From assembly GCA_020160935.1 (NCBI GenBank), contig JAIUPL010000004.1, positions 1-64,000 on the forward strand: DNA of 64,000 bases, written 5' to 3'. The stretch comes from Bacteroidota bacterium. GTDB lineage: Bacteria > Bacteroidota > Bacteroidia > Chitinophagales > Saprospiraceae. Numbering within the stretch: the stretch's first letter is position 1; every line of letters starts with the position of its first letter. Positions 1 to 64,000 of this stretch are shown in pieces. Under the pieces are notes generated by a model. It did not search any database and was not told where the DNA came from. It saw only the letters and a program-made list of their open reading frames with translations. A program made the position numbers and the translations under genes.

Positions 1-110
1 CGACTTCCCATTCCCTGGTGTGCAACTAAAGTTGCCGCTCTTTGAATCCTAAAAAGTACTACGACTTTTTGAAACTCATGATACTATGACTTAATGAAAC
101 TCGGCAGTTA

Positions 111-242
111 TTAGTTATTGGTTATCAGGGCAGTTAAGGGTTTATTATCACCAATGATTGACTACTTTATTAGTGAACCCAAATTATGCGAAGAAATAAA
201 CCCTTAACTGCCCTGATAACCAATAACTAATAACCAATAACC
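111..242. repeat. Intergenic palindrome, GGTTATCAGGGCAG family (copy 1)
   Basis: An inverted repeat with arms at 111-145 and about 196-230 reading TTAGTTATTGGTTATCAGGG inward, followed by GCAGTTAAGGGTTTAT. Further TTATTGG units extend the right arm to 242, eight bases before recG. The loop (146-195) is clearly related to the loop of the copy at 6734-6870 (shared ATGATTG and CGAAGAAATAAACCC), so this family is a dispersed repeat of about 135 bp. Bases 1-110 hold no gene I can support, only an imperfect direct repeat (GACTTTTTGAAACTC and GACTTAATGAAACTC). Confidence 0.85.
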
Positions 243-249
243 AGATTTT

Positions 250-2361
250 ATGCCCAATCTCGACTCCAACATCGAATACCTCAAAGGCGTCGGCCCACAG
301 CGGGCCGAAGTGCTCAAGAAGGAATTGGGTATATTTACTTGTAGGGATTTGCTGTTTCATTTTCCGTTCCGCTACATCGACCGGACGCAGTTTCACAGCA
401 TTCGCGATATACACAACGAGGGTGAGCAAGTGCAGGTTCGCGGCATTCTACGCCGCCTCGAAACCGTGGGTGAAGGCCGGGCACGGAGGCTGGTAGGCAG
501 CCTGCGCGACGAAACCGGGGTCATGGAACTCGTATGGTTTCAAGCCATTCAATGGCTCGAAAAATCGCTGCAGGTAGGCAAGGAATACGTGGTATTCGGG
601 CGGGTGAATGAATTCAACGGCCGTTTCAACATCACCCACCCCGAAATGGAAGAGGCCGCCAGCACAGAAAACGGCGGTGCACCGGCCCGAACCTACGACC
701 CCGTTTACCCCAGCACCGACAAACTCACCCAAAAAGGCCTGGATGCCAAAGGCCTGCGCAAACTCCTGCGCGCCCTGATCGATCAGATTGCGCCGACCGA
801 ACTTCCCGAAAACCTGCCCGACTACCTGCTGGCACAGTACAAACTCGTCGGCCGCTGGCAGGCGCTTTCCAAAATACATTTTCCGGAAAACCGCGCCGAA
901 CTCGACGCCGCCACCCGACGCCTGAAATTTGAGGAATTGTTTTTCCTGCAATTGCGGCTGCTACAAATCCGAACCCGCCGAAAAGACACCATACGCGGCT
1001 TTGTGTACAGCAAAATCGGGGCGTATTTCAACCGATTTTTTCAGGAAAAACTGCCTTTTGAACTGACCGGGGCCCAAAAACGCGTGCTCAAGGAAATCCG
1101 CTCCGACCTGGCTTCCGGCAAACACATGAACAGGCTGGTGCAGGGCGACGTGGGTTCGGGCAAAACCGTCGTGGCCCTGATGACCATGCTCATGGCCATC
1201 GATAACGGCTTTCAGGCCACGCTGATGGCGCCGACGGAAATACTTGCCCAGCAGCATTTTGCCAATATCAGCGAACTGGTGGGCGAACTTGGTATTCAGG
1301 TCGGCTTTTTGTCGGGTACGGTAAAAGGTAAAAAACGCGAAGCCATTCTTGCCCAACTGGCTTCCGGTGAAATGCACATTGTGGTTGGCACCCACGCCCT
1401 CATCGAAGACTGGGTGCAGTTTCAAAACCTGGGTATCAGCGTCATCGACGAGCAGCATCGCTTCGGCGTGGAGCAGCGCGCCCGCCTTTGGGCCAAAAAC
1501 CCGGCCGGGCCGCCGCATGTGCTGGTGATGACCGCCACACCCATTCCGCGTACCCTCGCCATGACTTTGTATGGCGACCTCGACGTGTCGGTGATCGACG
1601 AATTGCCGCCAGGCCGCAAGCCTATCACCACGAAGCACTACACCGAACACCATCGCCTGCGCGTGCAGGGGTTCATGCGCGAGGAAATTGCCAAAGGCCG
1701 CCAGGTGTATGTGGTATATCCCATGATCGAGGAAACGGAAACGATGGACCTGCAAAACCTCATGTCAGGTTTTGAAGCGCTTAGCCGCGATTTTCCTATG
1801 CCAGAATACCAGATTTCCATTGTACATGGCAAAATGAAAGCCGCCGACAAGGATTATGAAATGCAGCGTTTCATCAAACGCGAAACGCAGATCATGGTGG
1901 CCACCACCGTTATTGAAGTGGGGGTGAATGTGCCCAATGCTTCGGTAATGATCATTGAAAATGCCGAACGTTTCGGGCTGTCGCAATTGCACCAGTTGCG
2001 GGGCCGCGTAGGCCGCGGCGCCGAACAGTCGTACTGCCTGCTCCTTACCAGTTTCAAACTCAGCACCGAAGGCCGCGAACGCATCCGTACTATGTGCGAA
2101 ACCAACGACGGATTTGTCATTGCTGAAGTCGATCTGCGCCTCCGCGGCCCTGGCAATATTGAAGGTACCCAGCAAAGTGGTATGCTGCATTTTCGCCTGG
2201 CCGATCTGGCCCGCGACGGGCAAATTCTTTCGGCGGCCCGCGACATTGCACTGAATGTACTGGAAAAAGACCCTGCGCTGGCAGCGCCCGAACATGCCCG
2301 GCTGAAGCAACACCTGGCCTCGGAAAGCAGGGATGCAAAGGTGTGGAGTCGGATTTCTTAA
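250..2361 (+). CDS. recG: ATP-dependent DNA helicase RecG
   Basis: A superfamily 2 helicase that regresses stalled replication forks and processes branched recombination intermediates. The 703-residue protein has the RecG layout: an N-terminal OB-fold/wedge region (about 1-200), then two RecA-like motor domains. Walker A is GDVGSGKT (299-306), the DExx box is DEQH (400-403), and TATPIPRT follows as motif III. Motif VI is QLHQLRGRVGRG, and the C-terminal RLRGPGNIEGTQQSG is typical of RecG. Length is normal for the family. The ATG lies eight bases after an intergenic palindrome. The gene converges on gatA with a four-base gap and no terminator. With recR and recO it makes three recombination genes in this window. 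Confidence 0.97.
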   Translation: MPNLDSNIEYLKGVGPQRAEVLKKELGIFTCRDLLFHFPFRYIDRTQFHSIRDIHNEGEQVQVRGILRRLETVGEGRARRLVGSLRDETGVMELVWFQAIQWLEKSLQVGKEYVVFGRVNEFNGRFNITHPEMEEAASTENGGAPARTYDPVYPSTDKLTQKGLDAKGLRKLLRALIDQIAPTELPENLPDYLLAQYKLVGRWQALSKIHFPENRAELDAATRRLKFEELFFLQLRLLQIRTRRKDTIRGFVYSKIGAYFNRFFQEKLPFELTGAQKRVLKEIRSDLASGKHMNRLVQGDVGSGKTVVALMTMLMAIDNGFQATLMAPTEILAQQHFANISELVGELGIQVGFLSGTVKGKKREAILAQLASGEMHIVVGTHALIEDWVQFQNLGISVIDEQHRFGVEQRARLWAKNPAGPPHVLVMTATPIPRTLAMTLYGDLDVSVIDELPPGRKPITTKHYTEHHRLRVQGFMREEIAKGRQVYVVYPMIEETETMDLQNLMSGFEALSRDFPMPEYQISIVHGKMKAADKDYEMQRFIKRETQIMVATTVIEVGVNVPNASVMIIENAERFGLSQLHQLRGRVGRGAEQSYCLLLTSFKLSTEGRERIRTMCETNDGFVIAEVDLRLRGPGNIEGTQQSGMLHFRLADLARDGQILSAARDIALNVLEKDPALAAPEHARLKQHLASESRDAKVWSRIS

Positions 2362-2365
2362 GCGC

Positions 2366-3772
2366 TTATCTGCTCACAAACCCCAGCAACCCATCCTCTT
2401 TCCACGCATCTGCCATCAACTGAATGCCCACGGGCATGCCATTTTCCGGGTGTTTGCCCGCAGGTACGGAAATAGCAGGAATGCCCGCCAGGTTGGCCAG
2501 CACAGTGTAAATATCGGACAGGTACATCGCTACCGGGTCTTCAGATTGCTCGCCGAAGCGGCCCGCCACATCCGGTGCTACAGGCAGCAGAATAAAATCG
2601 TATTCCTGAAAAATGGCTCGAATACGGTCTCTAATGACTCGCCGGGCCTGCTGCGCCTTGGTATAATAGGCATCGTAATAGCCGCTACTAAGCACAAAAG
2701 TGCCGAGCAAAATACGGCGTTTCACCTCCTCACTAAACCCTTCACTGCGGCTGAGCACATAGGTTTCTTCGAGGTTGCGGGCGTTGGGGCTGCGGTATCC
2801 GTAGCGAATGCCATCGTAGCGCGAGAGGTTTGAACTGGCCTCGGCTGTGGTGAGCACGTAATACGCCGGAATAATATAATCGAGCAGATCGAATTCAACA
2901 GGCGCCACTTCGTGTCCGGCCGCTTTCAGGTCATCGATATACTGACGCGTAACCGCTCTTACCCCCTTGTCCACACTGTCATTGTCTACTGTTTGCGGGA
3001 AATAGGCAATGCGCGCTTTTTCCGGGGCAGGCCATTTTTCAGCGGGCAAAGCCGGCGCCGTGCTGTCGAAATCGTCGGGACCTTGCATCACCTCCAGCAG
3101 CAGGGAAATATCGGACGGGTTGTGTGCCAGCACGCCTACCTGATCGAAAGAAGAGCCGTACGCCAGTAGTCCATGCCGTGAAATGCGGCCATAAGTGGGT
3201 TTGAAGCCCCAAAGACCACAGAAACCGGCAGGTTGACGCACCGAGCCGCCGGTGTCGGTTCCCAGTGCCGCGATGCACGTATCTACCTGTACCGACACGG
3301 CCGCTCCGCCGGATGAACCGCCAGGAATCCGCTCCGGGTCGAGGGCATTGTGTACGGGGCCATATACCGAGTTTTCATTGGTAGAGCCCATGCCGAACTG
3401 GTCGCAGTTGGTGCGGCCTATCAAAATGGCATCTTCGGCCAGCAGGCGTTCCACAGCCGTAGCGGAGTACAGCGAGCGAAACCCTTCGAGGATTTTGGCA
3501 GCGCCCGTCACTTCGTGCCCGGCATAACATATATTGTCTTTGATGCTGATGACCGCTCCGAATAGCCTGCCCACTGAAGCGGGATTCTCTTCCCATTTTC
3601 GGTCAAGCGCATCGGCGCGCTCCAGCGCTTCACCAGCCCATACTTCGACGTAAGCATTAAGCGCCTTGTTGGCTTCCGTATTTTCCAGATAATGTTCTAC
3701 GATGGATCGGCAAGTGCTGCTGCCCGAACGAATGGCGGCCTGTATATCGCTGATGGAGTTGAATTTCGGCAT
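2366..3772 (-). CDS. gatA: Asp-tRNA(Asn)/Glu-tRNA(Gln) amidotransferase subunit A
   Basis: The glutaminase subunit of GatCAB, which converts Glu-tRNA(Gln) and Asp-tRNA(Asn) to the amidated forms in the cytosol. Amidase-signature features are visible: ISIKDNICYAGH carries the catalytic Lys, IPGGSSGGAAVSVQ and GTDTGGSVRQPAGFCG carry the Ser residues, and the GatA-typical CDQFGMGSTNENS is present. I chose the ATG at 3772 (MPKFNSISDIQ). An in-frame start at 3799 would add nine non-conserved residues. Length (468 residues) is normal. gatB and gatC are not in the window, so the complex is encoded at dispersed sites. It is divergent from the TonB receptor. Confidence 0.95.
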   Translation of the reverse strand: MPKFNSISDIQAAIRSGSSTCRSIVEHYLENTEANKALNAYVEVWAGEALERADALDRKWEENPASVGRLFGAVISIKDNICYAGHEVTGAAKILEGFRSLYSATAVERLLAEDAILIGRTNCDQFGMGSTNENSVYGPVHNALDPERIPGGSSGGAAVSVQVDTCIAALGTDTGGSVRQPAGFCGLWGFKPTYGRISRHGLLAYGSSFDQVGVLAHNPSDISLLLEVMQGPDDFDSTAPALPAEKWPAPEKARIAYFPQTVDNDSVDKGVRAVTRQYIDDLKAAGHEVAPVEFDLLDYIIPAYYVLTTAEASSNLSRYDGIRYGYRSPNARNLEETYVLSRSEGFSEEVKRRILLGTFVLSSGYYDAYYTKAQQARRVIRDRIRAIFQEYDFILLPVAPDVAGRFGEQSEDPVAMYLSDIYTVLANLAGIPAISVPAGKHPENGMPVGIQLMADAWKEDGLLGFVSR

Positions 3773-3939
3773 TTCGGCAAAAAAGAATGTTGCGCGCAAA
3801 GGTAGTCAACCTGTATTGTTTTACCCGTCGTAGCAGGATAGGAAACCCGCCAAAAAACTTAACCCTAACTTAAAATGCATTTTTCTTCCATGAGGTACTA
3901 CCCGCCAGACCTTTGCAGGCGAAAATCTGTACCAAAATC

Positions 3940-6726
3940 ATGAAACGAATTTCAACGCTCCCCCTTGCACTCCTGTGCTTCCTCCCACTTTTCCTTTCTG
4001 CTCAAACGGGCGCCATTTCCGGAAAAATCATCGACGCCAAATTGGCGGAAGGCCTGATCGGCGCTTCCATTCGGCTCGATGACGGCGTGGGTGGTGCGGT
4101 TACCGACCTCGACGGGTTTTTCACCATCCGCAATGTGGAACCGGGGCAGCATAAAATTACCATCAATTACACGGGTTATCAACCCAAAACCATTGGAGAT
4201 ATTCAGGTAAAATCTTCCGAAACGACTACTGTAGACGTAGCCATGGAAGAACCTTCGGTTGGCGCTACCATTTCCGAAGTGGTGGTAGTGGCCAAGGCCA
4301 GCCGCGAAAGCATGAGCGCGCTGACCATCCTGCAAAAAACCAGCCCGGTGATTGCCGACGGTATCAGCGCCGAATCTATCAAACGCACGCCCGACCGCAC
4401 TACCAGCGATGTAATTCGCCGGGTGAGCGGCGCCAGTATTCAGGACAACAAATTTGCTATTATCCGCGGCTTGAGCGACCGTTACAACATCGCCATGTTG
4501 AACGGCGCACTGCTGAGCAGCACCGAACCCGATCGCAAGGCATTTTCGTTCGATCTTTTCCCATCGTCGATGCTCGACAACCTGATGATCATGAAAACGG
4601 CCAGCGCTGACCTGCCAGGCGAATTTGCCGGCGGCGCTATCCTGATCAACACGCGCGACATTCCTGACCGCAATTACCTGAGTGTCAATGTCAGCGGTGG
4701 CATCAACAATGTGACTACTTTCCAGCCGTATCTGAAAGGCGTGGGTGGGAAAACGGATTGGCTCGGCCTCGACAATGGTACTCGCGCATTGCCACAAGGC
4801 TATCCTGCCTCCGATGCCTTCATCAGCGCTACCCGTCAGGAAAAAATCGAATATTCCAAAATGTTCGAAAATGACTGGGCTATCACCGAGGGCAGCAGCG
4901 CCCGCCCAAATATGGGTTTCCAACTTTCTGGTGGTGTCGTAAAAGACCTGAATGAAAAAATGCAATTCGGTTCCACATTCGGCATTTCCTACAATAATAG
5001 CAACCGCCTGCAAGATGCTGATCGTTATGATTTTGATACACAAAGCCAGTTGTTCGAGTTCAATGACAAACAATTCCGCAACAACGTGCTGTGGGGCGCA
5101 CTGCTGAACAATTCATTGAAAATCAACAATTTGCATAAAATTTCCGTACAAGGCACCTATTCTACCAATACGGACAACAGCATCACTCAACGCGATGGCA
5201 GCGACTTCGAGCAACAGCGCTACATCCGTGCGACCGCTATTGAATACACGGAAAACCACTTGCTTACTACTCGCCTCAGCGGTGAACATTCCCTCACAGA
5301 AAGCGGTATTAAACTCAACTGGGGCGGCGGCTACAACCGCAGTTCGCGCAACGTGCCTTCCCTGCGCCGTATGTTTTTCACCAAAAATTTTGATGCGGAC
5401 GAGACAGAACCTTTCCGTGCTTTTGTGCCCATCCAGGCCGACCCTTTCCGCAGCGGCCGTTTCTACTCCGACCTCAGCGAAGATGTGTACAATGGCAACG
5501 CGGATTTCACCCTGCCATTTGCTATCAAAGGACACAAACAGTCGATCAAAATCGGTGGACTGTATCAGAAGAAAGACCGCAGTTTCGATGCCCGCGTGAT
5601 GGGCTGGACGCGCAAGGCAGCGGGTTTCAACAGCAGCCTCCTGTTGCTGCCGCAAGACCGGATTTTTGCCGACTCGAACATCACCGATCGCGGTTTTGTG
5701 ATGGGTGAAATCACCAACAAAAGCGATGCCTACCTGGCACATTCGCAATTGAATGCAGCATTTATCCTGTTTGATAACAAAATTGGAGAAAAACTGCGTG
5801 CTTCCTGGGGCGTTCGGGTGGAAAACTTCCGCCAGCAGATGAACACCTACGATTACTCGCAAAATGCGGTGAACGTCGACCTCAAATCAACGGACTGGCT
5901 GCCGTCGATCAACCTGACCTACGCATTTAACGACAAACACCAGGTTCGCCTGTCGGCCTCGCAAACGGTCACACGCCCGGAATTCCGGGAACTGTCGCCG
6001 TTCGCCTTCTACGATTTTTACCTGAATGCTGGTATCATCGGCAACCCGGAACTGACGCGCGGTACCATCAAAAATTTCGACCTGCGCTACGAAATGTACC
6101 CTGGCCAAAACCAGTTGTTCAGCGCCAGTGTGTTTTATAAAAAATTCGACAACCCTATCGAATTCACCTTCAGCAGCCAGGGTGCAGGTACGCGTACTTT
6201 CACCTACCAAAACGTACCCGGCGCTACCAACTACGGTGCTGAACTGGAAATTCGCAAAAACCTGGCATTCATTGACGAGCGCCTCGACAACCTGACCATT
6301 TTTGCCAACGGCGCCTTGATCCGCTCTACGATCGACCTGTCGAATACCGCTTCGTACGACACGACCCGTGCGCTGCAAGGCCAGTCGCCGTACATCATCA
6401 ATGCAGGTGTTACCTGGACCCTGCCTGACTGGGGCCTGGCTACCACGCTGGTGTACAACGTGATCGGCGACCGCGTAGCCCAGGTCGGTACCACGGGTTA
6501 TGCCGATGTGTACGAACGCCATCGCAACCTGCTGGATTTCCAGTTGAGCAAACGTTTCGGCGACCGTGGCGAAGTAAAACTGACCTGGAGCGACATCCTG
6601 CGCCCTTACTTCCTGTACTACCAGGACAACGACTCCAACCACCGCTACAACGAAGACAAGGATAATATCATGCAGCGTATCAACTACGGCAGCACGGTGA
6701 CGCTGAGCGTGGGGTACAGGCTGTAG
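3940..6726 (+). CDS. TonB-dependent receptor with CarboxypepD_reg-like domain
   Basis: An outer-membrane active transporter of 928 residues. A signal peptide (MKRISTLPLALLCFLPLFLS, cleavage after SAQ) is followed by a beta-sandwich carboxypeptidase-regulatory-like domain (about 22-110; GAISGKIIDAKLAEGLIGAS), a plug domain (about 130-260; VIRRVSGASIQDNKFAIIRG) and a 22-strand barrel ending in TVTLSVGYRL. An ATG at 3940 gives a clean signal peptide; a TTG at 3913 would precede it. No SusD partner is adjacent, so a glycan-uptake role is not supported. The plug motif RGLSDRYNIAMLNGALL resembles receptors for proteins or peptides of unknown specificity. The ligand cannot be read from sequence. Confidence 0.9.
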   Translation: MKRISTLPLALLCFLPLFLSAQTGAISGKIIDAKLAEGLIGASIRLDDGVGGAVTDLDGFFTIRNVEPGQHKITINYTGYQPKTIGDIQVKSSETTTVDVAMEEPSVGATISEVVVVAKASRESMSALTILQKTSPVIADGISAESIKRTPDRTTSDVIRRVSGASIQDNKFAIIRGLSDRYNIAMLNGALLSSTEPDRKAFSFDLFPSSMLDNLMIMKTASADLPGEFAGGAILINTRDIPDRNYLSVNVSGGINNVTTFQPYLKGVGGKTDWLGLDNGTRALPQGYPASDAFISATRQEKIEYSKMFENDWAITEGSSARPNMGFQLSGGVVKDLNEKMQFGSTFGISYNNSNRLQDADRYDFDTQSQLFEFNDKQFRNNVLWGALLNNSLKINNLHKISVQGTYSTNTDNSITQRDGSDFEQQRYIRATAIEYTENHLLTTRLSGEHSLTESGIKLNWGGGYNRSSRNVPSLRRMFFTKNFDADETEPFRAFVPIQADPFRSGRFYSDLSEDVYNGNADFTLPFAIKGHKQSIKIGGLYQKKDRSFDARVMGWTRKAAGFNSSLLLLPQDRIFADSNITDRGFVMGEITNKSDAYLAHSQLNAAFILFDNKIGEKLRASWGVRVENFRQQMNTYDYSQNAVNVDLKSTDWLPSINLTYAFNDKHQVRLSASQTVTRPEFRELSPFAFYDFYLNAGIIGNPELTRGTIKNFDLRYEMYPGQNQLFSASVFYKKFDNPIEFTFSSQGAGTRTFTYQNVPGATNYGAELEIRKNLAFIDERLDNLTIFANGALIRSTIDLSNTASYDTTRALQGQSPYIINAGVTWTLPDWGLATTLVYNVIGDRVAQVGTTGYADVYERHRNLLDFQLSKRFGDRGEVKLTWSDILRPYFLYYQDNDSNHRYNEDKDNIMQRINYGSTVTLSVGYRL

Positions 6727-6733
6727 CGTTATC

Positions 6734-6870
6734 GGTTATCTGTTATTGGTTATCAGGGCAGTTAAGGGTTTATGATCACCTATGATTGGCCACTCCATCA
6801 GTGATACCAAATTATTCGAAGAAATAAACCCTTACCTGCCCTGATAACCAATAACAGATAACTGATAACC
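6734..6870. repeat. Intergenic palindrome, GGTTATCAGGGCAG family (copy 2)
   Basis: Begins seven bases after the TonB receptor stop. Arms lie at 6734-6773 and about 6823-6870. The loop is homologous to that at 146-195, so the two are copies of one element. Both arms here carry CTGTTATTGG, while both arms of copy 1 carry TAGTTATTGG: the arms have changed together. Confidence 0.88.
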
Positions 6871-6896
6871 ATCAAAGAATTTGGATACAGATTTCA

Positions 6897-6961
6897 GTAG
6901 TTTAAAGGTTAGGAATTTTAACTACGGAGGCCCGGGCGACGAAAGTTGTCCGGGTTTTTTT
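6897..6961 (+). terminator. Tandem hairpins ending in a Rho-independent-type terminator
   Basis: A first stem-loop (GTAGTTTAAA paired with TTTTAACTAC, 6897-6925) is followed by CCCGGGCGAC-GAAA-GTTGTCCGGG (6931-6954), a ten-pair stem with two G-U pairs and a GAAA tetraloop, then seven T (6955-6961). It lies about 170 bases after the TonB receptor stop, downstream of a palindrome. It could end the receptor transcript or a small RNA lying between. Confidence 0.75.
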
Positions 6962-7180
6962 AGAGGTGAGAGGGTGAGAGAGTGAGAGATGTGAGAGGGT
7001 GAGAGATGTGAGAGGGTGAGAGATGTGAGAGAGGTGAGAGAGTGAGAGATGTGAGAGAGTGAGAGTTCGTAGAGTTGACCGCTTTTGATTGGCATGTTGA
7101 TTCTATAACGGAGCGGTACACTCTACGGACTCTCACATCTCTCACCCTCTCACTCTCTCACTCTCTCACTCTCTCTCTAT
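6961..7180. repeat. Intergenic palindrome, GTGAGAG family
   Basis: The left arm is a run of GTGAGAG/GATGTGAGAGA units (6963-7067) leading into core CGTAGAGTTGACCGCT. The right core AGCGGTACACTCTACGG (from 7111) leads into TCTCACATCTCTCACCC units up to about 7178. The spacer of about 30 bp is unique. The right arm stops ten bases before the truC start codon, so here a palindrome abuts a 5' end. Confidence 0.88.
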
Positions 7181-7188
7181 CTTTACGC

Positions 7189-7881
7189 ATGCTTCCTTTC
7201 GAAATCCTCTACGACGACCCTCACATCATAGCCATCAACAAACCGCCGGGTATACTCGTACACCGAAGCCGACTGAGCGAAGACAGGGTGTTTGTGTTGC
7301 AATTGCTGCGCGACCAGATCGGGCAAAGGCTTTTTCCAGCGCACCGCCTCGACCGCGCCACTTCAGGCGTATTGTTGTTTGGGAAATCGGCAGAATCGGC
7401 AGCAGCGCTGGGGCTGCAGTTTATGGACAAATCGCTCGAAAAAAAATACCTGGCCATCGTGCGCGGGTTTGTACCCGAACAGGACACCATCGACTACCCA
7501 CTGGCCGACGAAGAATCGGGAAAGGGGCTGGTAGATGCCGTGACGCATTTCAAACGCCTTGAGCAAGTTACCTGCGATATGGCCATTGGCCTGCGCTACC
7601 CTACCGCCCGTTTTTCGCGGGTGGAAATCACGCCGGAAACAGGGCGCAGGCACCAGATCCGCAAACATTTTGCCCATTTGCGGCACCCGATCATCGGCGA
7701 CCCGCGCCACGGCGATGTAAAGCACAACAAATATTTCCGTGAACAATTTGGTATCACCCGCTTGTTGTTGCATGCACAGCAGTTGACCGTGCGGCATCCG
7801 GACACCGGCGCGCTGCTCGTGCTGGAAGCAGCACCGGATGCGGAGTTTTTGCGGGCGCAGCACCTGATTTTTGGCAGTTAG
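7189..7881 (+). CDS. truC: tRNA pseudouridine(65) synthase TruC
   Basis: An RluA-family pseudouridine synthase predicted to modify U65 in tRNA. The 230-residue protein has the catalytic block AHRLDRATSGVLLFG (the Asp is the nucleophile), KKYLAIVRGF and the C-terminal GRRHQIRKHFAHLRHPIIGD. AINKPPGILVHRS near the N terminus and the LLLHAQQL end match TruC more than RluA/C/D, and no S4 domain is present. The start at 7189 (MLPFEILYDD) is chosen because the upstream in-frame extension only translates the GTGAGAG palindrome. It is the first gene of a tight rightward run to 11525. Confidence 0.9.
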   Translation: MLPFEILYDDPHIIAINKPPGILVHRSRLSEDRVFVLQLLRDQIGQRLFPAHRLDRATSGVLLFGKSAESAAALGLQFMDKSLEKKYLAIVRGFVPEQDTIDYPLADEESGKGLVDAVTHFKRLEQVTCDMAIGLRYPTARFSRVEITPETGRRHQIRKHFAHLRHPIIGDPRHGDVKHNKYFREQFGITRLLLHAQQLTVRHPDTGALLVLEAAPDAEFLRAQHLIFGS

Positions 7882-7930
7882 TATACTTTGCCTCTTGCCG
7901 CTTGTATTTTTGCCCTTTGATGTATAAAAC

Positions 7931-8932
7931 ATGGCCGTAAAAACATTTTTCTGTATCGACGCCCACACCTGCGGCAATCCGGTGCGGCTCGTTGCCGGAG
8001 GTGGCCCTTTGCTGGAAGGCGCCAACATGAGCGAAAAACGCCAGCATTTTTTGCAGGAATACGACTGGATTCGGCGCGGACTCATGTTCGAACCGCGCGG
8101 ACACGACATGATGAGCGGCAGCATTCTGTATCCGCCGCACGACCCTGCCAACGATATTGCAGTGTTGTTCATAGAAACCAGCGGCTGCCTGCCCATGTGC
8201 GGCCACGGACTGATCGGCACCGTCACCATTGCCATCGAACAAGGCCTGGTGGCGCCCGCTGAACCCGGGCGGTTGCGCGTGGAAACGCCTGCAGGTTTGA
8301 TAGATGTTCGGTATGTGCAGGACGGGAAAAAGGTAAAATCCGTGCGGCTGACCAACATTGCAGCATATCTGGCTGCCGAAAAAATAACTGTGGAATGCCC
8401 CGATTTGGGCCTTTTGCAGGTAGATGTGGCATATGGCGGTAATTTTTACGCCATTGTTGATCCACAGCCGAATTTTCAGGGTTTGCAACATTACCGGGCC
8501 GAGCAACTGATCGCATGGAGCCGTGCAATGCGCGAACGCATCAATGAACACCATTCGTTTGTGCATCCCGATAACGCTACGATCCGGGGTTTGAGCCACA
8601 TTTTGTGGACAGGCGAGCCGTTGGATGCCAGTTCGACCGCCAGGAATGCCGTTTTTTATGGCGACAAAGCCATTGATCGCTCTCCTTGCGGTACGGGTAC
8701 CAGTGCTCGTATGGCGCAATGGTACGCACAGGGACGACTCCGCCCCGGGCAGGAGTTTGTACACGAAAGCATCATTGGTTCCCGTTTTATCGGCCGCATC
8801 GAAGAAGAAACCAGCGTAGCAGGCAATCCCGCTATCAGGCCGTCCATAGAAGGCTGGGCCATGGTAACCGGATACAACACCATTATTCTGGACGACGACG
8901 ACCCGTATGTACACGGGTTTCAGGTTATTTAA
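7931..8932 (+). CDS. 4-hydroxyproline 2-epimerase (proline racemase family)
   Basis: A cofactor-independent enzyme interconverting trans-4-hydroxy-L-proline and cis-4-hydroxy-D-proline, the first step of hydroxyproline use. The 333-residue protein has both catalytic cysteines, Cys90 in LPMCGHG and Cys253 in DRSPCGTGTSA. That argues for an epimerase/racemase and against the related trans-3-hydroxyproline dehydratase, which has Thr at the second site. The motif context (MCGHG, SPCGTG) fits 4-hydroxyproline epimerases better than proline racemases. It sits 49 bases after truC and 11 before the MBL gene. No hydroxyproline dehydrogenase or HypD gene is in view, so the physiological role is inferred. 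Confidence 0.88.
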   Translation: MAVKTFFCIDAHTCGNPVRLVAGGGPLLEGANMSEKRQHFLQEYDWIRRGLMFEPRGHDMMSGSILYPPHDPANDIAVLFIETSGCLPMCGHGLIGTVTIAIEQGLVAPAEPGRLRVETPAGLIDVRYVQDGKKVKSVRLTNIAAYLAAEKITVECPDLGLLQVDVAYGGNFYAIVDPQPNFQGLQHYRAEQLIAWSRAMRERINEHHSFVHPDNATIRGLSHILWTGEPLDASSTARNAVFYGDKAIDRSPCGTGTSARMAQWYAQGRLRPGQEFVHESIIGSRFIGRIEEETSVAGNPAIRPSIEGWAMVTGYNTIILDDDDPYVHGFQVI

Positions 8933-8943
8933 ATGAAAAAAAC

Positions 8944-9582
8944 ATGACGCAGGTACAGGCTTTTGAATTCAGTCCTTTTGCAGAAAACACCTACGTGGTG
9001 TACGACGACACAGGCGAATGCGCCATTTTCGATCCCGGCTGTTTTACGGAAGCAGAACGACAAACGCTGGCAGGTTTTATCCGGGATAAAAACTTGCGGC
9101 CCGTACGACTCATCAATACCCATTGCCACCTCGACCATGTATTCGGCAATGCCTTCGCAGCGCGCACCTGGGGTCTGACGCTGGAAGCCCACGCCGAGGA
9201 AGTTTTTTTCCTCGAACGGTTTCCCATGACCTGCCAGATGTATGGCATCGTCGGAGCGGAAGAATCGCCCATGCCGGGGAAGTTTTTGCAAGGCGGCGAT
9301 ACAGTGCAATTTGGCAATACCCGTTTAGACATTCTTTTTACGCCGGGGCATTCACCTGCAAGCCTGTCGTTTTACTGCAAGGAAGCCGAATTCGTGCTGG
9401 CAGGCGATGTGCTTTTTATGCAAAGTATAGGCCGTACCGATCTGCCCGGGGGAAATATGGACACTTTGTTGCAAAGTATTCGAAGTCAACTATTTACATT
9501 GCCTGACCACACAGTCGTGTATCCGGGTCATGGCCCTGCCACAACCATCCGGCACGAAAAAGAGTACAACCCTTTTTTATAA
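8944..9582 (+). CDS. MBL-fold metallohydrolase (glyoxalase II-like)
   Basis: A cytosolic metallo-beta-lactamase-fold hydrolase of 212 residues. Zinc ligands are visible in THCHLDH (His60, His62, Asp64, His65), TPGHSPAS, LAGDVLF and VYPGHGPATT. The length and lack of the C-terminal helical domain of true glyoxalase II match the short GloB-like family common in Bacteroidota. The substrate is probably a thioester, but this is not shown. The start is the ATG at 8944: the ATG at 8933 is out of frame and stops at once, and a longer in-frame extension overlaps the epimerase gene. It starts 11 bases after the epimerase, so the two are probably co-transcribed. Confidence 0.9.
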   Translation: MTQVQAFEFSPFAENTYVVYDDTGECAIFDPGCFTEAERQTLAGFIRDKNLRPVRLINTHCHLDHVFGNAFAARTWGLTLEAHAEEVFFLERFPMTCQMYGIVGAEESPMPGKFLQGGDTVQFGNTRLDILFTPGHSPASLSFYCKEAEFVLAGDVLFMQSIGRTDLPGGNMDTLLQSIRSQLFTLPDHTVVYPGHGPATTIRHEKEYNPFL

Positions 9583-9626
9583 GAATTGTATAGATTTGAT
9601 CCTGCTGCAACGGTTCTTATCCCGAC

Positions 9627-10298
9627 ATGAATTATTTACCCGCATACCGGCTCAAAATTTACCGCGACTTCAAAGCCATTGAAGCGGTGGATTTTCATGG
9701 TATTGTGCGGTATTACGAACGTTTCGAGCAGGACATTCATCAACTCGATTTCGAGGAATATTTCGACTGCCTGGCGTCCTACACCCAGGCTTTGTACGAG
9801 ATAGGCGACTATCGCAAGCACCTGGTTATGTGCGATTTTCTGCTGGAAACCATCATCATCCAGAATGTGGAATCCTGGGGCGGCGAAGACCTTTACACCA
9901 AAACCTTGCTGGCAAAAGCCACTTCGCAGTACTACGAACAGGAGTACAAATCAGCCGAGCGCATCTTGAAGGAATTGGTCAAAATTGCTCCGGAAAACAC
10001 CGTTTTAGCACAAAAACTATGGGAAAAATGCCTGTTGCGCCAAAAACCAAACTGGCTCATGCGCATACGTGCGCTGGGAGTGGGCATATTGCTGTTTACG
10101 GCCCTGTTCATTGCGGTTGAAATATTTGTAGTAGCCCCCTTTTTCAGCGAATACCATGCACGGGTGCAACTGGCTCATAATGTACTGCTTGTGCTGGGCT
10201 TACTCATTTTGTTTGCCGGAGAACTTCGACATGTCTGGATTTGTCATCATACTGTGAAATGTTTTGTGCAGCGCACTCGGCAAAAAAAATCCGCCTGA
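9627..10298 (+). CDS. Membrane protein of unknown function with TPR-like N-terminal domain
   Basis: Not recognised. The 223-residue product has a helical N-terminal part (about 20-130) that reads like two or three tetratricopeptide-type helical pairs (YFDCLASYTQALYEIGDY, ATSQYYEQEYKSAERILKEL). Two transmembrane helices follow (about 148-168 and 185-203) and a basic tail. The soluble part probably faces the cytoplasm. It lies 44 bases after the MBL gene and 27 before the M20 peptidase. A TAnnTTTG match (TAGATTTG, 9591-9598) stands just upstream, but no good -33 element, so a promoter there is weakly supported. Confidence 0.75.
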   Translation: MNYLPAYRLKIYRDFKAIEAVDFHGIVRYYERFEQDIHQLDFEEYFDCLASYTQALYEIGDYRKHLVMCDFLLETIIIQNVESWGGEDLYTKTLLAKATSQYYEQEYKSAERILKELVKIAPENTVLAQKLWEKCLLRQKPNWLMRIRALGVGILLFTALFIAVEIFVVAPFFSEYHARVQLAHNVLLVLGLLILFAGELRHVWICHHTVKCFVQRTRQKKSA

Positions 10299-10325
10299 AC
10301 ACCGACCCCTTCACCTGACACAATT

Positions 10326-11525
10326 ATGGATATCAAAGAACGTATACTGGAACTTGCCCGCCAATACCACCCCTACAGCATCGAGCAGCGCCGATACCTG
10401 CACCAGCACCCGGAATTGTCGTTTGAGGAAGTGCAAACCAGCCGGTACATTGCCTCGCAATTGCGCGATGCAGGCATAGAACATCGGCAAGGCGTGGGCG
10501 GCCACGGTATTGTGGCGCTCGTAAAAGGTCGTCAGCCCCATAAACGCGTCGTTGCATTGCGCGCCGATATGGATGCGCTGCCCATAGAAGAAGCCAACAA
10601 TGTGCCCTATAAAAGTCTGAACAATGGCGTCATGCACGCCTGCGGGCACGATGTGCATTCCGCATCCCTGCTGGGTGTGGCGCGTATTCTGCACGACCTG
10701 CGCGACACATTCGAAGGTACCATCAAATGCATTTTTCAGCCCGGCGAAGAACGGCTACCCGGCGGCGCATCCATTATGATCAAAGACGGCGTGCTGGAGA
10801 AACCTAAACCTGCAAGCATTTTTGCCCAGCACGTACACCCGCCACTGCGCGCAGGCATGGTTGGTTTCCGGCCGGGGATGTACATGGCCTCTTCCGACGA
10901 ATTGTTTGTCACGGTAAAAGGAAAAGGTGGACACGGCGCCATGCCACACGAATGCATCGACCCGATCGTCATCACATCCCAGATCGTGCTGTCGCTCCAG
11001 CAAATTATCAGCCGGTACTGTGATCCTGCCATTCCGGCAGTGCTGACGTTTGGCAAGATCAATTCCACCGGCGGCGCCACCAACGTCATTCCCAATGAGG
11101 TGAAAATGGAAGGCACTTTCCGCACCATGAACGAAAAATGGCGCAACGAAGCCCACAAACGCATGAAAAAAATGGCGGAAAGCATCGCCAAAAGCATGGG
11201 CGGCGCCTGTGAATTCAATATTGTCCGCGGTTATCCGGTATTGCACAACCATCCGGAATTGACTGCCCGCGCCCAAAAATGGGCGATTGAACTGTTGGGC
11301 AAAGACCGCGTGGTCGACTTGCCACTCCGTATGACGTCCGAAGATTTTTCCTACTTCGCACAAGCCATGCCCGCCTGTTTTTATCGCCTTGGTACCAGCA
11401 ACCCGGAACGCGGCATCCAGTCGGCCCTGCATACCAGCACCTTCGATATTGATGAAAAAGCACTGGAAACGGGGCTGGGGCTGATGAGTTGGATAGCCTT
11501 TCAAGAGGTGAGAGGTGAGAGGTGA
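10326..11525 (+). CDS. M20 family amidohydrolase (N-acyl-amino-acid hydrolase type)
   Basis: A zinc-dependent amidohydrolase of the M20D group, which cleaves N-acyl or hippurate-like amides. The 399-residue protein has LRADMDALPIEE, the metal site MHACGHDVHSA (Cys106, His108), QPGEERLPGGA with the catalytic Glu pair, a dimerisation domain (about 185-300) and the late TSEDFSYFAQ. No signal peptide is seen, so it is cytosolic. Odd feature: the last codons and stop, reading EVRGER-stop, lie in the GAGGTGAGAGGTGAGAGGTGA repeat that starts the palindrome at 11505, so the natural C terminus has been replaced or extended. It closes the rightward run that began at truC. Confidence 0.92.
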   Translation: MDIKERILELARQYHPYSIEQRRYLHQHPELSFEEVQTSRYIASQLRDAGIEHRQGVGGHGIVALVKGRQPHKRVVALRADMDALPIEEANNVPYKSLNNGVMHACGHDVHSASLLGVARILHDLRDTFEGTIKCIFQPGEERLPGGASIMIKDGVLEKPKPASIFAQHVHPPLRAGMVGFRPGMYMASSDELFVTVKGKGGHGAMPHECIDPIVITSQIVLSLQQIISRYCDPAIPAVLTFGKINSTGGATNVIPNEVKMEGTFRTMNEKWRNEAHKRMKKMAESIAKSMGGACEFNIVRGYPVLHNHPELTARAQKWAIELLGKDRVVDLPLRMTSEDFSYFAQAMPACFYRLGTSNPERGIQSALHTSTFDIDEKALETGLGLMSWIAFQEVRGER

Positions 11526-11762
11526 GAGAGAGTGAGAGAGTGAGAGAGTGAGAGGCGTAGAGTGTACCGCTTCGCTCTTAAATTTCTAGGCCACGAAAAC
11601 AACTATTTTATGGGTAAAGGTCCCCTCTGTGCCTCTCACATCTCTCACTCTCTCACATCTCTCACTCTCTCACTCTCTCACATCTCTCACTCTCTCACAC
11701 CTCTCACTCTCTCACATCTCTCACTCTCTCACATCTCTCACTCTCTCTCACCTCTCACCTCT
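11505..11762. repeat. Convergent-gap palindrome, GTGAGAG family
   Basis: The left arm starts inside the M20 gene (GAGGTGAGAGGTGAG), continues as GTGAGAGA units and ends with core CGTAGAGTGTACCGCT (11554-11570). The right arm (11631-11762) is a longer run of TCTCACATCTCTCAC units that ends inside the O-antigen-ligase gene. The right core is degraded. The element supplies the stop codons of both convergent genes. Confidence 0.9.
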
Positions 11763-13060
11763 AAAATCCCTGCCCACACCAACCACGCCACACGCCCATC
11801 GTGCCAGAAGTTGTTAAAAAAGGCATGGATAAAAAAAGTCAGCAAGCCGAACGTGGCCGCCAGTGCAGTCCATCGATGCATTGGTGTGTGGGCCGATAGC
11901 CCGGAACGAATACCCGTGAAAATAGCGAGCATAGCGAACAAGGCCAGCCACAACAAACCTGGCCACCCCGTTTCGGCCAGCGCCTGCAAATATTCCGAAT
12001 GTGCGCCACCACCCCGCCCCATCTGATCGGGCCGCAAGTCACGGGCAGGATCTGTAATACTAATACGTGTCATTTCTTCCGGCCGTTGAAAAGGCAGGTA
12101 TTGAAACTGAAAGGTTCCGGGGCCAAACCCCGTGAACGGTCGCTGTGCTGCCATGCGCCAGGCACAGGAATACCGATTGAGTCGTTCGAGCGATGAAATA
12201 TCGTTGGCCAGTTTTGCTTTAAAAAATGGCCAGATAGCGATGATTACCAGCAATCCAATGAGAAATGTTGCTCCAACATGTGCTCTTTTTTTAAAAAACA
12301 CGATGGGCGCCATGCTTCCCAGGGCCAGTACCAGGGAAAGCCATGCGGCCCTGCAAGCAGCAAAAATCAGTGCAGAAGTAAACAAGGCTGTGAAAAACAA
12401 GGCTGTACGTGGCCTGAATACGATCCACGCAATGGGTAATAACATCACCAGCACGGCGCTGTACAGGGTATGATCGGGGAAAAAAGGCAACGTGGCGAGC
12501 ATGGATTGGTCGGCCCGAAATTGGTAGAACGCATGATGCACCATCACAAAAACTGCTATGCCCGCCATGGAAACGCTGAACAACAACAGCAGGTAGGGTC
12601 GCCACCTGCGAAAAACCGCCAGCCCGACAAAAAACACAAAAAACTGTCCGGTTTCTACCACCCAGTATTTTAGCGAAACCAGCGGCATGGAAGAAAAGAA
12701 CACGCTTATGCTCAGCCACAACCACCAACCCAGCGCTATCCCGGAAATGCCGTTTAGGGGAAAAAACGATTTCCATGCGCCTGCATTTTTCAACAGGTGC
12801 CAGGCCAGGCCAATACCCGCGGCAAGTGTGAGCGCTTCCGATGGCAGCCGGATGCAGCCACTGTTGCCCAGGTGCATTTCCATCGACCAAGGCATCAAAA
12901 ACACCAGACAGGCATACAGGGAAAACAACCAGCCCCGGGCTGTCCAGCCTATCACAGGCGTTTGGGAAAGGCTTGCCCACGGGTTTACTGATTTGTCATA
13001 GTAAACTGACAGAGCAGCGACCAACTTTTTTAATCGTTTCTTCATCTTGAATGCATTCAT
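11738..13060 (-). CDS. O-antigen ligase family membrane protein (Wzy/WaaL-like)
   Basis: An integral inner-membrane protein of 440 residues with about ten hydrophobic helices and a large periplasmic loop (about 285-375; MAAQRPFTGFGPGTFQFQYL, GGGAHSEYLQALAETGWPG). The (G)AHxxYL(Q) signature and GFGPG are typical of Wzy_C/WaaL-type enzymes that polymerise or ligate glycans to lipid carriers. The specific substrate is not readable, and no sugar-gene cluster is adjacent. The start could be 13060 or the internal ATG at 13045 (MKKRLKKLVAAL). Odd feature: the C terminus ILEVRGERE-stop is encoded by the palindrome repeat shared with the convergent M20 gene. Confidence 0.85.
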   Translation of the reverse strand: MNAFKMKKRLKKLVAALSVYYDKSVNPWASLSQTPVIGWTARGWLFSLYACLVFLMPWSMEMHLGNSGCIRLPSEALTLAAGIGLAWHLLKNAGAWKSFFPLNGISGIALGWWLWLSISVFFSSMPLVSLKYWVVETGQFFVFFVGLAVFRRWRPYLLLLFSVSMAGIAVFVMVHHAFYQFRADQSMLATLPFFPDHTLYSAVLVMLLPIAWIVFRPRTALFFTALFTSALIFAACRAAWLSLVLALGSMAPIVFFKKRAHVGATFLIGLLVIIAIWPFFKAKLANDISSLERLNRYSCAWRMAAQRPFTGFGPGTFQFQYLPFQRPEEMTRISITDPARDLRPDQMGRGGGAHSEYLQALAETGWPGLLWLALFAMLAIFTGIRSGLSAHTPMHRWTALAATFGLLTFFIHAFFNNFWHDGRVAWLVWAGILEVRGERE

Positions 13061-13296
13061 TCTTACAAATGCCTGTCATTGATCAAATAACGCAAATTTG
13101 AGCCGTTTTTGCCCCGAAACACACCCCTAACCCCTGTTGAACAAAATGACCACATCTTTCAATTTTTATTGAAAAATATTTTTTTGTAGATTTTGTCAAA
13201 ATAGTTTAAAAACTTGGTTATCAATTATTTACAATAAAATAACGTGTTTCAACATTTAATTTTGCTAAAAATTAGCATTTTTTTGTTGAACCAACA

Positions 13297-13328
13297 TTTG
13301 GATTGAGTTAAACAAGTTTGTAACTTTG
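13297..13328 (+). promoter_or_regulatory. Bacteroidota-type promoter for the ECF sigma gene
   Basis: TTTG (13297-13300), a 20-base spacer and TAACTTTG (13321-13328) match the -33/-7 consensus TTTG-N(17-23)-TAnnTTTG. The stretch 13080-13296 upstream is strongly AT-rich and holds no gene. The start codon at 13361 is preceded by AAGGAGG (from 13349), a near-perfect Shine-Dalgarno sequence, which is uncommon in this phylum. Confidence 0.7.
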
Positions 13329-13360
13329 AGGCATCAAATTAAATAAACAAGGAGGCAGCC

Positions 13361-13879
13361 ATGACACCCATGGAATTCAATACCAAACTGAATACGTTGA
13401 CGACGCTACTACACTCCTTCGCCTATAACCTGACGAAGAATGTGGAGGATGCCAAGGACTTGTATCAGGAGACTGCTTATCGCGCATTGTTCAACCGCGA
13501 TAAGTTCCAGCCGGACACCAACTTTAAAGCGTGGATGTTTACGATTATGAAAAACATCTTCATCAACAACTACCGCAAAAAAGTTAAGTCCAACACGATT
13601 CTCGATACCACTGACAACCAGTACTACCTCAATTCCGGCAGCCATGCTACCAACAATGCAGCGGAAGGCGGAATTATGCTGAAAGAACTGAATGCCATGG
13701 TATCTTCACTCGACGACAGTATTCGCGTACCGTTCTTGATGCATTTTGAGGGTTTTAAATACCAGGAAATTGCAGATGAACTGGAACTGCCGCTGGGCAC
13801 CGTAAAAAGCCGGATCTTTTTCGCCCGCAAGGAACTGAAAGACAAGATCCTGTCGAACTATGGTTTCCATCCGAACTAA
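13361..13879 (+). CDS. ECF RNA polymerase sigma factor
   Basis: A sigma-70 family extracytoplasmic-function sigma factor of 172 residues. Region 2 (about 8-80) carries DAKDLYQETAYRALFNRDKF and FKAWMFTIMKNIFINNYRK. Region 4 (about 115-165) carries the helix-turn-helix FKYQEIADELELPLGTVKSR. No anti-sigma gene or sensor domain is adjacent, so control is probably by expression. It has its own promoter, a strong ribosome site, an AT-rich upstream region and a strong terminator, so it is monocistronic. Solo ECF factors of this size are highly expressed in several Bacteroidota; the regulon cannot be inferred here. Confidence 0.93.
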   Translation: MTPMEFNTKLNTLTTLLHSFAYNLTKNVEDAKDLYQETAYRALFNRDKFQPDTNFKAWMFTIMKNIFINNYRKKVKSNTILDTTDNQYYLNSGSHATNNAAEGGIMLKELNAMVSSLDDSIRVPFLMHFEGFKYQEIADELELPLGTVKSRIFFARKELKDKILSNYGFHPN

Positions 13880-13903
13880 GATTCCACAGATGCGCATACC
13901 ACG

Positions 13904-13945
13904 ATCCCGAATTTTTCAATCATGAAAAATTCGGGATTTTTTTTG
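13904..13945 (+). terminator. Rho-independent terminator of the sigma gene
   Basis: A long perfect stem (ATCCCGAATTTTTCA paired with TGAAAAATTCGGGAT, loop ATCA) followed by about eight T. It begins 24 bases after the sigma factor stop and lies just before the GTTGATGAGG palindrome. The gene therefore has both an ordinary terminator and a palindrome. Confidence 0.92.
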
Positions 13946-13950
13946 AGAAG

Positions 13951-14119
13951 GTTGATGGGGTTGATAAAGTTGATAAGGGTTGATGAGGGTTGATGAGGGT
14001 TGATATTTAACGGCTCGGGTAGGAACATTTTACACTTCATCGAGCCGTTAAATATCAACCCTTATCAACCCTCATCAACCCTCATCAACACTTATCAACT
14101 CTATCAACCTCACCAACCC
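13951..14119. repeat. Convergent-gap palindrome, GTTGATGAGG family
   Basis: The left arm (13951-14017) is GTTGATGAGG-like units ending in ATATTTAACGGCTCG. The right arm (14041-14119) is the complement with more units. The loop (14018-14040) is unique. The inner core differs from the CGTAGAGT core of the other families, but the tandem-unit-then-core plan is the same. It lies between the sigma gene and the convergent SDR gene. Confidence 0.88.
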
Positions 14120-14125
14120 CCATCA

Positions 14126-14911
14126 TCACAGACTCCTCGTCCGCCCGCCATCCACCGGCAAATTGACACCATTGATATACGATGCGGCCGGGCTGGCCAA
14201 AAATGCTACGGCTGCCGCCACCTCGGCAGGCGCCGCAAAACGCCGGGCCGGTACATGGCTTTTAAATTGTTGTTCTACAGCCTCTTGTGAAAGCCCGGAG
14301 GCGGCTGCGCGTTTTTCTATAATTTCCGTGAGTCGGCCCGTAAGCGTATAGCCAGGCAGCACATTATTCACCGTGATGCCGTACTGCGCCGTTTCATTCG
14401 CCCAGGTTTTGGCCCAGCCGGCCACTGCCCAGCGCGTGGTGTTGGATACGCCCAGGTTGTCGAGCGGCTCTTTTACCGATGTGCTGATGATGTTGACGAT
14501 GCGGCCGAATCCCGCTTTTTTCATGCCAGGCAATACCGCCTGCGCCAACAAGTGGTTGCACAAGAGGTGATTGTGCCAGGCCTGCACAAATGCCGCTTCT
14601 GCCGCCTCGGTAATAGGCCCTCCCGGCGGACCGCCGGTATTGTTCACCAGGATGTGTATTTCCTGCTGTGTGAGCAATGCCTGTACTTTCTGCTGCAAAT
14701 CGGCACTGTCCGAAAAATCGACCACCAGATAGCCGTGTGTTTGGCCCTGACTGGTGTCGAGTGCCTGTACGGCCTCTTTCAGTGCCGTTTCCGTACGCGC
14801 CATAAGGGTTACGTTGGCGCCAAGCGCCGCCAGTTCGAGGGCTACCGCCCGGCCGATGCCTGCACTGGCGCCACCGACGAGGGCATTTTTTTGTAGTAGA
14901 GATAGGTTCAT
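14126..14911 (-). CDS. SDR-family oxidoreductase lacking the classical Tyr-Lys pair
   Basis: A short-chain dehydrogenase/reductase-fold protein of 261 residues. The nucleotide site GGASAGIG (13-20), the NNTGG motif (90-94) and the C-terminal YINGVNLPVDGGRT are conserved. The active site is not: in the usual S-x12-Y-x3-K pattern, Ser143 is present but Tyr and Lys are replaced by Ser156 and Arg160 (GVSNTTRWAVAGWAK). This SNxxR variant is known in a subfamily often named 3-oxoacyl-ACP reductase-like, and its chemistry may differ. The gene lies downstream of and in line with the TetR gene, 142 bases away, with a palindrome between. Confidence 0.85.
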   Translation of the reverse strand: MNLSLLQKNALVGGASAGIGRAVALELAALGANVTLMARTETALKEAVQALDTSQGQTHGYLVVDFSDSADLQQKVQALLTQQEIHILVNNTGGPPGGPITEAAEAAFVQAWHNHLLCNHLLAQAVLPGMKKAGFGRIVNIISTSVKEPLDNLGVSNTTRWAVAGWAKTWANETAQYGITVNNVLPGYTLTGRLTEIIEKRAAASGLSQEAVEQQFKSHVPARRFAAPAEVAAAVAFLASPAASYINGVNLPVDGGRTRSL

Positions 14912-14920
14912 AACTTTCGT

Positions 14921-15062
14921 GAGTCCTGAGTCGTGAGTCCTGAGTCGTAAGTCCTGAGTCCTGAGTCCGTAGAGTACACGTGATTACCCTTCAATCCCTT
15001 TTTATTAAAGCCAATAGTAATCAGGTGTACTCTACGGACTCAGGACCTACGACTCAGGACTT
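14921..15062. repeat. Intergenic palindrome, AGTCCTGAGT family (TetR/SDR)
   Basis: The left arm consists of GAGTCCTGAGTCGTGAGTCC-type units from 14921, then core CCGTAGAGTACAC. The right arm (about 15018-15062) reads GTAATCAGGTGTACTCTACG and then the complementary units. The right edge overlaps the TetR stop codon: LKS-stop is read from AAGTCCTGA. Confidence 0.9.
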
Positions 15063-15644
15063 CAAAATAAGTTTTAGCACATGTTCCATTCGTTCCACTG
15101 CCTTCGAAAAATCCTGATCGCGGGATTGTAGCCTGCGGCCTTTGAAAATCGTTTCATGTTTCAAGGCATCGGAAACATCGAAAAGACATTCACCGATAGA
15201 AGCGGAGGGTTCGGAAAAAGAAAAAACATTGGCGCCGACCCCTCTTTTGAGCAAGTCGATCAGAAACGCAAGTTCAAGTACCTTGATCTCTTGCTGCGCC
15301 GTTTCGAGTGCCTGTGCCAGCACAGGGGCATCTTGCGGCAGGGATGTGAGGTGTTGTACTTCCGGTGCGCGCCGAATACGTTCGGTCAGGTAAAAGCGTA
15401 TTTGGCGGCGAACATCCGGAAAAGCCTGCGTTTTTGTTTTCAGGTCGGCCACGAAAGCCTGCGCATCCGACAAAAATACAGCCGCAAATATCTCTTCCTT
15501 ATTTTTAAAGTAGTAGTAAAGACTGGCTTTGTTGAGGCCTGCACGGCGGCCAATATCGTCGAGCGTGGTTTTATCAAAGCCATACCGGGCAAAACACTCG
15601 CTTCCAGCGTGCAAAATAAGGTCCTTCTTCGGGTTGTTTTTCAT
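15054..15644 (-). CDS. TetR/AcrR family transcriptional regulator
   Basis: A one-component repressor of 196 residues. The N-terminal helix-turn-helix (about 10-55) includes TTLDDIGRRAGLNKASLYYYF, the standard TetR recognition-helix pattern. The remaining helical region is a ligand-binding/dimerisation domain with no identifiable ligand. It precedes the atypical SDR gene in the same direction, so the two may share a signal or regulon. A 19-base near-palindrome stands 23 bases upstream of the start, suggesting autoregulation. The stop codon lies in the AGTCCTGA palindrome repeat, so the last two residues come from the element. Confidence 0.92.
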   Translation of the reverse strand: MKNNPKKDLILHAGSECFARYGFDKTTLDDIGRRAGLNKASLYYYFKNKEEIFAAVFLSDAQAFVADLKTKTQAFPDVRRQIRFYLTERIRRAPEVQHLTSLPQDAPVLAQALETAQQEIKVLELAFLIDLLKRGVGANVFSFSEPSASIGECLFDVSDALKHETIFKGRRLQSRDQDFSKAVERMEHVLKLILKS

Positions 15645-15666
15645 AACGTGGGTTTACCTCAAATTT

Positions 15667-15685
15667 CTTGTATTTTTAAAACAAG
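15667..15685. promoter_or_regulatory. Candidate TetR operator
   Basis: CTTGTATTTTTAAAACAAG is a 19-base imperfect palindrome (CTTGT at one end, ACAAG at the other; seven of nine pairs match) just upstream of the TetR start codon at 15644. Its size and place fit an autoregulatory operator; this is inference. The rest of 15686-15910 holds no gene I can support. Confidence 0.4.
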
Positions 15686-15886
15686 GTCAAAGATAATTTG
15701 AAAACCCATGTTGAAACAGCATTTTCGCTCGGTATATCGACGTGCAGGCGACACTTTTGTAAGGTATTGTCCAAAAAATCTGTTCCGATCCGCAAACATT
15801 CGTTTCTTCCATTGTTCTATGCCGCAGGAGCGGCTTGGTCGATCTAACAATTCAGGCAGTTTTACAAACTTTTGTATTGGAACTCC

Positions 15887-15918
15887 TTCGAATTTCATGC
15901 GTAAATCAACTACATTTG
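15887..15918 (+). promoter_or_regulatory. Candidate promoter of the aconitase gene
   Basis: TACATTTG (15911-15918) fits the -7 consensus TAnnTTTG exactly. The -33 element is only partial (TTCG at 15887-15890, spacing 20). It would give a leader of about 100 bases before the ATG at 16027. Confidence 0.35.
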
Positions 15919-16026
15919 CCGACTTTTTAATGAATTTCATTCCACCTGTTGAATCGCAGATTTTTTCGGTGTATGTAAAATGGCCGTTGGCAAAATTTGG
16001 GATTCAATCATTATTTTGTTTGAAAG

Positions 16027-18291
16027 ATGATCTTTGACCTGAAAATGATCCGGGAGTTCTACAACAACCTCCCCGCCCGTGTAGACGAAGCGAAAGCGAA
16101 GCTCAAACGCCCGCTTACGCTGTCTGAAAAAATCCTCTTCGCACACTTGCACCCCGACAATCCGCTGGCCGATTACCAGCGCGGATCGGATTATGTGTTT
16201 TTTCAGGTAGACCGTGTAGCCATGCAGGATGCAACGGCCCAAATGGCCCTGCTTCAGTTCATGACTTGCGGCCGCAAGAAAGTGGCTGTTCCCAGCACCG
16301 TTCACTGCGACCACCTGATCACTGCCGAAGTAGGCGCTGAAAAAGACATGGTAGTGGCCCTGAATAAAAACAAGGAGGTTTTCGATTTTCTGTCTACTGT
16401 TTCCCAGAAATACGGCATCGGATTCTGGAAGCCGGGCGCAGGTATCATTCACCAGATCGTACTTGAAAATTACGCTTTCCCGGGCGGTATGATGATCGGT
16501 ACCGACTCGCACACCGTGAACGCTGGCGGCCTCGGCATGGTAGCCATCGGTGTTGGCGGCGCTGATGCCGTAGACGCCATGAGTGGCATGGCATGGGAAC
16601 TGCAAATGCCGAAACTGATCGGTGTAAAACTCACTGGCAAACTGCGCGGCTGGGCATCTCCTAAAGACGTCATCCTGAAAGTAGCAGGTATTCTGACCGT
16701 AAAAGGCGGAACTGGCGCGATTGTGGAATATTTTGGCCCTGGCGCACAAAGCATGAGTGCTACCGGCAAAGGCACCATTTGCAACATGGGTGCTGAAATC
16801 GGCGCCACCACGTCCACTTTCGGCTACGACAAAAGCATGGCGCGCTACCTGAAAGCCACCGGCCGCAGCAAAGTGGCCAATATGGCCAACAAAGTAGCCT
16901 CCTACCTCACCGGCGACGCCGAGTGCTATGCCAATCCGGAAAAATACTTCGATCAGGTCATCGAAATCGACCTGTCGAAACTGGAGCCGCACATCAACGG
17001 GCCATTTACGCCCGACCTGGCATGGCCGCTGTCCAAATTTGCCGCTGCCGTTAAGAAAAACAAGTATCCCGTGAAACTGGAAGTAGGCCTTATCGGTTCC
17101 TGCACCAACTCCAGTTATGAAGACCTCACCCGCGCGGCTTCCGTAGCGCGCCAGGCACGCGAGAAAAACCTCGAGGTAAAAGCGGAGTTTACCATCACGC
17201 CGGGCTCCGAACTGATTCGCTACACTGCCAACCGCGACGGATTGCTCGATGATTTCAACAACATCGGCGGCGTGGTCATGGCCAACGCCTGCGGGCCCTG
17301 CATCGGTCAGTGGGCACGCCACATGGACGACATGAAGCGCCCGAACTCGATCATGACCTCGTTCAACCGCAACTTTACCAGCCGCAACGACGGCAACCCG
17401 AATACGCACGCATTCGTGGCTTCGCCCGAAATCGTGACAGCATTTGCCATCGCTGGCGACCTTACTTTCAACCCGAAAAAAGGCTTGCTGATCAACCGCA
17501 AAGGCGAATCCGTAAAACTCGATCCGCCGAAAGGCATCGAACTGCCAAAGGCAGGTTTCGCCGTAGAAGATGCCGGCTACATCGCTCCGGCCAAAGGCGC
17601 TATCAAAGTGGCCGTTGATAAAAATTCCGAGCGCCTGCAACTGCTCAAGCCGTTCAAACCAATCGAGAACGAGGAACTGCAGAACATGCGCGTGCTGATC
17701 AAGGTAAAAGGCAAATGCACCACCGACCACATTTCGATGGCGGGCCCATGGCTGAAATACCGCGGTCACCTGGAAAACATTTCCAACAACTGCTATATCG
17801 GCGCTGAAAACGCTTTCAACGGCGAACGCAACAAGGTGCTCAACTATGCTTCCGGCCAGTACATGGAAGTGCCCGCATCGGCACGCCTGTATCAGAAAAA
17901 AGGCATCGGAACCATCATTTTCGGCGAAGAAAACCTGGGTGAAGGCTCCAGCCGCGAACACGCTGCCATGGAACCGCGCTACCTGGGTGTGAAAGCCGTG
18001 GTGGTGAAATCTTTCGCGCGCATCCACCAGACCAACCTGAAAAAACAGGGTATGCTGGCACTGACATTCGCTAACCCGGCCGACTACGACAAAGTGCGTC
18101 AGGACGACCAGGTGAGCATCCTGGGTTTCCAGTCGTTCGCTCCGGGCCGTCAACTGACCATCGTGCTGCACCACAGCGACGGCACGCAGGAGCAGTTCCC
18201 GGTGAACCACAGTTACAACGACCAACAGATCGAATGGGTACAGGCCGGCTCGGCACTGAACAAAATCCGCAAGGACTTTGGCGTGAAATAA
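16027..18291 (+). CDS. acn: Aconitate hydratase, mitochondrial-type
   Basis: A TCA-cycle enzyme that interconverts citrate and isocitrate through an active-site [4Fe-4S] cluster. The 754-residue protein has the three cluster cysteines at Cys359 ([12 protein letters not shown]), Cys422 and Cys425 (ACGPCIGQW), nearly the numbering of mitochondrial aconitase. It also has HSDTH-type [28 protein letters not shown] in domain 4, and a linker near 540. It is closer in layout to mitochondrial aconitase than to E. coli AcnA or AcnB, as in many Bacteroidota. It is followed by its own terminator and looks monocistronic. Confidence 0.96.
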
Positions 18292-18325
18292 GCCGCTCCC
18301 TTACTCGATTTGAATAAATGAATAG

Positions 18326-18361
18326 TCCCGAATGCCTGAAGAGGTGTTCGGGATTTTTTTA
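18326..18361 (+). terminator. Rho-independent terminator of the aconitase gene
   Basis: TCCCGAA (18326-18332) pairs with TTCGGGA (18347-18353), with an inner CCT/AGG pair, followed by seven T. It starts 35 bases after the aconitase stop. It also argues against an oxidoreductase start at 18318, which would lie inside the hairpin region. Confidence 0.9.
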
Positions 18362-18452
18362 TGCCCCAATGGTGCAGGCTCAAGAAGTTTATTCGATTTT
18401 AGCGGCCTGTAAAACACCGACAACGGATCACAGTCAACCAATATCAAAAAAG

Positions 18453-19604
18453 ATGAAACAAAAAATACGCATGGGCATGGTCGGCGGTGGCGCTGGCGCC
18501 TTTATCGGCGGCGTACACCGCATGGCAGCAGCCATCGACGGCGAAATCGAACTCGTATGCGGCGCTTTCAGCAGCGACCCCGAACGCTCCCGTGCTTCGG
18601 GTGCACAACTGAGCCTGCCCCCCGAACGCTGCTATGGCACGTTTCAGGAAATGATCAAAGCCGAAAAAAGGCTTAAACCTGAAAAACGCATGCAGTTTGT
18701 CAGCATCGTAACGCCCAACCACGTGCACTTCGCACCGGCGAAAATGGCCCTTGAAAACGGTTTCCACGTCATTTGCGACAAACCGCTGGCGTTTAACATG
18801 AAAGAAGCGCTGGCACTGGAAAAACTGGTGGAAAAAACCGGGCTCATCTTTGCCCTCACCCACAATTACACGGGCTACCCCATGGTGAAACAGGCCCGCC
18901 AGATGATTCGCCACGGCGAACTGGGCAAAATCCGCAAAGTGGTAGTCGAGTACCCGCAAGGCTGGCTCAGCACCAAAGCCGAAGACACTGGCTCCAAACA
19001 GGCCGCATGGCGCACCGATCCGCAGCGCAGCGGCATTGCCGGCGCCATGGGCGACATCGGCACCCACGCCGAAAACCTGGCAGAGTACATCACCGGACTG
19101 CACATCACCGAACTCTGTGCCGACATCAGCACTTTTGTGCCGGGCCGCCTGCTCGACGACGATGGCAACGTACTGCTGCATTTCAACAACGGCGCAAAAG
19201 GCATCCTGCACGCAAGCCAGATTTCCGCCGGTGAAGAAAACAACCTCAACATCCGTGTGTACGGCGAAAAAGGCGGCCTGGAATGGCGGCAAATGGAACC
19301 TAATACACTGATTGTCAAGTGGCTGGACAAACAAACGCAGGTTTTCCGCACGGGCATTGCGCCGCTCTATCCGGAATCGCTGGCGCATACGCGTATTCCC
19401 GGCGGGCACCCGGAAGGCTACCTGGAGGCCTTTGCAAATATCTATCGCAACTTTGCTTTCTGTGTTCGCGCCCGCATGGAAGGCAAAGAACCCGATCCGA
19501 TGTACACAGATTTTCCTAGTGTACAGGATGGCGTGCGGGGCATGAAATTTATTGAAAAGGTGATCGCCAGCGGAAAGAGCAAGAGCAAGTGGGTGGCGAT
19601 GTGA
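18453..19604 (+). CDS. Gfo/Idh/MocA family NAD(P)-dependent oxidoreductase
   Basis: A soluble dehydrogenase of 383 residues acting on sugars, inositols or related polyols. The N-terminal Rossmann fold has GMVGGGAGAFIGGVHR, VTPNHVHFAPAKMALENG and the hallmark CDKPLAFN (Lys is catalytic). The C-terminal alpha/beta domain has GDIGTHAENLAEYITG. No Tat signal is seen. I chose ATG 18453 (MKQKIRMGMVGGG) because the in-frame extension crosses the aconitase terminator. No sugar transporter or kinase is adjacent, so the substrate is unknown. Some close relatives are called 1,5-anhydro-D-fructose reductase-like, which I cannot test. Confidence 0.9.
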   Translation: MKQKIRMGMVGGGAGAFIGGVHRMAAAIDGEIELVCGAFSSDPERSRASGAQLSLPPERCYGTFQEMIKAEKRLKPEKRMQFVSIVTPNHVHFAPAKMALENGFHVICDKPLAFNMKEALALEKLVEKTGLIFALTHNYTGYPMVKQARQMIRHGELGKIRKVVVEYPQGWLSTKAEDTGSKQAAWRTDPQRSGIAGAMGDIGTHAENLAEYITGLHITELCADISTFVPGRLLDDDGNVLLHFNNGAKGILHASQISAGEENNLNIRVYGEKGGLEWRQMEPNTLIVKWLDKQTQVFRTGIAPLYPESLAHTRIPGGHPEGYLEAFANIYRNFAFCVRARMEGKEPDPMYTDFPSVQDGVRGMKFIEKVIASGKSKSKWVAM

Positions 19605-19623
19605 TTCGAATATGAGTCATCCG

Positions 19624-19968
19624 GGATTTTTGGAGAAACATAAAACATCCCGAATTTTGGCCAAAGCCAGGGTTCGGAATCTTGTTTTTTGGAGCCTGTT
19701 TCCTGTAGATTTACCGCAGAGTAATTTCCCGCAGAACTCGCAGATTTACCCGCAGAACTCGCAGAACGTAGCGTACACCTACTTCTTCATATCGAGTACA
19801 CGGTGTACTCTACGTTCTGCGAGTTCTGCGGGTAAATCTGCGAGTTCTGCGGGAAATTACTCTACGGTAAATCTGCAGCAAATTACTCTAAGTGATCAGT
19901 TTGGGGCAGGAAAAATTCCGAACCAAAATTGGGGATGTCTCATGTTTCTCAAAAAAATCGGAATGGCT
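19624..19968. repeat. Nested convergent-gap palindrome, CCCGCAGAACTCGCAGA family (copy 1)
   Basis: Inner arms at 19708-19779 and 19802-19873 match over about 72 bases with two differences. They are tandem CCGCAGAACTCGCAGATT units leading to the core CGTAGAGTACACC (CGTAGCGTACACC on the left). Outer arms at 19624-19681 and about 19912-19965 are a second unrelated inverted repeat (GAGAAACAT, CATCCC, AATTTTGG, TTCGGAAT), the left with a 12-base insertion. Together they fill nearly the whole gap between the oxidoreductase and the PatB-like gene. Confidence 0.9.
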
Positions 19969-19982
19969 TATATTATTTTCCA

Positions 19983-21137
19983 CTACCCAAGATACTTCTT
20001 CAAGCGTTCCAGCCCATCTGCCAGCAAAACCCTCGGGCATGCAATATTGATCCGCATAAATCCTTCTCCATTGGCGCCGTACATGGTGCCCGGATTGATC
20101 CACAACTGCTGTTCCTTCAGCAGCGCATTGGAAATGTCCTTGCTCGATTTTTTCAGCGCCGAAACATCTATCCACACCAGGTAAGTAGCCTCCAGGGGCG
20201 TTACCTTGAAAAAAGGAAGATGTTGGGCCACAAATTCACGAAGGAACAGGTAATTTTCGAACAGGTAGGTTTTCAGTTCCTGCATCCATGCTTCCCCTTC
20301 GTTGTAGGCGGCTATCAGGGCATCGGTAGCGAAGGGGCTCAGAAACAATTGACCCTGTGCGTGCAGCGTGTGCTCGATTTGTTTTTTCAGATCGGGATTT
20401 ACACTGATCAGGTACGCCACCTGCAGGCCGGCCATGTTGAATGTTTTACTGGTTGACGAGCAGGTAATGGATTTTGACTGAAAATCGGGCCCCAGCGAAG
20501 CAAAGGGCACGTGATAAAAGTCCTCAAACACCAGATCCGAGTGGATTTCATCGGCAATTACCAGAACGTTGTGCCGATTGCAAATTTCACCCATCCGAAG
20601 CAGTTCTTCCCGCGTCCACACCCTGCCCACGGGGTTGTGCGGGCTGCACAGCAGGAATACTTTCACATCCGGGTCGCTCGCTTTTTGCTCCAGGTCGTCG
20701 AAATCGATGCTGTAACGGCCGTTGTCGTGCATCAGGTCGTTGGCCACCACCTCACAGCCGCTATCCTCGATGGCCATAAAAAAGTGGTTGTAGCCAGGCG
20801 ATTGTAACAATACCTTTTCACCGGGTTTGGCAAAGGTTTGAATGACGGTGGAAAGCGCCGTCAGAATACTCGGCACCGGCACGATCCAGTCTTTTTCGAG
20901 GGAAAATCCGTGGTGTCGCTGCCACCAGCCCTGTATGGCTTCGTAAAATGCCGCCGGTGTGAGCGGGTATCCAAATACACCCTGTTGCGCGCGCTTTTCG
21001 AGGGCTTTTACCACACAGGGCGGCGAGCGAAAATCCATATCGGCCACCCACATGGGCAATACGTCGGGACCGGCCAGATCCCATTTGACGGAATCGGTAT
21101 TGCGGCGCGGGATGATTTCGTCGAAGTTGTGTGTCAT
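19983..21137 (-). CDS. patB: MalY/PatB family PLP-dependent C-S lyase (aminotransferase fold)
   Basis: A fold-type I pyridoxal-phosphate enzyme of 384 residues, predicted to act as cystathionine beta-lyase or cysteine-S-conjugate beta-lyase. The N terminus RRNTDSVKWDLAGPDVLPMWVADMDF is a MalY/PatB hallmark (WVADMDF). Further on come SPHNPVGRVW, ADEIHSDLVF and the PLP lysine in CSSTSKTFNMAGLQ. Length is normal. It lies between a palindrome (3' side) and a hairpin plus tRNA-Asp (5' side). A role in methionine synthesis is likely but not proven. Confidence 0.9.
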   Translation of the reverse strand: MTHNFDEIIPRRNTDSVKWDLAGPDVLPMWVADMDFRSPPCVVKALEKRAQQGVFGYPLTPAAFYEAIQGWWQRHHGFSLEKDWIVPVPSILTALSTVIQTFAKPGEKVLLQSPGYNHFFMAIEDSGCEVVANDLMHDNGRYSIDFDDLEQKASDPDVKVFLLCSPHNPVGRVWTREELLRMGEICNRHNVLVIADEIHSDLVFEDFYHVPFASLGPDFQSKSITCSSTSKTFNMAGLQVAYLISVNPDLKKQIEHTLHAQGQLFLSPFATDALIAAYNEGEAWMQELKTYLFENYLFLREFVAQHLPFFKVTPLEATYLVWIDVSALKKSSKDISNALLKEQQLWINPGTMYGANGEGFMRINIACPRVLLADGLERLKKYLG

Positions 21138-21150
21138 GGCGGGCGGATTG

Positions 21151-21183
21151 AACCTCGGCAGCGCTTGAAGCGCTGCCGAGGTT
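21151..21183. repeat. Perfect GC-rich hairpin
   Basis: A 15-base perfect inverted repeat (AACCTCGGCAGCGCT) with a three-base loop, between the PatB-like start codon (21137) and the tRNA terminator. No T tract follows on either strand, so it is not a standard terminator; it resembles a REP-type hairpin. Confidence 0.85.
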
Positions 21184-21192
21184 GGTTAAACG

Positions 21193-21222
21193 AAAAAGGC
21201 CCAACTTTCGTTGAGCCTTTTT
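21193..21222 (-). terminator. Terminator of tRNA-Asp
   Basis: On the minus strand AAAAAGGCTCAAC-GAAA-GTTGGGCCTTTTT forms a stem with a GAAA tetraloop. It begins right after the tRNA 3' end, so the tRNA is transcribed alone. Confidence 0.85.
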
Positions 21223-21223
21223 G

Positions 21224-21297
21224 CGGACTGGACGGGACTCGAACCCGCGACCTCCGCCGTGACAGGGCGGCATTCTAACCGACTGAACTACCAATCC
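21224..21297 (-). tRNA. tRNA-Asp(GTC)
   Basis: A 74-base cloverleaf on the minus strand. The acceptor stem is GGATTGG with CCAGTCC (one G-T pair), the D arm contains TTCAGTCGGTTAGAA, the anticodon loop CTGTCAC gives anticodon GTC, and the T arm has GGTTCGAGTCCC. The discriminator base is G and the following bases are CA, so CCA is not encoded and must be added enzymatically. Confidence 0.96.
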
Positions 21298-21421
21298 AGC
21301 GCTTCATTTCTAAAGCGGGGCAAAGATAAGCGCACAAATTTTGGATCAACAAATTTTTCAGAATAAATTTTTAAAAAAAATGCTGGGCATACAGACGGCA
21401 CAAAATCAGCCGCCCACACCA

Positions 21422-21429
21422 TACCTTTG
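21422..21429 (+). promoter_or_regulatory. Candidate -7 element upstream of accA
   Basis: TACCTTTG matches the Bacteroidota -7 consensus, 82 bases before the accA ATG. No TTG is present at the expected -33 distance, so support is partial. Confidence 0.3.
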
Positions 21430-21510
21430 CACTCCCCGGGAAGCGCGATGATACCAAAGGCCTCCTTCGAAGGGCGCCGGTTAGAACCAATTTAAAAGAC
21501 ATCCACTGCC

Positions 21511-22515
21511 ATGGCTATGACCTTCATGGATTTTGAAAAACCCCTGGAAGCGCTATACGAACAACTCGAAAAGTTGAAAGAAGTAGGCGAAAAAGGGGAA
21601 CTGGACGTGAGCGAGATGCTCCACGAACTGGAAAACAAGATCACTGCCAAACGCAAAGAAATTTATGCCAACCTCACCGGCTGGCAAAAAGTACAACTCT
21701 CCCGCCACCCGGAGCGCCCTTACACATTGTACTATATCAATACGATGTGTCAGAAATTTGTGGAACTCCACGGCGACCGCTATGCCGGCGACGACCACGC
21801 CATCGTGGGTGGCCTGGCCAGCCTCGACGGACAAACAGTGATGATCATCGGGCAGCAAAAAGGCGTGAATACCAAAATGCGCCAGTACCGCAACTTCGGT
21901 ATGGCCAACCCCGAGGGCTACCGCAAGGCCCTGCGCCTGATGAAAATGGCCGAACGTTTCGGATTTCCGGTGATCACCCTGATCGACACGCCGGGTGCAT
22001 TCCCGGGCCTGGAGGCCGAACAACGCGGCCAGGCGGAAGCCATCGCCCGCAATTTGTTTGAAATGGCGCAACTGCGCGTGCCCATCCTCTGCTACATCAT
22101 TGGAGAAGGCGCCTCGGGCGGTGCACTGGGCATTGGTCTGGGCGACAAGGTGTTTATGCTCGAACACACCTGGTATTCGGTTATTTCACCTGAAAACTGC
22201 TCCACCATCCTCTGGCACTCCTGGGATTACAAGGAACAAGCCGCCGAGGCCCTGAAACTGGATGCGGAAAACATGCTCCATTTCGGCCTCATCGACGGTA
22301 TTGTAAAAGAACCGCTGGGCGGCGGACACAACGCGCCGGAAGAAATGGCCAATACCCTGAAAAACCATATTCAAACGGAACTGGCCAAAATCATCGATCA
22401 GGACCCCGACGAACGCATTATGACCCGTATTGAAAAATACAGCAAAATGGGGCACTATGCACGCGCCGAACCGATTGTGGAAGAACCGGCATCTGGCAAA
22501 CGCAAAAAAGCCTGA
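21511..22515 (+). CDS. accA: Acetyl-CoA carboxylase carboxyltransferase subunit alpha
   Basis: The subunit that, with AccD, moves the carboxyl group from carboxybiotin to acetyl-CoA to make malonyl-CoA, the first committed step of fatty acid synthesis. The 334-residue protein has the N-terminal coiled region ([18 protein letters not shown]) and the crotonase-fold core with [46 protein letters not shown] and [14 protein letters not shown]. The start could be 21511 or the second ATG at 21517 (MTFMDFEKP). It leads a probable operon with the next gene and dapA. Confidence 0.97.
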
Positions 22516-22596
22516 TCCAAATGCGGCGCTGAAATGGGTTCGTACCATCTGCGCGCTGCCGCCAACACATCCCCATCACGCGAATAATATTCAACC

Positions 22597-23130
22597 ATGC
22601 TGGAACAAATTCGCAGTGCCTTGTTTAAAAAAAATCTCCGGGGGGCTTTGTCATCACACAAACGCCAGCGCAAAAGCCATACCCTGGAAAGCGCACGTAC
22701 GATAAGCATCTTGTTTGACGCCACACAGCCCAAACACCGCGACGAAACCCTAGAATTTGCTAAAAATCTGGAGAAAAAGGGCAAAAAAGTAACCCTGCTG
22801 GGGTATGTAAAAACCAAACAGCCCCCTACCGACCTGCCATTTAATTTCTTTTTCCAAAAAGAACTCTCCTGGATCGGTGTGCCAAAAAGTGAAAAAGCCC
22901 TCGCTTTCGCCAAAGAAAAATCCGACCTGCTCCTGTGTTTTAATCCTGCCGACGAAGCGCCGCTGGCCTGGCTGGCCGTGCCGGCGCAAGCCGCCATGAA
23001 AATTGGTTTTGCTACCGCTTATGCCAACGATTTCGACATGATGCTCGAAATCCCTGCCGAAAAAGGAATCAGGTATTTTACCGAACAATTGCATCAGTAT
23101 CTGGACAAAATTGTGCTTTCCACAAAATGA
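22597..23130 (+). CDS. Conserved Bacteroidota protein, DUF6913-like
   Basis: A 177-residue cytosolic protein of unknown function. It has a basic N terminus, then an alpha/beta region (about 35-170) with ISILFDATQPKHRDETLEFA, KKVTLLGYVK, LLLCFNPADEAPLAWLAV and KIGFATAYANDFDMML. This matches my memory of the small DUF6913 family found beside dapA in Bacteroidota; I could not search to confirm. It overlaps dapA by four bases (ATGA), so translation is probably coupled. A role linked to DapA or cell-envelope precursors is only suggested by position. Confidence 0.75.
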   Translation: MLEQIRSALFKKNLRGALSSHKRQRKSHTLESARTISILFDATQPKHRDETLEFAKNLEKKGKKVTLLGYVKTKQPPTDLPFNFFFQKELSWIGVPKSEKALAFAKEKSDLLLCFNPADEAPLAWLAVPAQAAMKIGFATAYANDFDMMLEIPAEKGIRYFTEQLHQYLDKIVLSTK

Positions 23131-24032
23131 ATCTGATCGAACGACTACGGGGAACCGGCGTGGCGCTGGTCACTCCTTTCAAAAATAACGGCGATATCGA
23201 CTGGGAAGACCTCGAGCGCATCATCGAACACGTCATCACTGGTGGCGTGGAATTTCTGGTCAGCCTGGGCACTACGGGCGAGTCCGTCACGCTGTCGGAC
23301 GAAGAGCACCGCCAGATTCTCGATTTCACCATCAAGGTCAACCGCGGCCGTGTGCCGCTGGTAGCCGGTGTATTCGGCAGCAACAATACCCGCGCACTCG
23401 TGGAAAAAGTGCGCAACTTCAATTTCGATGGCATCGATGCCCTGTTGTCGAGCAATCCATCGTACAGCAAACCCGGACAGGAAGGTATTTTCCAGCACTA
23501 TATGGCGCTTGCAGAAGAATCGCCCCGCCCAATCATCATTTACAACGTGCCCAGCCGCACCGCGTCGAATATGACGGCCGAAACGACCTTGCGCCTCGCC
23601 AATGCCAGCGAAAAATTCATCGGCATCAAGGAAGCCTCCGACGATATTTATCAGGTGATCAAAATCCTGAAAGGAAGGCCCAAAAACTTCCTGATGCTCA
23701 GCGGCGACGACTTTATTACCCTGCCACTGATTGCAGTAGGTGGCGATGGCGTTATTTCCGTCATTGCCAATGCCACGCCCAAACCTTTCAGCGACATGGT
23801 GCGAGCGGCCCTGCGCCAGGACATTGCTACGGCACAGAAACTCAATTTTAAATTCCTCGAACTTTACAAACTGCTTTTCCTGGAAGGCAATCCCGTCGGC
23901 GTAAAAGCCGCCATGGAATTACAAGGCCTTTGTAGCCGCGATGTGCGCCTGCCGCTGGTGCCAATGTCGGAACAGGGGGTGCATTTGATTATGGCGGAGT
24001 TGGAGAAAATTGTTGACAGTCCTAAGTCGTGA
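23127..24032 (+). CDS. dapA: 4-hydroxy-tetrahydrodipicolinate synthase
   Basis: Condenses pyruvate with aspartate semialdehyde in the lysine/diaminopimelate pathway. The 301-residue TIM-barrel protein has the Schiff-base lysine Lys168 (FIGIKEASDD), the catalytic Tyr139 (IIIYNVPSRTASNM) and GTTGESVTLSDEEH in the N-terminal half. The start overlaps the preceding gene by four bases. Odd feature: the last four residues SPKS and the TGA stop are exactly the first 15 bases of the palindrome that fills the gap to the convergent ABC gene, so the native C terminus ended near EKIVD. Confidence 0.97.
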   Translation: MNLIERLRGTGVALVTPFKNNGDIDWEDLERIIEHVITGGVEFLVSLGTTGESVTLSDEEHRQILDFTIKVNRGRVPLVAGVFGSNNTRALVEKVRNFNFDGIDALLSSNPSYSKPGQEGIFQHYMALAEESPRPIIIYNVPSRTASNMTAETTLRLANASEKFIGIKEASDDIYQVIKILKGRPKNFLMLSGDDFITLPLIAVGGDGVISVIANATPKPFSDMVRAALRQDIATAQKLNFKFLELYKLLFLEGNPVGVKAAMELQGLCSRDVRLPLVPMSEQGVHLIMAELEKIVDSPKS

Positions 24033-24150
24033 GTCCTGAGTCCTAAGTCTGTAGAGTACACCTTTTTACTCTTGGCACCTCGAAAATAAATGCCAAGAGT
24101 AAAAAGGTGTACTCTACAGACTTAGGACTCAGGACTTACGACTTAGGACT
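24018..24150. repeat. Convergent-gap palindrome, AGTCCTGAGT family (dapA/ABC)
   Basis: A 60-base inverted repeat with one mismatch: arms at 24018-24077 and 24091-24150, with a 13-base loop. Order from outside in: AGTCCTAAGTCGTGAGTCC units, core CTGTAGAGTACACC, inner stem TTTTTACTCTTGGCA. The left edge lies on a codon boundary in dapA; the right edge ends one base before the ABC stop codon. Confidence 0.95.
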
Positions 24151-24768
24151 TCACTTATAGTCCATAATTCGCAGATGCACCGGGCAAAATTCCGCATCGT
24201 GCGGGTCATTTGAAGCAATCACCACCAGCCGGTCGGAGGCAAATTCCCCAATCAGATTTTTATACCATTCCACGCCTTGCACGTCGAGGTTGGTGGCAGG
24301 CTCGTCGAGCAGCAGGATGGGCGTGTTGCAGCAAATGGCGAGGGCAAGTTTCACACGTTGTTTCATCCCGGAGGAAAAAAAACGAATTTCCTTGCTGCGC
24401 GTGCGGGGCAGCGAGAGCAAATCGTACAAACGGGGTGGCGTGATGCCGGGCAGCATGGGTTTAAGCCCGCAGTGAAACTTTAGGGCTTCTTCCAGCGTAA
24501 ATTCTTCGATCAGTTCGATGTACGGCGCCGCATAACTCACCGAGCGATACACTTCATCAGGCTCGAGCGTTTTTCCGTTTTTTTCAAAAAAAATACGGCC
24601 TTTGGAGGGTGACAGGTGGCCCGAAAGCACCTTGAGCAAGGTGGATTTCCCCGAGCCATTGGGGCCGAGTACAGCATAACGTCCGGGGTTTTCAAAAGAA
24701 TAATCCAGCCCGCGGAAAATCCAGTCGAGCCGGTATCGTTTGCCGGTATCTTGCAGCCGAATGGTCAT
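24151..24768 (-). CDS. ABC transporter ATP-binding protein
   Basis: A single ATPase domain of 205 residues: Walker A GPNGSGKSTLLKV, Q-loop around SYAAPYIELIEE, signature FSSGMKQRVKLALA, Walker B ILLLDEPATNLD, and switch His in SNDPHD. No permease gene is adjacent. The layout resembles the small CcmA-type ATPases, but the transported substrate is unknown. Its ATG overlaps the lpxA stop (ATGA), so it is translated with the lipid A genes. Its stop codon abuts the palindrome at 24150. Confidence 0.88.
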   Translation of the reverse strand: MTIRLQDTGKRYRLDWIFRGLDYSFENPGRYAVLGPNGSGKSTLLKVLSGHLSPSKGRIFFEKNGKTLEPDEVYRSVSYAAPYIELIEEFTLEEALKFHCGLKPMLPGITPPRLYDLLSLPRTRSKEIRFFSSGMKQRVKLALAICCNTPILLLDEPATNLDVQGVEWYKNLIGEFASDRLVVIASNDPHDAEFCPVHLRIMDYK

Positions 24769-25589
24769 GCTTCCTGGTTCGAATCGCCTGTTTTTGCAGA
24801 ACCAGTGGTGCGAAATCCTTTCATGAGGCCACGTTTGGCATCGCGCACAAAACCGGTGATCTGGTTGCGATAGGCCGTTTCAGGAAGTTCTTTTTCAATG
24901 ATAGACAACGCTTTGCGCACACTCAGGCCTTTTACAAACAGAATGCGGTAAATATCCTCGATGTGGTGCATGTCTTCCTTGCTGAAGCCGCGGCGACGCA
25001 GGCCCGTGGAGTTGATGCCTACATACGAGAGGGGTTCGCGAGCGGCTGTGACAAAAGGAGGCACATCTTTGCGGACGAGCGAGCCGCCACCGATCATGCT
25101 TTGTTCACCGATGCGTACAAACTGGTGCACGGCTACCAGGCCGCCGAGGGTGGCATTGCGGCCGATGTCGATATGGCCAGCCAGGGTAACGTTGTTGGCC
25201 AAAATGCAGCGTTCAGCAATAATACAGTCGTGCGCCACATGCACATAGGCCATCAGCAGGCAATTGTCGCCGATATAGGTCGTATTGGCGGCACTGGTGC
25301 CCCGGTTGAGGGTGCAGCATTCGCGTACTGTCACGTTGTTGCCGAGCACCAGGGTGGTTTGTTCTCCCTGGAATTTAAGGTCTTGCGGAACAGCGCTGAT
25401 GACAGCGCCGGGGAAAATCCGGCATCCCTCGCCGATACGCGCGCCATTTAAAATGTTTACGTTGGCGCCGATCCAGCAATTATCGCCAATCACGACATCT
25501 TCTTCAATTAATGTGAAGGGCCCGATCGTGACGTTTTTACCAATTTTTGCGTTGGGGTGTATAGCCCGCAAGCTGTCAGAATAACTCAT
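24765..25589 (-). CDS. lpxA: UDP-N-acetylglucosamine O-acyltransferase
   Basis: The first acyltransferase of lipid A synthesis; it moves an acyl chain from acyl-ACP to UDP-GlcNAc. The 274-residue protein has left-handed beta-helix hexapeptide repeats (about 8-190; IGKNVTIGPFTLIEEDVVIG, AYVHVAHDCIIAERC with the catalytic His) and the C-terminal helical domain (GLRRRGFSKEDM). I chose ATG 25589 (MSYSDSLRAIHPNAKIG); the longer in-frame reading runs through the gap and the lpxC-fabZ end. It lies 64 bases after lpxC-fabZ, an order usual in Bacteroidota. Confidence 0.96.
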   Translation of the reverse strand: MSYSDSLRAIHPNAKIGKNVTIGPFTLIEEDVVIGDNCWIGANVNILNGARIGEGCRIFPGAVISAVPQDLKFQGEQTTLVLGNNVTVRECCTLNRGTSAANTTYIGDNCLLMAYVHVAHDCIIAERCILANNVTLAGHIDIGRNATLGGLVAVHQFVRIGEQSMIGGGSLVRKDVPPFVTAAREPLSYVGINSTGLRRRGFSKEDMHHIEDIYRILFVKGLSVRKALSIIEKELPETAYRNQITGFVRDAKRGLMKGFRTTGSAKTGDSNQEA

Positions 25590-25653
25590 GCAACAGAATA
25601 GTGATAAAGCGCGCGTAGTGTAGCAGCGCAAGTGGTTTTGCTTTGATTCGAAT

Positions 25654-27063
25654 TTATCCTTCCGAGTCGATCGGTTTGGCTCTCCGAACGATCTGGGCGG
25701 TGAGTTCACCCTCGCTGACAATTTTATTGCCCACATAAGCAGTTCCCTGCATATGTACAATGCCTCTTCGGATGGGTTCGATCAGTTCCATTTTTATGAT
25801 TAAAGTATCGCCAGGGACTACCTTGGCTTTAAATTTTGTATTGTCAATCTTGAGGAAATAGGTATCCCAGTTTCCTTTGTCCGGAACGTTGTGGAGCGCC
25901 AGGATGCCGCCTGTCTGTGCCATGGCTTCCACTTGCAATACCCCGGGAAATACCGGATTGTCGGGGAAGTGGCCCTGGAAAAAGGGCTCGTTCATGGTGA
26001 TGTTCTTGATGCCTACCACATGGTGTTCGCTGATTTCAATGATCTTGTCGACCATCAGAAACGGAAGTCGGTGGGGCAACAGGCCCATTACGCCATTCAC
26101 GTCATAGACAGGTTCTTTTTCGGGATCGTATTTGGGGATACCCAGCAAACGGCGTTTTTCGGTATAGTGTTTTTTCAGGATTTTGGCAAATTCTACATTT
26201 GCGGTATGCCCCGGTTTCGTGGCCACGATTTTGCCAAGAATAGGTTTTCCAATAAGCGCCAGGTCGCCAATCACATCCAGCAGTTTGTGGCGGGCGGGTT
26301 CGTTCTGGAAATGTAGTTTTAAGGTATTCAATACGCCTTCCGAATCTACTTTTATACTGGCTTTTCCCATTTTTTTTGCCAGCAAATCCAGTTCTTCCTG
26401 TTCCATGCGGCGGTCGGCAATGACAATGGCATTGTCCATATCGCCACCTTTGATCAGGCCTATTTCCAGCAGTTTTTCCAGTTCGTGTACAAATACGAAG
26501 GTGCGGCAGGGTGCGATTTCACTGATATAATTGTCCATACCATGCAGCGAAGCAAATTGCTGTCCGAGCACCTTGGAGTTAAAATCAATCATCACGGTAG
26601 CCTCGAAATCGTCGGCCGGCAATGCCAGCAGTTCCGTACCCGTCACCTCATCTTTGTATGAAATAGGCTCTGTAACGACGAAATAGTCGCGTTCGGCATC
26701 CAGTTCCTGCCGTCCGGCTTGTTGGAGTGCCTGGACAAAAGGCATGGAAGTGCCATCCATAATCGGCATCTCCGGGCCGTCTACTTCCATGAGCACATTG
26801 TCGATATGCAAGCCGGTGAGCGCCGATAGAACGTGTTCGACCGTCGACACCTGGGCTTCTCCATTTTTCAGCGTGGTGCCCCGGTTGGTGGAAATCACCA
26901 TTTTCACATCGGCGGGGATGACCGGTTGTTCCGGCAAATCGATGCGCTGGAAACGAAAACCGTGGTTGGCATCGGCCGGTTTGAAAGTAAGTGTAACGGC
27001 TTTGCCTGTATGTAATCCGACCCCTTGAACGGACACCGGATGTTGAATGGTAGATTGTTTCAT
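25654..27063 (-). CDS. lpxC-fabZ: Bifunctional UDP-3-O-acyl-GlcNAc deacetylase / 3-hydroxyacyl-ACP dehydratase
   Basis: A natural fusion of 469 residues. The N-terminal part (about 1-300) is the zinc deacetylase LpxC, the committed step of lipid A synthesis (SVQGVGLHTGKAVTL, STVEHVLSALTGL with a zinc His, KHKLLDVIGDLAL-type HKLLDVIGDLALIG). The C-terminal part (about 325-465) is the hot-dog-fold dehydratase FabZ (NEPFFQGHFPDNPVFPGVLQ with the catalytic His and nearby Glu). The fusion is a known Bacteroidota trait and puts the two competitors for 3-hydroxyacyl-ACP in one polypeptide. It lies between recR and lpxA in the same direction. Confidence 0.97.
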   Translation of the reverse strand: MKQSTIQHPVSVQGVGLHTGKAVTLTFKPADANHGFRFQRIDLPEQPVIPADVKMVISTNRGTTLKNGEAQVSTVEHVLSALTGLHIDNVLMEVDGPEMPIMDGTSMPFVQALQQAGRQELDAERDYFVVTEPISYKDEVTGTELLALPADDFEATVMIDFNSKVLGQQFASLHGMDNYISEIAPCRTFVFVHELEKLLEIGLIKGGDMDNAIVIADRRMEQEELDLLAKKMGKASIKVDSEGVLNTLKLHFQNEPARHKLLDVIGDLALIGKPILGKIVATKPGHTANVEFAKILKKHYTEKRRLLGIPKYDPEKEPVYDVNGVMGLLPHRLPFLMVDKIIEISEHHVVGIKNITMNEPFFQGHFPDNPVFPGVLQVEAMAQTGGILALHNVPDKGNWDTYFLKIDNTKFKAKVVPGDTLIIKMELIEPIRRGIVHMQGTAYVGNKIVSEGELTAQIVRRAKPIDSEG

Positions 27064-27120
27064 AGTAACCTCAAATATTCAGCGGGCAAAAGTACGACGC
27101 ATCTGGCTAAATGACGGGAT

Positions 27121-27750
27121 TTATCCATTTTCATTGTCGGCGCCTGCACCGGTGTAGGGTGTCCGGGTTACGATGGAACGCCCCAGGGTGAGTTCGTCGG
27201 CATATTCCAGATCGCCGCCAAACGACACCCCTCTGGCGATGGTACTGCACCGAATGCCCAAGGGCTGGATTTTTTTGGAGAGGTAATAAATGGTCGTTTC
27301 GCCTTCGATGGTCGGGCTGATAGCCATGATAACTTCCCTGATTTCGCCTTTTTGCAAGCGTTGCAGAAGGGTTTCAATATTCAAATCGCCGGGCCCAATG
27401 CCTTCAATCGGAGAAATTATTCCACCGAGGATATGGTACAAACCCCGGTATTGGTTCGTATCTTCGATGGCCATTAGGTCGCGTACATTTTCCACAATGC
27501 ACACCAGACTGTGGTCGCGGCGCTGGTCGCTGCACACCTGACAAACATCTGTGTCAGAAAGATTGTGGCAAATCTGGCAACTGCGAATACCTTCGCGCAT
27601 AGCCATGAGGGCAGTTGTAAATTGTTCGGTAGCGGCCTTATCCTGTCTTAGGAGGTGCAGCACTAAACGCAGGGCCGTTTTTCGGCCAATGCCGGGCAAG
27701 GAAGCAAAAGCGTCGACCGATTTTTCAATAAGTTTGGAAGAAAAAACCAC
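27121..27750 (-). CDS. recR: Recombination mediator RecR
   Basis: Acts with RecO to load RecA onto SSB-coated gaps. It has the helix-hairpin-helix FASLPGIGRKTALRLVLHLL, the Cys4 zinc finger CQICHNLSDTDVCQVC and the Toprim domain (CIVENVRDLMAIE, RGLYHILGGIISPIEGIGP). The conserved sequence begins at VVFSSKLIE, so I set the start at the GTG 27750 (209 residues, normal length). ATG codons at 27810 and 27852 would add 20-34 non-conserved residues. It heads the leftward run recR, lpxC-fabZ, lpxA, ABC. Confidence 0.93.
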   Translation of the reverse strand: MVFSSKLIEKSVDAFASLPGIGRKTALRLVLHLLRQDKAATEQFTTALMAMREGIRSCQICHNLSDTDVCQVCSDQRRDHSLVCIVENVRDLMAIEDTNQYRGLYHILGGIISPIEGIGPGDLNIETLLQRLQKGEIREVIMAISPTIEGETTIYYLSKKIQPLGIRCSTIARGVSFGGDLEYADELTLGRSIVTRTPYTGAGADNENG

Positions 27751-27923
27751 GGGTGATTGCTTGAATTGGAAAGCGTATTCAACGAATACAGGACACGTAA
27801 AGGTGTGCATTACCCTGACAGAGCAGGGCTGAAAAGTGAAGCAAAAGTACAAAAATTTTCAAAATTAACTCCTCCTAAAAACCATGACAATCAACTATTT
27901 ACACCAAAAACAGACTTTCAGAA

Positions 27924-28607
27924 TTGCCCGGATACCCATTATTATTACTTACCATTCTACCCGGCCTGCTGATCAGTTATGCCATTTTTCGGGCCGACAA
28001 ATATGAACGGGAAGGTCCGCTGAATCTGGTGATCTGTTTCGGTCTGGGAGCCGCTGTAACGGCGCCTGCTGTTGCGTTGGAAAAATACCTGTGCCCGGTG
28101 TCGGCCCCCAATCAGTGGGGTTTGCTGAAAATAGTCTGGGTGGCCTATGGCGCAGTAGCCCTGAATGAAGAAGCGTTCAAAATGATTGCCTTGCTAGGCG
28201 GCGCATTTGCCTGGCGTTTTTTCAATGAACCCATGGACGGAATCGTGTATGCCGTTCTTATCGCGATGGGTTTTGCCACTGCCGAAAACCTGCTATATGT
28301 GCATCGCTTTGGCTCCGAGCCGCTGCTGCTCCGCACTTTCACTGCCGTACCTGCGCATCTTACCTTTGGCATTATTACCGGCTACTACACAGGGTTGGCA
28401 AAATTCAATCCGGCAAGGAAAACGAATTTGCTGCTGTTTGGTTTTGGACTTGCCGTATTTATTCATGGAACATATGACCTGCTGATTTTGCAAAAATCAT
28501 CGGACTGGCTGGTCGTGCTGGGTTCGGTAGCCTTGTATCTTTGTCTTTTTTACTGCATCGAACTGATCCGAATACATCAGGAAAATTCGCCTTTTAAAAA
28601 AGGCTGA
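27924..28607 (+). CDS. PrsW family intramembrane metalloprotease
   Basis: A polytopic membrane protein of 227 residues with seven or eight predicted helices. PrsW/CAAX-type motifs are present: NEEAFKMIALL (EExxK type), AHLTFGIITGYY and HGTYDLLIL carry the conserved Glu and His residues. In Bacillus, PrsW cleaves an anti-sigma factor, but no partner is seen here. The best start is TTG 27924, since no in-frame ATG precedes the first helix; the ATG at 27884 is in another frame. It begins a tight run with DUF5682 and recO (15-base gaps). Confidence 0.83.
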   Translation: MPGYPLLLLTILPGLLISYAIFRADKYEREGPLNLVICFGLGAAVTAPAVALEKYLCPVSAPNQWGLLKIVWVAYGAVALNEEAFKMIALLGGAFAWRFFNEPMDGIVYAVLIAMGFATAENLLYVHRFGSEPLLLRTFTAVPAHLTFGIITGYYTGLAKFNPARKTNLLLFGFGLAVFIHGTYDLLILQKSSDWLVVLGSVALYLCLFYCIELIRIHQENSPFKKG

Positions 28608-28622
28608 TTTCAGCCATCCATT

Positions 28623-30866
28623 ATGTCAGTAGAAATCTTCGGCATTCGCCACCATGGCCCCGGTTCAGCACGCAGCCTTTTGCGCGCACTGGAGGCTTTT
28701 GCCCCTGATGTAGTGCTGATCGAAGGCCCTCCCGACACAGAAACGCTGATACCCTGGGTGACCGATGCAAGGCTTCAGCCACCCGTGGCCATGCTGGTGT
28801 ACAACCCTAAAAACCTGCAGCAGGCCTCGTTTTTCCCTTTTGCCGAATTTTCTCCCGAATGGCAGGCCATGAAATTTGCACTGGCTTCCGGCATTCCTGT
28901 CCGGTTCATGGATCTCCCGATGGGCATTTCTTTTGTGCTCAAAGAACAACAAACGACCGAGTTATTTGCCACTGCCACGACAGAAGCACAAGCCCTTGAA
29001 GCCGACCCCTTTCGCCGCATGGCTTTGCTGGCCGGGTATTCCGACCCGGAACGTTGGTGGGATGCGCTGATCGAACGCCAGGCGCCAGTACATGAAGGAC
29101 ATAGCGGTAGTGATTCCATTTTTCCGCAACTCATCCACCTCATGCGCGCCCTGCGCGACGACAAAGCGGGCGGTGAAACGCCGGAAACCCTCCTGCGCGA
29201 AGCCTGGATGCGACAAACCCTGCGCCAGGCTCAAAAGGATGGTTTTCAACGAATTGCCATCGTATGCGGCGCCTGGCACAGCCCCGCCTTGGAAGATACC
29301 GACCGTATAAAAGCCTCTGCCGACGCTGCTTTGCTCAAAGGTCTGAAAAAAGTAAAAACCGAATGCACCTGGATTCCCTGGTCGTTCGACCGACTGGCGG
29401 CACAAAGCGGATACAGCGCCGGTATTGTGGCGCCTGCCTGGTATCGAATTCTTTGGGATCACCCGGCCCACTTTTCTCCGGCAGCCATCTGGCTCGCCCG
29501 GGCAGCAGAATTGCTGCGACAACACGACTTGCCTGTATCCTCTGCCCACGTGCTGGAAGCATCCCGGCTGGCCGAAACGCTGGCTGTTTTGAGGCAAACA
29601 GCACTGCCCGGGCTCGACGAACTGCGGGAGGCTGCCACCACGGTGCTGTGTGAAGGCAGCGAAAAAATGCTGGATCTGATCGATCGCCAACTGGTGATTG
29701 GCGACGTGTTGGGCGCCGTTCCCGATGCGCTTTCACACACGCCGCTCCAGGTTGATTTTGAGCAACAGGTGCGCAGTTGCCGCCTGGAAAAAAACACCCA
29801 GGAAAAAAGCCTCGAACTCGATCTGCGGGAAGCATCTCATTTGCGGAAAAGCAAATTGTTGCATCGACTTTTGTTGCTCGACATGCCCTGGGGTAAAATC
29901 AATGCTATAGCAACCAACAAACACGGCAGTTTTCACGAAAACTGGGAATTAAAGTGGCTGCCCGATTTTGAAATCCGCCTCATAGAAGCAGGCGTATGGG
30001 GAAGCACGGTGGAAGAAGCCGCTACCCACAAGACGCGTTCGAAAGTGCGCCGCTCGGAAAATCTGCCCGAACTGGTGAGCCTGCTGGATGCTGCCCTGAA
30101 AGCCGATTTATCGGGGATTGTGCCCGATTTGATGAAAAAACTGCGCAATGTAAGCGCCCTGGCCAGCGATGTGTTGCTGCTGGCCGATGCCTTGCTTCCG
30201 CTGGCGGAAGTGCTTCGATACGGCCATGCCCGACAGGTCAGTACCGACAGCATCGAACAACTGCTTCAGCAAGTGGCCCCGCGTGTGTGCCTGCAATTGC
30301 CGGCAGCCTGTATCGGCATAGAAGAAGAAGTAGCGCTGGATTTGCTCAAAAAAATGATGTCGGTAAATCGGGCTTTCGGCATTTTACAGGAACCCGATTT
30401 TGAAATCGCCTGGGCCGGTACGCTTCGTCATATTCACCAGTCGGAACAATCGGCGCCCCTGCTGGCGGGCGCTGCATGCCGGCTCCTGTTCGATAAAAAA
30501 GAGATGACAGCCGCCGATACCGGACAGGCCATGCGGTACCACCTGGCGCCTAGCCAGGCGCCCATGCTTGCGGCACAATGGCTGGATGGTTTTTTGTATG
30601 GCAGCGGGCTTTTGCTATTGCATTATCCCGATCTTTGGCAAATTCTGAACGAATGGGTGCGACACTTGCCCGACGAATATTTCAGAGGCATTTTGCCGGT
30701 GCTGCGGCGCACTTTCAGCCGGTTTACCGGACCGGAAAGAAGTAAAATGCTGGATATGTCGAAAAATACGGGTGTCGCCTCCCATTCGAACGTGGGGAAA
30801 GAAACCGATTGGGACACCACCCGCACGAGCGGCATGGAAACGCTGCTGGATTTGATTTTTAGTTAA
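28623..30866 (+). CDS. DUF5682 family protein
   Basis: A large cytosolic protein of 747 residues without recognised catalytic domain. The N terminus EIFGIRHHGPGSARSLLRAL and VVLIEGPPDTETLIPWV is characteristic of DUF5682. AIVCGAWHSPALE follows near 220 and the rest is helical. From memory, DUF5682 genes usually sit with a MoxR-type AAA ATPase, a VWA-domain protein, DUF5691 and a SWIM zinc-finger protein. None of these is here: the gene is an orphan between PrsW and recO, with 15-base gaps on both sides. Function unknown. Confidence 0.82.
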   Translation: MSVEIFGIRHHGPGSARSLLRALEAFAPDVVLIEGPPDTETLIPWVTDARLQPPVAMLVYNPKNLQQASFFPFAEFSPEWQAMKFALASGIPVRFMDLPMGISFVLKEQQTTELFATATTEAQALEADPFRRMALLAGYSDPERWWDALIERQAPVHEGHSGSDSIFPQLIHLMRALRDDKAGGETPETLLREAWMRQTLRQAQKDGFQRIAIVCGAWHSPALEDTDRIKASADAALLKGLKKVKTECTWIPWSFDRLAAQSGYSAGIVAPAWYRILWDHPAHFSPAAIWLARAAELLRQHDLPVSSAHVLEASRLAETLAVLRQTALPGLDELREAATTVLCEGSEKMLDLIDRQLVIGDVLGAVPDALSHTPLQVDFEQQVRSCRLEKNTQEKSLELDLREASHLRKSKLLHRLLLLDMPWGKINAIATNKHGSFHENWELKWLPDFEIRLIEAGVWGSTVEEAATHKTRSKVRRSENLPELVSLLDAALKADLSGIVPDLMKKLRNVSALASDVLLLADALLPLAEVLRYGHARQVSTDSIEQLLQQVAPRVCLQLPAACIGIEEEVALDLLKKMMSVNRAFGILQEPDFEIAWAGTLRHIHQSEQSAPLLAGAACRLLFDKKEMTAADTGQAMRYHLAPSQAPMLAAQWLDGFLYGSGLLLLHYPDLWQILNEWVRHLPDEYFRGILPVLRRTFSRFTGPERSKMLDMSKNTGVASHSNVGKETDWDTTRTSGMETLLDLIFS

Positions 30867-30881
30867 CTCTATACACACCAC

Positions 30882-31616
30882 ATGTTGCTCAAAACCCGCG
30901 GCATCGTTTTCCGCACCATCAAATACGGTGAGACAAGTATTATCGCCGATATTTTTACCGAGGAAAAAGGGTTGCACAGTTTCATTGCAGGCAGTGTGCG
31001 TTCTGCAAAGGCGCGTATGCCGTTCAATCTCTTTCAGCCGATGACGGTGGTGGAAATGGTGGCTTATTTCCGCGACGATGCAGGCGCACTGAACCGCCTG
31101 AAAGAGGTGCGGGCCGCAGAAGTATGGAGCCGTATTCCTTTCGATATCCGGCGTGGAACCATTGCACTTTTTATGGCGGAAGTATGCAAAAAATGTATCC
31201 AGGAGGGCGTTGAAGACCGCGATTTGATGGATTTTTTGACCAATACCCTTCGCTGGCTCGATACTACTACACACTCGCTAGCCAACCTGCCGCTTCACTT
31301 CCTGCTTCAGTTGTCAGGATTTCTTGGTTTTCTGCCGCAAGGGGATCCAGAACTGGAGACGTCCGTTTTTTTTGACCTCCGCGAAGGAATTTTCAGCGAA
31401 GAAGAGCCCTTGCATGGTGATTCGCTCAACTCGGCGCTTTCCGGGCAATTGCTAGCGCTGCTGTTTCTGCCGCTGGAAAATTGCCATGAAGTGAACATTG
31501 CACGCGCCGACCGCAAAGTGCTGCTCAAAAAGTTATTGCAGTTTTATCAGTTGCATGTGCCGGGGTTCACTGGGATCAATACGCCGGAAATCATGGAGAT
31601 GACGTTTGATTTGTGA
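30882..31616 (+). CDS. recO: DNA repair protein RecO
   Basis: Anneals single strands and helps RecR load RecA on SSB-coated DNA. The 244-residue protein has an N-terminal OB fold (LLKTRGIVFRTIKYGETSII, FIAGSVRSAKARMPFNLFQP) and a helical C-terminal domain (LLQLSGFLGFLPQG). The zinc-finger cysteines of some RecO proteins are not evident, as in many Bacteroidota. It lies 15 bases after the DUF5682 gene and converges on a TonB receptor gene with a 24-base gap. Confidence 0.94.
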   Translation: MLLKTRGIVFRTIKYGETSIIADIFTEEKGLHSFIAGSVRSAKARMPFNLFQPMTVVEMVAYFRDDAGALNRLKEVRAAEVWSRIPFDIRRGTIALFMAEVCKKCIQEGVEDRDLMDFLTNTLRWLDTTTHSLANLPLHFLLQLSGFLGFLPQGDPELETSVFFDLREGIFSEEEPLHGDSLNSALSGQLLALLFLPLENCHEVNIARADRKVLLKKLLQFYQLHVPGFTGINTPEIMEMTFDL

Positions 31617-31640
31617 GGCGAAGCCAAACACAATCCCGTC

Positions 31641-34175
31641 CTAAAAATCCATCCGTATCCGCACATTTATCCGACGCCCCGTCAGGTAGTTCGGAATGGC
31701 ATATTGCGTATTTTCAATGGTTTTGATCCAGGTATTGGATGCTTCATTTAGCACTTTCATCAGGTTGAATACTTCCAGGCTTGCCCAGGTGTCGCGCGTG
31801 AAGCGCAGGAAGTGGTGCGGCCGGCGGTAACGCCAGGATTCTTTCCACAACTGAAAACCAAACCCGATGTCGACGCGGTGGTATGGCGCAAAACGATAGG
31901 TATTTCGGTAAACGATGTTGTTGTCGAGCACGCCGAAGGGCAATCCGGTGCCCACCGTAAAATTCAGGTGCATGCGAATGTTCTTGTTTTTGCGCAGGTA
32001 ATCCTGAAAAAACATCGACATATTGAACAAGCGATCCGTCGGGCGTGGCACATCTTTCACATCCTGGCCTTCGCGGGCGCCCACATTCCGAATGCGGTGC
32101 TGTACGCTGTCGAGCGCCTCGCGGGTACGCAGCAGGGAAATATTGATCCAACTTTCAGCGCCCTTTACAAACTCGCCATTGAGGCGCAGATCGAGGCCGG
32201 TGGCATAGCCGCGCGAATCATTTTTGCCGGAATACCGCACCCGCACATTGTCGAGGTCGTACGATACCAGGTCCCACATCTGTTTGTAGTAGGCTTCGGC
32301 AATGAGGCGCATTTTCACCGGGCGGCGGCGGCCCCACAGGAAGTCGTAGGTAAAGCCTCCGACAACATGCGCCGACTTTTGGGCGCTCAAATCCGTGTTT
32401 ACGATGCCGTTCAGGGCGCGCATTTCCCGGTAAAAAGCAGGCTGAAAATACAGTCCTGTGGCAAGCCGGTAGGAAATGTCGAGCCTGGTATTCAGCGGTT
32501 TGTAGGAAATCTGTGCACGCGGCGTCACGAAATAATCGCCATTGAGCGTCCAGTATTGCCCACGCAAACCAGCAATCGCCTGAATTTCCCGAACGCCGTC
32601 GCTGCGCCAGGTCCAGGTGTCCTGAAAAAATGCACTAAAACGATCACTTTGCAAGCTGTTGCGCGTTTTCAGCACTTTTCGAACCAGCAGTTGCGTCGTA
32701 TCGTACGGGAGCGAATAAAGTGCCGAGTCGAGGCGTTCCCACTCATTGATTTTGTCGAGGATTTGTTCGTTTTGCCATTTGGCCGACCACTGCAGAAAGT
32801 GGCTGCGGGTGAGACCGGCGTTCAGGCTGTCGTGCTGAAGTTCGATGCCGCCTTTGTATTCCACATTGCGCACGTCGGCGGTGAGGTAATTGCGCACCCA
32901 GGTGTGCTGAACGCCTCTGCCCAGCACGTTGACGATTTCTCCAAAATCATCGGAGCCGAGGTTTTCTTCCAGTTCGCCCAGCACATAGGAGCCCAGAATA
33001 TCGAAACGCTCGTTTTCCTGGCTGCGCCACACAGAGGCTAAAAACTTGTGATAGAGCGGATTATGCTCTCTTTCAGGTAAAAAAGTAAAAGAAACACCAC
33101 CCATCGCCTGTGTGAAATCGTCGACTTCCTGTCCTTCAAAATTGGTGCGCAGTTTCAACGCATAGTCCACCAGGCCAAAAGCGCGTTCGAGGCTTTCAGG
33201 AATAAAGCGATACACCGAACGGTTGTAATTGCCGATCAGGCCTACCTGCCAGGAGCGGTTCAGGTCGTAGGTCAGGTAGGTTTGCACATCGGTAAAGTCG
33301 GGTGTGTACTCGCCCTGCACGTCGAGGCTTCCCAGCAGCACACGTGTGGTTTTGTAGCGCGCGCCGACGAGGTAGCGGAATGCCCGGTAATCGTCTTTTT
33401 TGAGGCGTTTGCTGCCTTCGAGGTGCGCGGAAGCCCCCAACAGACTGGCATTGGCGCTGGCACGCAGGCTGTCGGGGCGTTTGTATTTGATGTCGAGCAC
33501 CGACGACATTTTATCGCCGTATTTGGACTGAAAACCGCCGGAAGAAAAAGACAGGTCGCGCACCAGATCGATGTTCGGAAACGTGAGGCCTTCCTGTTGG
33601 CCAGCCCTTATGAGTTGGGGGCGGTAAATTTCAAAATCGTTGACGTACACAAGGTTTTCGTCGTAGTTGCCGCCCCGAACCTGGTATTGCGAGGTGAGTT
33701 CGCCGCCGGAGCCGGTGGAAGTACCCAGGGCCAGGTGCGGCAATACACTTTCCAGGTTGCCGGTCGCACTGGGTAGCATGCGCAGGTCTTTCAGGTTTTT
33801 CTCTTTAATCATACCTCCTTCATCGAGCCTGCGGCCGCTGATGACCACTTCCAGGTTGGATTGAACAGGCGCCATGGAAAGATCGAGCGCAAAGCGGGCT
33901 CCCGGGGCCATGGAGAGTACATCTGTGGTGGTTTCCTTGAACGCTACGCGTCGGTATACCAGTGTAACGCGCTGCCCTGCCGGCACCTGAATAGAATAAT
34001 TGCCGCGTTCATCAGACGTGGTATTGCTTTTTCCGCCTTTGACGTACACCGTAACCAGTTCGATCGGCTGTTCGGTAGAGGCATCTATGATGCGACCAAA
34101 AACGGTGGCCGTTTGCTGGGAAAATGCACCCAGACAGCAAAGCAGAAAAACAGAAATAAAAATGTATTTCATCAT
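31641..34175 (-). CDS. TonB-dependent receptor with CarboxypepD_reg-like domain
   Basis: An outer-membrane transporter of 844 residues. Signal peptide MMKYIFISVFLLCCLGAFSQ, carboxypeptidase-regulatory-like domain (ATVFGRIIDASTEQPIELVT), plug (about 110-240; RMLPSATGNLESVLPHL, SQYQVRGGNYDENLVYVND) and a barrel. It ends in NVRIRMDF, with the terminal Phe typical of outer-membrane barrels. The plug reads like the family with VRGGNYDENL, widespread in Bacteroidota and without known ligand. It lies 63 bases after folC, with a half-palindrome between. Confidence 0.9.
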   Translation of the reverse strand: MMKYIFISVFLLCCLGAFSQQTATVFGRIIDASTEQPIELVTVYVKGGKSNTTSDERGNYSIQVPAGQRVTLVYRRVAFKETTTDVLSMAPGARFALDLSMAPVQSNLEVVISGRRLDEGGMIKEKNLKDLRMLPSATGNLESVLPHLALGTSTGSGGELTSQYQVRGGNYDENLVYVNDFEIYRPQLIRAGQQEGLTFPNIDLVRDLSFSSGGFQSKYGDKMSSVLDIKYKRPDSLRASANASLLGASAHLEGSKRLKKDDYRAFRYLVGARYKTTRVLLGSLDVQGEYTPDFTDVQTYLTYDLNRSWQVGLIGNYNRSVYRFIPESLERAFGLVDYALKLRTNFEGQEVDDFTQAMGGVSFTFLPEREHNPLYHKFLASVWRSQENERFDILGSYVLGELEENLGSDDFGEIVNVLGRGVQHTWVRNYLTADVRNVEYKGGIELQHDSLNAGLTRSHFLQWSAKWQNEQILDKINEWERLDSALYSLPYDTTQLLVRKVLKTRNSLQSDRFSAFFQDTWTWRSDGVREIQAIAGLRGQYWTLNGDYFVTPRAQISYKPLNTRLDISYRLATGLYFQPAFYREMRALNGIVNTDLSAQKSAHVVGGFTYDFLWGRRRPVKMRLIAEAYYKQMWDLVSYDLDNVRVRYSGKNDSRGYATGLDLRLNGEFVKGAESWINISLLRTREALDSVQHRIRNVGAREGQDVKDVPRPTDRLFNMSMFFQDYLRKNKNIRMHLNFTVGTGLPFGVLDNNIVYRNTYRFAPYHRVDIGFGFQLWKESWRYRRPHHFLRFTRDTWASLEVFNLMKVLNEASNTWIKTIENTQYAIPNYLTGRRINVRIRMDF

Positions 34176-34197
34176 GAAGATTGTTCTCGTTATTGTG

Positions 34198-34242
34198 CCC
34201 TTCTCGCCTCTCGCTTCTCACCTCTCGCTTCTCACCTCTCAT
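34198..34242. repeat. Half-palindrome, GTGAGAG family (folC 3' end)
   Basis: Units of CTTCTCGCCTCTCGCTTCTC on the plus strand. Read with folC they give TATGAGAGGTGAGAAGCGAG, and the TGA of folC is the start of the repeat. No matching second arm is seen. The unit GAGGTGAGAAGCGAGA is shared with the copy after comEC. Confidence 0.8.
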
Positions 34243-35534
34243 ACCACCTCTGCTACTACAAAAATACTTCCAATCACCACAATCATATCGTCCGGTGTGG
34301 CGGCCCGGCGTGCTGCACGCAAAGCATTTCTGACGGAGGAATAGGCCCGGCCTTTTAATCCCAATACAGCCGCTTTTTCCTGCAAAATGGTTGCCTCCAG
34401 CCCGCGTGGAATATCGGCCTTTGCAAAATAGTAGCGCGCCCGGGCCGGGAAATGCGCCAATACGGGCGACACATCTTTGTCGTTTACAAAACCGGTTACA
34501 ATGTGCAACTGCCGATAAGGCATGTTTTGAATGCGTTCGAAAGCGAGCCGCAATCCGGCCTCGTTGTGCGCACTATCGCACAAAACAAGCGGTTTTTCAC
34601 CCATCACCTGCCAGCGGCCTATAAAACGGGTGTATTCGGGAATATGTGCCAGCGCTTCGGCCAGCACTTCCGGGCGCCGGATGCCTGGCAGGGCAGTTTC
34701 CGGCATCCATTCCCATGCCTGTAAAACAGTGGCAATATTGCGGGTTTGAAATGGCCCTGCGGCGGCTACTTTTAAATGCTGGAAAAGCGACTTGCCGTCT
34801 TTTCCCACTGCATAGTCGGTCGTCTTCCAGTCGTGCTGTTCTTTTTCCCTTACCTGAAAATGTTGATCTGCAAACACGATGGGCGCGTTCATTTCCCTGG
34901 CTTTTTTTTCAAACACCGGGGCTGATTCGGGGTGTGTTTCGCCAATCACCACCGGGATGCCGGATTTGATAATACCCGCTTTTTCGCCTGCTATTTCAGG
35001 CAATGTATTGCCTAGCAGGTTCTGGTGGTCGTAACTGATATTGGTAATCACACTCAGCAAAGGCGTGATGACATTGGTGCTATCGAGTCGGCCGCCCAGC
35101 CCTACTTCCACGATGGCAACATCCACTTTTTCGCGGGCAAAATGGTCGAATGCCATGGCCACGCAGAGTTCAAAAAACGAAGGCTGTATGCGTTCGATGG
35201 CATCGAGGTTGTTGGCTACAAAATCGACTACCTTGCGTCGGGGAATGTATTGGCCGTTTATCTTGATGCGTTCGCGAAAATCCTTGTAGTGCGGGCTGAT
35301 GTACAGACCTGTTTTGAAACCCGCCGCCTGGCAAATAGCCGCCAGCATGTGGCTTACCGAACCTTTCCCGTTGGTGCCTGCCACGTGAATACTTTTAAAC
35401 CGGTGCTGCGGATTGCCCAGGTGCTCGCACAAGGCCAGGGTATTGGTCAGGTCTTTTTTATAGGCCACCGGCCCGACGCGCTGAAACATCGGAAGATGAC
35501 GGTAGAGGTAGTCGAGCGTTTCCTGATAAGTCAT
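34239..35534 (-). CDS. folC: Bifunctional folylpolyglutamate synthase / dihydrofolate synthase
   Basis: Adds glutamate to dihydropteroate and to folates. The 431-residue protein is a Mur-ligase-type ATPase with the P-loop VAGTNGKGSVSHMLAAI, VDVAIVEVGLGGRLDSTN, the ITNISYDHQNLLGNT block and the C-terminal domain starting near RFIGRWQVMGEKPLVLCDSAHN. Length is normal. The stop codon lies in the first GAGAGGTGAGAAG repeat of the element at 34198. A half-palindrome of the AGTCCTGAG family precedes the start codon. Confidence 0.96.
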   Translation of the reverse strand: MTYQETLDYLYRHLPMFQRVGPVAYKKDLTNTLALCEHLGNPQHRFKSIHVAGTNGKGSVSHMLAAICQAAGFKTGLYISPHYKDFRERIKINGQYIPRRKVVDFVANNLDAIERIQPSFFELCVAMAFDHFAREKVDVAIVEVGLGGRLDSTNVITPLLSVITNISYDHQNLLGNTLPEIAGEKAGIIKSGIPVVIGETHPESAPVFEKKAREMNAPIVFADQHFQVREKEQHDWKTTDYAVGKDGKSLFQHLKVAAAGPFQTRNIATVLQAWEWMPETALPGIRRPEVLAEALAHIPEYTRFIGRWQVMGEKPLVLCDSAHNEAGLRLAFERIQNMPYRQLHIVTGFVNDKDVSPVLAHFPARARYYFAKADIPRGLEATILQEKAAVLGLKGRAYSSVRNALRAARRAATPDDMIVVIGSIFVVAEVV

Positions 35535-35539
35535 GAGAA

Positions 35540-35570
35540 AAGTCCTGAGTCCTGAGTCGTAAGTCCTGAG
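35540..35570. repeat. Half-palindrome, AGTCCTGAGT family (5' of folC)
   Basis: Three AGTCCTGAG/AGTCGTAAGTCCTGAG units without core or second arm, just upstream of the folC ATG. The remaining 35571-35756 holds no feature I can support. Confidence 0.8.
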
Positions 35571-35756
35571 CCCCGGGTTGCTGGGAAGGGAGGCAAAGGT
35601 GCTTAAAATTTTGGAGGGATGATGGGTATGAGTACCTTTTCAGCATCCGCAGCAAACATTCGGCGCAGAACCTTGTTTGTTTGTGAAACAATTTTACTTG
35701 AAACTGCCTTAAACGTTTAACAAAGTCTCTCACACCAACAATCGGCATATCCAATC

Positions 35757-36412
<656 letters not shown>

Positions 36413-36418
36413 GTCCCT

Positions 36419-36988
36419 ATGCCTTTCAACGATCAGGATCTTTTCAGCCTTCAGCGCAAGGTCGGCCGCTACCAGGAAGTATTGAACAATACCCGGCGCT
36501 ACCGGGAAACATGGCACCAGTCGCTCAAACAAATGATTGTGGAGCAACTTACCCACCTGTCTTCGGCCGCAGGCCTTACAGGTGCCATCGAAATTCGCAG
36601 CGACATATCCAACCTGGAGGCCGTGGTGTTTTCGATGGGGAGTGTGGAAAGCGGGCTAAGCGAACAAATCGGCAACGGGCTGAAACGCGATCTCATCAAA
36701 AACAATGGCAATCTGATTTATCAGCAATTGTTCAATGGCAAGGTGCTGGTATTGATCAATTTTCCTTTTATTGAAAAATACGGACAGCCACAACCACCCA
36801 AAACCATTGCCATTTACAGGCCTGAAGAGTTGAAAGAACCGTATTTTTTGCGGCACCTGGAAACATTTGTTGCCGATATCACGAACTGGGAAGACTACGA
36901 CGACGATGCGCCGGAACCCAACCAGCGGATCGGGTTCAAAATGAACTTTGAGCAGGATGGCGCCAAACCAACCAAGGAGGAAGGTTAA
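36419..36988 (+). CDS. Hypothetical protein, conserved-looking, soluble
   Basis: Not recognised. The 189-residue product is soluble and acidic at the C terminus (NWEDYDDDAPEP). The N-terminal part is helical (FSLQRKVGRYQEVLNN, YRETWHQSLKQMIVEQL), followed by an alpha/beta region (GAIEIRSDISNLEAVVFSMG, KVLVLINFPFIEKYG). No signal peptide or membrane helix. The start at ATG 36419 is used because the earlier in-frame codon only translates the heptamer repeat. It is downstream of crtZ and upstream of another small unknown gene. Confidence 0.7.
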   Translation: MPFNDQDLFSLQRKVGRYQEVLNNTRRYRETWHQSLKQMIVEQLTHLSSAAGLTGAIEIRSDISNLEAVVFSMGSVESGLSEQIGNGLKRDLIKNNGNLIYQQLFNGKVLVLINFPFIEKYGQPQPPKTIAIYRPEELKEPYFLRHLETFVADITNWEDYDDDAPEPNQRIGFKMNFEQDGAKPTKEEG

Positions 36989-37099
36989 TGTTTCGTTAGA
37001 AATGAGGGTACCGTGTTACCAAACCTGCACTTGACTCGTATAATATATTCGTGCATATTTGTCTGGATATTCAGCCTTCCACAACACAAAAACATTCGC

Positions 37100-37516
37100 A
37101 TGAAACTGATACGCACCTCATTTTTGACTCTGACCATGCTACTTTCCGGCGCCATGCTTTTGAATGCCATTGCACCTCTTGCCATGCCATTGGTGTATGA
37201 AGCAAAGCGCTCGGGTGATGATTTTGCCGTATTCCATTTCAATAAGGAAGGCAAGGTCACGGAGTATTTCAAAGTGCAGCACTGCAATTGGGATGTATCC
37301 GAAACCAATATCCTGCATGTGGAATATACCGAAGGTACCCTCACGTTGATTGGCTCGAACGGTATACGGTATGTATTTACCACCAAACCCGAATCGGTAT
37401 TTGCGGAGGAATCGAGCCGCATTTTTACTGAAATTGCCGGTGTGGGACACTTTGAAATCAAGGATGGCACCGGCTGGGATTTACAAAAAATGGAAGCGCA
37501 TGCTTTCGGTAAATAA
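37100..37516 (+). CDS. Hypothetical exported protein
   Basis: Not recognised. The 138-residue product has an N-terminal hydrophobic segment (LTLTMLLSGAMLLNAIAPLA) that is a signal peptide or anchor, then a small beta-rich region (FAVFHFNKEGKVTEYFKVQH, LTLIGSNGIRYVFTT). I use ATG 37100; the longer reading from 37013 adds a non-conserved tail. It is followed by a strong terminator and faces the flotillin gene. Confidence 0.65.
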   Translation: MKLIRTSFLTLTMLLSGAMLLNAIAPLAMPLVYEAKRSGDDFAVFHFNKEGKVTEYFKVQHCNWDVSETNILHVEYTEGTLTLIGSNGIRYVFTTKPESVFAEESSRIFTEIAGVGHFEIKDGTGWDLQKMEAHAFGK

Positions 37517-37574
37517 AGTCCTATCCGAAACATACACTTGCGTTTTCCAAAGCCCGGATGCTAAAAAAATGAAA

Positions 37575-37609
37575 GGCGCCCCGATACACGCACGGGGCGC
37601 CTCTTTTTT
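37575..37609. terminator. Rho-independent terminator between convergent genes
   Basis: GGCGCCCCG (37575-37583) pairs with CGGGGCGCC (37593-37601), followed by TCTTTTTT on the plus strand; GAAA precedes it for the minus strand. It ends transcripts of the small exported gene and perhaps of the flotillin gene. Confidence 0.88.
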
Positions 37610-37615
37610 GGGTGT

Positions 37616-39115
37616 TTATTCAGCCGTCTTGCTTTCTATGCCTGCCTGTTTTTTGCCCATGTATTCGGGCAATTCCATACCTGCCATATTCAACAAATCG
37701 GTGAGTGGCGGCACGGAGCGGTACAGTCCTGAAATAAAGTTGGAGGTTGAGTTGCCGTCGCCTGCACCCTGGCCTCCTTCCCACACGGTTACCTTGTCGA
37801 TCTTGATGCCTTTGATGGCATCTACCTGGGTTTTAACCAGTTCCGGCAGTTTGTCGGCGATGAGCAGCAGCACGGCTTCCCGGGTGTTGCCACCGGCAGA
37901 ATCCACGATTTTCTGAAAACCTTCGGCCTGTTTGCTCAACACTTCGAGCAAGCCGCGGGCTTCGGCTTCCTGGCGCAGGTAAATAGCATCGGCTTCACCT
38001 TTGGCGATCCGGCGAATTTGTTCGGCCTGCGCTTCGGCAGCAATTTCGGCTTTTTGTTTTTCGATCTGGGCGCGTATCAGTTCGTCGGCTTCGCGGGTAG
38101 CGCGTTCGCGGGCAGCACGCGCCAATTCGGCCTGTTCTTCCGCTTTATAGGCATCTTCCAACGCTTTTGCGGATTGTACTTTTTCGGCTGTCATAGCCAT
38201 GCGCGTTGATTCGGCTTCTGCCTGGCGCCGTTCGGCTTCCGATTTGGCCACCTGGATGCGCGCGAGGTTTTCCCCTTCGATGGCGCGGGCGTTGGCTTCG
38301 GCTACCTTGATACGTTGCAATTGCTGCGCTTCGGCCTCGCCTGCAGCGGCCACGGCTTCTGCGCTGGCCACTTTGGAGCGCTGCATCTGCTGGGCTTCGG
38401 CTTCACCGATGGTTGAGAGGGCTTGCGTTTCCGACACCTTGATGCGCATCTCGCGTTGTGCTTCGGACTCACCAATACTACCATCGCGGATTTTTTGTGC
38501 GACCGAAATACGGGCATCGTTGACGGCTTTGGCAGCGGCTTCTTTACCCAGCGCCTGGATATAGCCTGATTCGTCGTGGATGTCGGTCACGTTTACGTTG
38601 ATCAGGCGCAGACCGATCTTTTTCAACTCGCTTTCCACATGGTGCGATACATTGCTGTAAAACTTGTCGCGGTCGGCATTGATCTCTTCAATATCCATCG
38701 TGGCAATTACGAGGCGCATCTGGCCCACAATGATGTCGTGCGATACGGTTTTAATAGCCATGCTGTCGAGCCCCAGCAGCCGTTCGGCGGCATTGGTCAT
38801 GACGGCCGGTTCGGTAGAAATACCCACGGTAAAACGGGAAGGCACGTCTACACGAATGTTTTGTTTGCTGAGGGCATTGCGCAGGTCTACATCAATGGAA
38901 ATAGGCGTCAGATCGAGGAATGCAAAATCCTGGATGACCGGCCACACGAATGCGGCGCCACCGTGTACGCAGCGTGCCGACTGACCGGCGCCGGTTTTAC
39001 CATAAATGACCAAAATGCGGTCGGAAGGACATCGTTTGTAGCGCGATATGAAAATCGCGCCAATGATAAACAGGAAGACTATCAGGAAGATAATCAGCAA
39101 AAGAATGGATGACAT
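37616..39115 (-). CDS. Flotillin family (SPFH) membrane-scaffold protein
   Basis: A YqiK/FloT-type flotillin of 499 residues. An N-terminal membrane helix (ILLLIIFLIVFLFIIGAIF) is followed by the SPFH domain (about 35-210; ILVIYGKTGAGQ, VPSRFTVGISTEPAVMTNAA) and a long Glu/Ala-rich coiled coil (about 210-420; repeated GEAEAQQMQRSKVASAEA). A short C-terminal tail follows. Flotillins organise membrane microdomains. The start is ATG 39115; the longer reading adds a non-conserved extension. The NfeD-like gene 52 bases upstream is its usual partner. Confidence 0.93.
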   Translation of the reverse strand: MSSILLLIIFLIVFLFIIGAIFISRYKRCPSDRILVIYGKTGAGQSARCVHGGAAFVWPVIQDFAFLDLTPISIDVDLRNALSKQNIRVDVPSRFTVGISTEPAVMTNAAERLLGLDSMAIKTVSHDIIVGQMRLVIATMDIEEINADRDKFYSNVSHHVESELKKIGLRLINVNVTDIHDESGYIQALGKEAAAKAVNDARISVAQKIRDGSIGESEAQREMRIKVSETQALSTIGEAEAQQMQRSKVASAEAVAAAGEAEAQQLQRIKVAEANARAIEGENLARIQVAKSEAERRQAEAESTRMAMTAEKVQSAKALEDAYKAEEQAELARAARERATREADELIRAQIEKQKAEIAAEAQAEQIRRIAKGEADAIYLRQEAEARGLLEVLSKQAEGFQKIVDSAGGNTREAVLLLIADKLPELVKTQVDAIKGIKIDKVTVWEGGQGAGDGNSTSNFISGLYRSVPPLTDLLNMAGMELPEYMGKKQAGIESKTAE

Positions 39116-39167
39116 AAGGTGCAAATTGAAATGGTTTGGAGAAAAGCAAATAGGGTTATTTGCGGGT

Positions 39168-39746
39168 TTAATTCGGGTTATTGTGTTCAAATGGTGTGGC
39201 GATATACACGCCTTCAGGTGTTAGTCCGACAATCAGGATCGGGCTGCCGGTGGGTATGGCGTCTCCTTCCGACACAGCTTCCAGTTCGCGCAAGGCGCCT
39301 TGTGCTTCCACCATTACTTTGCCGGTGGAGGTTTGTTGTGCCGGTATTAGCAGGTGTACTTGCCCGGTTTGGCCGACGACCTGTTGAGGATCGAGGGTGC
39401 CGGATGATTGGAGGTCTAAAAGCATGCGTATGAGCCGCCAGGCCAGCCAGGCTGCCAGCAATCCTGCTATTACACCCGCAGTCAGTGCTGTCGGCATGCT
39501 ACCACCATTGCGCAGCACCAACAAGCCCGTCCAGCCCATGAACATGCCGAAAGCAAGTATTCCGCGGATACTTAAAATGCCCAGGGCAGGGTTATCATGT
39601 TCTATATGAACATCGTGGTCGTGGCCTCCATGAAATTGTAAAAACACATAGATGACGAACAACGTATTGGAAATCAACCCGATACACCAGAATATTTGTT
39701 CAGAGTGCGGGAGTTGTTGCCACCATTGTGTAATATCGAGGAGCAT
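39168..39746 (-). CDS. NfeD/YqiJ-like membrane protein with OB-fold domain
   Basis: A 192-residue membrane protein with two or three helices (about 18-36, 60-80, 88-108) and a C-terminal beta domain (about 120-185; VVGQTGQVHLLIPAQQTSTG, EGDAIPTGSPILIVGL) of the NfeD OB-fold type. NfeD-like proteins pair with flotillins in an operon, as here (52-base gap, same strand). In Bacillus YuaF supports flotillin focus formation. The HGGHDHDVHIEHD segment is His/Asp-rich and may bind metal, an inference only. Confidence 0.85.
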   Translation of the reverse strand: MLLDITQWWQQLPHSEQIFWCIGLISNTLFVIYVFLQFHGGHDHDVHIEHDNPALGILSIRGILAFGMFMGWTGLLVLRNGGSMPTALTAGVIAGLLAAWLAWRLIRMLLDLQSSGTLDPQQVVGQTGQVHLLIPAQQTSTGKVMVEAQGALRELEAVSEGDAIPTGSPILIVGLTPEGVYIATPFEHNNPN

Positions 39747-40160
39747 TTGAATTGGTTTTCTGCAAACCTATTCCCGGGTCTGACACCGTGCCGTTTTGCT
39801 CGACAACGCCGGATGAAAATGCGGCGAAAGGAGGGTTCTATCCGATTTAGGGGTAGTATTTCTTTAACAAAACCGTAACGTTTGGGGTAAATTATTGCTG
39901 TGCCTGCGCACCCTTTTAGCGTGAATGGAAAGCCGATGCAACAGATTCAGACATGTTTTTTTCAAAAAATAATCTTCAAAAAACAGGAACACTCTACGCT
40001 TTGTGACTTTGTGCCCTCCATGGTTACCACGGAGGGTACAAAGGACACTAAGCGTAGAGTGTACGAGAGTTAACTTTCACTTTGCGACGGCCGTAAGGCC
40101 ATAAAAAATCCGGTTAAATCCGAAAAAATCCGGTTCATCTGTTGACCAATCCCTCTACGG
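39747..40160. repeat. Intergenic region with inverted repeat of reversed core
   Basis: Arms at about 39989-40024 and 40026-40062: ACACTCTACGCTTTGTGACT at the outer left and AAGCGTAGAGTGT at the outer right, with inner GTGCCCTCC/GGAGGGTAC. The CGTAGAGT core is at the outside, the opposite of the other elements. Bases 40085-40140 hold GGCCGTAAGGCC and repeated AAAAAATCCGG, related to the block at 50606-50637. A lone CCCTCTACGG lies at 40151. No gene is visible between the NfeD-like and phhB genes. Confidence 0.75.
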
Positions 40161-40409
40161 CTAGTCCTTTTGATACCTCGCATAAATAGCATCAATCGCC
40201 GCCGCCAGTTCCCGATCTTTATCCGTTACGATATTACCCGCCGAGTGGGTAGTCAGTTGAATATCAACCGTATTCCACACGTTGTGCCAATCGGGGTGGT
40301 GTTTTAATTTTTCTGCTACTGCTGCCACTTCCGTCATAAAGGCAAAGGCTTCAGCGAAATCGCGAAACTTAAACGTAATCTGAAGTCTGTTTTTTTCTTC
40401 GCGCCACAT
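40161..40409 (-). CDS. phhB: 4a-hydroxytetrahydrobiopterin dehydratase
   Basis: Recycles the pterin 4a-carbinolamine produced by aromatic amino acid hydroxylases; also known as PCD/DCoH. The 82-residue product carries the family signature AEKLKHHPDWHNVWNTVDIQ and LTTHSAGNIVTDKD, including catalytic His residues. Slightly shorter than usual at the N terminus. ATG 40409 (MWREEKNRL) is chosen because the longer reading translates the CTCACCTC repeat. No phenylalanine hydroxylase is nearby. It lies downstream of hflX. Confidence 0.92.
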   Translation of the reverse strand: MWREEKNRLQITFKFRDFAEAFAFMTEVAAVAEKLKHHPDWHNVWNTVDIQLTTHSAGNIVTDKDRELAAAIDAIYARYQKD

Positions 40410-40411
40410 GA

Positions 40412-40445
40412 TTAGAGGTGAGAGGTGAGAAGTGAGAGGTGAGAA
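40412..40445. repeat. Half-palindrome, GTGAGAG family (hflX/phhB)
   Basis: TTAGAGGTGAGAGGTGAGA plus AGTGAGAGGTGAGAAG on the plus strand, filling the gap between the hflX stop and the phhB start. The unit runs opposite to transcription, unlike the copies at comEC and folC. No second arm is seen. Confidence 0.82.
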
Positions 40446-40451
40446 GGGCAT

Positions 40452-41660
40452 TTACCAGGATTTTACCTGGTGGGGGTAGCGGACGACGTAGGCTTCCTTG
40501 ATGAGGCGGGTCATACGTTCGCGCAATTCTTCGATGCCTTCCTTGGTGTGTGCGGAAATGAAAATATTCTCTCCATAATTGTGCTGCAGGCGTTCGCGCA
40601 TTTCCGTTTCAATTTCCTTTTTCGTGTCGGCATCCACAAAATCATCGTAGTATTTACTTCGATACAGATCGATCTTGTTGAACACCATGAGCGTAGGTTT
40701 CTCGCCGGCGCCTAGTTCTTCGAGCGTTTTTTGCACCGTTTTTACATGGTCTTCAAACTGCGGATGGGCTACATCCACCACATGCAGCAGAATATCGCTT
40801 TCACGCACTTCGTCGAGCGTACTTTTAAAACTTTCGACCAGGTGGTGGGGCAATTTGCGGATAAAACCTACCGTATCGGATAGCAAAAACGGCATGGAGC
40901 CGAACACCACTTTCCGTACTGTTGTATCAAGTGTAGCGAAGAGTTTGTTTTCGGCCAGCACTTCCGATTTGCTCATCAGGTTCATCAAGGTGCTTTTGCC
41001 TACGTTGGTGTAACCCACGAGTGCCACACGAATGAGTTCGCCGCGCGTTTTGCGCTGGGTCTGGCTCTGCCGATCGATGTCCTTGAGTTTTTCCTCCAGC
41101 GATTTGATGCGGTACTGCACAAGGCGACGGTCTGTTTCAATCTGCGTTTCACCCGGGCCTCGCATACCAATACCACCGCGCTGCCGCTCCAGGTGGGTCC
41201 AGAGGCCACGCAGGCGCGGGAGCAGGTATTTCATTTGTGCCAGTTCGACCTGGGTTTTGGCCTGCGCCGTTTGGGCCCGGTTGGCAAAAATGTCGAGGAT
41301 AAGGGTAGAGCGGTCGACAATTTTCACTTTGAGGGCTTCTTCCAGAAAATTGGTTTGTTTGCCCGTGAGGTCGTCGTCAAAAATCACCATCGTAATCTCC
41401 TCATGCCGCTGAATGTATTGCTCCAGTTCCTGCACCTTGCCACTCCCGATAAAACTGCGGTGTTCGGGGTGCGCGAGGCGCTGGGTAAATCGTTTTACCG
41501 TTTCTGCGCCGGCCGTATGGGCCAGAAATTCGAGTTCGTCCATGTATTCATGTGCCTGCGTTTCCGTCACTTCGGGCGTTATCAGGCTGACCAGTATAGC
41601 ATATTCAGGCTCCTTTTTCAGGGCCGCGGTTTTTTCGTTGAGTGTCCAGTCCTTCGCCAT
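40452..41660 (-). CDS. hflX: Ribosome-associated GTPase HflX
   Basis: A translational GTPase that splits stalled or stressed 70S ribosomes. The 402-residue protein has an N-terminal HflX domain (about 1-190; FIGSGKVQELEQYI, RGPGETQIETDRR), the coiled linker (SLEEKLKDIDRQSQTQRKT) and a G domain: G1 GYTNVGKSTL, G3 DTVGF, G4 NKID and G5 SAHTKEG. Length is normal. Its start codon follows a TTGGTTATC-type repeat. Confidence 0.96.
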   Translation of the reverse strand: MAKDWTLNEKTAALKKEPEYAILVSLITPEVTETQAHEYMDELEFLAHTAGAETVKRFTQRLAHPEHRSFIGSGKVQELEQYIQRHEEITMVIFDDDLTGKQTNFLEEALKVKIVDRSTLILDIFANRAQTAQAKTQVELAQMKYLLPRLRGLWTHLERQRGGIGMRGPGETQIETDRRLVQYRIKSLEEKLKDIDRQSQTQRKTRGELIRVALVGYTNVGKSTLMNLMSKSEVLAENKLFATLDTTVRKVVFGSMPFLLSDTVGFIRKLPHHLVESFKSTLDEVRESDILLHVVDVAHPQFEDHVKTVQKTLEELGAGEKPTLMVFNKIDLYRSKYYDDFVDADTKKEIETEMRERLQHNYGENIFISAHTKEGIEELRERMTRLIKEAYVVRYPHQVKSW

Positions 41661-41661
41661 A

Positions 41662-41745
41662 TCGTTATTGGTTATCTGTTATTGGTTATCAGGGCGCGTA
41701 TTCCACGCCGAAAGGTATCGCCCTGCGCGCCAATAACTGTAACCC
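41662..41745. repeat. Partial palindrome, GGTTATCAGGGC family (copy 3)
   Basis: ATTGGTTATCTGTTATTGGT and TATCAGGGCGCG on the left share the arm of the copies near recG and 6.7 kb; CGCGCCAATAACTGTAACC closes it imperfectly. The inner part (CGCCGAAAGGTATCGCCCTG) is different. It lies directly upstream of hflX. Confidence 0.75.
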
Positions 41746-41772
41746 ATCTCCAAAAATTCCATGCCAGGCCAT

Positions 41773-41802
41773 TTTGATTTGAAAATATTCAGGTTATTTT
41801 TG
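41773..41802 (+). promoter_or_regulatory. Bacteroidota-type promoter of comEC
   Basis: TTTG (41773-41776), 18-base spacer, TATTTTTG (41795-41802): a full match to the TTTG/TAnnTTTG consensus. The ATG lies 61 bases downstream. Confidence 0.6.
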
Positions 41803-41863
41803 CAGACACTGGGCTGAATAGCCTGACAAACACTGCTTCATATAATCAAAATACGCTTCACAC

Positions 41864-43966
41864 ATGACTCAGCGGTACACCCCCTACCTGCGTTTCATCG
41901 TGCCCTTTGTATCCGGACTGGCCGTGGGTGGCTGGATCGATCTACCGCTGCGATACCTCGGGCCTATTCTCCTCATTGGCGCGTTGCTGGCTGCCTGGCT
42001 GGCGATTCAGAAAATTGCGTACCGATACCGCTGGCTTTTTGGAGCCTACATTTACCTCCTGCTGTTTTTTGCCGGGTATTTTCATTGCACGGCGCACAAT
42101 GAACTGCGTCGAAACCGCCATTATGCCGCACACCTTACTGCACAGCGGCAATTTTTTACCGGCACGGTGTACCAGTCGCCTTCGAAAGGTGCCAAACTGA
42201 AAGTACCCGTTCAGGTGGAAGCCCTGGGCGCTTCACCCGATTCCATGCAAAGCGTAAGCGGCAACCTGCTGCTTTTTCTCAATATCGACACCATTACCGA
42301 CAAGATCCGATATGGCGACCGCATTGGCGCGTATGCCATGGTGCAGCCCTGCGAAGGCCCCAAAAACCCCGACGCCTTCGATTACAGGCGTTATTTGCAT
42401 TTCCAGAATATTCATTATCAGGCTTTTGTGAAAACCGATTCGGTGGCAGTGCTTTCGCACGGTCATGGGTATTTGCTGTGGCGCATGGCCTATGAAAGCC
42501 GCGACCGATTGCTGGACCTGCTGCACAAATACTTCCCTACCGACGACGAGTATGCCGTAGCGTCGGCCTTGTTGGTGGGCTACACCGACGATTTGTCGGA
42601 TGAATTGCGGGCTGCGTATGCACAAACGGGCTCGATGCATGCGCTGGCTGTGTCGGGTACGCATGTGGGTATGTTGTATGTAGGGCTGATGTTTTTGCTG
42701 GCTCGGTTCCGATTCCGGGGGCGCTGGAAACTGCTGGAAACGGTGCTGATTTTATTGGCCATCTGGGCATTCACATTCCTGACAGGCGCTACGGCGTCGG
42801 TGCTGCGGGCATCAGTCATGTTCAGCACGTACATGTTGGGGAAAGCGTTTCACCGCGATGCGCCGGCCTGGAACGTGCTGCCTGCATCCGCGTTCGGGCT
42901 GCTGCTGTACAATCCGTATTTTTTGTTCGATGTAGGCTTTCAGTTGTCATATGCGGCGGTGGCGGGGATGGTATTTTTTTATGCGCGTTTGTACAAATTA
43001 TTTCCGCCCATGCCGCGCTGGGCCGACGAAGGCCTGAAAGTATTGCTGGTAGGTGCGGCTGCGCAATTGGGTACGCTGCCGCTCACCTTGTTCTATTTTC
43101 ATCAGTTTCCGGTGTATTTCTGGCTGTCGGGCTGGATTGTGGTGCTGGGTGGTGCTATTTTTTTGTGGGGCGGCGCGCTGCTGGTATTGCTCGATGTATG
43201 GGCGCCTGTGTTGGCCGACTGGCTGGGTAAAGCCTTGTATTACATGCTCTGGGCCATCAACAAGGCCATTTTTTTCATTCAGACCTTACCGGGCAGCGTC
43301 ATTTCCAATATCTGGATTGCCGCTTGGGTCGTGGCTGCCTTGTATATCGGCATCGGGCTGATCGGGAGCGCCATGGTGTATCGAAAAGGGCGGTACGTGC
43401 TGGCGTTGATGGGGCTGTTTTGCCTCTTGGGCTTGTATCGGGTTTCCACGCTTTCAGTAAAAAGTATTCACCGCGAAATCGTGGTGTATCACCTGAACAA
43501 ACAAAGCCTTATTGATTTTCGGGAGGGCAGAGAAGTGGTGAGTTGGTCGGATACGCTGGCTGCCAACAAAGAGATTTTTACAGCACAGAGCCACCGCATT
43601 ACAGGTGCTGTGCGTCGCCTGACACCTTTGCATTTCGACGATGATACGGTTCTTTTCAAGCAAAACCTGCTGATTGACTGGCCTTTTGCACAGTTTTTCG
43701 ACACCCGAATAGCGGTAGTGGAGCAGGCCGGGCAGTTACAAGGCGCACACCCGGTCGACACCGATATTCTACTGCTGCGGAAAAATCCGAAAGTAACCAT
43801 TGCCGAGTGCCGCGAACATTTTCATTTCAGCCAGATCGTTTTCGACGCTTCCAACAGCCAACGCCAAACGGAACGCTGGCGCCGCGAATGCGAGGCGGCT
43901 GGATGGCCGTATTACGATGTGAGGCGGCAGGGAGCGTTCGTGTTAGAGGTGAGAGGTGAGAGGTGA
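41864..43966 (+). CDS. comEC: ComEC/Rec2-family DNA uptake channel protein
   Basis: The inner-membrane channel for single-stranded DNA in natural transformation. The 700-residue protein has N-terminal helices, a DUF4131 beta region (about 95-170; FFTGTVYQSPSKGAKLKV) and the Competence domain (about 225-510; ALAVSGTHVGMLYVGL, LTGATASVLRASVMF, LFDVGFQLSYAAVAG). The C-terminal part (about 540-695) lacks the HxHxDH zinc motif of the usual MBL nuclease, as in other Bacteroidota. Odd feature: the protein ends in VLEVRGER-stop, read from the GTGAGAG repeat. The ComEA-like gene follows by 37 bases. Confidence 0.93.
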   Translation: MTQRYTPYLRFIVPFVSGLAVGGWIDLPLRYLGPILLIGALLAAWLAIQKIAYRYRWLFGAYIYLLLFFAGYFHCTAHNELRRNRHYAAHLTAQRQFFTGTVYQSPSKGAKLKVPVQVEALGASPDSMQSVSGNLLLFLNIDTITDKIRYGDRIGAYAMVQPCEGPKNPDAFDYRRYLHFQNIHYQAFVKTDSVAVLSHGHGYLLWRMAYESRDRLLDLLHKYFPTDDEYAVASALLVGYTDDLSDELRAAYAQTGSMHALAVSGTHVGMLYVGLMFLLARFRFRGRWKLLETVLILLAIWAFTFLTGATASVLRASVMFSTYMLGKAFHRDAPAWNVLPASAFGLLLYNPYFLFDVGFQLSYAAVAGMVFFYARLYKLFPPMPRWADEGLKVLLVGAAAQLGTLPLTLFYFHQFPVYFWLSGWIVVLGGAIFLWGGALLVLLDVWAPVLADWLGKALYYMLWAINKAIFFIQTLPGSVISNIWIAAWVVAALYIGIGLIGSAMVYRKGRYVLALMGLFCLLGLYRVSTLSVKSIHREIVVYHLNKQSLIDFREGREVVSWSDTLAANKEIFTAQSHRITGAVRRLTPLHFDDDTVLFKQNLLIDWPFAQFFDTRIAVVEQAGQLQGAHPVDTDILLLRKNPKVTIAECREHFHFSQIVFDASNSQRQTERWRRECEAAGWPYYDVRRQGAFVLEVRGER

Positions 43967-43976
43967 GAAGCGAGAC
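43943..43976. repeat. Half-palindrome, GTGAGAG family (comEC 3' end)
   Basis: TTAGAGGTGAGAGGTGAGA then GGTGAGAAGCGAGA, encoding the last residues and stop of comEC. It shares its left edge with the copies at 40412 and 11760 (minus strand). Confidence 0.85.
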
Positions 43977-44003
43977 AAACAAGAAACAAAACACTATTCA
44001 TGT

Positions 44004-45107
44004 ATGCGTAATCAACTTTTTCAGTACCTGCATTTTTCGCGCAAGGAGCGCAACGGAACCATCGTTTTGCTGCTGCTCTGCGCATTCATTTTTGCCTTGC
44101 CCGATATTCTGGACAGGTTTCGGGAACCGCTAACCACCGATTTTTCCGAATTCAGAAAGGAAATTCAGGCTTTTAGGGATGGCCAACGTGCGTCGGCACC
44201 TAATGCCAGTCCCGATCTTTTTTACTTCAATCCCAATACCGCCAGCCAGGAAGATTTCGTACGCCTGGGCCTTTCCGAAAAAACGGCCGCTATGATCTGC
44301 AAATACCGCGACAAAGGCGGGCAATTTCGACGCCCCGAGGATTTTAAAAAAATTTGGGGTCTGGCCGAAGCAGATTATGAACGCCTCGCGCCTTTTATCC
44401 GAATGGGAGAAAGCGCGTCACTTTCGGAAGAAAAAAACCGCCAAAGCACCCCAAAAAGCCAATTTGAATTCGACCCAAATGTGGCTTCAGAAGATGACTT
44501 TCGCGCCCTCGGGCTGCCCGAACGCTGCATCAAAAGCATCCTGAACTACCGCTCCAAAGGCGGCCGGTTCAGGCGCGCGGAAGATTTTCAAAAAATATAC
44601 AACCTGCCGCCGGACGACTACGAACGGCTGGAATCCTATATCGTCATTGCTGCGGCGCCGGCTCCGGTAGAAACGAACCAGCCTTTTGCGGCAAAAAAAC
44701 GTGCGCCACAAGCCATCGACATCAACCTCGCCGATGCCGAAGCCTGGATGACCCTGCCCGGCATCGGCGAAAAACGCGCCCAACAATTGGTGCGCTACCG
44801 CGACCAACTGGGCGGTTTTTTGTCGGTAGAACAGGTCGGACAAATGTACAACCTGCCCGACAGCATATTTCAGGCCATTCGCCCGCTGCTGCTGCTGAAT
44901 AGCCACAATATCCGACGCATTGACCTTAATGCAGTATCAGTAGAAGAACTGGATGCACACCCGTATTTTTCCAGAAAACAGGCCGAACTGATCGTGAACT
45001 ACCGGCAACAGCACGGCCCTTACCGTTCGGTGGAGGACATTGAAAAAATCATTGCCTTTACGGACAAGGCCTGGATAGTGAAGGTGAAAGGGTATTTGAA
45101 GGTGTGA
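44004..45107 (+). CDS. ComEA-like protein with four helix-hairpin-helix repeats
   Basis: A membrane-anchored DNA-binding protein of 367 residues. An N-terminal helix (GTIVLLLLCAFIFALPDIL) is followed by four helix-hairpin-helix units near 75-130, 155-210, 245-300 and 310-365 (for example INLADAEAWMTLPGIGEKRA, FNPNTASQEDFVRLGLSEKT). ComEA proteins bind incoming DNA and hand it to ComEC. The position right after comEC supports that role. Four repeats exceed the single unit in Bacillus ComEA. ATG 44004 is chosen because 43956 would start in the repeat. Confidence 0.88.
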   Translation: MRNQLFQYLHFSRKERNGTIVLLLLCAFIFALPDILDRFREPLTTDFSEFRKEIQAFRDGQRASAPNASPDLFYFNPNTASQEDFVRLGLSEKTAAMICKYRDKGGQFRRPEDFKKIWGLAEADYERLAPFIRMGESASLSEEKNRQSTPKSQFEFDPNVASEDDFRALGLPERCIKSILNYRSKGGRFRRAEDFQKIYNLPPDDYERLESYIVIAAAPAPVETNQPFAAKKRAPQAIDINLADAEAWMTLPGIGEKRAQQLVRYRDQLGGFLSVEQVGQMYNLPDSIFQAIRPLLLLNSHNIRRIDLNAVSVEELDAHPYFSRKQAELIVNYRQQHGPYRSVEDIEKIIAFTDKAWIVKVKGYLKV

Positions 45108-45112
45108 GCGCA

Positions 45113-46627
45113 TTATTTACTCCATTTCAATACGCCCCATTGGTCTGCCTTGCGCACGAAAATCCAGTCGGCCCCAACGACCTTTGCCTCATCGAATGAT
45201 GCTTGAATATGCACATCCGCCGAGGCGATCAGGCCCCATTTGCCATCCTTTTTGTAAAGCAAATACGGTTTGCCCGGCACTACGAAAAAGTCATCGACGG
45301 TTTGATCGAGCAGGAGTTTGCCAGATGTATCAAAAAGGAGTTGTTTGCCGGGCTGGCTCACGCCGGTGTTGAATCCGCCTATCAGACAGCATGGATTGGG
45401 TACGGCCTCTGCGATATAAAAGTATTTCCTTTCCTGAAACCGGCCCCCGGCGGTGGGTTCTATGCTCCACTGCCCGTCGGGCTGGAGTACGCCCCATTTT
45501 CTGCTGTATCGATTGCCGATACATACGCCGAAATTGTTTTGGTATGCTCCAGCGGTGCAATCGACTACCCCTTTGATGTCGAGCGGCGTGCCGTCGAGGC
45601 GGAAAATCAGCAGAGAGTCGGCAGATTTGGCGGTAATACACTGCAATCCGGCTGTTTTAAAACCCGAGAAATTGCCGGCCGGAATAATCGTTTTACCCTG
45701 CTGGTCGATGATGCCGATTTTACCATTTTCCTTGTATTCAAAAAAGCCGGGAAATGCCGGCTTTAAAAATGCCCACTGAGCAGGCACCTGAAATGTGCCG
45801 TCTTTTTTAATCACCCCGTATTTCCCGCGCGACTTGACTACCGCATACCCCATCGTATCGAAAACGGTAGCCGCCTGATAGCGGGGCGGTAGCAACCAGG
45901 TGCCATCGCTGCGGAAGTAACCCCAGAGCGTGTCGCGCCGCACCAGCGCTACATTGTCCACAAACTTTTCTGCGGCAGCAAAAGTGTCGCGGCGGGTTTT
46001 ACCATTTTTCAGGCTGCTAAAAACATACTGGTTGGCTGAAATCCGCTGGAACTCGGCAGCGGGCGTCGCGGGAATGCTTACATTTTTCAAGTTCGCTCCC
46101 TGGCGGGAAACAAACAGCAAATCGGCGTTGACAAAATTGTACACATCGTGTTTGAGGTAGCCGAGAATGGTATCGCGCAGCAGCGTAAAACGCGCATAGG
46201 CAGCCTTCTGATAGGGGAGCAACAATAGGTTGCGGTCGTTGATGACGGCGTACATCCCATAGTTCTGAATCAGGTATGCCCAATTGTTTTCAGCGGTCGT
46301 AGCAGATTGAATGTAGTCAAACAAAGGCGCCACAATTTCACCTTTTTCCAGGTGGTACATTCCTTGAAGATCGTTTTTCCATACGCGCCAGAATTTTCCC
46401 TGCTCGAATGCCATGCTGTCGTAAGGCAAGGCTTTTCGTTCACCGGATGCATTTACAAGAAAAACCTGTTTCCCTTCCCGTATGGGAAATTCGCCCGGGC
46501 TGGTGGAACCGAACACCTGAACGTTGCTTTGCAGCGGCAATACCCACTGAAAATTACCCTTGCTTTGGGCAAAAATGCCTGACAGAAAACAGAAAAAAAG
46601 GAAAATGGTAAATCCGGGCTTAGACAT
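45113..46627 (-). CDS. Secreted WG-repeat protein
   Basis: A 504-residue exported protein with a signal peptide (MSKPGFTIFLFFCFLSGIFA). Several WG repeats are visible: LWGYFRSDGTWLLPPRY, KYGVIKKDGTFQVPAQW, KIGIIDQQGKTIIPAG, KWGVLQPDGQWSIEPT and DQWGVLKW. WG repeats form beta domains of unknown role. ATG 46627 is used because it begins the signal peptide; longer readings overlap the divergent gene. It converges on the ComEA-like gene (five-base gap) and diverges from the next gene with only 34 bases between start codons. Confidence 0.85.
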   Translation of the reverse strand: MSKPGFTIFLFFCFLSGIFAQSKGNFQWVLPLQSNVQVFGSTSPGEFPIREGKQVFLVNASGERKALPYDSMAFEQGKFWRVWKNDLQGMYHLEKGEIVAPLFDYIQSATTAENNWAYLIQNYGMYAVINDRNLLLLPYQKAAYARFTLLRDTILGYLKHDVYNFVNADLLFVSRQGANLKNVSIPATPAAEFQRISANQYVFSSLKNGKTRRDTFAAAEKFVDNVALVRRDTLWGYFRSDGTWLLPPRYQAATVFDTMGYAVVKSRGKYGVIKKDGTFQVPAQWAFLKPAFPGFFEYKENGKIGIIDQQGKTIIPAGNFSGFKTAGLQCITAKSADSLLIFRLDGTPLDIKGVVDCTAGAYQNNFGVCIGNRYSRKWGVLQPDGQWSIEPTAGGRFQERKYFYIAEAVPNPCCLIGGFNTGVSQPGKQLLFDTSGKLLLDQTVDDFFVVPGKPYLLYKKDGKWGLIASADVHIQASFDEAKVVGADWIFVRKADQWGVLKWSK

Positions 46628-46661
46628 GATTGATGTATGTTTGGCGAAAATTACAGGTTGT

Positions 46662-48569
46662 ATGAAATATCGCCCCAACACTTTCCTGATCATTTTAATA
46701 TTTTTTGCGCAAACGCTTTCCGCGCAGCCCAACTGGCGGGAGGTCGTGTCGCCCGCATTCCTTCAGGTCATAGAAGAAGTGAACGACAGCATCGCCTGGC
46801 GCAGGACCGAGTCGAGCCGCCTGCGTGCCCGCATGAACGAAATTATTGCGGATAAAAAACTGGATCGCAGTTTTATTGTCGGCGACCACGACCAGTACAT
46901 CGCGGAAGGAATGCACAAACAATTTACAAAACCACCTGAAAAGTTACTGGTAACCTACGACCGCGACCAGCAAATCGTGGAACTGGAAAACCTGCATGTG
47001 GCCTTGTATTACAGCGATAAAACCTTGTTTCGCTGGACAGAGTTGTTGAAGAAAATCCGCAACCACCCCGATTTGAGCATTCACTCCAGGTGGGCGCGCG
47101 ACTGGAATGCCCTGCCGCCCGATCAGCGTCCGAATGCAGCATCGCTTGATGCCTGCCGCAGGTGGGTAGCCGGAAAACTGGTGTGTGATGTTACGACAAG
47201 GACGCCCGACGTTTTTGAAGTAATCACGACTCAATCGCCCAAAGTGGGAAACTTCGATCCTGAATTTGCAGAAGGCGTGATTCCCGGATTCAACGTACAG
47301 GAACCTGCTACTTTTCCTGTGCCAACGCAATTCATCGCAGCCAGTTATCCCATGAACGGGCAGTTTGCATTCCATCGCTCGGAGTCGATCCCCGGAGTCG
47401 GTTACATCGCATTTTCTAAAAATGTTTCGGCGGCCTATTACGAACTCGGCGACCACCGACTCAAAGCACGCTGGACGAGCGCCCGGGGTAGCGTCGTGTA
47501 CACGCTGGCTGAATTCAGGCCCTTCCGCCAGCGCTTTTTTTTCAACTTCCCCGCTTCGCTGGATACTGACATGGTGTACCGGCTCGAACTGGTGGCCTTG
47601 CCGGGAGGCAGCGCCGCGGGGGATAATACGCCCGCCGATTGCTGGCGCATTTTTCGGGGACAGCCGCCGGCAGAAATTACGGAGCGCGATATTCCGGTGA
47701 AAGGAGAAGTCAAATTGACGGAATTGTTTTTCCGGGCAGGCAAATACGCGGTGATGGAAAAACCGGCGACACTGGCTGGAACGGTCGACTGGCAAAACGG
47801 CTCCGTACATTTTACTACCGATGAACCGCTGGATGAAATCGAGATGTATGGATCGGGGAAAGTAGCGCCACTGCTGACGTTTTACTTGCAGACGGCCAAT
47901 TTCTATCCATTGCGGAATGCCCTGAAATCAAAAGCCGTGTTTTATTACCTGACTGTACCACGCGTTCAGTCGTTCGAAAACATACCGGTCGATCAATTGG
48001 TGCCGGCCGAACGCGACCATACCCTGGATGCTGTTTTTGTGCGCCAAACCAGCCAGGGGAATCCAGATTACATTCAGATTCCGGATGTGTACGATGCCGA
48101 CAGGCCGCTGCGCGGTAATTATGTGGTGCCTGCTTTCATGGAAATCAATGCGAAGGATTCGCTCGTGACCGATCAGCCGGTTCCTTTTATCAGCCAGGAG
48201 CATTTTAAGAGGCGGAAGGCAATGCCCTATCCTCCAACCCAATGCATTTTGTATGTCGGCGAGTTGCGGCAATTGCTGCGATCGATCACCCTGCAACAGC
48301 AACAGATAAGGCGCAGGATGGACGAGCGTGCCGTCTTTTTTTACGAACTGGATAAACGCAAGGCCATGCGCGAGAAAAAAACATTTACGGGCACACTGGA
48401 AGCGTATAAAAAACTGGAAGAACAGAACCTTCCCCAAGATGCCCGAACCATACTGGACGCGAAAATTCCGGATTCCATCAGTGAGAATTTTTCCATCCGC
48501 ATCAATCGCCAGTTCCCTGGCACCAAACAGTCTTCTGCCAGTCTAGCCTTCAAACCTGCCATTAAATGA
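46662..48569 (+). CDS. Exported protein of unknown function
   Basis: Not recognised. The 635-residue product has a signal peptide (KYRPNTFLIILIFFAQTLSA). A helical stretch follows (about 30-110; RLRARMNEIIADKKLDRSF), then a long beta-rich middle and a charged C-terminal part (RRRMDERAVFFYELDKRKAM). No sorting domain. It overlaps the following WG-repeat gene by four bases (ATGA), so the two are probably translated together and may form a periplasmic or surface pair. Confidence 0.75.
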   Translation: MKYRPNTFLIILIFFAQTLSAQPNWREVVSPAFLQVIEEVNDSIAWRRTESSRLRARMNEIIADKKLDRSFIVGDHDQYIAEGMHKQFTKPPEKLLVTYDRDQQIVELENLHVALYYSDKTLFRWTELLKKIRNHPDLSIHSRWARDWNALPPDQRPNAASLDACRRWVAGKLVCDVTTRTPDVFEVITTQSPKVGNFDPEFAEGVIPGFNVQEPATFPVPTQFIAASYPMNGQFAFHRSESIPGVGYIAFSKNVSAAYYELGDHRLKARWTSARGSVVYTLAEFRPFRQRFFFNFPASLDTDMVYRLELVALPGGSAAGDNTPADCWRIFRGQPPAEITERDIPVKGEVKLTELFFRAGKYAVMEKPATLAGTVDWQNGSVHFTTDEPLDEIEMYGSGKVAPLLTFYLQTANFYPLRNALKSKAVFYYLTVPRVQSFENIPVDQLVPAERDHTLDAVFVRQTSQGNPDYIQIPDVYDADRPLRGNYVVPAFMEINAKDSLVTDQPVPFISQEHFKRRKAMPYPPTQCILYVGELRQLLRSITLQQQQIRRRMDERAVFFYELDKRKAMREKKTFTGTLEAYKKLEEQNLPQDARTILDAKIPDSISENFSIRINRQFPGTKQSSASLAFKPAIK

Positions 48570-50338
48570 AACGCGGCCTTTTTTTCTTATATCTGTTGTG
48601 GGCGCTCGGGTCAAAAAATGCCGGGGCGCAGGAAGTGGGCGCTACCTGGGTTGTTCCGCCCGTTCTGAGCATCGACGACAAATTCGACATTTCTCCGAAG
48701 GAAGATGACAGCCGGTTTATCGGCACGAGGGGAAAATTCCGCGGGGTGTTCGATAAAACAGGGAAAGCCATCTTGCCTGTTGAAAATCAGGACATTATAC
48801 TGATGCCCTGCGGGTGGATGGTGGTTTCCAAACAATATGGTCAACGCTTGTTGTACAATGCGCAGGCGGTGTGTATGAGCCAGCCGTATGATAATTTTAA
48901 TGCGTACAGCAACGGCACTGCTCTTGTGTATAAAAACGGACTGTGCGGCCTGATCAACATGCAGGGAGAGGAACTGGTGCCGGTTCAATATGAAAAATTC
49001 AGGATGGAGGAGAACACCTACGTTTTTACAGGGCCGGATGGAGAACGGCGTTTGGAAGCGCCGCCTGAAATCGTGCCACCCAATGTAAAGCGCGTGGAAG
49101 ACGCCAAGGCCCGATCAACCCTGGCCGGGCATTACCTCTTCAAAGGCAACGGGCAGTTTACCACGGGTTTGCTCAACCTGAAACGCGACACGGTGGTTCC
49201 ACCCATATACCGCTTCGAACAAATACATCCGTCGGGCATGATCACCGCTACCCTGGATGGAAAAACATTTGGCGTGATCGACACGCGCCACCGTACGCTG
49301 TACTCCTTTACGGCGGAACAACTGGGCAAATGGACCAAAAGTGGTCTGTTGCCCGTGCGTTTTGCCAAAAAATGGGCCCTTATTCGCTTCCCGGCAGGCG
49401 ATATTGTATTTCCGTTTGGTGAATACGAATACATTGAAACCTATGACCCGGAAAAAGACCTGTTTATCGTTTCCAAAAACAAGTTGCAAGGCCTGATCAA
49501 CCTGAAAAAGAAAGTGCTTTTGCCGCTGGAGTACAAGCATATCAGCCAGTACGACCATGTAACGACCCAACTCATCGATGCCCAGGATAAGTTCGGGTTT
49601 TGTTACCGGCCCACCGGTTTTATCCAAAAACCACAGTTTAAATACCTCCGAAACCTGAACGATACCCTGGTGATCGTAGCCACCGATTCCCTGAGCGGGG
49701 TGATGAATGCCAAAACAGGGAAGTACGTGATTCCGATGGACAGGTATCAGATCGAGGCGATTGGGGAATATTTTGACAGCCACAAACCCCAGGACTGGCG
49801 CGCCCGCACCACCTTCGAACGACATATTCACGGGCTCTACGACCGGCGTGGGCGCCTCGTCATTCCACATGACACGGCCGACATCGTCATGGTACCCAAA
49901 GAAAAAACGTTCTGGATTTGCTACCAGGACGAAGACTCTTCAAAAGTGTGGGAGATGAGGGACTTGCAGGGTAAAACACTGCAAACCATGCCCAAAAAGG
50001 GCGCTGATTTAAAAAAAATCGGCTATTTCCCTTCCCTTTACAGATACGGGAACGGGGTGAAAACAGCCATGAAAATCACCTACAAGGATGCGCAAGGGCA
50101 GGAACAGTTTTATTCCATCATCAGTGCCGATATGCAGGAAAACCTGCGCCGGGTGCAGTTGGGCAAACTTTGGGGTTTTGTCGATCCCGATGGGAATATC
50201 GTTATCCAGCCGGTTTTTGAAAAAGTGGAAGTCAGCAAGGACGGGTATGTAAAGGTAAAATACCAGGGGAAATGGGGCGTGCTGCAAAACCCTCGGTATG
50301 ATTACTTCGAGGAGTTTGAAAAGAATATTAAGAAATAG
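48566..50338 (+). CDS. Secreted WG-repeat protein
   Basis: A 590-residue exported protein with a short signal peptide (KRGLFFLYLLWALGSKNAGA). WG-type repeats recur along the length (FRGVFDKTGKAILPVE, LCGLINMQGEELVPVQY, FGVIDTRHRTLYSF, LWGFVDPDGNIVIQPVF, KWGVLQNPRY). It overlaps the previous gene by four bases and has a family member on the other side of it (45113-46627). The function of these proteins is unknown. The stop codon is three bases before the nested palindrome. Confidence 0.85.
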   Translation: MKRGLFFLYLLWALGSKNAGAQEVGATWVVPPVLSIDDKFDISPKEDDSRFIGTRGKFRGVFDKTGKAILPVENQDIILMPCGWMVVSKQYGQRLLYNAQAVCMSQPYDNFNAYSNGTALVYKNGLCGLINMQGEELVPVQYEKFRMEENTYVFTGPDGERRLEAPPEIVPPNVKRVEDAKARSTLAGHYLFKGNGQFTTGLLNLKRDTVVPPIYRFEQIHPSGMITATLDGKTFGVIDTRHRTLYSFTAEQLGKWTKSGLLPVRFAKKWALIRFPAGDIVFPFGEYEYIETYDPEKDLFIVSKNKLQGLINLKKKVLLPLEYKHISQYDHVTTQLIDAQDKFGFCYRPTGFIQKPQFKYLRNLNDTLVIVATDSLSGVMNAKTGKYVIPMDRYQIEAIGEYFDSHKPQDWRARTTFERHIHGLYDRRGRLVIPHDTADIVMVPKEKTFWICYQDEDSSKVWEMRDLQGKTLQTMPKKGADLKKIGYFPSLYRYGNGVKTAMKITYKDAQGQEQFYSIISADMQENLRRVQLGKLWGFVDPDGNIVIQPVFEKVEVSKDGYVKVKYQGKWGVLQNPRYDYFEEFEKNIKK

Positions 50339-50340
50339 GA

Positions 50341-50699
50341 GGTTGGGATTCTGTTCGGCTTCGCCTCACGAATAGGGGATTTGGGATTGGGGCGGGTGAA
50401 GCGGATTTTTGTAAGGTATTTCCCGTAGAGTGTTTTCCGTAGAGTATTTTCCCGCAGATCTCGCAGATTTTCCCGCAGAATTCGCAGAACGTCGAGTTGA
50501 CCTGTTTCTTCAAATCGATAACAATGTGTACTCTACGTTCTGCGAATTCTGCGGGAAAATCTGCGAGATCTGCGGGAAAATACTCTACGGAAAATACATT
50601 TCAAGTGGCCGACAGGCCAAAAAAATCCGCCTGATCCGCATCATCCGCCCAATCCCAAATCCCCCATTCGTGAGGCGAAGCCGAACAGAATCACAACCC
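50341..50699. repeat. Nested convergent-gap palindrome, CCCGCAGAACTCGCAGA family (copy 2)
   Basis: Outer arms at 50341-50409 and about 50632-50699 pair over GATTCTGTTCGGCTTCGCCT and CACGAAT, GGGGATTTGGGATTGGG, GCGGATTTTT. Inner arms at 50433-50502 and 50525-50596 are CCCGCAGATCTCGCAGATTT units with core CGTCGAGTTGACC on the left and the complement of CGTAGAGTACACA on the right. The palindrome fills the whole 361-base gap, from one convergent stop codon to the other. Both arms of this copy carry ATCTCGCAGATTTTCCC; both arms of the copy at 19.7 kb carry AACTCGCAGATTTACCC. Confidence 0.93.
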
Positions 50700-52661
50700 T
50701 CACTTCCTCAAACTCGGATCAATCGCATACGCCCGTTCAAACCATTCTCCCGACTTCTCCGGCTGGCCCATGTCCTTGTACGCCGAGCCGATATAAAACA
50801 GCAGCGTGGCATTGTTGGGTTCGTATTTCAGGCCTTCCTGCCATTGTTCGATGGCGGCCGGGAAATTCTTTTTCATAGCCAGCACAGCGCCGAGGTTGCG
50901 GCGCGCGTCGATGAAGCGCGGGTCGTACTGAATGGATTTCCGGTACACCTCTTCGGCTTTTTCCAGTTGGCCGCGCATGAAATAGATGAATCCCATGTTC
51001 GACAACACTTTGGCGTCGTTGGGGCGGTATTTAATGGCTACCTGATAGTCGTCGAAGGCTTTGTCGTACTGGCCCAGTCGGAAATAGGCCAGGCCGCGGC
51101 TGCCATAGGCGTCGTGGTATTCCGGATACAGCTCGATGGTGCGGTTGTAGGCTTCAACACCTTTTTCCACCTGAGCGCGGTCCTTGAGTTCGCCTGTTTT
51201 TTCATCGAGGCCATTTTTGGTCACCTCAAGGGCATTGTGGTAGTTGAGTTTGGCGCAATTGGGCGAAGTAGGCACATCGGCGGCGTACAGCGAAGCGCTG
51301 TCGTACCAGGCGCCATTGCGGAATACGGTTTTCAGGCTGTAAGCCATAATCAGGAAACCTGCCAGACCCCACACGAGTGTGCCTTTGTTGTTGGGATTCC
51401 AGATTTGAGTCAGGTCATTGATTTTGAATGCTTTACAAATTGCCCATGCCAGCGCAAATGCAAAACCCAGCGAAGGAATGTACTGCAAACGCTCGCCGTA
51501 GGAAGTGCCGATCAGCACCAGCACATTGCTGAAGAGCGAAAACGCGATCAGATAAAAAAGGATGGCGAACGACAGAAAATGCTTTTTACCGAGGTTCATT
51601 AAAGCCCAGATGAACATGCCTGCGTACACGACAAACCCTGCAATGGCTTTCCATTCGCCCCAACCCACAGGCTGCACCTGCGGATAACCCATATCGCACA
51701 CCAGCGGATGCGGGAAAAGAAGCACCTGCAAATATTTGCCGCACATCATAAACGCGGAGGCCAGGCGATCGACGCCCGGATGCGCCGAACGGTACGCCGG
51801 ATCGGTGGTGGCTACAATAAAATTGTCGAGAATGGAAAAAACTTCCTGATATGCCTGAGTCCCCAGCACCTGTTTGCGCACCAGCAGGAAAATGCCTGCC
51901 GGAATGAGCATCAGCGCTGCTGTGGAAATGATTTTCGACACCGGTTTGTCCGAAAAAAACCACATCGTAAGCGGAAACAAAGCCAGGAATGTAATGGCGC
52001 TTTCCTTGGAAAACATCGCCAGCCCGTACCAGATCAGCGCGCCGATCAAATAACCCGCTTTTTGCAGATCCATGTATTTCCAGATCGCATTCAGTGCCAG
52101 GGTGCCGAACAGCAAGGCCAGAATTTCATCGCGGCTTTTGATGTTGGCTACTACTTCCGTATGTATCGGATGCGCCATGAAAAACAGCACAGCCATGGCG
52201 GTCAGTGCCGGCGGATAATTTACCAAAATACGCCGCCAGGTATTCCACAGCACATAACCCGTGATGGCGTACAGCAGCACGTTCATGAAGTGCATGAGAA
52301 ACGGCTTGTCGGGCGCCATTTGCCATTCAAAGGCAAACATGGCCAGCGAAAACGGGCGATACAACGACCCCGGGCTGTTCCAACTACCATAACGGTATTC
52401 GGTGCTGAAAATAATTCCAAGGTTTTTCAGGCCGCCTTTTGTCACCCAGTTTTCCTTGATAGCCGAAAAATCGTCGAGGGTGTACTGGTGTCCCAGCGTA
52501 TTGGCGTACAGGATAAAACCCAGTGCCGCGGCCAGTAGGCCCACCCACATCGCGCCGGAAATGGCTGGAACCGCAGGGGCCGATGCCCTGGGCTCGGCCG
52601 ATTTTTTTGGTGTCTGTTTCTGGTAAACGGGCTGCTGTTTTGCCGGTCTTTGCTTTGCCAT
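50700..52661 (-). CDS. GT-C-fold membrane glycosyltransferase-like protein with C-terminal TPRs
   Basis: A 653-residue membrane protein resembling the TMTC/DUF1736 group of O-mannosyltransferase-like proteins. A basic Gln/Ala-rich N terminus leads into about eleven membrane helices (about 38-480); the first periplasmic loop has the GT-C acidic motif YTLDDFSAIKENW. Four tetratricopeptide repeats follow (about 520-650; GLAYFRLGQYDKAFDDYQVA, AVLAMKKNFPAAIEQW). The start is ATG 52661 (MAKQRPAKQQP); a longer reading runs into the palindrome. Substrate unknown. It is downstream of mnmA and the FNR-like gene. Confidence 0.85.
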   Translation of the reverse strand: MAKQRPAKQQPVYQKQTPKKSAEPRASAPAVPAISGAMWVGLLAAALGFILYANTLGHQYTLDDFSAIKENWVTKGGLKNLGIIFSTEYRYGSWNSPGSLYRPFSLAMFAFEWQMAPDKPFLMHFMNVLLYAITGYVLWNTWRRILVNYPPALTAMAVLFFMAHPIHTEVVANIKSRDEILALLFGTLALNAIWKYMDLQKAGYLIGALIWYGLAMFSKESAITFLALFPLTMWFFSDKPVSKIISTAALMLIPAGIFLLVRKQVLGTQAYQEVFSILDNFIVATTDPAYRSAHPGVDRLASAFMMCGKYLQVLLFPHPLVCDMGYPQVQPVGWGEWKAIAGFVVYAGMFIWALMNLGKKHFLSFAILFYLIAFSLFSNVLVLIGTSYGERLQYIPSLGFAFALAWAICKAFKINDLTQIWNPNNKGTLVWGLAGFLIMAYSLKTVFRNGAWYDSASLYAADVPTSPNCAKLNYHNALEVTKNGLDEKTGELKDRAQVEKGVEAYNRTIELYPEYHDAYGSRGLAYFRLGQYDKAFDDYQVAIKYRPNDAKVLSNMGFIYFMRGQLEKAEEVYRKSIQYDPRFIDARRNLGAVLAMKKNFPAAIEQWQEGLKYEPNNATLLFYIGSAYKDMGQPEKSGEWFERAYAIDPSLRK

Positions 52662-52701
52662 ATGAGAATCCTTCGTAAAAACGTGGACGAAGGTAAGGAA
52701 A

Positions 52702-52894
52702 AAGTCCTGAGTCGACAGTCCTAAGTCCTGAGTCCGTAGATTACACCTGATTACACTTGGTATTCCTTTCAATAAGTCCTGAGTCCTAAGTCTGTAGAGT
52801 ACACCTGCTTATGTTTAGCATTCATTTTAATCGATGTCAAACATAAGCAGGTGTACTCTACAGACTTAGGACTCAGGACTCAGGACTGTCGACT
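52702..52894. repeat. Intergenic palindrome, AGTCCTGAGT family (double left arm)
   Basis: A perfect 42-base inverted repeat at 52775-52816 and 52839-52880 with a 22-base loop: AGTCCTGAGTCCTAAGTC, core TGTAGAGTACACC, inner TGCTTATGTTT. A second, older-looking left half (52705-52760: AGTCCTGAGTCGACAGTCC, core CGTAGATTACACC) precedes it. Outer GTCGACAGTCC pairs with GGACTGTCGAC. It ends four bases before the FNR-like stop codon. Confidence 0.95.
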
Positions 52895-52898
52895 TCTT

Positions 52899-53624
52899 TC
52901 ACCCATACAACTCAAAATGCACCTGCCCCCTGTCATATCCCAATTTCAGCATCAGGTTGGCTACTGCTTCATCGATCATATTGCTCCAGCCGCAGATGAA
53001 GAAATCGACATCGGGGCGTTTTTGCGCATATGCGTCCATGTAAATCTGGTGCACATAGCCCTGGTGGCCGGCCCAGTCAGGTTGGCGGGATAGGGCAACA
53101 TCGTAGCGGAAACGCGGCATTTCGCGCGCCAATTGTTCCATTTCAGCGCGGTACAGCATACCGTTTTCGGTGCGGGTACCGAAAATGAGGTGGATATTTC
53201 GGTAAGATTTTCCAGAATTCCGAATATCGAGGATCATGCTGCGAAATGGCGCGATACCTGTACCGGTGCAGATGAAAACCAGGTCTTTTTCGATGACCTC
53301 GGGCAGTACAAAACCGCCTTCCGGACCTTTGAAACGAAGTTCGGAACCCTCGTCGATCGATTCAAACAGGTATTTGGTGCCTGCTCCTTCCGTGGAGCGG
53401 GCAATGCAGAGTTCGAGCACATTATCGCCTTCCGGGGCACTGGCGATGGAATAACTGCGCCAGCGTTGCAGGCGTTTGTCACCAATGGGGAGGTCCATGG
53501 TAATAAACTGACCCGCCTGAAAATCAAGCGATTGCAGAGCCGGGACTTCTACTTCAAAATGTCGGACATTGGGTGCGAGCGACTCTATTTTCCGAACCCG
53601 TCCTTCGTGCCAGGTAACAGGCAT
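52899..53624 (-). CDS. Ferredoxin-NADP reductase-type FAD-binding oxidoreductase
   Basis: A cytosolic flavoprotein of 241 residues. The FAD domain has QRWRSYSIASAP (RxYS motif) and GPEGGFVLPE, and the NAD(P) domain has LVFICTGTGIAPFRSMILD, HLIFGTRTENGMLYRAEM and DFFICGWSNMIDEAV. It lacks a fused iron-sulfur domain. The terminal aromatic of plant-type FNR is not seen (ends HFELYG). It may reduce ferredoxin/flavodoxin or a similar carrier. It lies nine bases after mnmA, in the same direction. Confidence 0.88.
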   Translation of the reverse strand: MPVTWHEGRVRKIESLAPNVRHFEVEVPALQSLDFQAGQFITMDLPIGDKRLQRWRSYSIASAPEGDNVLELCIARSTEGAGTKYLFESIDEGSELRFKGPEGGFVLPEVIEKDLVFICTGTGIAPFRSMILDIRNSGKSYRNIHLIFGTRTENGMLYRAEMEQLAREMPRFRYDVALSRQPDWAGHQGYVHQIYMDAYAQKRPDVDFFICGWSNMIDEAVANLMLKLGYDRGQVHFELYG

Positions 53625-53633
53625 GGCTGAAAA

Positions 53634-54734
53634 TCAATTGAAACTTCCTTGAATCAGGCCGCCGCCCACCACATCGTCGCCTTCGTAAAAAACGGCGCTT
53701 TGTCCGGGAGCGATCCCTTTGACATTGGCGTGAAACGACACCTCCACGTCGGCGCCCATCTGGTGCAGCGTGCTCATGGTACCGGCATCGCGGTAGCGCA
53801 CTTTGGTGAGCGTTTCGAGGCCTTCTGCGGGTATTTGGGCGTATTTCATGAGGTTGACTTTGCCGACGAGCATGCCGTTGCGCACCAGTTCCTCTTCGCG
53901 GCCGAGCACGACCGTGTTGGAGTCGGGCCGGATTTCGGTAACAAACATTGGTTCGCCCAGTGCGATGCCCAGGCCTTTGCGTTGGCCTACGGTGTAGAAA
54001 GGGTATCCTTCGTGTGTGCCGAGTATTTTTCCGGACGTATCCACAAAATGGCCGCCGGCTACTTTTGCATCCAGCCCGTCCACATTGCGGCGCAGAAAGC
54101 CACGGTAATCATTGTCGGGCACGAAGCAGATTTCATAACTCTCGGCTTTTTTGCTGAGTTCGTCCCAGCCACGCTCGGCCGCCATTTGCCGTACTTCCGG
54201 TTTGGTAAAAACACCCAGCGGCATACGGGTACGGTGCAGGCATTCCTGGCTCAGGCCCCAAAGCACATAAGACTGGTCTTTCTGTACGTCTTTGGCGCGC
54301 GTGATGTATTTGCGGCCTTCGCGTTCGTTGATGATGCCATAGTGGCCGGTGGCGATAAACTCGCAATCCAGCATATCGGCACGGCGCAGCAGGCTGTTCC
54401 ACTTGATATGGGTATTGCATAGCACGCAGGGGTTGGGGGTGCGGCCTGCCATGTATTCGTCGATGAAATTATCGATCACATAATCACCAAATTCGTCGCG
54501 AATATCAACGATAAAATGGTGGAAACCGAGTTTTACCGCTACGGCACGCGCATCATTGATGCTGTCGAGCGAGCAACACCCGGTTTCCTTTTTCGATCCG
54601 CCGGAAGTCGCATAGTCCCAGGTTTTCATGGTAATGCCTACCACCTCCCAGCCTTCTTCATGTAGAAGAACGGCGGTTATGGTGCTATCGATACCGCCGG
54701 ACATGGCGACCAATGCTTTTCCGTGTTTGGACAC
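53634..54734 (-). CDS. mnmA: tRNA 2-thiouridine(34) synthase MnmA
   Basis: Thiolates U34 of tRNA for Lys, Glu and Gln. The 366-residue protein has the PP-loop AMSGGIDSTITAV, the first catalytic cysteine in RTPNPCVLCNTHIKW, the second in SYEICFVPDNDYRGFL, and a C-terminal beta domain (about 260-366). Length is normal. It is the first gene of the leftward run mnmA, FNR-like, GT-C/TPR protein. Confidence 0.95.
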   Translation of the reverse strand: MSKHGKALVAMSGGIDSTITAVLLHEEGWEVVGITMKTWDYATSGGSKKETGCCSLDSINDARAVAVKLGFHHFIVDIRDEFGDYVIDNFIDEYMAGRTPNPCVLCNTHIKWNSLLRRADMLDCEFIATGHYGIINEREGRKYITRAKDVQKDQSYVLWGLSQECLHRTRMPLGVFTKPEVRQMAAERGWDELSKKAESYEICFVPDNDYRGFLRRNVDGLDAKVAGGHFVDTSGKILGTHEGYPFYTVGQRKGLGIALGEPMFVTEIRPDSNTVVLGREEELVRNGMLVGKVNLMKYAQIPAEGLETLTKVRYRDAGTMSTLHQMGADVEVSFHANVKGIAPGQSAVFYEGDDVVGGGLIQGSFN

Positions 54735-54780
54735 TTTAGTTAGGTATAATTAAGAAAAATGCTGCAAAAGGGATTTGCTT

Positions 54781-54943
54781 AGAGCGTGTTTTAATTTCAG
54801 TGCCGAGGCGAAAGCGGGCAAATTTTGTTTCAGGCAAGGCAAAATTTGCAGTCATAGCCGGGTGCCTATGGCGAAAATTTTAACGCAGAATGAAATAAAA
54901 TTTGCTCGCTTGCAGCCCGGTAACTGAAATTAAAACACGCTCT
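54781..54943. mobile_element. MITE-like palindromic element
   Basis: Perfect terminal inverted repeats of 21 bases starting AGAGCGTGTTTTAATTTCAG (54781-54801 and 54923-54943) enclose a 121-base centre that is itself imperfectly palindromic (GCGGGCAAATTTTGTTTCA against TGAAATAAAATTTGCTCGC). It is non-coding, flanked by TT and TA, and lies between mnmA and the CotH-like gene. It shares no units with the other palindromes. It looks like a non-autonomous transposable element, but a target duplication is not clear. Confidence 0.75.
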
Positions 54944-55010
54944 TAGACGACGTCTAAACAGCATATCCCCTGAAATGGTTCTGCAAAAGTACGAAGTTGT
55001 TTGACTGCAC

Positions 55011-56624
55011 CTATGGATGCACCACAAAGCGCCCTCTTTGCACCTCTTTCCCATCAATTCTGAAGGTGTAAAAGTAGATGCCCTGCGCCAGTGAGGCACT
55101 GTAGGGTAGCGAGTGTGTACCGTTGAGGTACACATCCTGCTGGTAATAATCGGTTTGCCGACCTGCGGCGTCAAACACTTCCAGTTGAATCAGACCTCCA
55201 TGCCGCGCATAGTAATCGAAGGTCATTTGCCCGTTGTTGGGGTTGGGGTACACTTTGGGGGCGAAATACTCCGCCGTGTCGTATATACCCACATAAATGC
55301 CGGGCATGGCGCCATCGAGCCAGGCAATGCGGTCGTGCAGCCAGGTTTCCATATAATTGGCATGTTGTTGCCAGGCGCCACAGCAGTAGGAATTGGGCCA
55401 AACCCAAAAGTTCAGAATGGGCCAGCGCTCAAAATTCCGCACTTGTGCATCTTCCACCACCATAAACAGGGAGTCGACCATGCCATTGATGGCTTCGTCG
55501 GAGAAGGTACTTGCGCGTAGTTCGTACCAGCGCGCCTGCACTTTTTGGCGGAACACCGGGGAATCCCACAAGCGCTCCCACCATAAAGAAATCTGCCAGA
55601 AATCGCCCGGACATACATCATTGAAGTCGATGGCCCAGCCGTAGGTCAAATCGGCGTTGCAGTAATTGGCATTTCCGAGGGCAATATTGAAATCCCACAC
55701 CGGCCCGGCGTGCAATTTTGTATCCTCACTGTCCTTGTCCTTGTAAAAATAGGTGCTGAGCCGGTAGCCGTCTACGTTTTTGGCAATTTCATTGATAATC
55801 ACAAAGTCCACAAAGGAATTGAGGTCGAGGTATTGATCGAAACCATGGCCGGGCTGGTCAAAATCATCCTCTTGCATGGCCAGTTCGAAATCCGTGATCC
55901 AGTTGCGGATGTAGTCTTTTTGTGCCTGCTGCAGGTCTTCCAGTTTGGGGTATTCGATTTGATAAACAGTGTTATATGGATAATTGAATGGAGAAGTCCA
56001 GCCTTCTGAAGGTGCTCCGCTGAATTTGTCGAGTTTCAGGATGTAGCCGCCAGTGAGGTCGTCGCCGGCTATTTCTTCCGGTTCGAGTTTGCTGATATCC
56101 ACGCGGTTTTTGTCGCGTTTTATTTTTTCTGCTACTAGGTAAATGCCTTGATAATCGCCGTTTACGACGAGTTCGACAAATCGGGTACGGGAAGCCCAGG
56201 GCATGATACGGCGGGCCATTTCGAGGATCAGGGCATCGCGGATCAGGCTTTTGTCGGAAAAAGGCGCAATAAAGGCCCAGTCCGACTCTTCGGGCATGCC
56301 CAGGAGCGGGAAATCCATATCTTCCCCTTCCGTGTTGCGGGTTTCTACGGAGTACGGTTTTTTATCAGACAAATCGAGGGAAGAACTACCGCGCAATTCG
56401 ATGCCGATGATGCCGTCGTATCCATTGGCCGGGTCGTCGATGTGGTTGGTCTGCCCGGGGCCATTGTCGATGATCCGCATGGTAGCGGTTATTTTCGGCT
56501 CATTTGGGATGGCCTGGCCGTTGGTTTCGATAAAAATGATAGGTAGGGTGGAGGATTGAAAATCCACTACCTGGGCGTGTCCGATGATGGGTAAAAAGAG
56601 GAGGGCGCGTAGAAGCCTTTTCAT
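55011..56624 (-). CDS. CotH-kinase-like secreted protein with T9SS sorting domain
   Basis: A 537-residue exported protein. Signal peptide MKRLLRALLFLPIIGHAQ, then a CotH-type kinase fold (about 25-440) with IGIELRGSSSLDLSDKKPYS, IAPFSDKSLIRDALILEMAR, YQGIYLVAEKIKRDKNRVDI and GPVWDFNIALGN. The C-terminal domain (about 460-537; VYPNPNNGQMTFDYY, SLAQGIYFYTFRID) is a type A T9SS sorting signal, so it is exported to or anchored at the cell surface. CotH proteins phosphorylate spore-coat proteins in Bacillus; the surface substrate here is unknown. ATG 56624 begins the signal peptide. Confidence 0.9.
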   Translation of the reverse strand: MKRLLRALLFLPIIGHAQVVDFQSSTLPIIFIETNGQAIPNEPKITATMRIIDNGPGQTNHIDDPANGYDGIIGIELRGSSSLDLSDKKPYSVETRNTEGEDMDFPLLGMPEESDWAFIAPFSDKSLIRDALILEMARRIMPWASRTRFVELVVNGDYQGIYLVAEKIKRDKNRVDISKLEPEEIAGDDLTGGYILKLDKFSGAPSEGWTSPFNYPYNTVYQIEYPKLEDLQQAQKDYIRNWITDFELAMQEDDFDQPGHGFDQYLDLNSFVDFVIINEIAKNVDGYRLSTYFYKDKDSEDTKLHAGPVWDFNIALGNANYCNADLTYGWAIDFNDVCPGDFWQISLWWERLWDSPVFRQKVQARWYELRASTFSDEAINGMVDSLFMVVEDAQVRNFERWPILNFWVWPNSYCCGAWQQHANYMETWLHDRIAWLDGAMPGIYVGIYDTAEYFAPKVYPNPNNGQMTFDYYARHGGLIQLEVFDAAGRQTDYYQQDVYLNGTHSLPYSASLAQGIYFYTFRIDGKEVQRGRFVVHP

Positions 56625-56749
56625 GCAGGAGAAATTTTGCATAAAGATCATAACCGGAATTTAGAAACCTGACTTTTTGGAAAGGATGGTTTAAAAATAG
56701 CGGAAAAAGGGGGGAGGTTTGATTTGTTAGAGTCAAAAATTATGTGAAC

Positions 56750-58306
56750 ATGAAATGTATTTACCTATTCTGCATCATTCTTTGTGCCCAACAAATTGTA
56801 TCTGCTCAAATAAATTTTGAACGTACCTGGCCGCTTGGTTATGGGGGAAATATAGAACCAGGCAATCCAGATTTTGATGGAATGCTGATGAAATTCACAA
56901 GCGATACCGTCCTTGTAGATGCACAGCCGGATATACCCATGCTTGCAAAACCAATCGCTTTTATTTGCGATTCAATGGGCAACCTTCTCCTGTATTTTAA
57001 TGGATGTATGTTGGCAAACGGCCAGCATGAAATAATTGAAAACAGTGATTCCATCGAGGTGGAACTCGATTTTGGAGCGCAATGCCAGGAATCGGGCGTA
57101 TTTCCTGACGCATATCCCAACGCTGTAATCTTGCCTTTCCCGGGACATCCCGAGATGTATTACTTGTTTTATATCCAGAAAGCGCAAGGGAATGGCGGAA
57201 ATAATCAATTGCTGTATGCCGTCGTCGACATGTCTCAGAATGAAGGTGCAGGCAAAGTCATCCTGAAAAACCAGCCTACCCAAACCAACACGGTCAATCC
57301 ACTGCACCTGCAAACCTATATCAACGCTATCAGGCATGGGAATGGAAGGGATTGGTGGGTGGTATGCCCAACAGAATCGACGTCCAGACCACGACTAATG
57401 CTATTGCTTACACCGGAAGGCATTCAATATCCCTTGTCTTTTCCATTGAATCCTGATCTTACCCTGAGCTCTGACCTCCCGGGCCAGTGTGGTTTTACGG
57501 CCGATGGGCGTACATATTTTAAAGTGGTAAGAGCGCCCGCCCCTATACTCGAGATACTGGATTTTGACCGGTGCACAGGGCTTTTCTCAAATCGCAGGCT
57601 CATTGCCAATGGCTTGTCTACCGAACTGGAACCTGTCAATACAATGATAGGGGCCGTTTCCTCTCCAAGCGGGCAGTTTTTGTATGTATCTACTGGTTCG
57701 CGCTTGCTTCAATTCGACTTATGGGCTGATTCTATTGCGGTTACCATGCAAGTGGTAGGGCAGTATGATGGATTTCAGAGTGGAGGTAATCCTGCCATGT
57801 TTGGGCATGGCATGCGCGGGCCGGATGGGAAAATTTATTTGGGAGGTGTAGAAAAAATCAGGCACTTGCACATTGTTCAGCAACCTGACTTATCAGGCGC
57901 ATCCTGTGCATTTGAGCAACATGCGCTGGAGATGCCTGCGTACCTGGATCAAGTGATGTTGAATTTTCCGGATTTTGAAATATTGGATTGGGCAGGAAGT
58001 CCGTGCGACACCTTGCTACCCCCGGATGAATCCGTTTCAACACAATTCGAGCCTTCAGGAAACCACATCCTGAAGGTATGGCCCAATCCTGCTACCGATA
58101 TTTTTAATTTGGATATACCTGACGGATTCCAAAATGCTCAGTTAACGATTCTGAACATCTCGGGCTTCATGGTTTTTTCCAGAAAAATTGAAAACGGTGG
58201 CACGCAGCAGATTAATTTACAACAGCAGCCGGAAGGCTTGTACTGCATCGTGTTATCTCAACAAAGTGGCTATTATCGGTTTTGCAAACTGATGCTAAAG
58301 CGCTGA
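56750..58306 (+). CDS. Secreted protein with T9SS sorting domain
   Basis: A 518-residue exported protein of unknown function. Signal peptide KCIYLFCIILCAQQIVSAQ, then a long beta-propeller-like region (GQCGFTADGRTYFKVV, SSPSGQFLYVSTGSRLLQFD, GHGMRGPDGKIYLGGVEKI) and a type A T9SS C-terminal domain (about 440-518; KVWPNPATDIFNLDIPDG, GLYCIVLSQQSG). It resembles the secreted kelch/WD-like proteins common in Saprospiria. The ATG at 56750 is chosen; a GTG at 56744 is possible. It converges on the MFS gene with a ten-base gap. Confidence 0.85.
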   Translation: MKCIYLFCIILCAQQIVSAQINFERTWPLGYGGNIEPGNPDFDGMLMKFTSDTVLVDAQPDIPMLAKPIAFICDSMGNLLLYFNGCMLANGQHEIIENSDSIEVELDFGAQCQESGVFPDAYPNAVILPFPGHPEMYYLFYIQKAQGNGGNNQLLYAVVDMSQNEGAGKVILKNQPTQTNTVNPLHLQTYINAIRHGNGRDWWVVCPTESTSRPRLMLLLTPEGIQYPLSFPLNPDLTLSSDLPGQCGFTADGRTYFKVVRAPAPILEILDFDRCTGLFSNRRLIANGLSTELEPVNTMIGAVSSPSGQFLYVSTGSRLLQFDLWADSIAVTMQVVGQYDGFQSGGNPAMFGHGMRGPDGKIYLGGVEKIRHLHIVQQPDLSGASCAFEQHALEMPAYLDQVMLNFPDFEILDWAGSPCDTLLPPDESVSTQFEPSGNHILKVWPNPATDIFNLDIPDGFQNAQLTILNISGFMVFSRKIENGGTQQINLQQQPEGLYCIVLSQQSGYYRFCKLMLKR

Positions 58307-58316
58307 TGAAAGGCCC

Positions 58317-59561
58317 TCAGGATAAGTCGGTTAATCTCCTTCCTCGCCAATTCCCCGTTTTCCGCCACCCATACCACATCAAATACACCCATCCGGCAAA
58401 ACTCATGGCCGCTGCAAATTCAAAAATAGCGGGCATGCGTTCGAAGTGATCCGCAAAATACCAGCCTGCCAGCAAAGCGCCGCCGCCAATGGCAATTTCC
58501 AGGGCGATGAACATGGTTGCCAGGGCACGGCCTTTGCGGCCCGGGTCGCCCAGATCAACCGTCCAGGCATTGATAGCGGGCGAAAAAATACCGTTGCCCA
58601 GTCCAAACAAGGCCGAAGCGAGGTACAGCATGGCAGGGCTGTCGGCCCAGGCAAAAACCAGCATTGATAGCCCAATCATCAGGGCCGAGGCTTTCAGAAC
58701 GGGTTCGCGGCCAAGCCGGTCGGAAATTTTTCCGGCAAAAAAGCGCGTAGAAATGCTTGCCAGCGTAAAAATACTGAAAAACACGCCCCGGTTCGGCAGC
58801 CCCAGGTGGTCGCTCAGGTCGGGCACCAGCGTGAGCAATACCCCGTAAGCGAAATAGCAGAAAATCATGGTGTATGCTGCGGGCATGGCCAGCGGATCGA
58901 AAATATCGTCGCTACTCACCTTTAGCAGCCGCCACTCGAAGCGCTGTTTTTCCCGCAGCGTTTCCGGAAGGTTGAACAAAATAACGATAGACAAGACCGC
59001 CAGGACCGCCGAAGCATAAAACATGATATGAATGCCGTAGGAATTGACCAGCCAACTCCCAAACGGCGGAGCACTGCTCGAACCCAGGCTCAGGCATATT
59101 CCCAGCAATCCCATGGCCTCGCCCCGGCGATCTTCGGGCACCACGTCGGCTACATAAGCCGCCGTACCCGTCGGTTTGAAACCGGTAGAAAACCCATGGA
59201 AAAAACGCAGCGCCAGAAAGCCGCCCACAAAAGCCAGCGCCGGATATAACACACTGCACATCACGCAGGCCAGCACACCTACATACATCACTGGAATACG
59301 ACCGATCGTATCTGTCAGTTTTCCACTGAAAGGTCGAGACAGCCCGGCAGTCAGGGTAAACAAGGCAATAATCAGGCCCTTGTATTGCGCGCCTCCCATC
59401 GAACTCAGGTAGGCGGGTAACTCCGGAATCATCATATTGAAACTGCCAGCAAAAAGGGCATGCGAAAGGCAAAGCAGCAAAAAAGGCCGGGAATACAACG
59501 ATGCACTACGGAGCATGTAGGTGTCGTCGAGGCCACTGCCTGTTTTTTCTTGTGGTTGCAT
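58317..59561 (-). CDS. Major facilitator superfamily transporter
   Basis: An inner-membrane transporter of 414 residues with twelve predicted helices. Motif A appears in both halves (GKLTDTIGRIPVMYVG, GKISDRLGREPVLKA), and GFSTGFKPTGTAAYVADVVP is a motif-C-like block of drug/proton antiporters. It may export small hydrophobic compounds, but the substrate is not readable. The start could be 59561 (MQPQEKTG) or 59516 (MLRSASLY). Confidence 0.88.
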   Translation of the reverse strand: MQPQEKTGSGLDDTYMLRSASLYSRPFLLLCLSHALFAGSFNMMIPELPAYLSSMGGAQYKGLIIALFTLTAGLSRPFSGKLTDTIGRIPVMYVGVLACVMCSVLYPALAFVGGFLALRFFHGFSTGFKPTGTAAYVADVVPEDRRGEAMGLLGICLSLGSSSAPPFGSWLVNSYGIHIMFYASAVLAVLSIVILFNLPETLREKQRFEWRLLKVSSDDIFDPLAMPAAYTMIFCYFAYGVLLTLVPDLSDHLGLPNRGVFFSIFTLASISTRFFAGKISDRLGREPVLKASALMIGLSMLVFAWADSPAMLYLASALFGLGNGIFSPAINAWTVDLGDPGRKGRALATMFIALEIAIGGGALLAGWYFADHFERMPAIFEFAAAMSFAGWVYLMWYGWRKTGNWRGRRLTDLS

Positions 59562-59771
59562 GAATGATGTTTTGCGAAGGTCGCTGCAAGAGGTTTCCTG
59601 ATAGGTTGGGCAAAGGTATGGCAAAATGTCGGGCCGGGTTTATCGGTGTTACAACACTTATCATGCAAATTCGCTAAAAATACACATAATTCGGCCGTAA
59701 TAAATGTGTTAAAATAGCACCGGAGCGCTTTTCTTTGGGGCTCTTTTTTCTTTGCCTAAATCACTTTCTGC

Positions 59772-62700
59772 ATGAATTCAATCCGTAACGCCCGCTTTTT
59801 ACATATTTCCGGACTGGTTTTGTCCGTTTTGGTCTGGCTGGCCAATAGCAATAACCCCACCAACGGGCGCACCGGTGCGCCATTTGATGGCCATTGTAAC
59901 AGTTGCCACGACGGCAACAACCCCGGTGGTTTTAATGGTACCGTTGAAGTTACCGGCCTTCCCAATCCCATTTTGCCCAATACAGTTTATCCGCTTACCA
60001 TTACCCTGACGCCAACTGCAGGAAGCCCTGTACGTGGCGGATTCCAGTTGGTGGCTGTAGACGGCAACAACGCCGATGCTGGCGACCTGGCTACGCTAAA
60101 CACCCAAACAGGCACCGAAATGTCGGGTGGCCGGGAGTACATCGAACACAGGGGGGCCAAAAACTTCACCGGTGGCGGCCCGGCTTCCTGGAATTTTAAC
60201 TGGACCTCTCCAGGTGTCGCTCCGGGTGGTACGATTACTTTTTACTACGTCGGGAATTTTGGCAACAACAACAACTCCGACAGCGGCGACCGCCCCATCG
60301 AGGGGATTGCCACTTATACTTTTAACGGACCGACGGAACCGGTCAGCGCGTCCATTTCCAGTTTTAGCAATGTAACCTGCAATGGCGGCAACAACGGAAG
60401 TGTGACGGTGCAAGCCAGCGGCGGAACAGCGCCTTACACGTATGCCTGGAATAACGGACAAACCGGCGCTACTGCCAGCAACCTGACCGCCGGCACCTAT
60501 ACCGTAACGGTCACAGGGGCTTCTGGCTCAGGCACTGCAACCGCTACCAAAACCCTTACACAACCGGCTGCCATGAATGTCACGGTGAGCGCTAACGGCA
60601 CCATCACATGTGCCCAGCCCACGGTGTCTGTTTCGGCTACTGTGCAAGGCGGCGCAACACCGTATTCCTACCAATGGTCCAACAATACCACCGGTGCACA
60701 AACGACTTATGCGCAGGGTGGAGCCTACACCGTAATTGTTACGGACAACAATGGCTGCTCGCGCACTGCCACTGGTACTATCAGCACCAATACGACCACT
60801 CCTACGGCTACCATAGTGACGCCACCTACTATTACTTGCTCGACTCCCACGATCACACTCAGTGGAACGGGATCGACTACAGGGGCTACGATTACTTACG
60901 CATGGACAGCGACGGGCGGCGGAAGCATTGTTTCCGGGGCCAATACCCTCAATCCTACCGTCAATTCATGTGGAAATTATACCCTGCTGGTAACCAATAC
61001 CGCCAACGAATGTACGGCCAGCGCTACCCGGGCAGTTATATGCAATACTGCGCCGCCCTCGGCGACGGCCACTGGCGGAACCATCACCTGCAATTCGCCC
61101 ACAGTCACCCTGAATGCTTCTTCTACAACGCCCAATGTAACCTATTCCTGGGTGGGCCCCTGCATCAACGCAAGCAACCAAAATCTGAAGAATCCGGTGG
61201 TATGTGTAGCCGGCGCATACACCGTTACCATTACCAACCCGGTGAATGGTTGCACCAATACGGCTACCGCTATTGTAACTGAAAATACAGTAATACCTAC
61301 TGTTCCTATTGCAAGTCCTGCTGTCATCACTTGTGCAACACCTGTCGTAACACTTTCTGCAAGCGGTACAGGCAATGTAACATATTCCTGGACAGGCCCT
61401 TGTTTCACTTCCAGCACACAAATCGCCAATCCGCAAGTGTGCGAACCCGGAACATATACGGTTGTAGCGACCAACACGACGAACGGATGCACCAGTTCAA
61501 ATAGTGTTACCGTACAGAGCGATGTAGTTATCCCTACGGCGGAAGTAGCACCTCCTGAACATTTGAATTGTAATAATACGGTTGTACAACTGGATGGTAC
61601 CGGCTCCTCTACCGGCGCCGAGTATACCTATGAATGGAGTACTACCAGTGGAAATATCCTTTCCGGAAATAATGCTCTCATTGCCACGGCTGATCAGGAA
61701 GGCCCGTACCGTTTTGTTGTAACCAATACCTCAAATGGCTGTACCAGTGAAGTGCTGGTCAATGTGGTGGAGTCTGATCCTGTAACTGCTTCAGCCACGT
61801 CCTCTGCGGCCTTATGTGCAGGCACTCCCAGTGGTTCGGCAGCAGTAACGCCCGGTGGAGGCACGGCTCCTTACACCTTTGTATGGAGCAATGGCAGCAC
61901 CAATTCCATTGCTACCGGCCTTATCGCTGGTACCTACACCGTTACGGTAACCGATGCCGACGGCTGCACTGCAGCGGCATCTACTGTCGTAACCGAGCCG
62001 ACAGCACTGCAACTGGCAGTGACGACCACCGCACAAACGGCTGTCAACCTCAACGATGGCACGGCTTCCGCCAGCGCTTCGGGCGGTACGCCGGGCTATA
62101 CCTATGCCTGGAGCACCGGTGCTACGACATCTGCGCTTTCCAATTTGGCGCCAGGCTCCATTACTGTTACAGTAACGGACGCCAATGGATGTACCGCCAC
62201 CCAAATTGCCAATGTGAATAGTTACAACTGCAACCTCAATGCCACCATTTCATCGACAGCGGCTTCCTGTAGCAATGGCGCCAATGGCAGCGCAACAGTG
62301 GCTGTGAGCGGCGCTACCGAACCGATCACCTATGCATGGTCGAACTCGGCCAGCACAGCCACCACTAACGGCCTGGCAGCAGGCATATATACGGTGTCTG
62401 TTACCGACTTTGCAGGATGCCCGCTGGTGCTCAGTACGATGGTTTCTGCACCGCCTCCCATCACAATAAATATCGTTACGGTAAATGAAAGTGCTGTCGG
62501 CGCTGCCGACGGATCTGCCATGGCCCAGGTCAGCGGCGGTACGGGTTCATACTCTTACCTTTGGAGCACAGGCGCTGTAACGGCTTCTATCGGACCACTT
62601 GTACCCGGCACTTACACAGTTGTGGTTACGGACGAAAATGGATGCACAAGTCAACAAACGGCTTTGGTACAAAGCATCGCCTGCGACCTGGCTACGGAAT

Positions 62701-63875
62701 TGGTCGTCACTCCTGTAAAATGCTTCAACACGCCCAGCGGCACAGCCTCTTCTTTTGTTACCGGCGCTGTGGGCGATGTGACGTATATCTGGAGTAACGG
62801 TGCTACAACAGAAATCGTTGAGAACCTGAACATCGGAACCATAACAGTCACTGTAACCGATGGGGTAGGCTGCAGCACGGTGAGTGAAGCCGATATCGTT
62901 GGCCCGGCAAGTGCGCTGGAAGTACAGGTAGTCAATATCACGGGTGTACCCTGCCCACAGGATCAAAGCGGTTCGGCTACGCCAGCCATTGCGGGTGGCT
63001 GGGGCCAGCCATACACCTTCCAGTTTTCCTGGGGCGTTGGAGGTTTCAGTGACTTCCCTGCAGGCACTTATTCATTTACGGTGACAGATGCGGGAGGCTG
63101 TTCTGTGGTAGCAGGTTTCAACATTGAAGTACTCGACGACACACCGCCACTGGTGGTTTGCCCGGATAACATGGTGCTTTGCGGCGCCAACCTGTTCGAT
63201 TACCCAACGCCACAGGTTATAGACAACTGTGGCGGCAACCTGGCGCCTACATTGATGAGCGGATTGGCCAGCGGTTCTATATTCCTCGATGGCGTTTCCA
63301 CACAGGTATTCATGGCAACGGACGCATCCGGTAACACGGGTACCTGCTCCTTCGACGTAGTGGTATATCCTATTTCAGATATTCTTATCGACAGCGTTCA
63401 GAATGATGTTGGTGGAGCAAGCACAGGGGCTATTTTTGTGCAAATAGTAGGTGAATCTGGCCCCTACACTTACCAATGGATCAGAAATGGAGAAGTAGTG
63501 GCCAACACGGAAGACCTCACTGGCGTGTTTACCGGCACCTATACGCTCATTGCTACGGATATAAACGGCTGTACGGTTCAATTGGCGCCTGTGTTTGTCG
63601 ACAATGTAGTGGGTACCGACAATCCTGCCAGCCTCGCTGCCAAGATCAAACTCTGGCCCAATCCGGCAGGTAATTCGTTCCGGGTTGACATGAACGGTTT
63701 CGAAACATCGGATATGTCTATTTTGAACGCGCAGGGGCGCCTGGTTCGCACCTTGCAGCCGACGGAATGGAACGATGCGATTGAAATATCCGAATTGCCG
63801 ACCGGTTTTTATTACCTGAAAGTGATTGGCCGAAACGGTCATTGTCAGGTGGTGAAATGGGTGAAAGGCGAGTAG
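59772..63875 (+). CDS. Giant surface protein: c-type heme motif, anchor-V-like domain, SprB repeats, HYR domain, T9SS tail
   Basis: An exported protein of 1367 residues. Signal peptide (NSIRNARFLHISGLVLSVLV) and a CNSCH heme-attachment motif (Cys42, Cys45, His46) start a beta domain of about 150 residues resembling the choice-of-anchor V/Reeler-like type. At least ten SprB-type repeats follow (about 190-1120; for example GGTAPYTYAWNNGQTGA, GTYTVTVTDADGCTA). A HYR-like domain (about 1125-1205; PPLVVCPDNMVLCGANLFDY), a last repeat and a T9SS sorting domain (KLWPNPAGNSFRVDMNGF) end the protein. SprB repeats occur in gliding adhesins. A mature heme here would be unusual. Confidence 0.88.
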   Translation: MNSIRNARFLHISGLVLSVLVWLANSNNPTNGRTGAPFDGHCNSCHDGNNPGGFNGTVEVTGLPNPILPNTVYPLTITLTPTAGSPVRGGFQLVAVDGNNADAGDLATLNTQTGTEMSGGREYIEHRGAKNFTGGGPASWNFNWTSPGVAPGGTITFYYVGNFGNNNNSDSGDRPIEGIATYTFNGPTEPVSASISSFSNVTCNGGNNGSVTVQASGGTAPYTYAWNNGQTGATASNLTAGTYTVTVTGASGSGTATATKTLTQPAAMNVTVSANGTITCAQPTVSVSATVQGGATPYSYQWSNNTTGAQTTYAQGGAYTVIVTDNNGCSRTATGTISTNTTTPTATIVTPPTITCSTPTITLSGTGSTTGATITYAWTATGGGSIVSGANTLNPTVNSCGNYTLLVTNTANECTASATRAVICNTAPPSATATGGTITCNSPTVTLNASSTTPNVTYSWVGPCINASNQNLKNPVVCVAGAYTVTITNPVNGCTNTATAIVTENTVIPTVPIASPAVITCATPVVTLSASGTGNVTYSWTGPCFTSSTQIANPQVCEPGTYTVVATNTTNGCTSSNSVTVQSDVVIPTAEVAPPEHLNCNNTVVQLDGTGSSTGAEYTYEWSTTSGNILSGNNALIATADQEGPYRFVVTNTSNGCTSEVLVNVVESDPVTASATSSAALCAGTPSGSAAVTPGGGTAPYTFVWSNGSTNSIATGLIAGTYTVTVTDADGCTAAASTVVTEPTALQLAVTTTAQTAVNLNDGTASASASGGTPGYTYAWSTGATTSALSNLAPGSITVTVTDANGCTATQIANVNSYNCNLNATISSTAASCSNGANGSATVAVSGATEPITYAWSNSASTATTNGLAAGIYTVSVTDFAGCPLVLSTMVSAPPPITINIVTVNESAVGAADGSAMAQVSGGTGSYSYLWSTGAVTASIGPLVPGTYTVVVTDENGCTSQQTALVQSIACDLATELVVTPVKCFNTPSGTASSFVTGAVGDVTYIWSNGATTEIVENLNIGTITVTVTDGVGCSTVSEADIVGPASALEVQVVNITGVPCPQDQSGSATPAIAGGWGQPYTFQFSWGVGGFSDFPAGTYSFTVTDAGGCSVVAGFNIEVLDDTPPLVVCPDNMVLCGANLFDYPTPQVIDNCGGNLAPTLMSGLASGSIFLDGVSTQVFMATDASGNTGTCSFDVVVYPISDILIDSVQNDVGGASTGAIFVQIVGESGPYTYQWIRNGEVVANTEDLTGVFTGTYTLIATDINGCTVQLAPVFVDNVVGTDNPASLAAKIKLWPNPAGNSFRVDMNGFETSDMSILNAQGRLVRTLQPTEWNDAIEISELPTGFYYLKVIGRNGHCQVVKWVKGE

Positions 63876-63915
63876 GAAATCTTGCTTTGCCCTGGCAAGC
63901 ATAAAGTACCTGTAC

Positions 63916-63965
63916 GAGTCGTACGAATCAGTAATTTAGCCGCTGATTCGTACGACTCTTTTTTT
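63916..63965 (+). terminator. Rho-independent terminator of the giant surface-protein gene
   Basis: A perfect 16-base stem (GAGTCGTACGAATCAG with CTGATTCGTACGACTC, 11-base loop) followed by seven T. It starts 40 bases after the stop codon. The last 35 bases of the window hold nothing I can call. Confidence 0.93.
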
Positions 63966-64000
63966 GCCCATACCATGATACATATTGAATCCAAATTTCC

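What the first reader, a model, noticed from the sequence alone, without database searches (positions are those of the whole stretch)
111..52894. A modular superfamily of intergenic palindromes with tandem-repeat arms and a shared inner core
Seen: about 18 loci carry inverted repeats or half-repeats whose outer arms are tandem 7-20-base units. Arm units differ (GTGAGAG, AGTCCTGAGT, CCCGCAGAACTCGCAGA, GGTTATCAGGGCAG, GTTGATGAGG, GAATGAT). Yet three unrelated arm families (GTGAGAG at 7.0 and 11.5 kb; AGTCCTGAGT at 15.0, 24.0 and 52.8 kb; CCCGCAGA at 19.7 and 50.5 kb) lead to the same core CGTAGAGTACACC or close variants, followed by a locus-specific inner stem. This outer unit / common core / private inner stem plan is not a standard terminator, REP, CRISPR or MITE known to me. 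Inference: an undescribed class of gene-end element, perhaps a bidirectional terminator, mRNA 3' shield or mobile module.
Basis: partly seen in the sequence, partly recalled or inferred. Interest (0 to 1): 0.9.

Follow-up and report, generated by a model that had tools for sequence, protein, structure and literature searches.

The report
Fast-swapping palindromes at bacterial gene ends
In one small group of Saprospiraceae bacteria many gaps after genes hold long mirror-image DNA hairpins built from short repeated words; between sister species the positions tend to stay while the sequences are often replaced and remain mirror-like, which points to a copying process acting on DNA.

Summary
The core GTAGAGTACAC occurs 326 times in this 5.8 Mb genome (reversed control 0). 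In 856 kb, 128 long inverted repeats were found (random sequence: 0); 114 fit about 15 tandem-word arm families. Three families share the core symmetrically, a fourth carries it outside its arms; the rest lack it. Core palindromes occur in this species, its four nearest relatives and once in a sixth genome, of 41 examined.

Elements avoid genes, crowd convergent gaps and abut stop codons. In 177 orthologous gaps against a sister with about 88% identical DNA, inverted-repeat positions agree (32 shared, 9 expected), but 10 of 32 changed arm family, and same-family orthologues are mostly no closer than paralogues. Paired changes keep arms complementary, half of them transversions. Transcript-strand mismatches show no G·U excess (41 GT, 54 AC), whereas terminators of the same genome do (38, 5). 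So the symmetry looks kept in DNA, not selected as RNA pairing. No T-run follows elements. Y1 transposase and reverse transcriptase do not track them; other transposases were not searched.

Best reading: self-renewing gene-end palindromes, copied between hairpin sites by template switching (inferred). Function at RNA 3' ends is unproven.

The parts
107..234 (.). GTTATY-armed palindrome, 40-nt perfect arms, ends 15 nt before the gene called at 250
6728..6869 (.). GTTATY-armed palindrome directly after the stop at 6726; in sister G028 the inner part is replaced by a GGATT-armed hairpin inside kept GTTATY arms
6962..7175 (.). GTGAGAG-armed palindrome with core variants, right after an intrinsic-terminator-like hairpin and T-run; G028 has an AGTC-armed element in the same place
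11504..11762 (.). GTGAGAG-armed palindrome with core GTAGAGTGTACC on its left side, in a convergent gap; AGTC element in G028
13943..14129 (.). GTTGATGAGG-armed palindrome after an intrinsic-terminator-like hairpin; GGATT element in G028
14917..15061 (.). AGTC-armed palindrome with core CGTAGAGTACAC
19609..19974 (.). CGCAGA-armed palindrome (19699-19882, 81-nt arms) inside an outer inverted ATCCCGAATTTTGG layer
24018..24151 (.). AGTC-armed palindrome, 60-nt arms 98% complementary, spans a convergent gap; the G028 orthologue of the same family shows paired changes
34200..34241 (.). half-array, heptads of the GTGAGAG type (read on the minus strand), no partner arm
35541..35570 (.). half-array AGTCCTG, no partner arm, still well aligned with G028
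36225..36417 (.). GAATGAT heptads as inverted arms
39986..40065 (.). CTTTGTG-armed hairpin whose cores lie outside the arms, next to what looks like the right half of a CGGATT palindrome
40414..40444 (.). half-array AGAGGTG
41660..41690 (.). half-array of the GTTATY type, nearly unchanged in G028
43945..43975 (.). half-array AGAGGTG; G028 has a longer array with a core here
50328..50711 (.). nested: outer GGGATTTGGGATTGGGCGG/CGGATT palindrome with a CGCAGA palindrome (50430-50597) lodged beside its centre
52702..52894 (.). nested AGTC elements: an intact hairpin (52775-52880) lodged in the loop of an older AGTC hairpin whose right half is mostly lost; G028 has only one hairpin here

Best explanation
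These are non-coding DNA palindromes (median 142 bp) kept at the 3' ends of genes, which renew themselves as DNA. SHOWN: positions tend to persist between sister species while elements are replaced, in about a third of shared gaps by another arm family; arms stay mirror copies through changes on both sides, transversions included; new hairpins sit inside older ones. INFERRED: each palindrome extrudes a hairpin that stalls replication; the nascent strand switches template to another palindrome in the cell, or to its own opposite arm, copies one arm and folds back on itself to write the second. This makes the second arm a copy of the first, multiplies tandem units by slippage, swaps families at a fixed place and needs no transposase or target duplication. 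The gene-end location then reflects either tolerance (no promoter is hit, the stop codon may even lie in the element) or a structural use such as a bidirectional transcript end or supercoil sink; the evidence does not decide.
For: Position: 177 orthologous gaps, 40 with an inverted repeat in each species, 32 shared, 9.0 expected if independent of gap type. Swap: 10 of 32 shared gaps changed arm family, 8 wholly and 2 partly. Turnover: in 27 same-family orthologue pairs the orthologue is the best same-family match in G028 in 9 (two of these have no competitor), and a G000 paralogue scores higher in 22; plain tandem and divergent gaps have median identity 0.85-0.86, same-family palindrome gaps 0.66-0.69. 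Symmetry: 72 base pairs changed on both sides and still complementary, 37 transitions and 35 transversions, of 875 aligned pairs in 18 elements (about 7 would be expected from independent changes by my rough estimate). AGTC arms of one element agree 0.878, of different elements 0.769, 0 of 2000 permutations in G000 (21 elements); 0.913 against 0.878, 3 of 2000, in G028 (17 elements). DNA, not RNA: GT 41 against AC 54 mismatches on the transcribed strand of tandem-gap elements and 17 against 21 in G028, while terminator hairpins give 38 against 5, Fisher p 3e-7 for 38:5 against 41:54. Nesting: 52702-52894, 50328-50711 and G028's 6726 gap. Y1_Tnp counts in the five clade species lie within the range of the other congeners; reverse transcriptase has no match in four of the five.
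Against: No replication intermediate, fork stall or switching event was seen; template switching is inferred from end products. The paired changes could also come from replacement by a transposed palindromic copy. Identical 46-bp core-to-core sequences on contigs C7, C25 and C34 and the nested hairpins fit transposition as well, and transposase families other than Y1 were not searched. One gap (C17:206656) comes near a clean presence/absence: G028 has a GTGTTTT element where G000 has 15 other bases. Half-arrays are not all slow: the 8 'half-array both' tandem gaps have median identity 0.54, gaps counted, and the 4 plain convergent gaps 0.45. In the 18 elements the broken pairs lean slightly to GT (26 GT, 19 AC on the transcript strand of tandem gaps; 26 and 17 in the other gaps, strand arbitrary), and G028's convergent and divergent elements show 23 GT, 11 AC on an arbitrary strand. 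SbcD is below its cut-off in 37 of 42 congeners, so its loss does not single out this clade.
Confidence: 0.4

Rival explanations
1. REPIN- or MITE-like non-autonomous mobile elements moved in trans by an unidentified transposase that favours gene ends or existing hairpins; replacement in place is insertion into an old element followed by loss of its arms.
For: Identical 46-bp sequences at three loci; hairpins lodged in older ones with surviving outer halves; the core begins with GTAG, a conserved REP head (PMC2817692, PMC3733652, passages read); distribution between convergent and same-strand genes resembles REPs (PMC3733652).
Against: No clean empty site with duplication for a tandem-arm element in the 40 gap alignments that I printed (of 177), the nearest being C17:206656; an unrelated MITE shows one at two places with TTA on both sides (54782-54942; C17:178898 gap). 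Element ends are arrays of variable length. The two Y1_Tnp loci of G000 carry no GTAGAGT within about 1.5 kb and Y1_Tnp numbers do not follow the clade. In G028's 6726 gap both inner arms changed together inside kept outer arms. Other transposase families were not searched, so this rival is not excluded.
Confidence: 0.35
2. Functional gene-end elements (bidirectional terminators or 3' exonuclease barriers) maintained by selection for RNA hairpins, with sequences free to change.
For: 94 of 142 gene ends in convergent gaps of 80 bp or more have an element, 56 of 233 in tandem gaps; 109 of 139 stop-side edges of labelled elements overlap the stop or lie within 30 nt; gene ends that an element abuts have a hairpin plus T-run in 8 of 114, others in 48 of 225 (no element) and 12 of 36 (element further off).
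Against: No G·U excess in two genomes against a clear one in terminators; no T-run after elements (12 of 228 ends, control windows 527 of 6870); some elements lie after a proper terminator-like hairpin (6930-6961; 13904-13944); 17 of 126 placed elements lie in divergent gaps; 35 of 41 examined congeners lack the core palindrome, so such ends are not a general need of the genus.
Confidence: 0.2
3. Assembly artefact or chance low-complexity sequence.
For: Long palindromes and tandem repeats are hard to assemble.
Against: The core palindrome is found in four other deposits with their own accession prefixes and tandem-arm palindromes in G016, G006 and G031 stretches; one Markov-1 random realisation of the same length gives 0 inverted repeats against 128; the core has control count 0.
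Confidence: 0.01

Closest known systems
REP / BIME / REPIN with RAYT transposases (PMC3733652: abstract, one section, passages; PMC2817692: passages; PMC3116915: abstract, passages)
   Same: Intergenic, many copies, two inverted halves that can form one hairpin, GTAG next to the hairpin in three arm families, mostly between convergent or same-strand genes, half-copies as remnants.
   Different: Tandem-word arms of about 15 families, elements with a median of 142 bp against 20-40 bp REPs, no core beside the two Y1_Tnp genes, no G·U enrichment (PMC3733652 reports GT pairing in REP stems), family swaps in place.
Heptameric repeats (STRR) and small dispersed repeats of cyanobacteria (recalled: Mazel 1990, Jackman & Mulligan 1995, Elhai 2008; not read, the last looked up and not held), TAACTGA heptamers in Beggiatoaceae and Bacteroidetes (PMC4679880, abstract and one section read)
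   Same: Intergenic heptad arrays; in the recalled work small hairpin repeats sit inside heptads, nest in one another and show compensatory changes.
   Different: TAACTGA arrays are direct repeats, in the best-studied genome mostly just before start codons; here heptads are mirrored arms at gene ends, with many word families in one genome and measured turnover between sister species.
Concerted evolution of palindrome arms in nematomorph mitochondria (PMC6649704, passages read)
   Same: Paired changes keep both arms complementary; template switching is offered as one possible cause.
   Different: Those lie in coding genes of a mitochondrial genome; here dispersed bacterial intergenic families that also replace one another.
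MITEs (recalled; PMC10969869 seen in a search listing only)
   Same: Short, non-coding, inverted repeats, dispersed.
   Different: Arms of variable length, no target duplication seen, no parent transposon known (not searched for).

Membership tests
REP/REPIN | GTAG (or CGTC) head next to each palindrome half | tested here: inconclusive
   GTAGAG mirrored in 48 of 194 elements, in three arm families only; CGTC not tested
REP/REPIN | each half is a small palindrome of its own | tested here: not met
   TACTC partner of GAGTA in both halves of 4 of 30 core elements, in one half of 5, in none of 21; other small palindromes in the halves not tested
REP/REPIN | RAYT gene flanked by the same repeats | tested here: not met
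   two Y1_Tnp matches in G000; no GTAGAGT in either 3.3-kb locus. Loose arm regexes hit somewhere in both loci and in one inverted repeat of L087 (1274-1406), whose printed arm is not an AGTC heptad
REP/REPIN | G·U pairs common in stems | tested here: not met
   GT 41, AC 54 in G000, 17 and 21 in G028; method control GT 38, AC 5 in terminators
MITE | target duplication at clean insertion sites | tested here: not met
   none for tandem-arm elements in the 40 of 177 gap alignments printed; an unrelated MITE shows it
MITE | autonomous parent with the same ends | not tested
   no search for genes bracketed by arms; transposase families other than Y1_Tnp not searched
Intrinsic terminator | hairpin followed by a U-tract | tested here: not met
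   12 of 228 element ends have 6 or more T in 10 nt, control windows 527 of 6870
Intrinsic terminator | ends transcription in vivo | not testable with these tools
   no RNA data
Cyanobacterial STRR/SDR | intergenic heptad arrays, small hairpin repeats nested in them (recalled definition) | tested here: inconclusive
   heptads and nesting met; common descent with cyanobacterial repeats not tested
Integron attC | recombined by an integron integrase | not tested
   no integrase search made; considered from the layout alone

The most novel reading that the evidence does not exclude
A categorically new kind of genomic repeat: transposase-free, self-symmetrising palindromes that spread and replace one another by replication template switching between hairpin stall sites, so that gene-end positions persist while palindromes of any arm family can occupy them.
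Probability: 0.27. Interest if true: 0.88.

Novelty: new variant of a known kind. Interest (0 to 1): 0.72.

Why it matters
Bacteria are thought to lose long palindromes (recalled; PMC3733652, section read, says such structures stall replication and are removed by SbcCD in E. coli). Here a genome carries about 15 long inverted repeats per 100 kb (128 in 856 kb), swaps many of them within the divergence of sister species and keeps them mirror-like. That gives a natural system for how palindromes arise, stay symmetric and move, and a test of whether gene ends in these bacteria are marked by structure rather than sequence.

Tried and rejected
RNA-level selection on stems: not supported by the mismatch test with its terminator control. 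The control's own shuffle gave too few hairpins to be a strong check (13 hairpins in 8 rounds over 636 regions: 5 GT, 2 AC, 12 other). RAYT link: not supported. Reverse-transcriptase link: no RVT_1 match in G028, G016, G006, G031 (97, 96, 95 and 89% complete), 4 in G000. Other transposase families: not searched. SbcD loss as the clade's cause: over the cut-off in 5 of 42 genomes and in none of the five clade species, so permissive at most; SbcC was not searched. A shared apical TTGGC/GCCAA motif: TGGC..GCCA in 16 of 177 labelled elements against 725 of 20000 random windows; too weak, dropped. Phage or plasmid carriage: no match in viral contigs for the exact core pair, nor in plasmids or phages, these two with one AGTC element only. 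Rfam at gathering cut-offs: only a tRNA in the window. Wider spread: AGTC-armed pattern in 1 of 394 other Bacteroidota genomes, GTTATY-armed in 1 of 198 other genomes of the family (its two printed matches look like chance); neither sample held G028, G016, G006 or G031. Literature: searches listed no title or abstract on tandem-arm palindromes in Saprospiraceae; some listed only the top 10-20 of up to 430 hits, and the library is open-access PMC only.

Limits: gene calls are my own hexamer caller. Arm families are regex labels, loosely set and loosened further after (so counts differ a little between and 50/60). The gap at C17:83579 is labelled AGTC in both species by a loose hit though its arms differ. 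The inverted repeats counted include unlabelled ones: of the 8 gaps with one only in G000, two are the MITE and two others (110988, 205004) have no arm label. One search used 18 of the 22 gaps that labels SAME (36239, 52550, 201923, 217732 left out) and only the best inverted repeat of each. One search counts the double gap 252432 four times and compares fixed 72-nt central windows, so offset centres lower scores. One search left out elements with neither arm label nor core; searches left out unlabelled ones.
Full report
WHAT IS THERE. Within the window 17 places by my count carry tandem 7-20 nt words; the survey lists 11 long inverted repeats in the window. The core GTAGAGTACAC is exact 326 times in the genome (160 and 166 by strand; reversed control 0). 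Of the 100 places listed, many come as facing pairs with 24 to about 47 nt between; some are single or face outward.

HOW FAR IT GOES. In 856 kb of this genome (15%), 128 inverted repeats with arms of 24 nt or more were found; one Markov-1 random realisation gave 0. 114 of 128 fit one of 15 arm-family regexes, and 43 have a core-like motif in or near them. Words are mostly heptads (AGTCCTG, GTGAGAG, GTTATYR, GTGAGTA, AGTTATG, GGCAAGG, GAATGAT), some 8 to 12 nt. Labelled elements have a median length of 142 bp (10-90%: 106-221). The core is mirrored in three families; CTTTGTG-armed hairpins carry it outside their arms. So the 'one core' part of the finding holds for three to four of about fifteen families. 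Positions just inside the core are private but mirrored, clearly in G000 and weakly in G028.

WHO HAS IT. Of 41 genomes of the genus, 6 have the core palindrome (33 in G000, 33 in G028, 6 in G016, 5 in G006, 2 in G031, 1 in G040). By one protein the nearest relatives of the window genome are G028 (98%), G016 (94%), G031 (93%) and G006 (92%), the others 84% or less. Thus the core palindrome marks this five-species clade plus one copy outside it. A scan of a collection of 84,980 species found the longer exact pair in 23 stretches, all titled Saprospiraceae or Bacteroidota, from four accession prefixes. Sampled stretches: G016 11 inverted repeats in 26 kb, G006 5 in 13 kb, G031 3 in 12 kb; outside the clade G022 1 and G009 2 in 20 kb each, the latter without tandem arms by eye.

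WHERE IT SITS. No element centre lies in a called gene (0 of 128). 51 lie in convergent, 58 in tandem, 17 in divergent gaps and 2 at contig edges; of gene ends in gaps of 80 bp or more, 94 of 142 in convergent and 56 of 233 in tandem gaps have one. Of 139 stop-side edges of labelled elements 44 overlap the stop codon and 65 lie within 30 nt; of 87 start-side edges 1 overlaps and 17 lie within 30 nt. Ends that an element abuts seldom have a hairpin plus T-run (8 of 114), others more often (12 of 36 with an element further off, 48 of 225 with none). Some elements follow a terminator-like hairpin, as at 6930-6961 and 13904-13944.

HOW IT CHANGES. In 177 orthologous gaps between G000 and G028, 32 have inverted repeats in both, 8 only in G000, 8 only in G028, 129 in neither. 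At ten shared places the arm family differs, wholly at eight and partly at two: for instance GTGAGAG against AGTC at 6.7-7.2 and 11.5 kb, GTTGAT against GGATT at 13.9 kb, GTTGAT against GTGTTTT at C17:134952. Even where the family is kept, the orthologue is the best same-family match in only 9 of 27 pairs and a paralogue in G000 is closer in 22. Plain tandem and divergent gaps are about 85% identical; palindrome gaps 66-69% when the family is kept and 27-51% when it differs; the 4 plain convergent gaps are also low, 45%. Two half-arrays in the window, at 35.5 and 41.7 kb, are still easily aligned, but half-arrays in tandem gaps are not uniformly conserved (median 0.54, 8 gaps), so I do not claim that turnover needs an intact palindrome.

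WHAT KEEPS THE MIRROR. In 18 same-family orthologous elements (875 aligned pairs), 665 base pairs are unchanged, 72 changed on both sides and stay complementary, 119 are broken in one species by one change, and 19 are otherwise broken. About half of the double changes are transversions, which cannot pass through a G·U step. On the transcribed strand of tandem-gap elements the transition mismatches are 41 GT and 54 AC in G000 and 17 and 21 in G028. Terminator hairpins of the same genome give 38 GT and 5 AC, so the test can see RNA selection. Smaller subsets lean the other way without reaching that ratio: 26 GT and 19 AC in the tandem-gap part of the 18 elements, and 23 and 11 in G028's convergent and divergent elements, where the strand is arbitrary. 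I conclude that arms are copied from one another as DNA, or that each new copy is made as a palindrome.

MECHANISM. Nested cases show new hairpins inside older ones: 52702-52894, where G028 has a single hairpin; 50328-50711, where a CGCAGA element sits beside the centre of a CGGATT palindrome; and G028's version of the 6726 gap, where GTTATY outer arms are kept on both sides around a different inner hairpin. The last is hard to get by plain insertion into a loop, because both inner arms changed together. Template switching between hairpins, with fold-back copying, would explain position, swap, symmetry and lack of target duplications in one step. It is an inference: published work names template switching as one possible cause of concerted palindrome arms in another system (PMC6649704, passages read). 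Transposition by an unknown enzyme remains possible (0.35): 46-bp core-to-core sequences are identical on contigs C7, C25 and C34, and only the Y1 transposase family was searched.

AGAINST KNOWN KINDS. REPINs are the nearest in layout, but tested features fail: core repeats beside RAYT-type genes, small palindrome in each half in the form tested, G·U-rich stems. Target duplications fail in the 40 alignments inspected, with a real MITE as a working control. Intrinsic-terminator features fail for the T-run. Heptad arrays are known from cyanobacteria and others (PMC4679880 read in part; cyanobacterial work recalled), and small nested hairpin repeats in heptads were described in Nostoc (Elhai 2008, recalled, not held), which is the resemblance I would check first. 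I therefore call it a new variant of a known kind, dispersed intergenic palindromes, with a serious chance of something categorically new in how it spreads.

Noticed in passing
window 54782-54942: An ordinary-looking MITE with ends GAGCGTGTTTTAATT, TTA on both sides and absent from the same gap in G028; a second one in the gap at C17:178898, also absent from G028.
   Followed up: partly
window 6857-6963: A 107-bp stretch between two palindromes is 97% identical in G028 against about 87% for neighbouring blocks and ends in a terminator-like hairpin; possibly a small RNA or leader. Rfam has no match at gathering cut-offs.
   Followed up: partly
window 19609-19974: CGCAGA palindromes often sit in an outer module ATCCCGAATTTTGG...GGTTCGGGAT with T-run, which also occurs alone in the C23:70795 gap of G000.
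   Followed up: partly
window 39986-40065; L006: CTTTGTG-armed hairpins carry the core outside their arms, so the arm-core join is kept while inside and outside are exchanged.
   Followed up: no
G000 C21:120935-121032 and 121664-121759; L124 4501-4589: Another near-perfect palindrome family beginning TAGTGGTGGCATGGGA, also in G016, without tandem arms.
   Followed up: no
L146 1515-1588 (genome G346, another family of the phylum): A short palindrome with AGTCTTG heptad arms far outside this clade; independent origin or chance is open.
   Followed up: no
genus of 42 genomes: SbcD is over its family cut-off in only 5 genomes; 33 have just a weaker match and 4, G000 among them, none.
   Followed up: partly
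arm families of G000: The 5' arms are G-rich against C in 12 labelled families (mean skew 0.3-0.9) but not in the AGTC, CGCAGA and CTTTGTG families.
   Followed up: no
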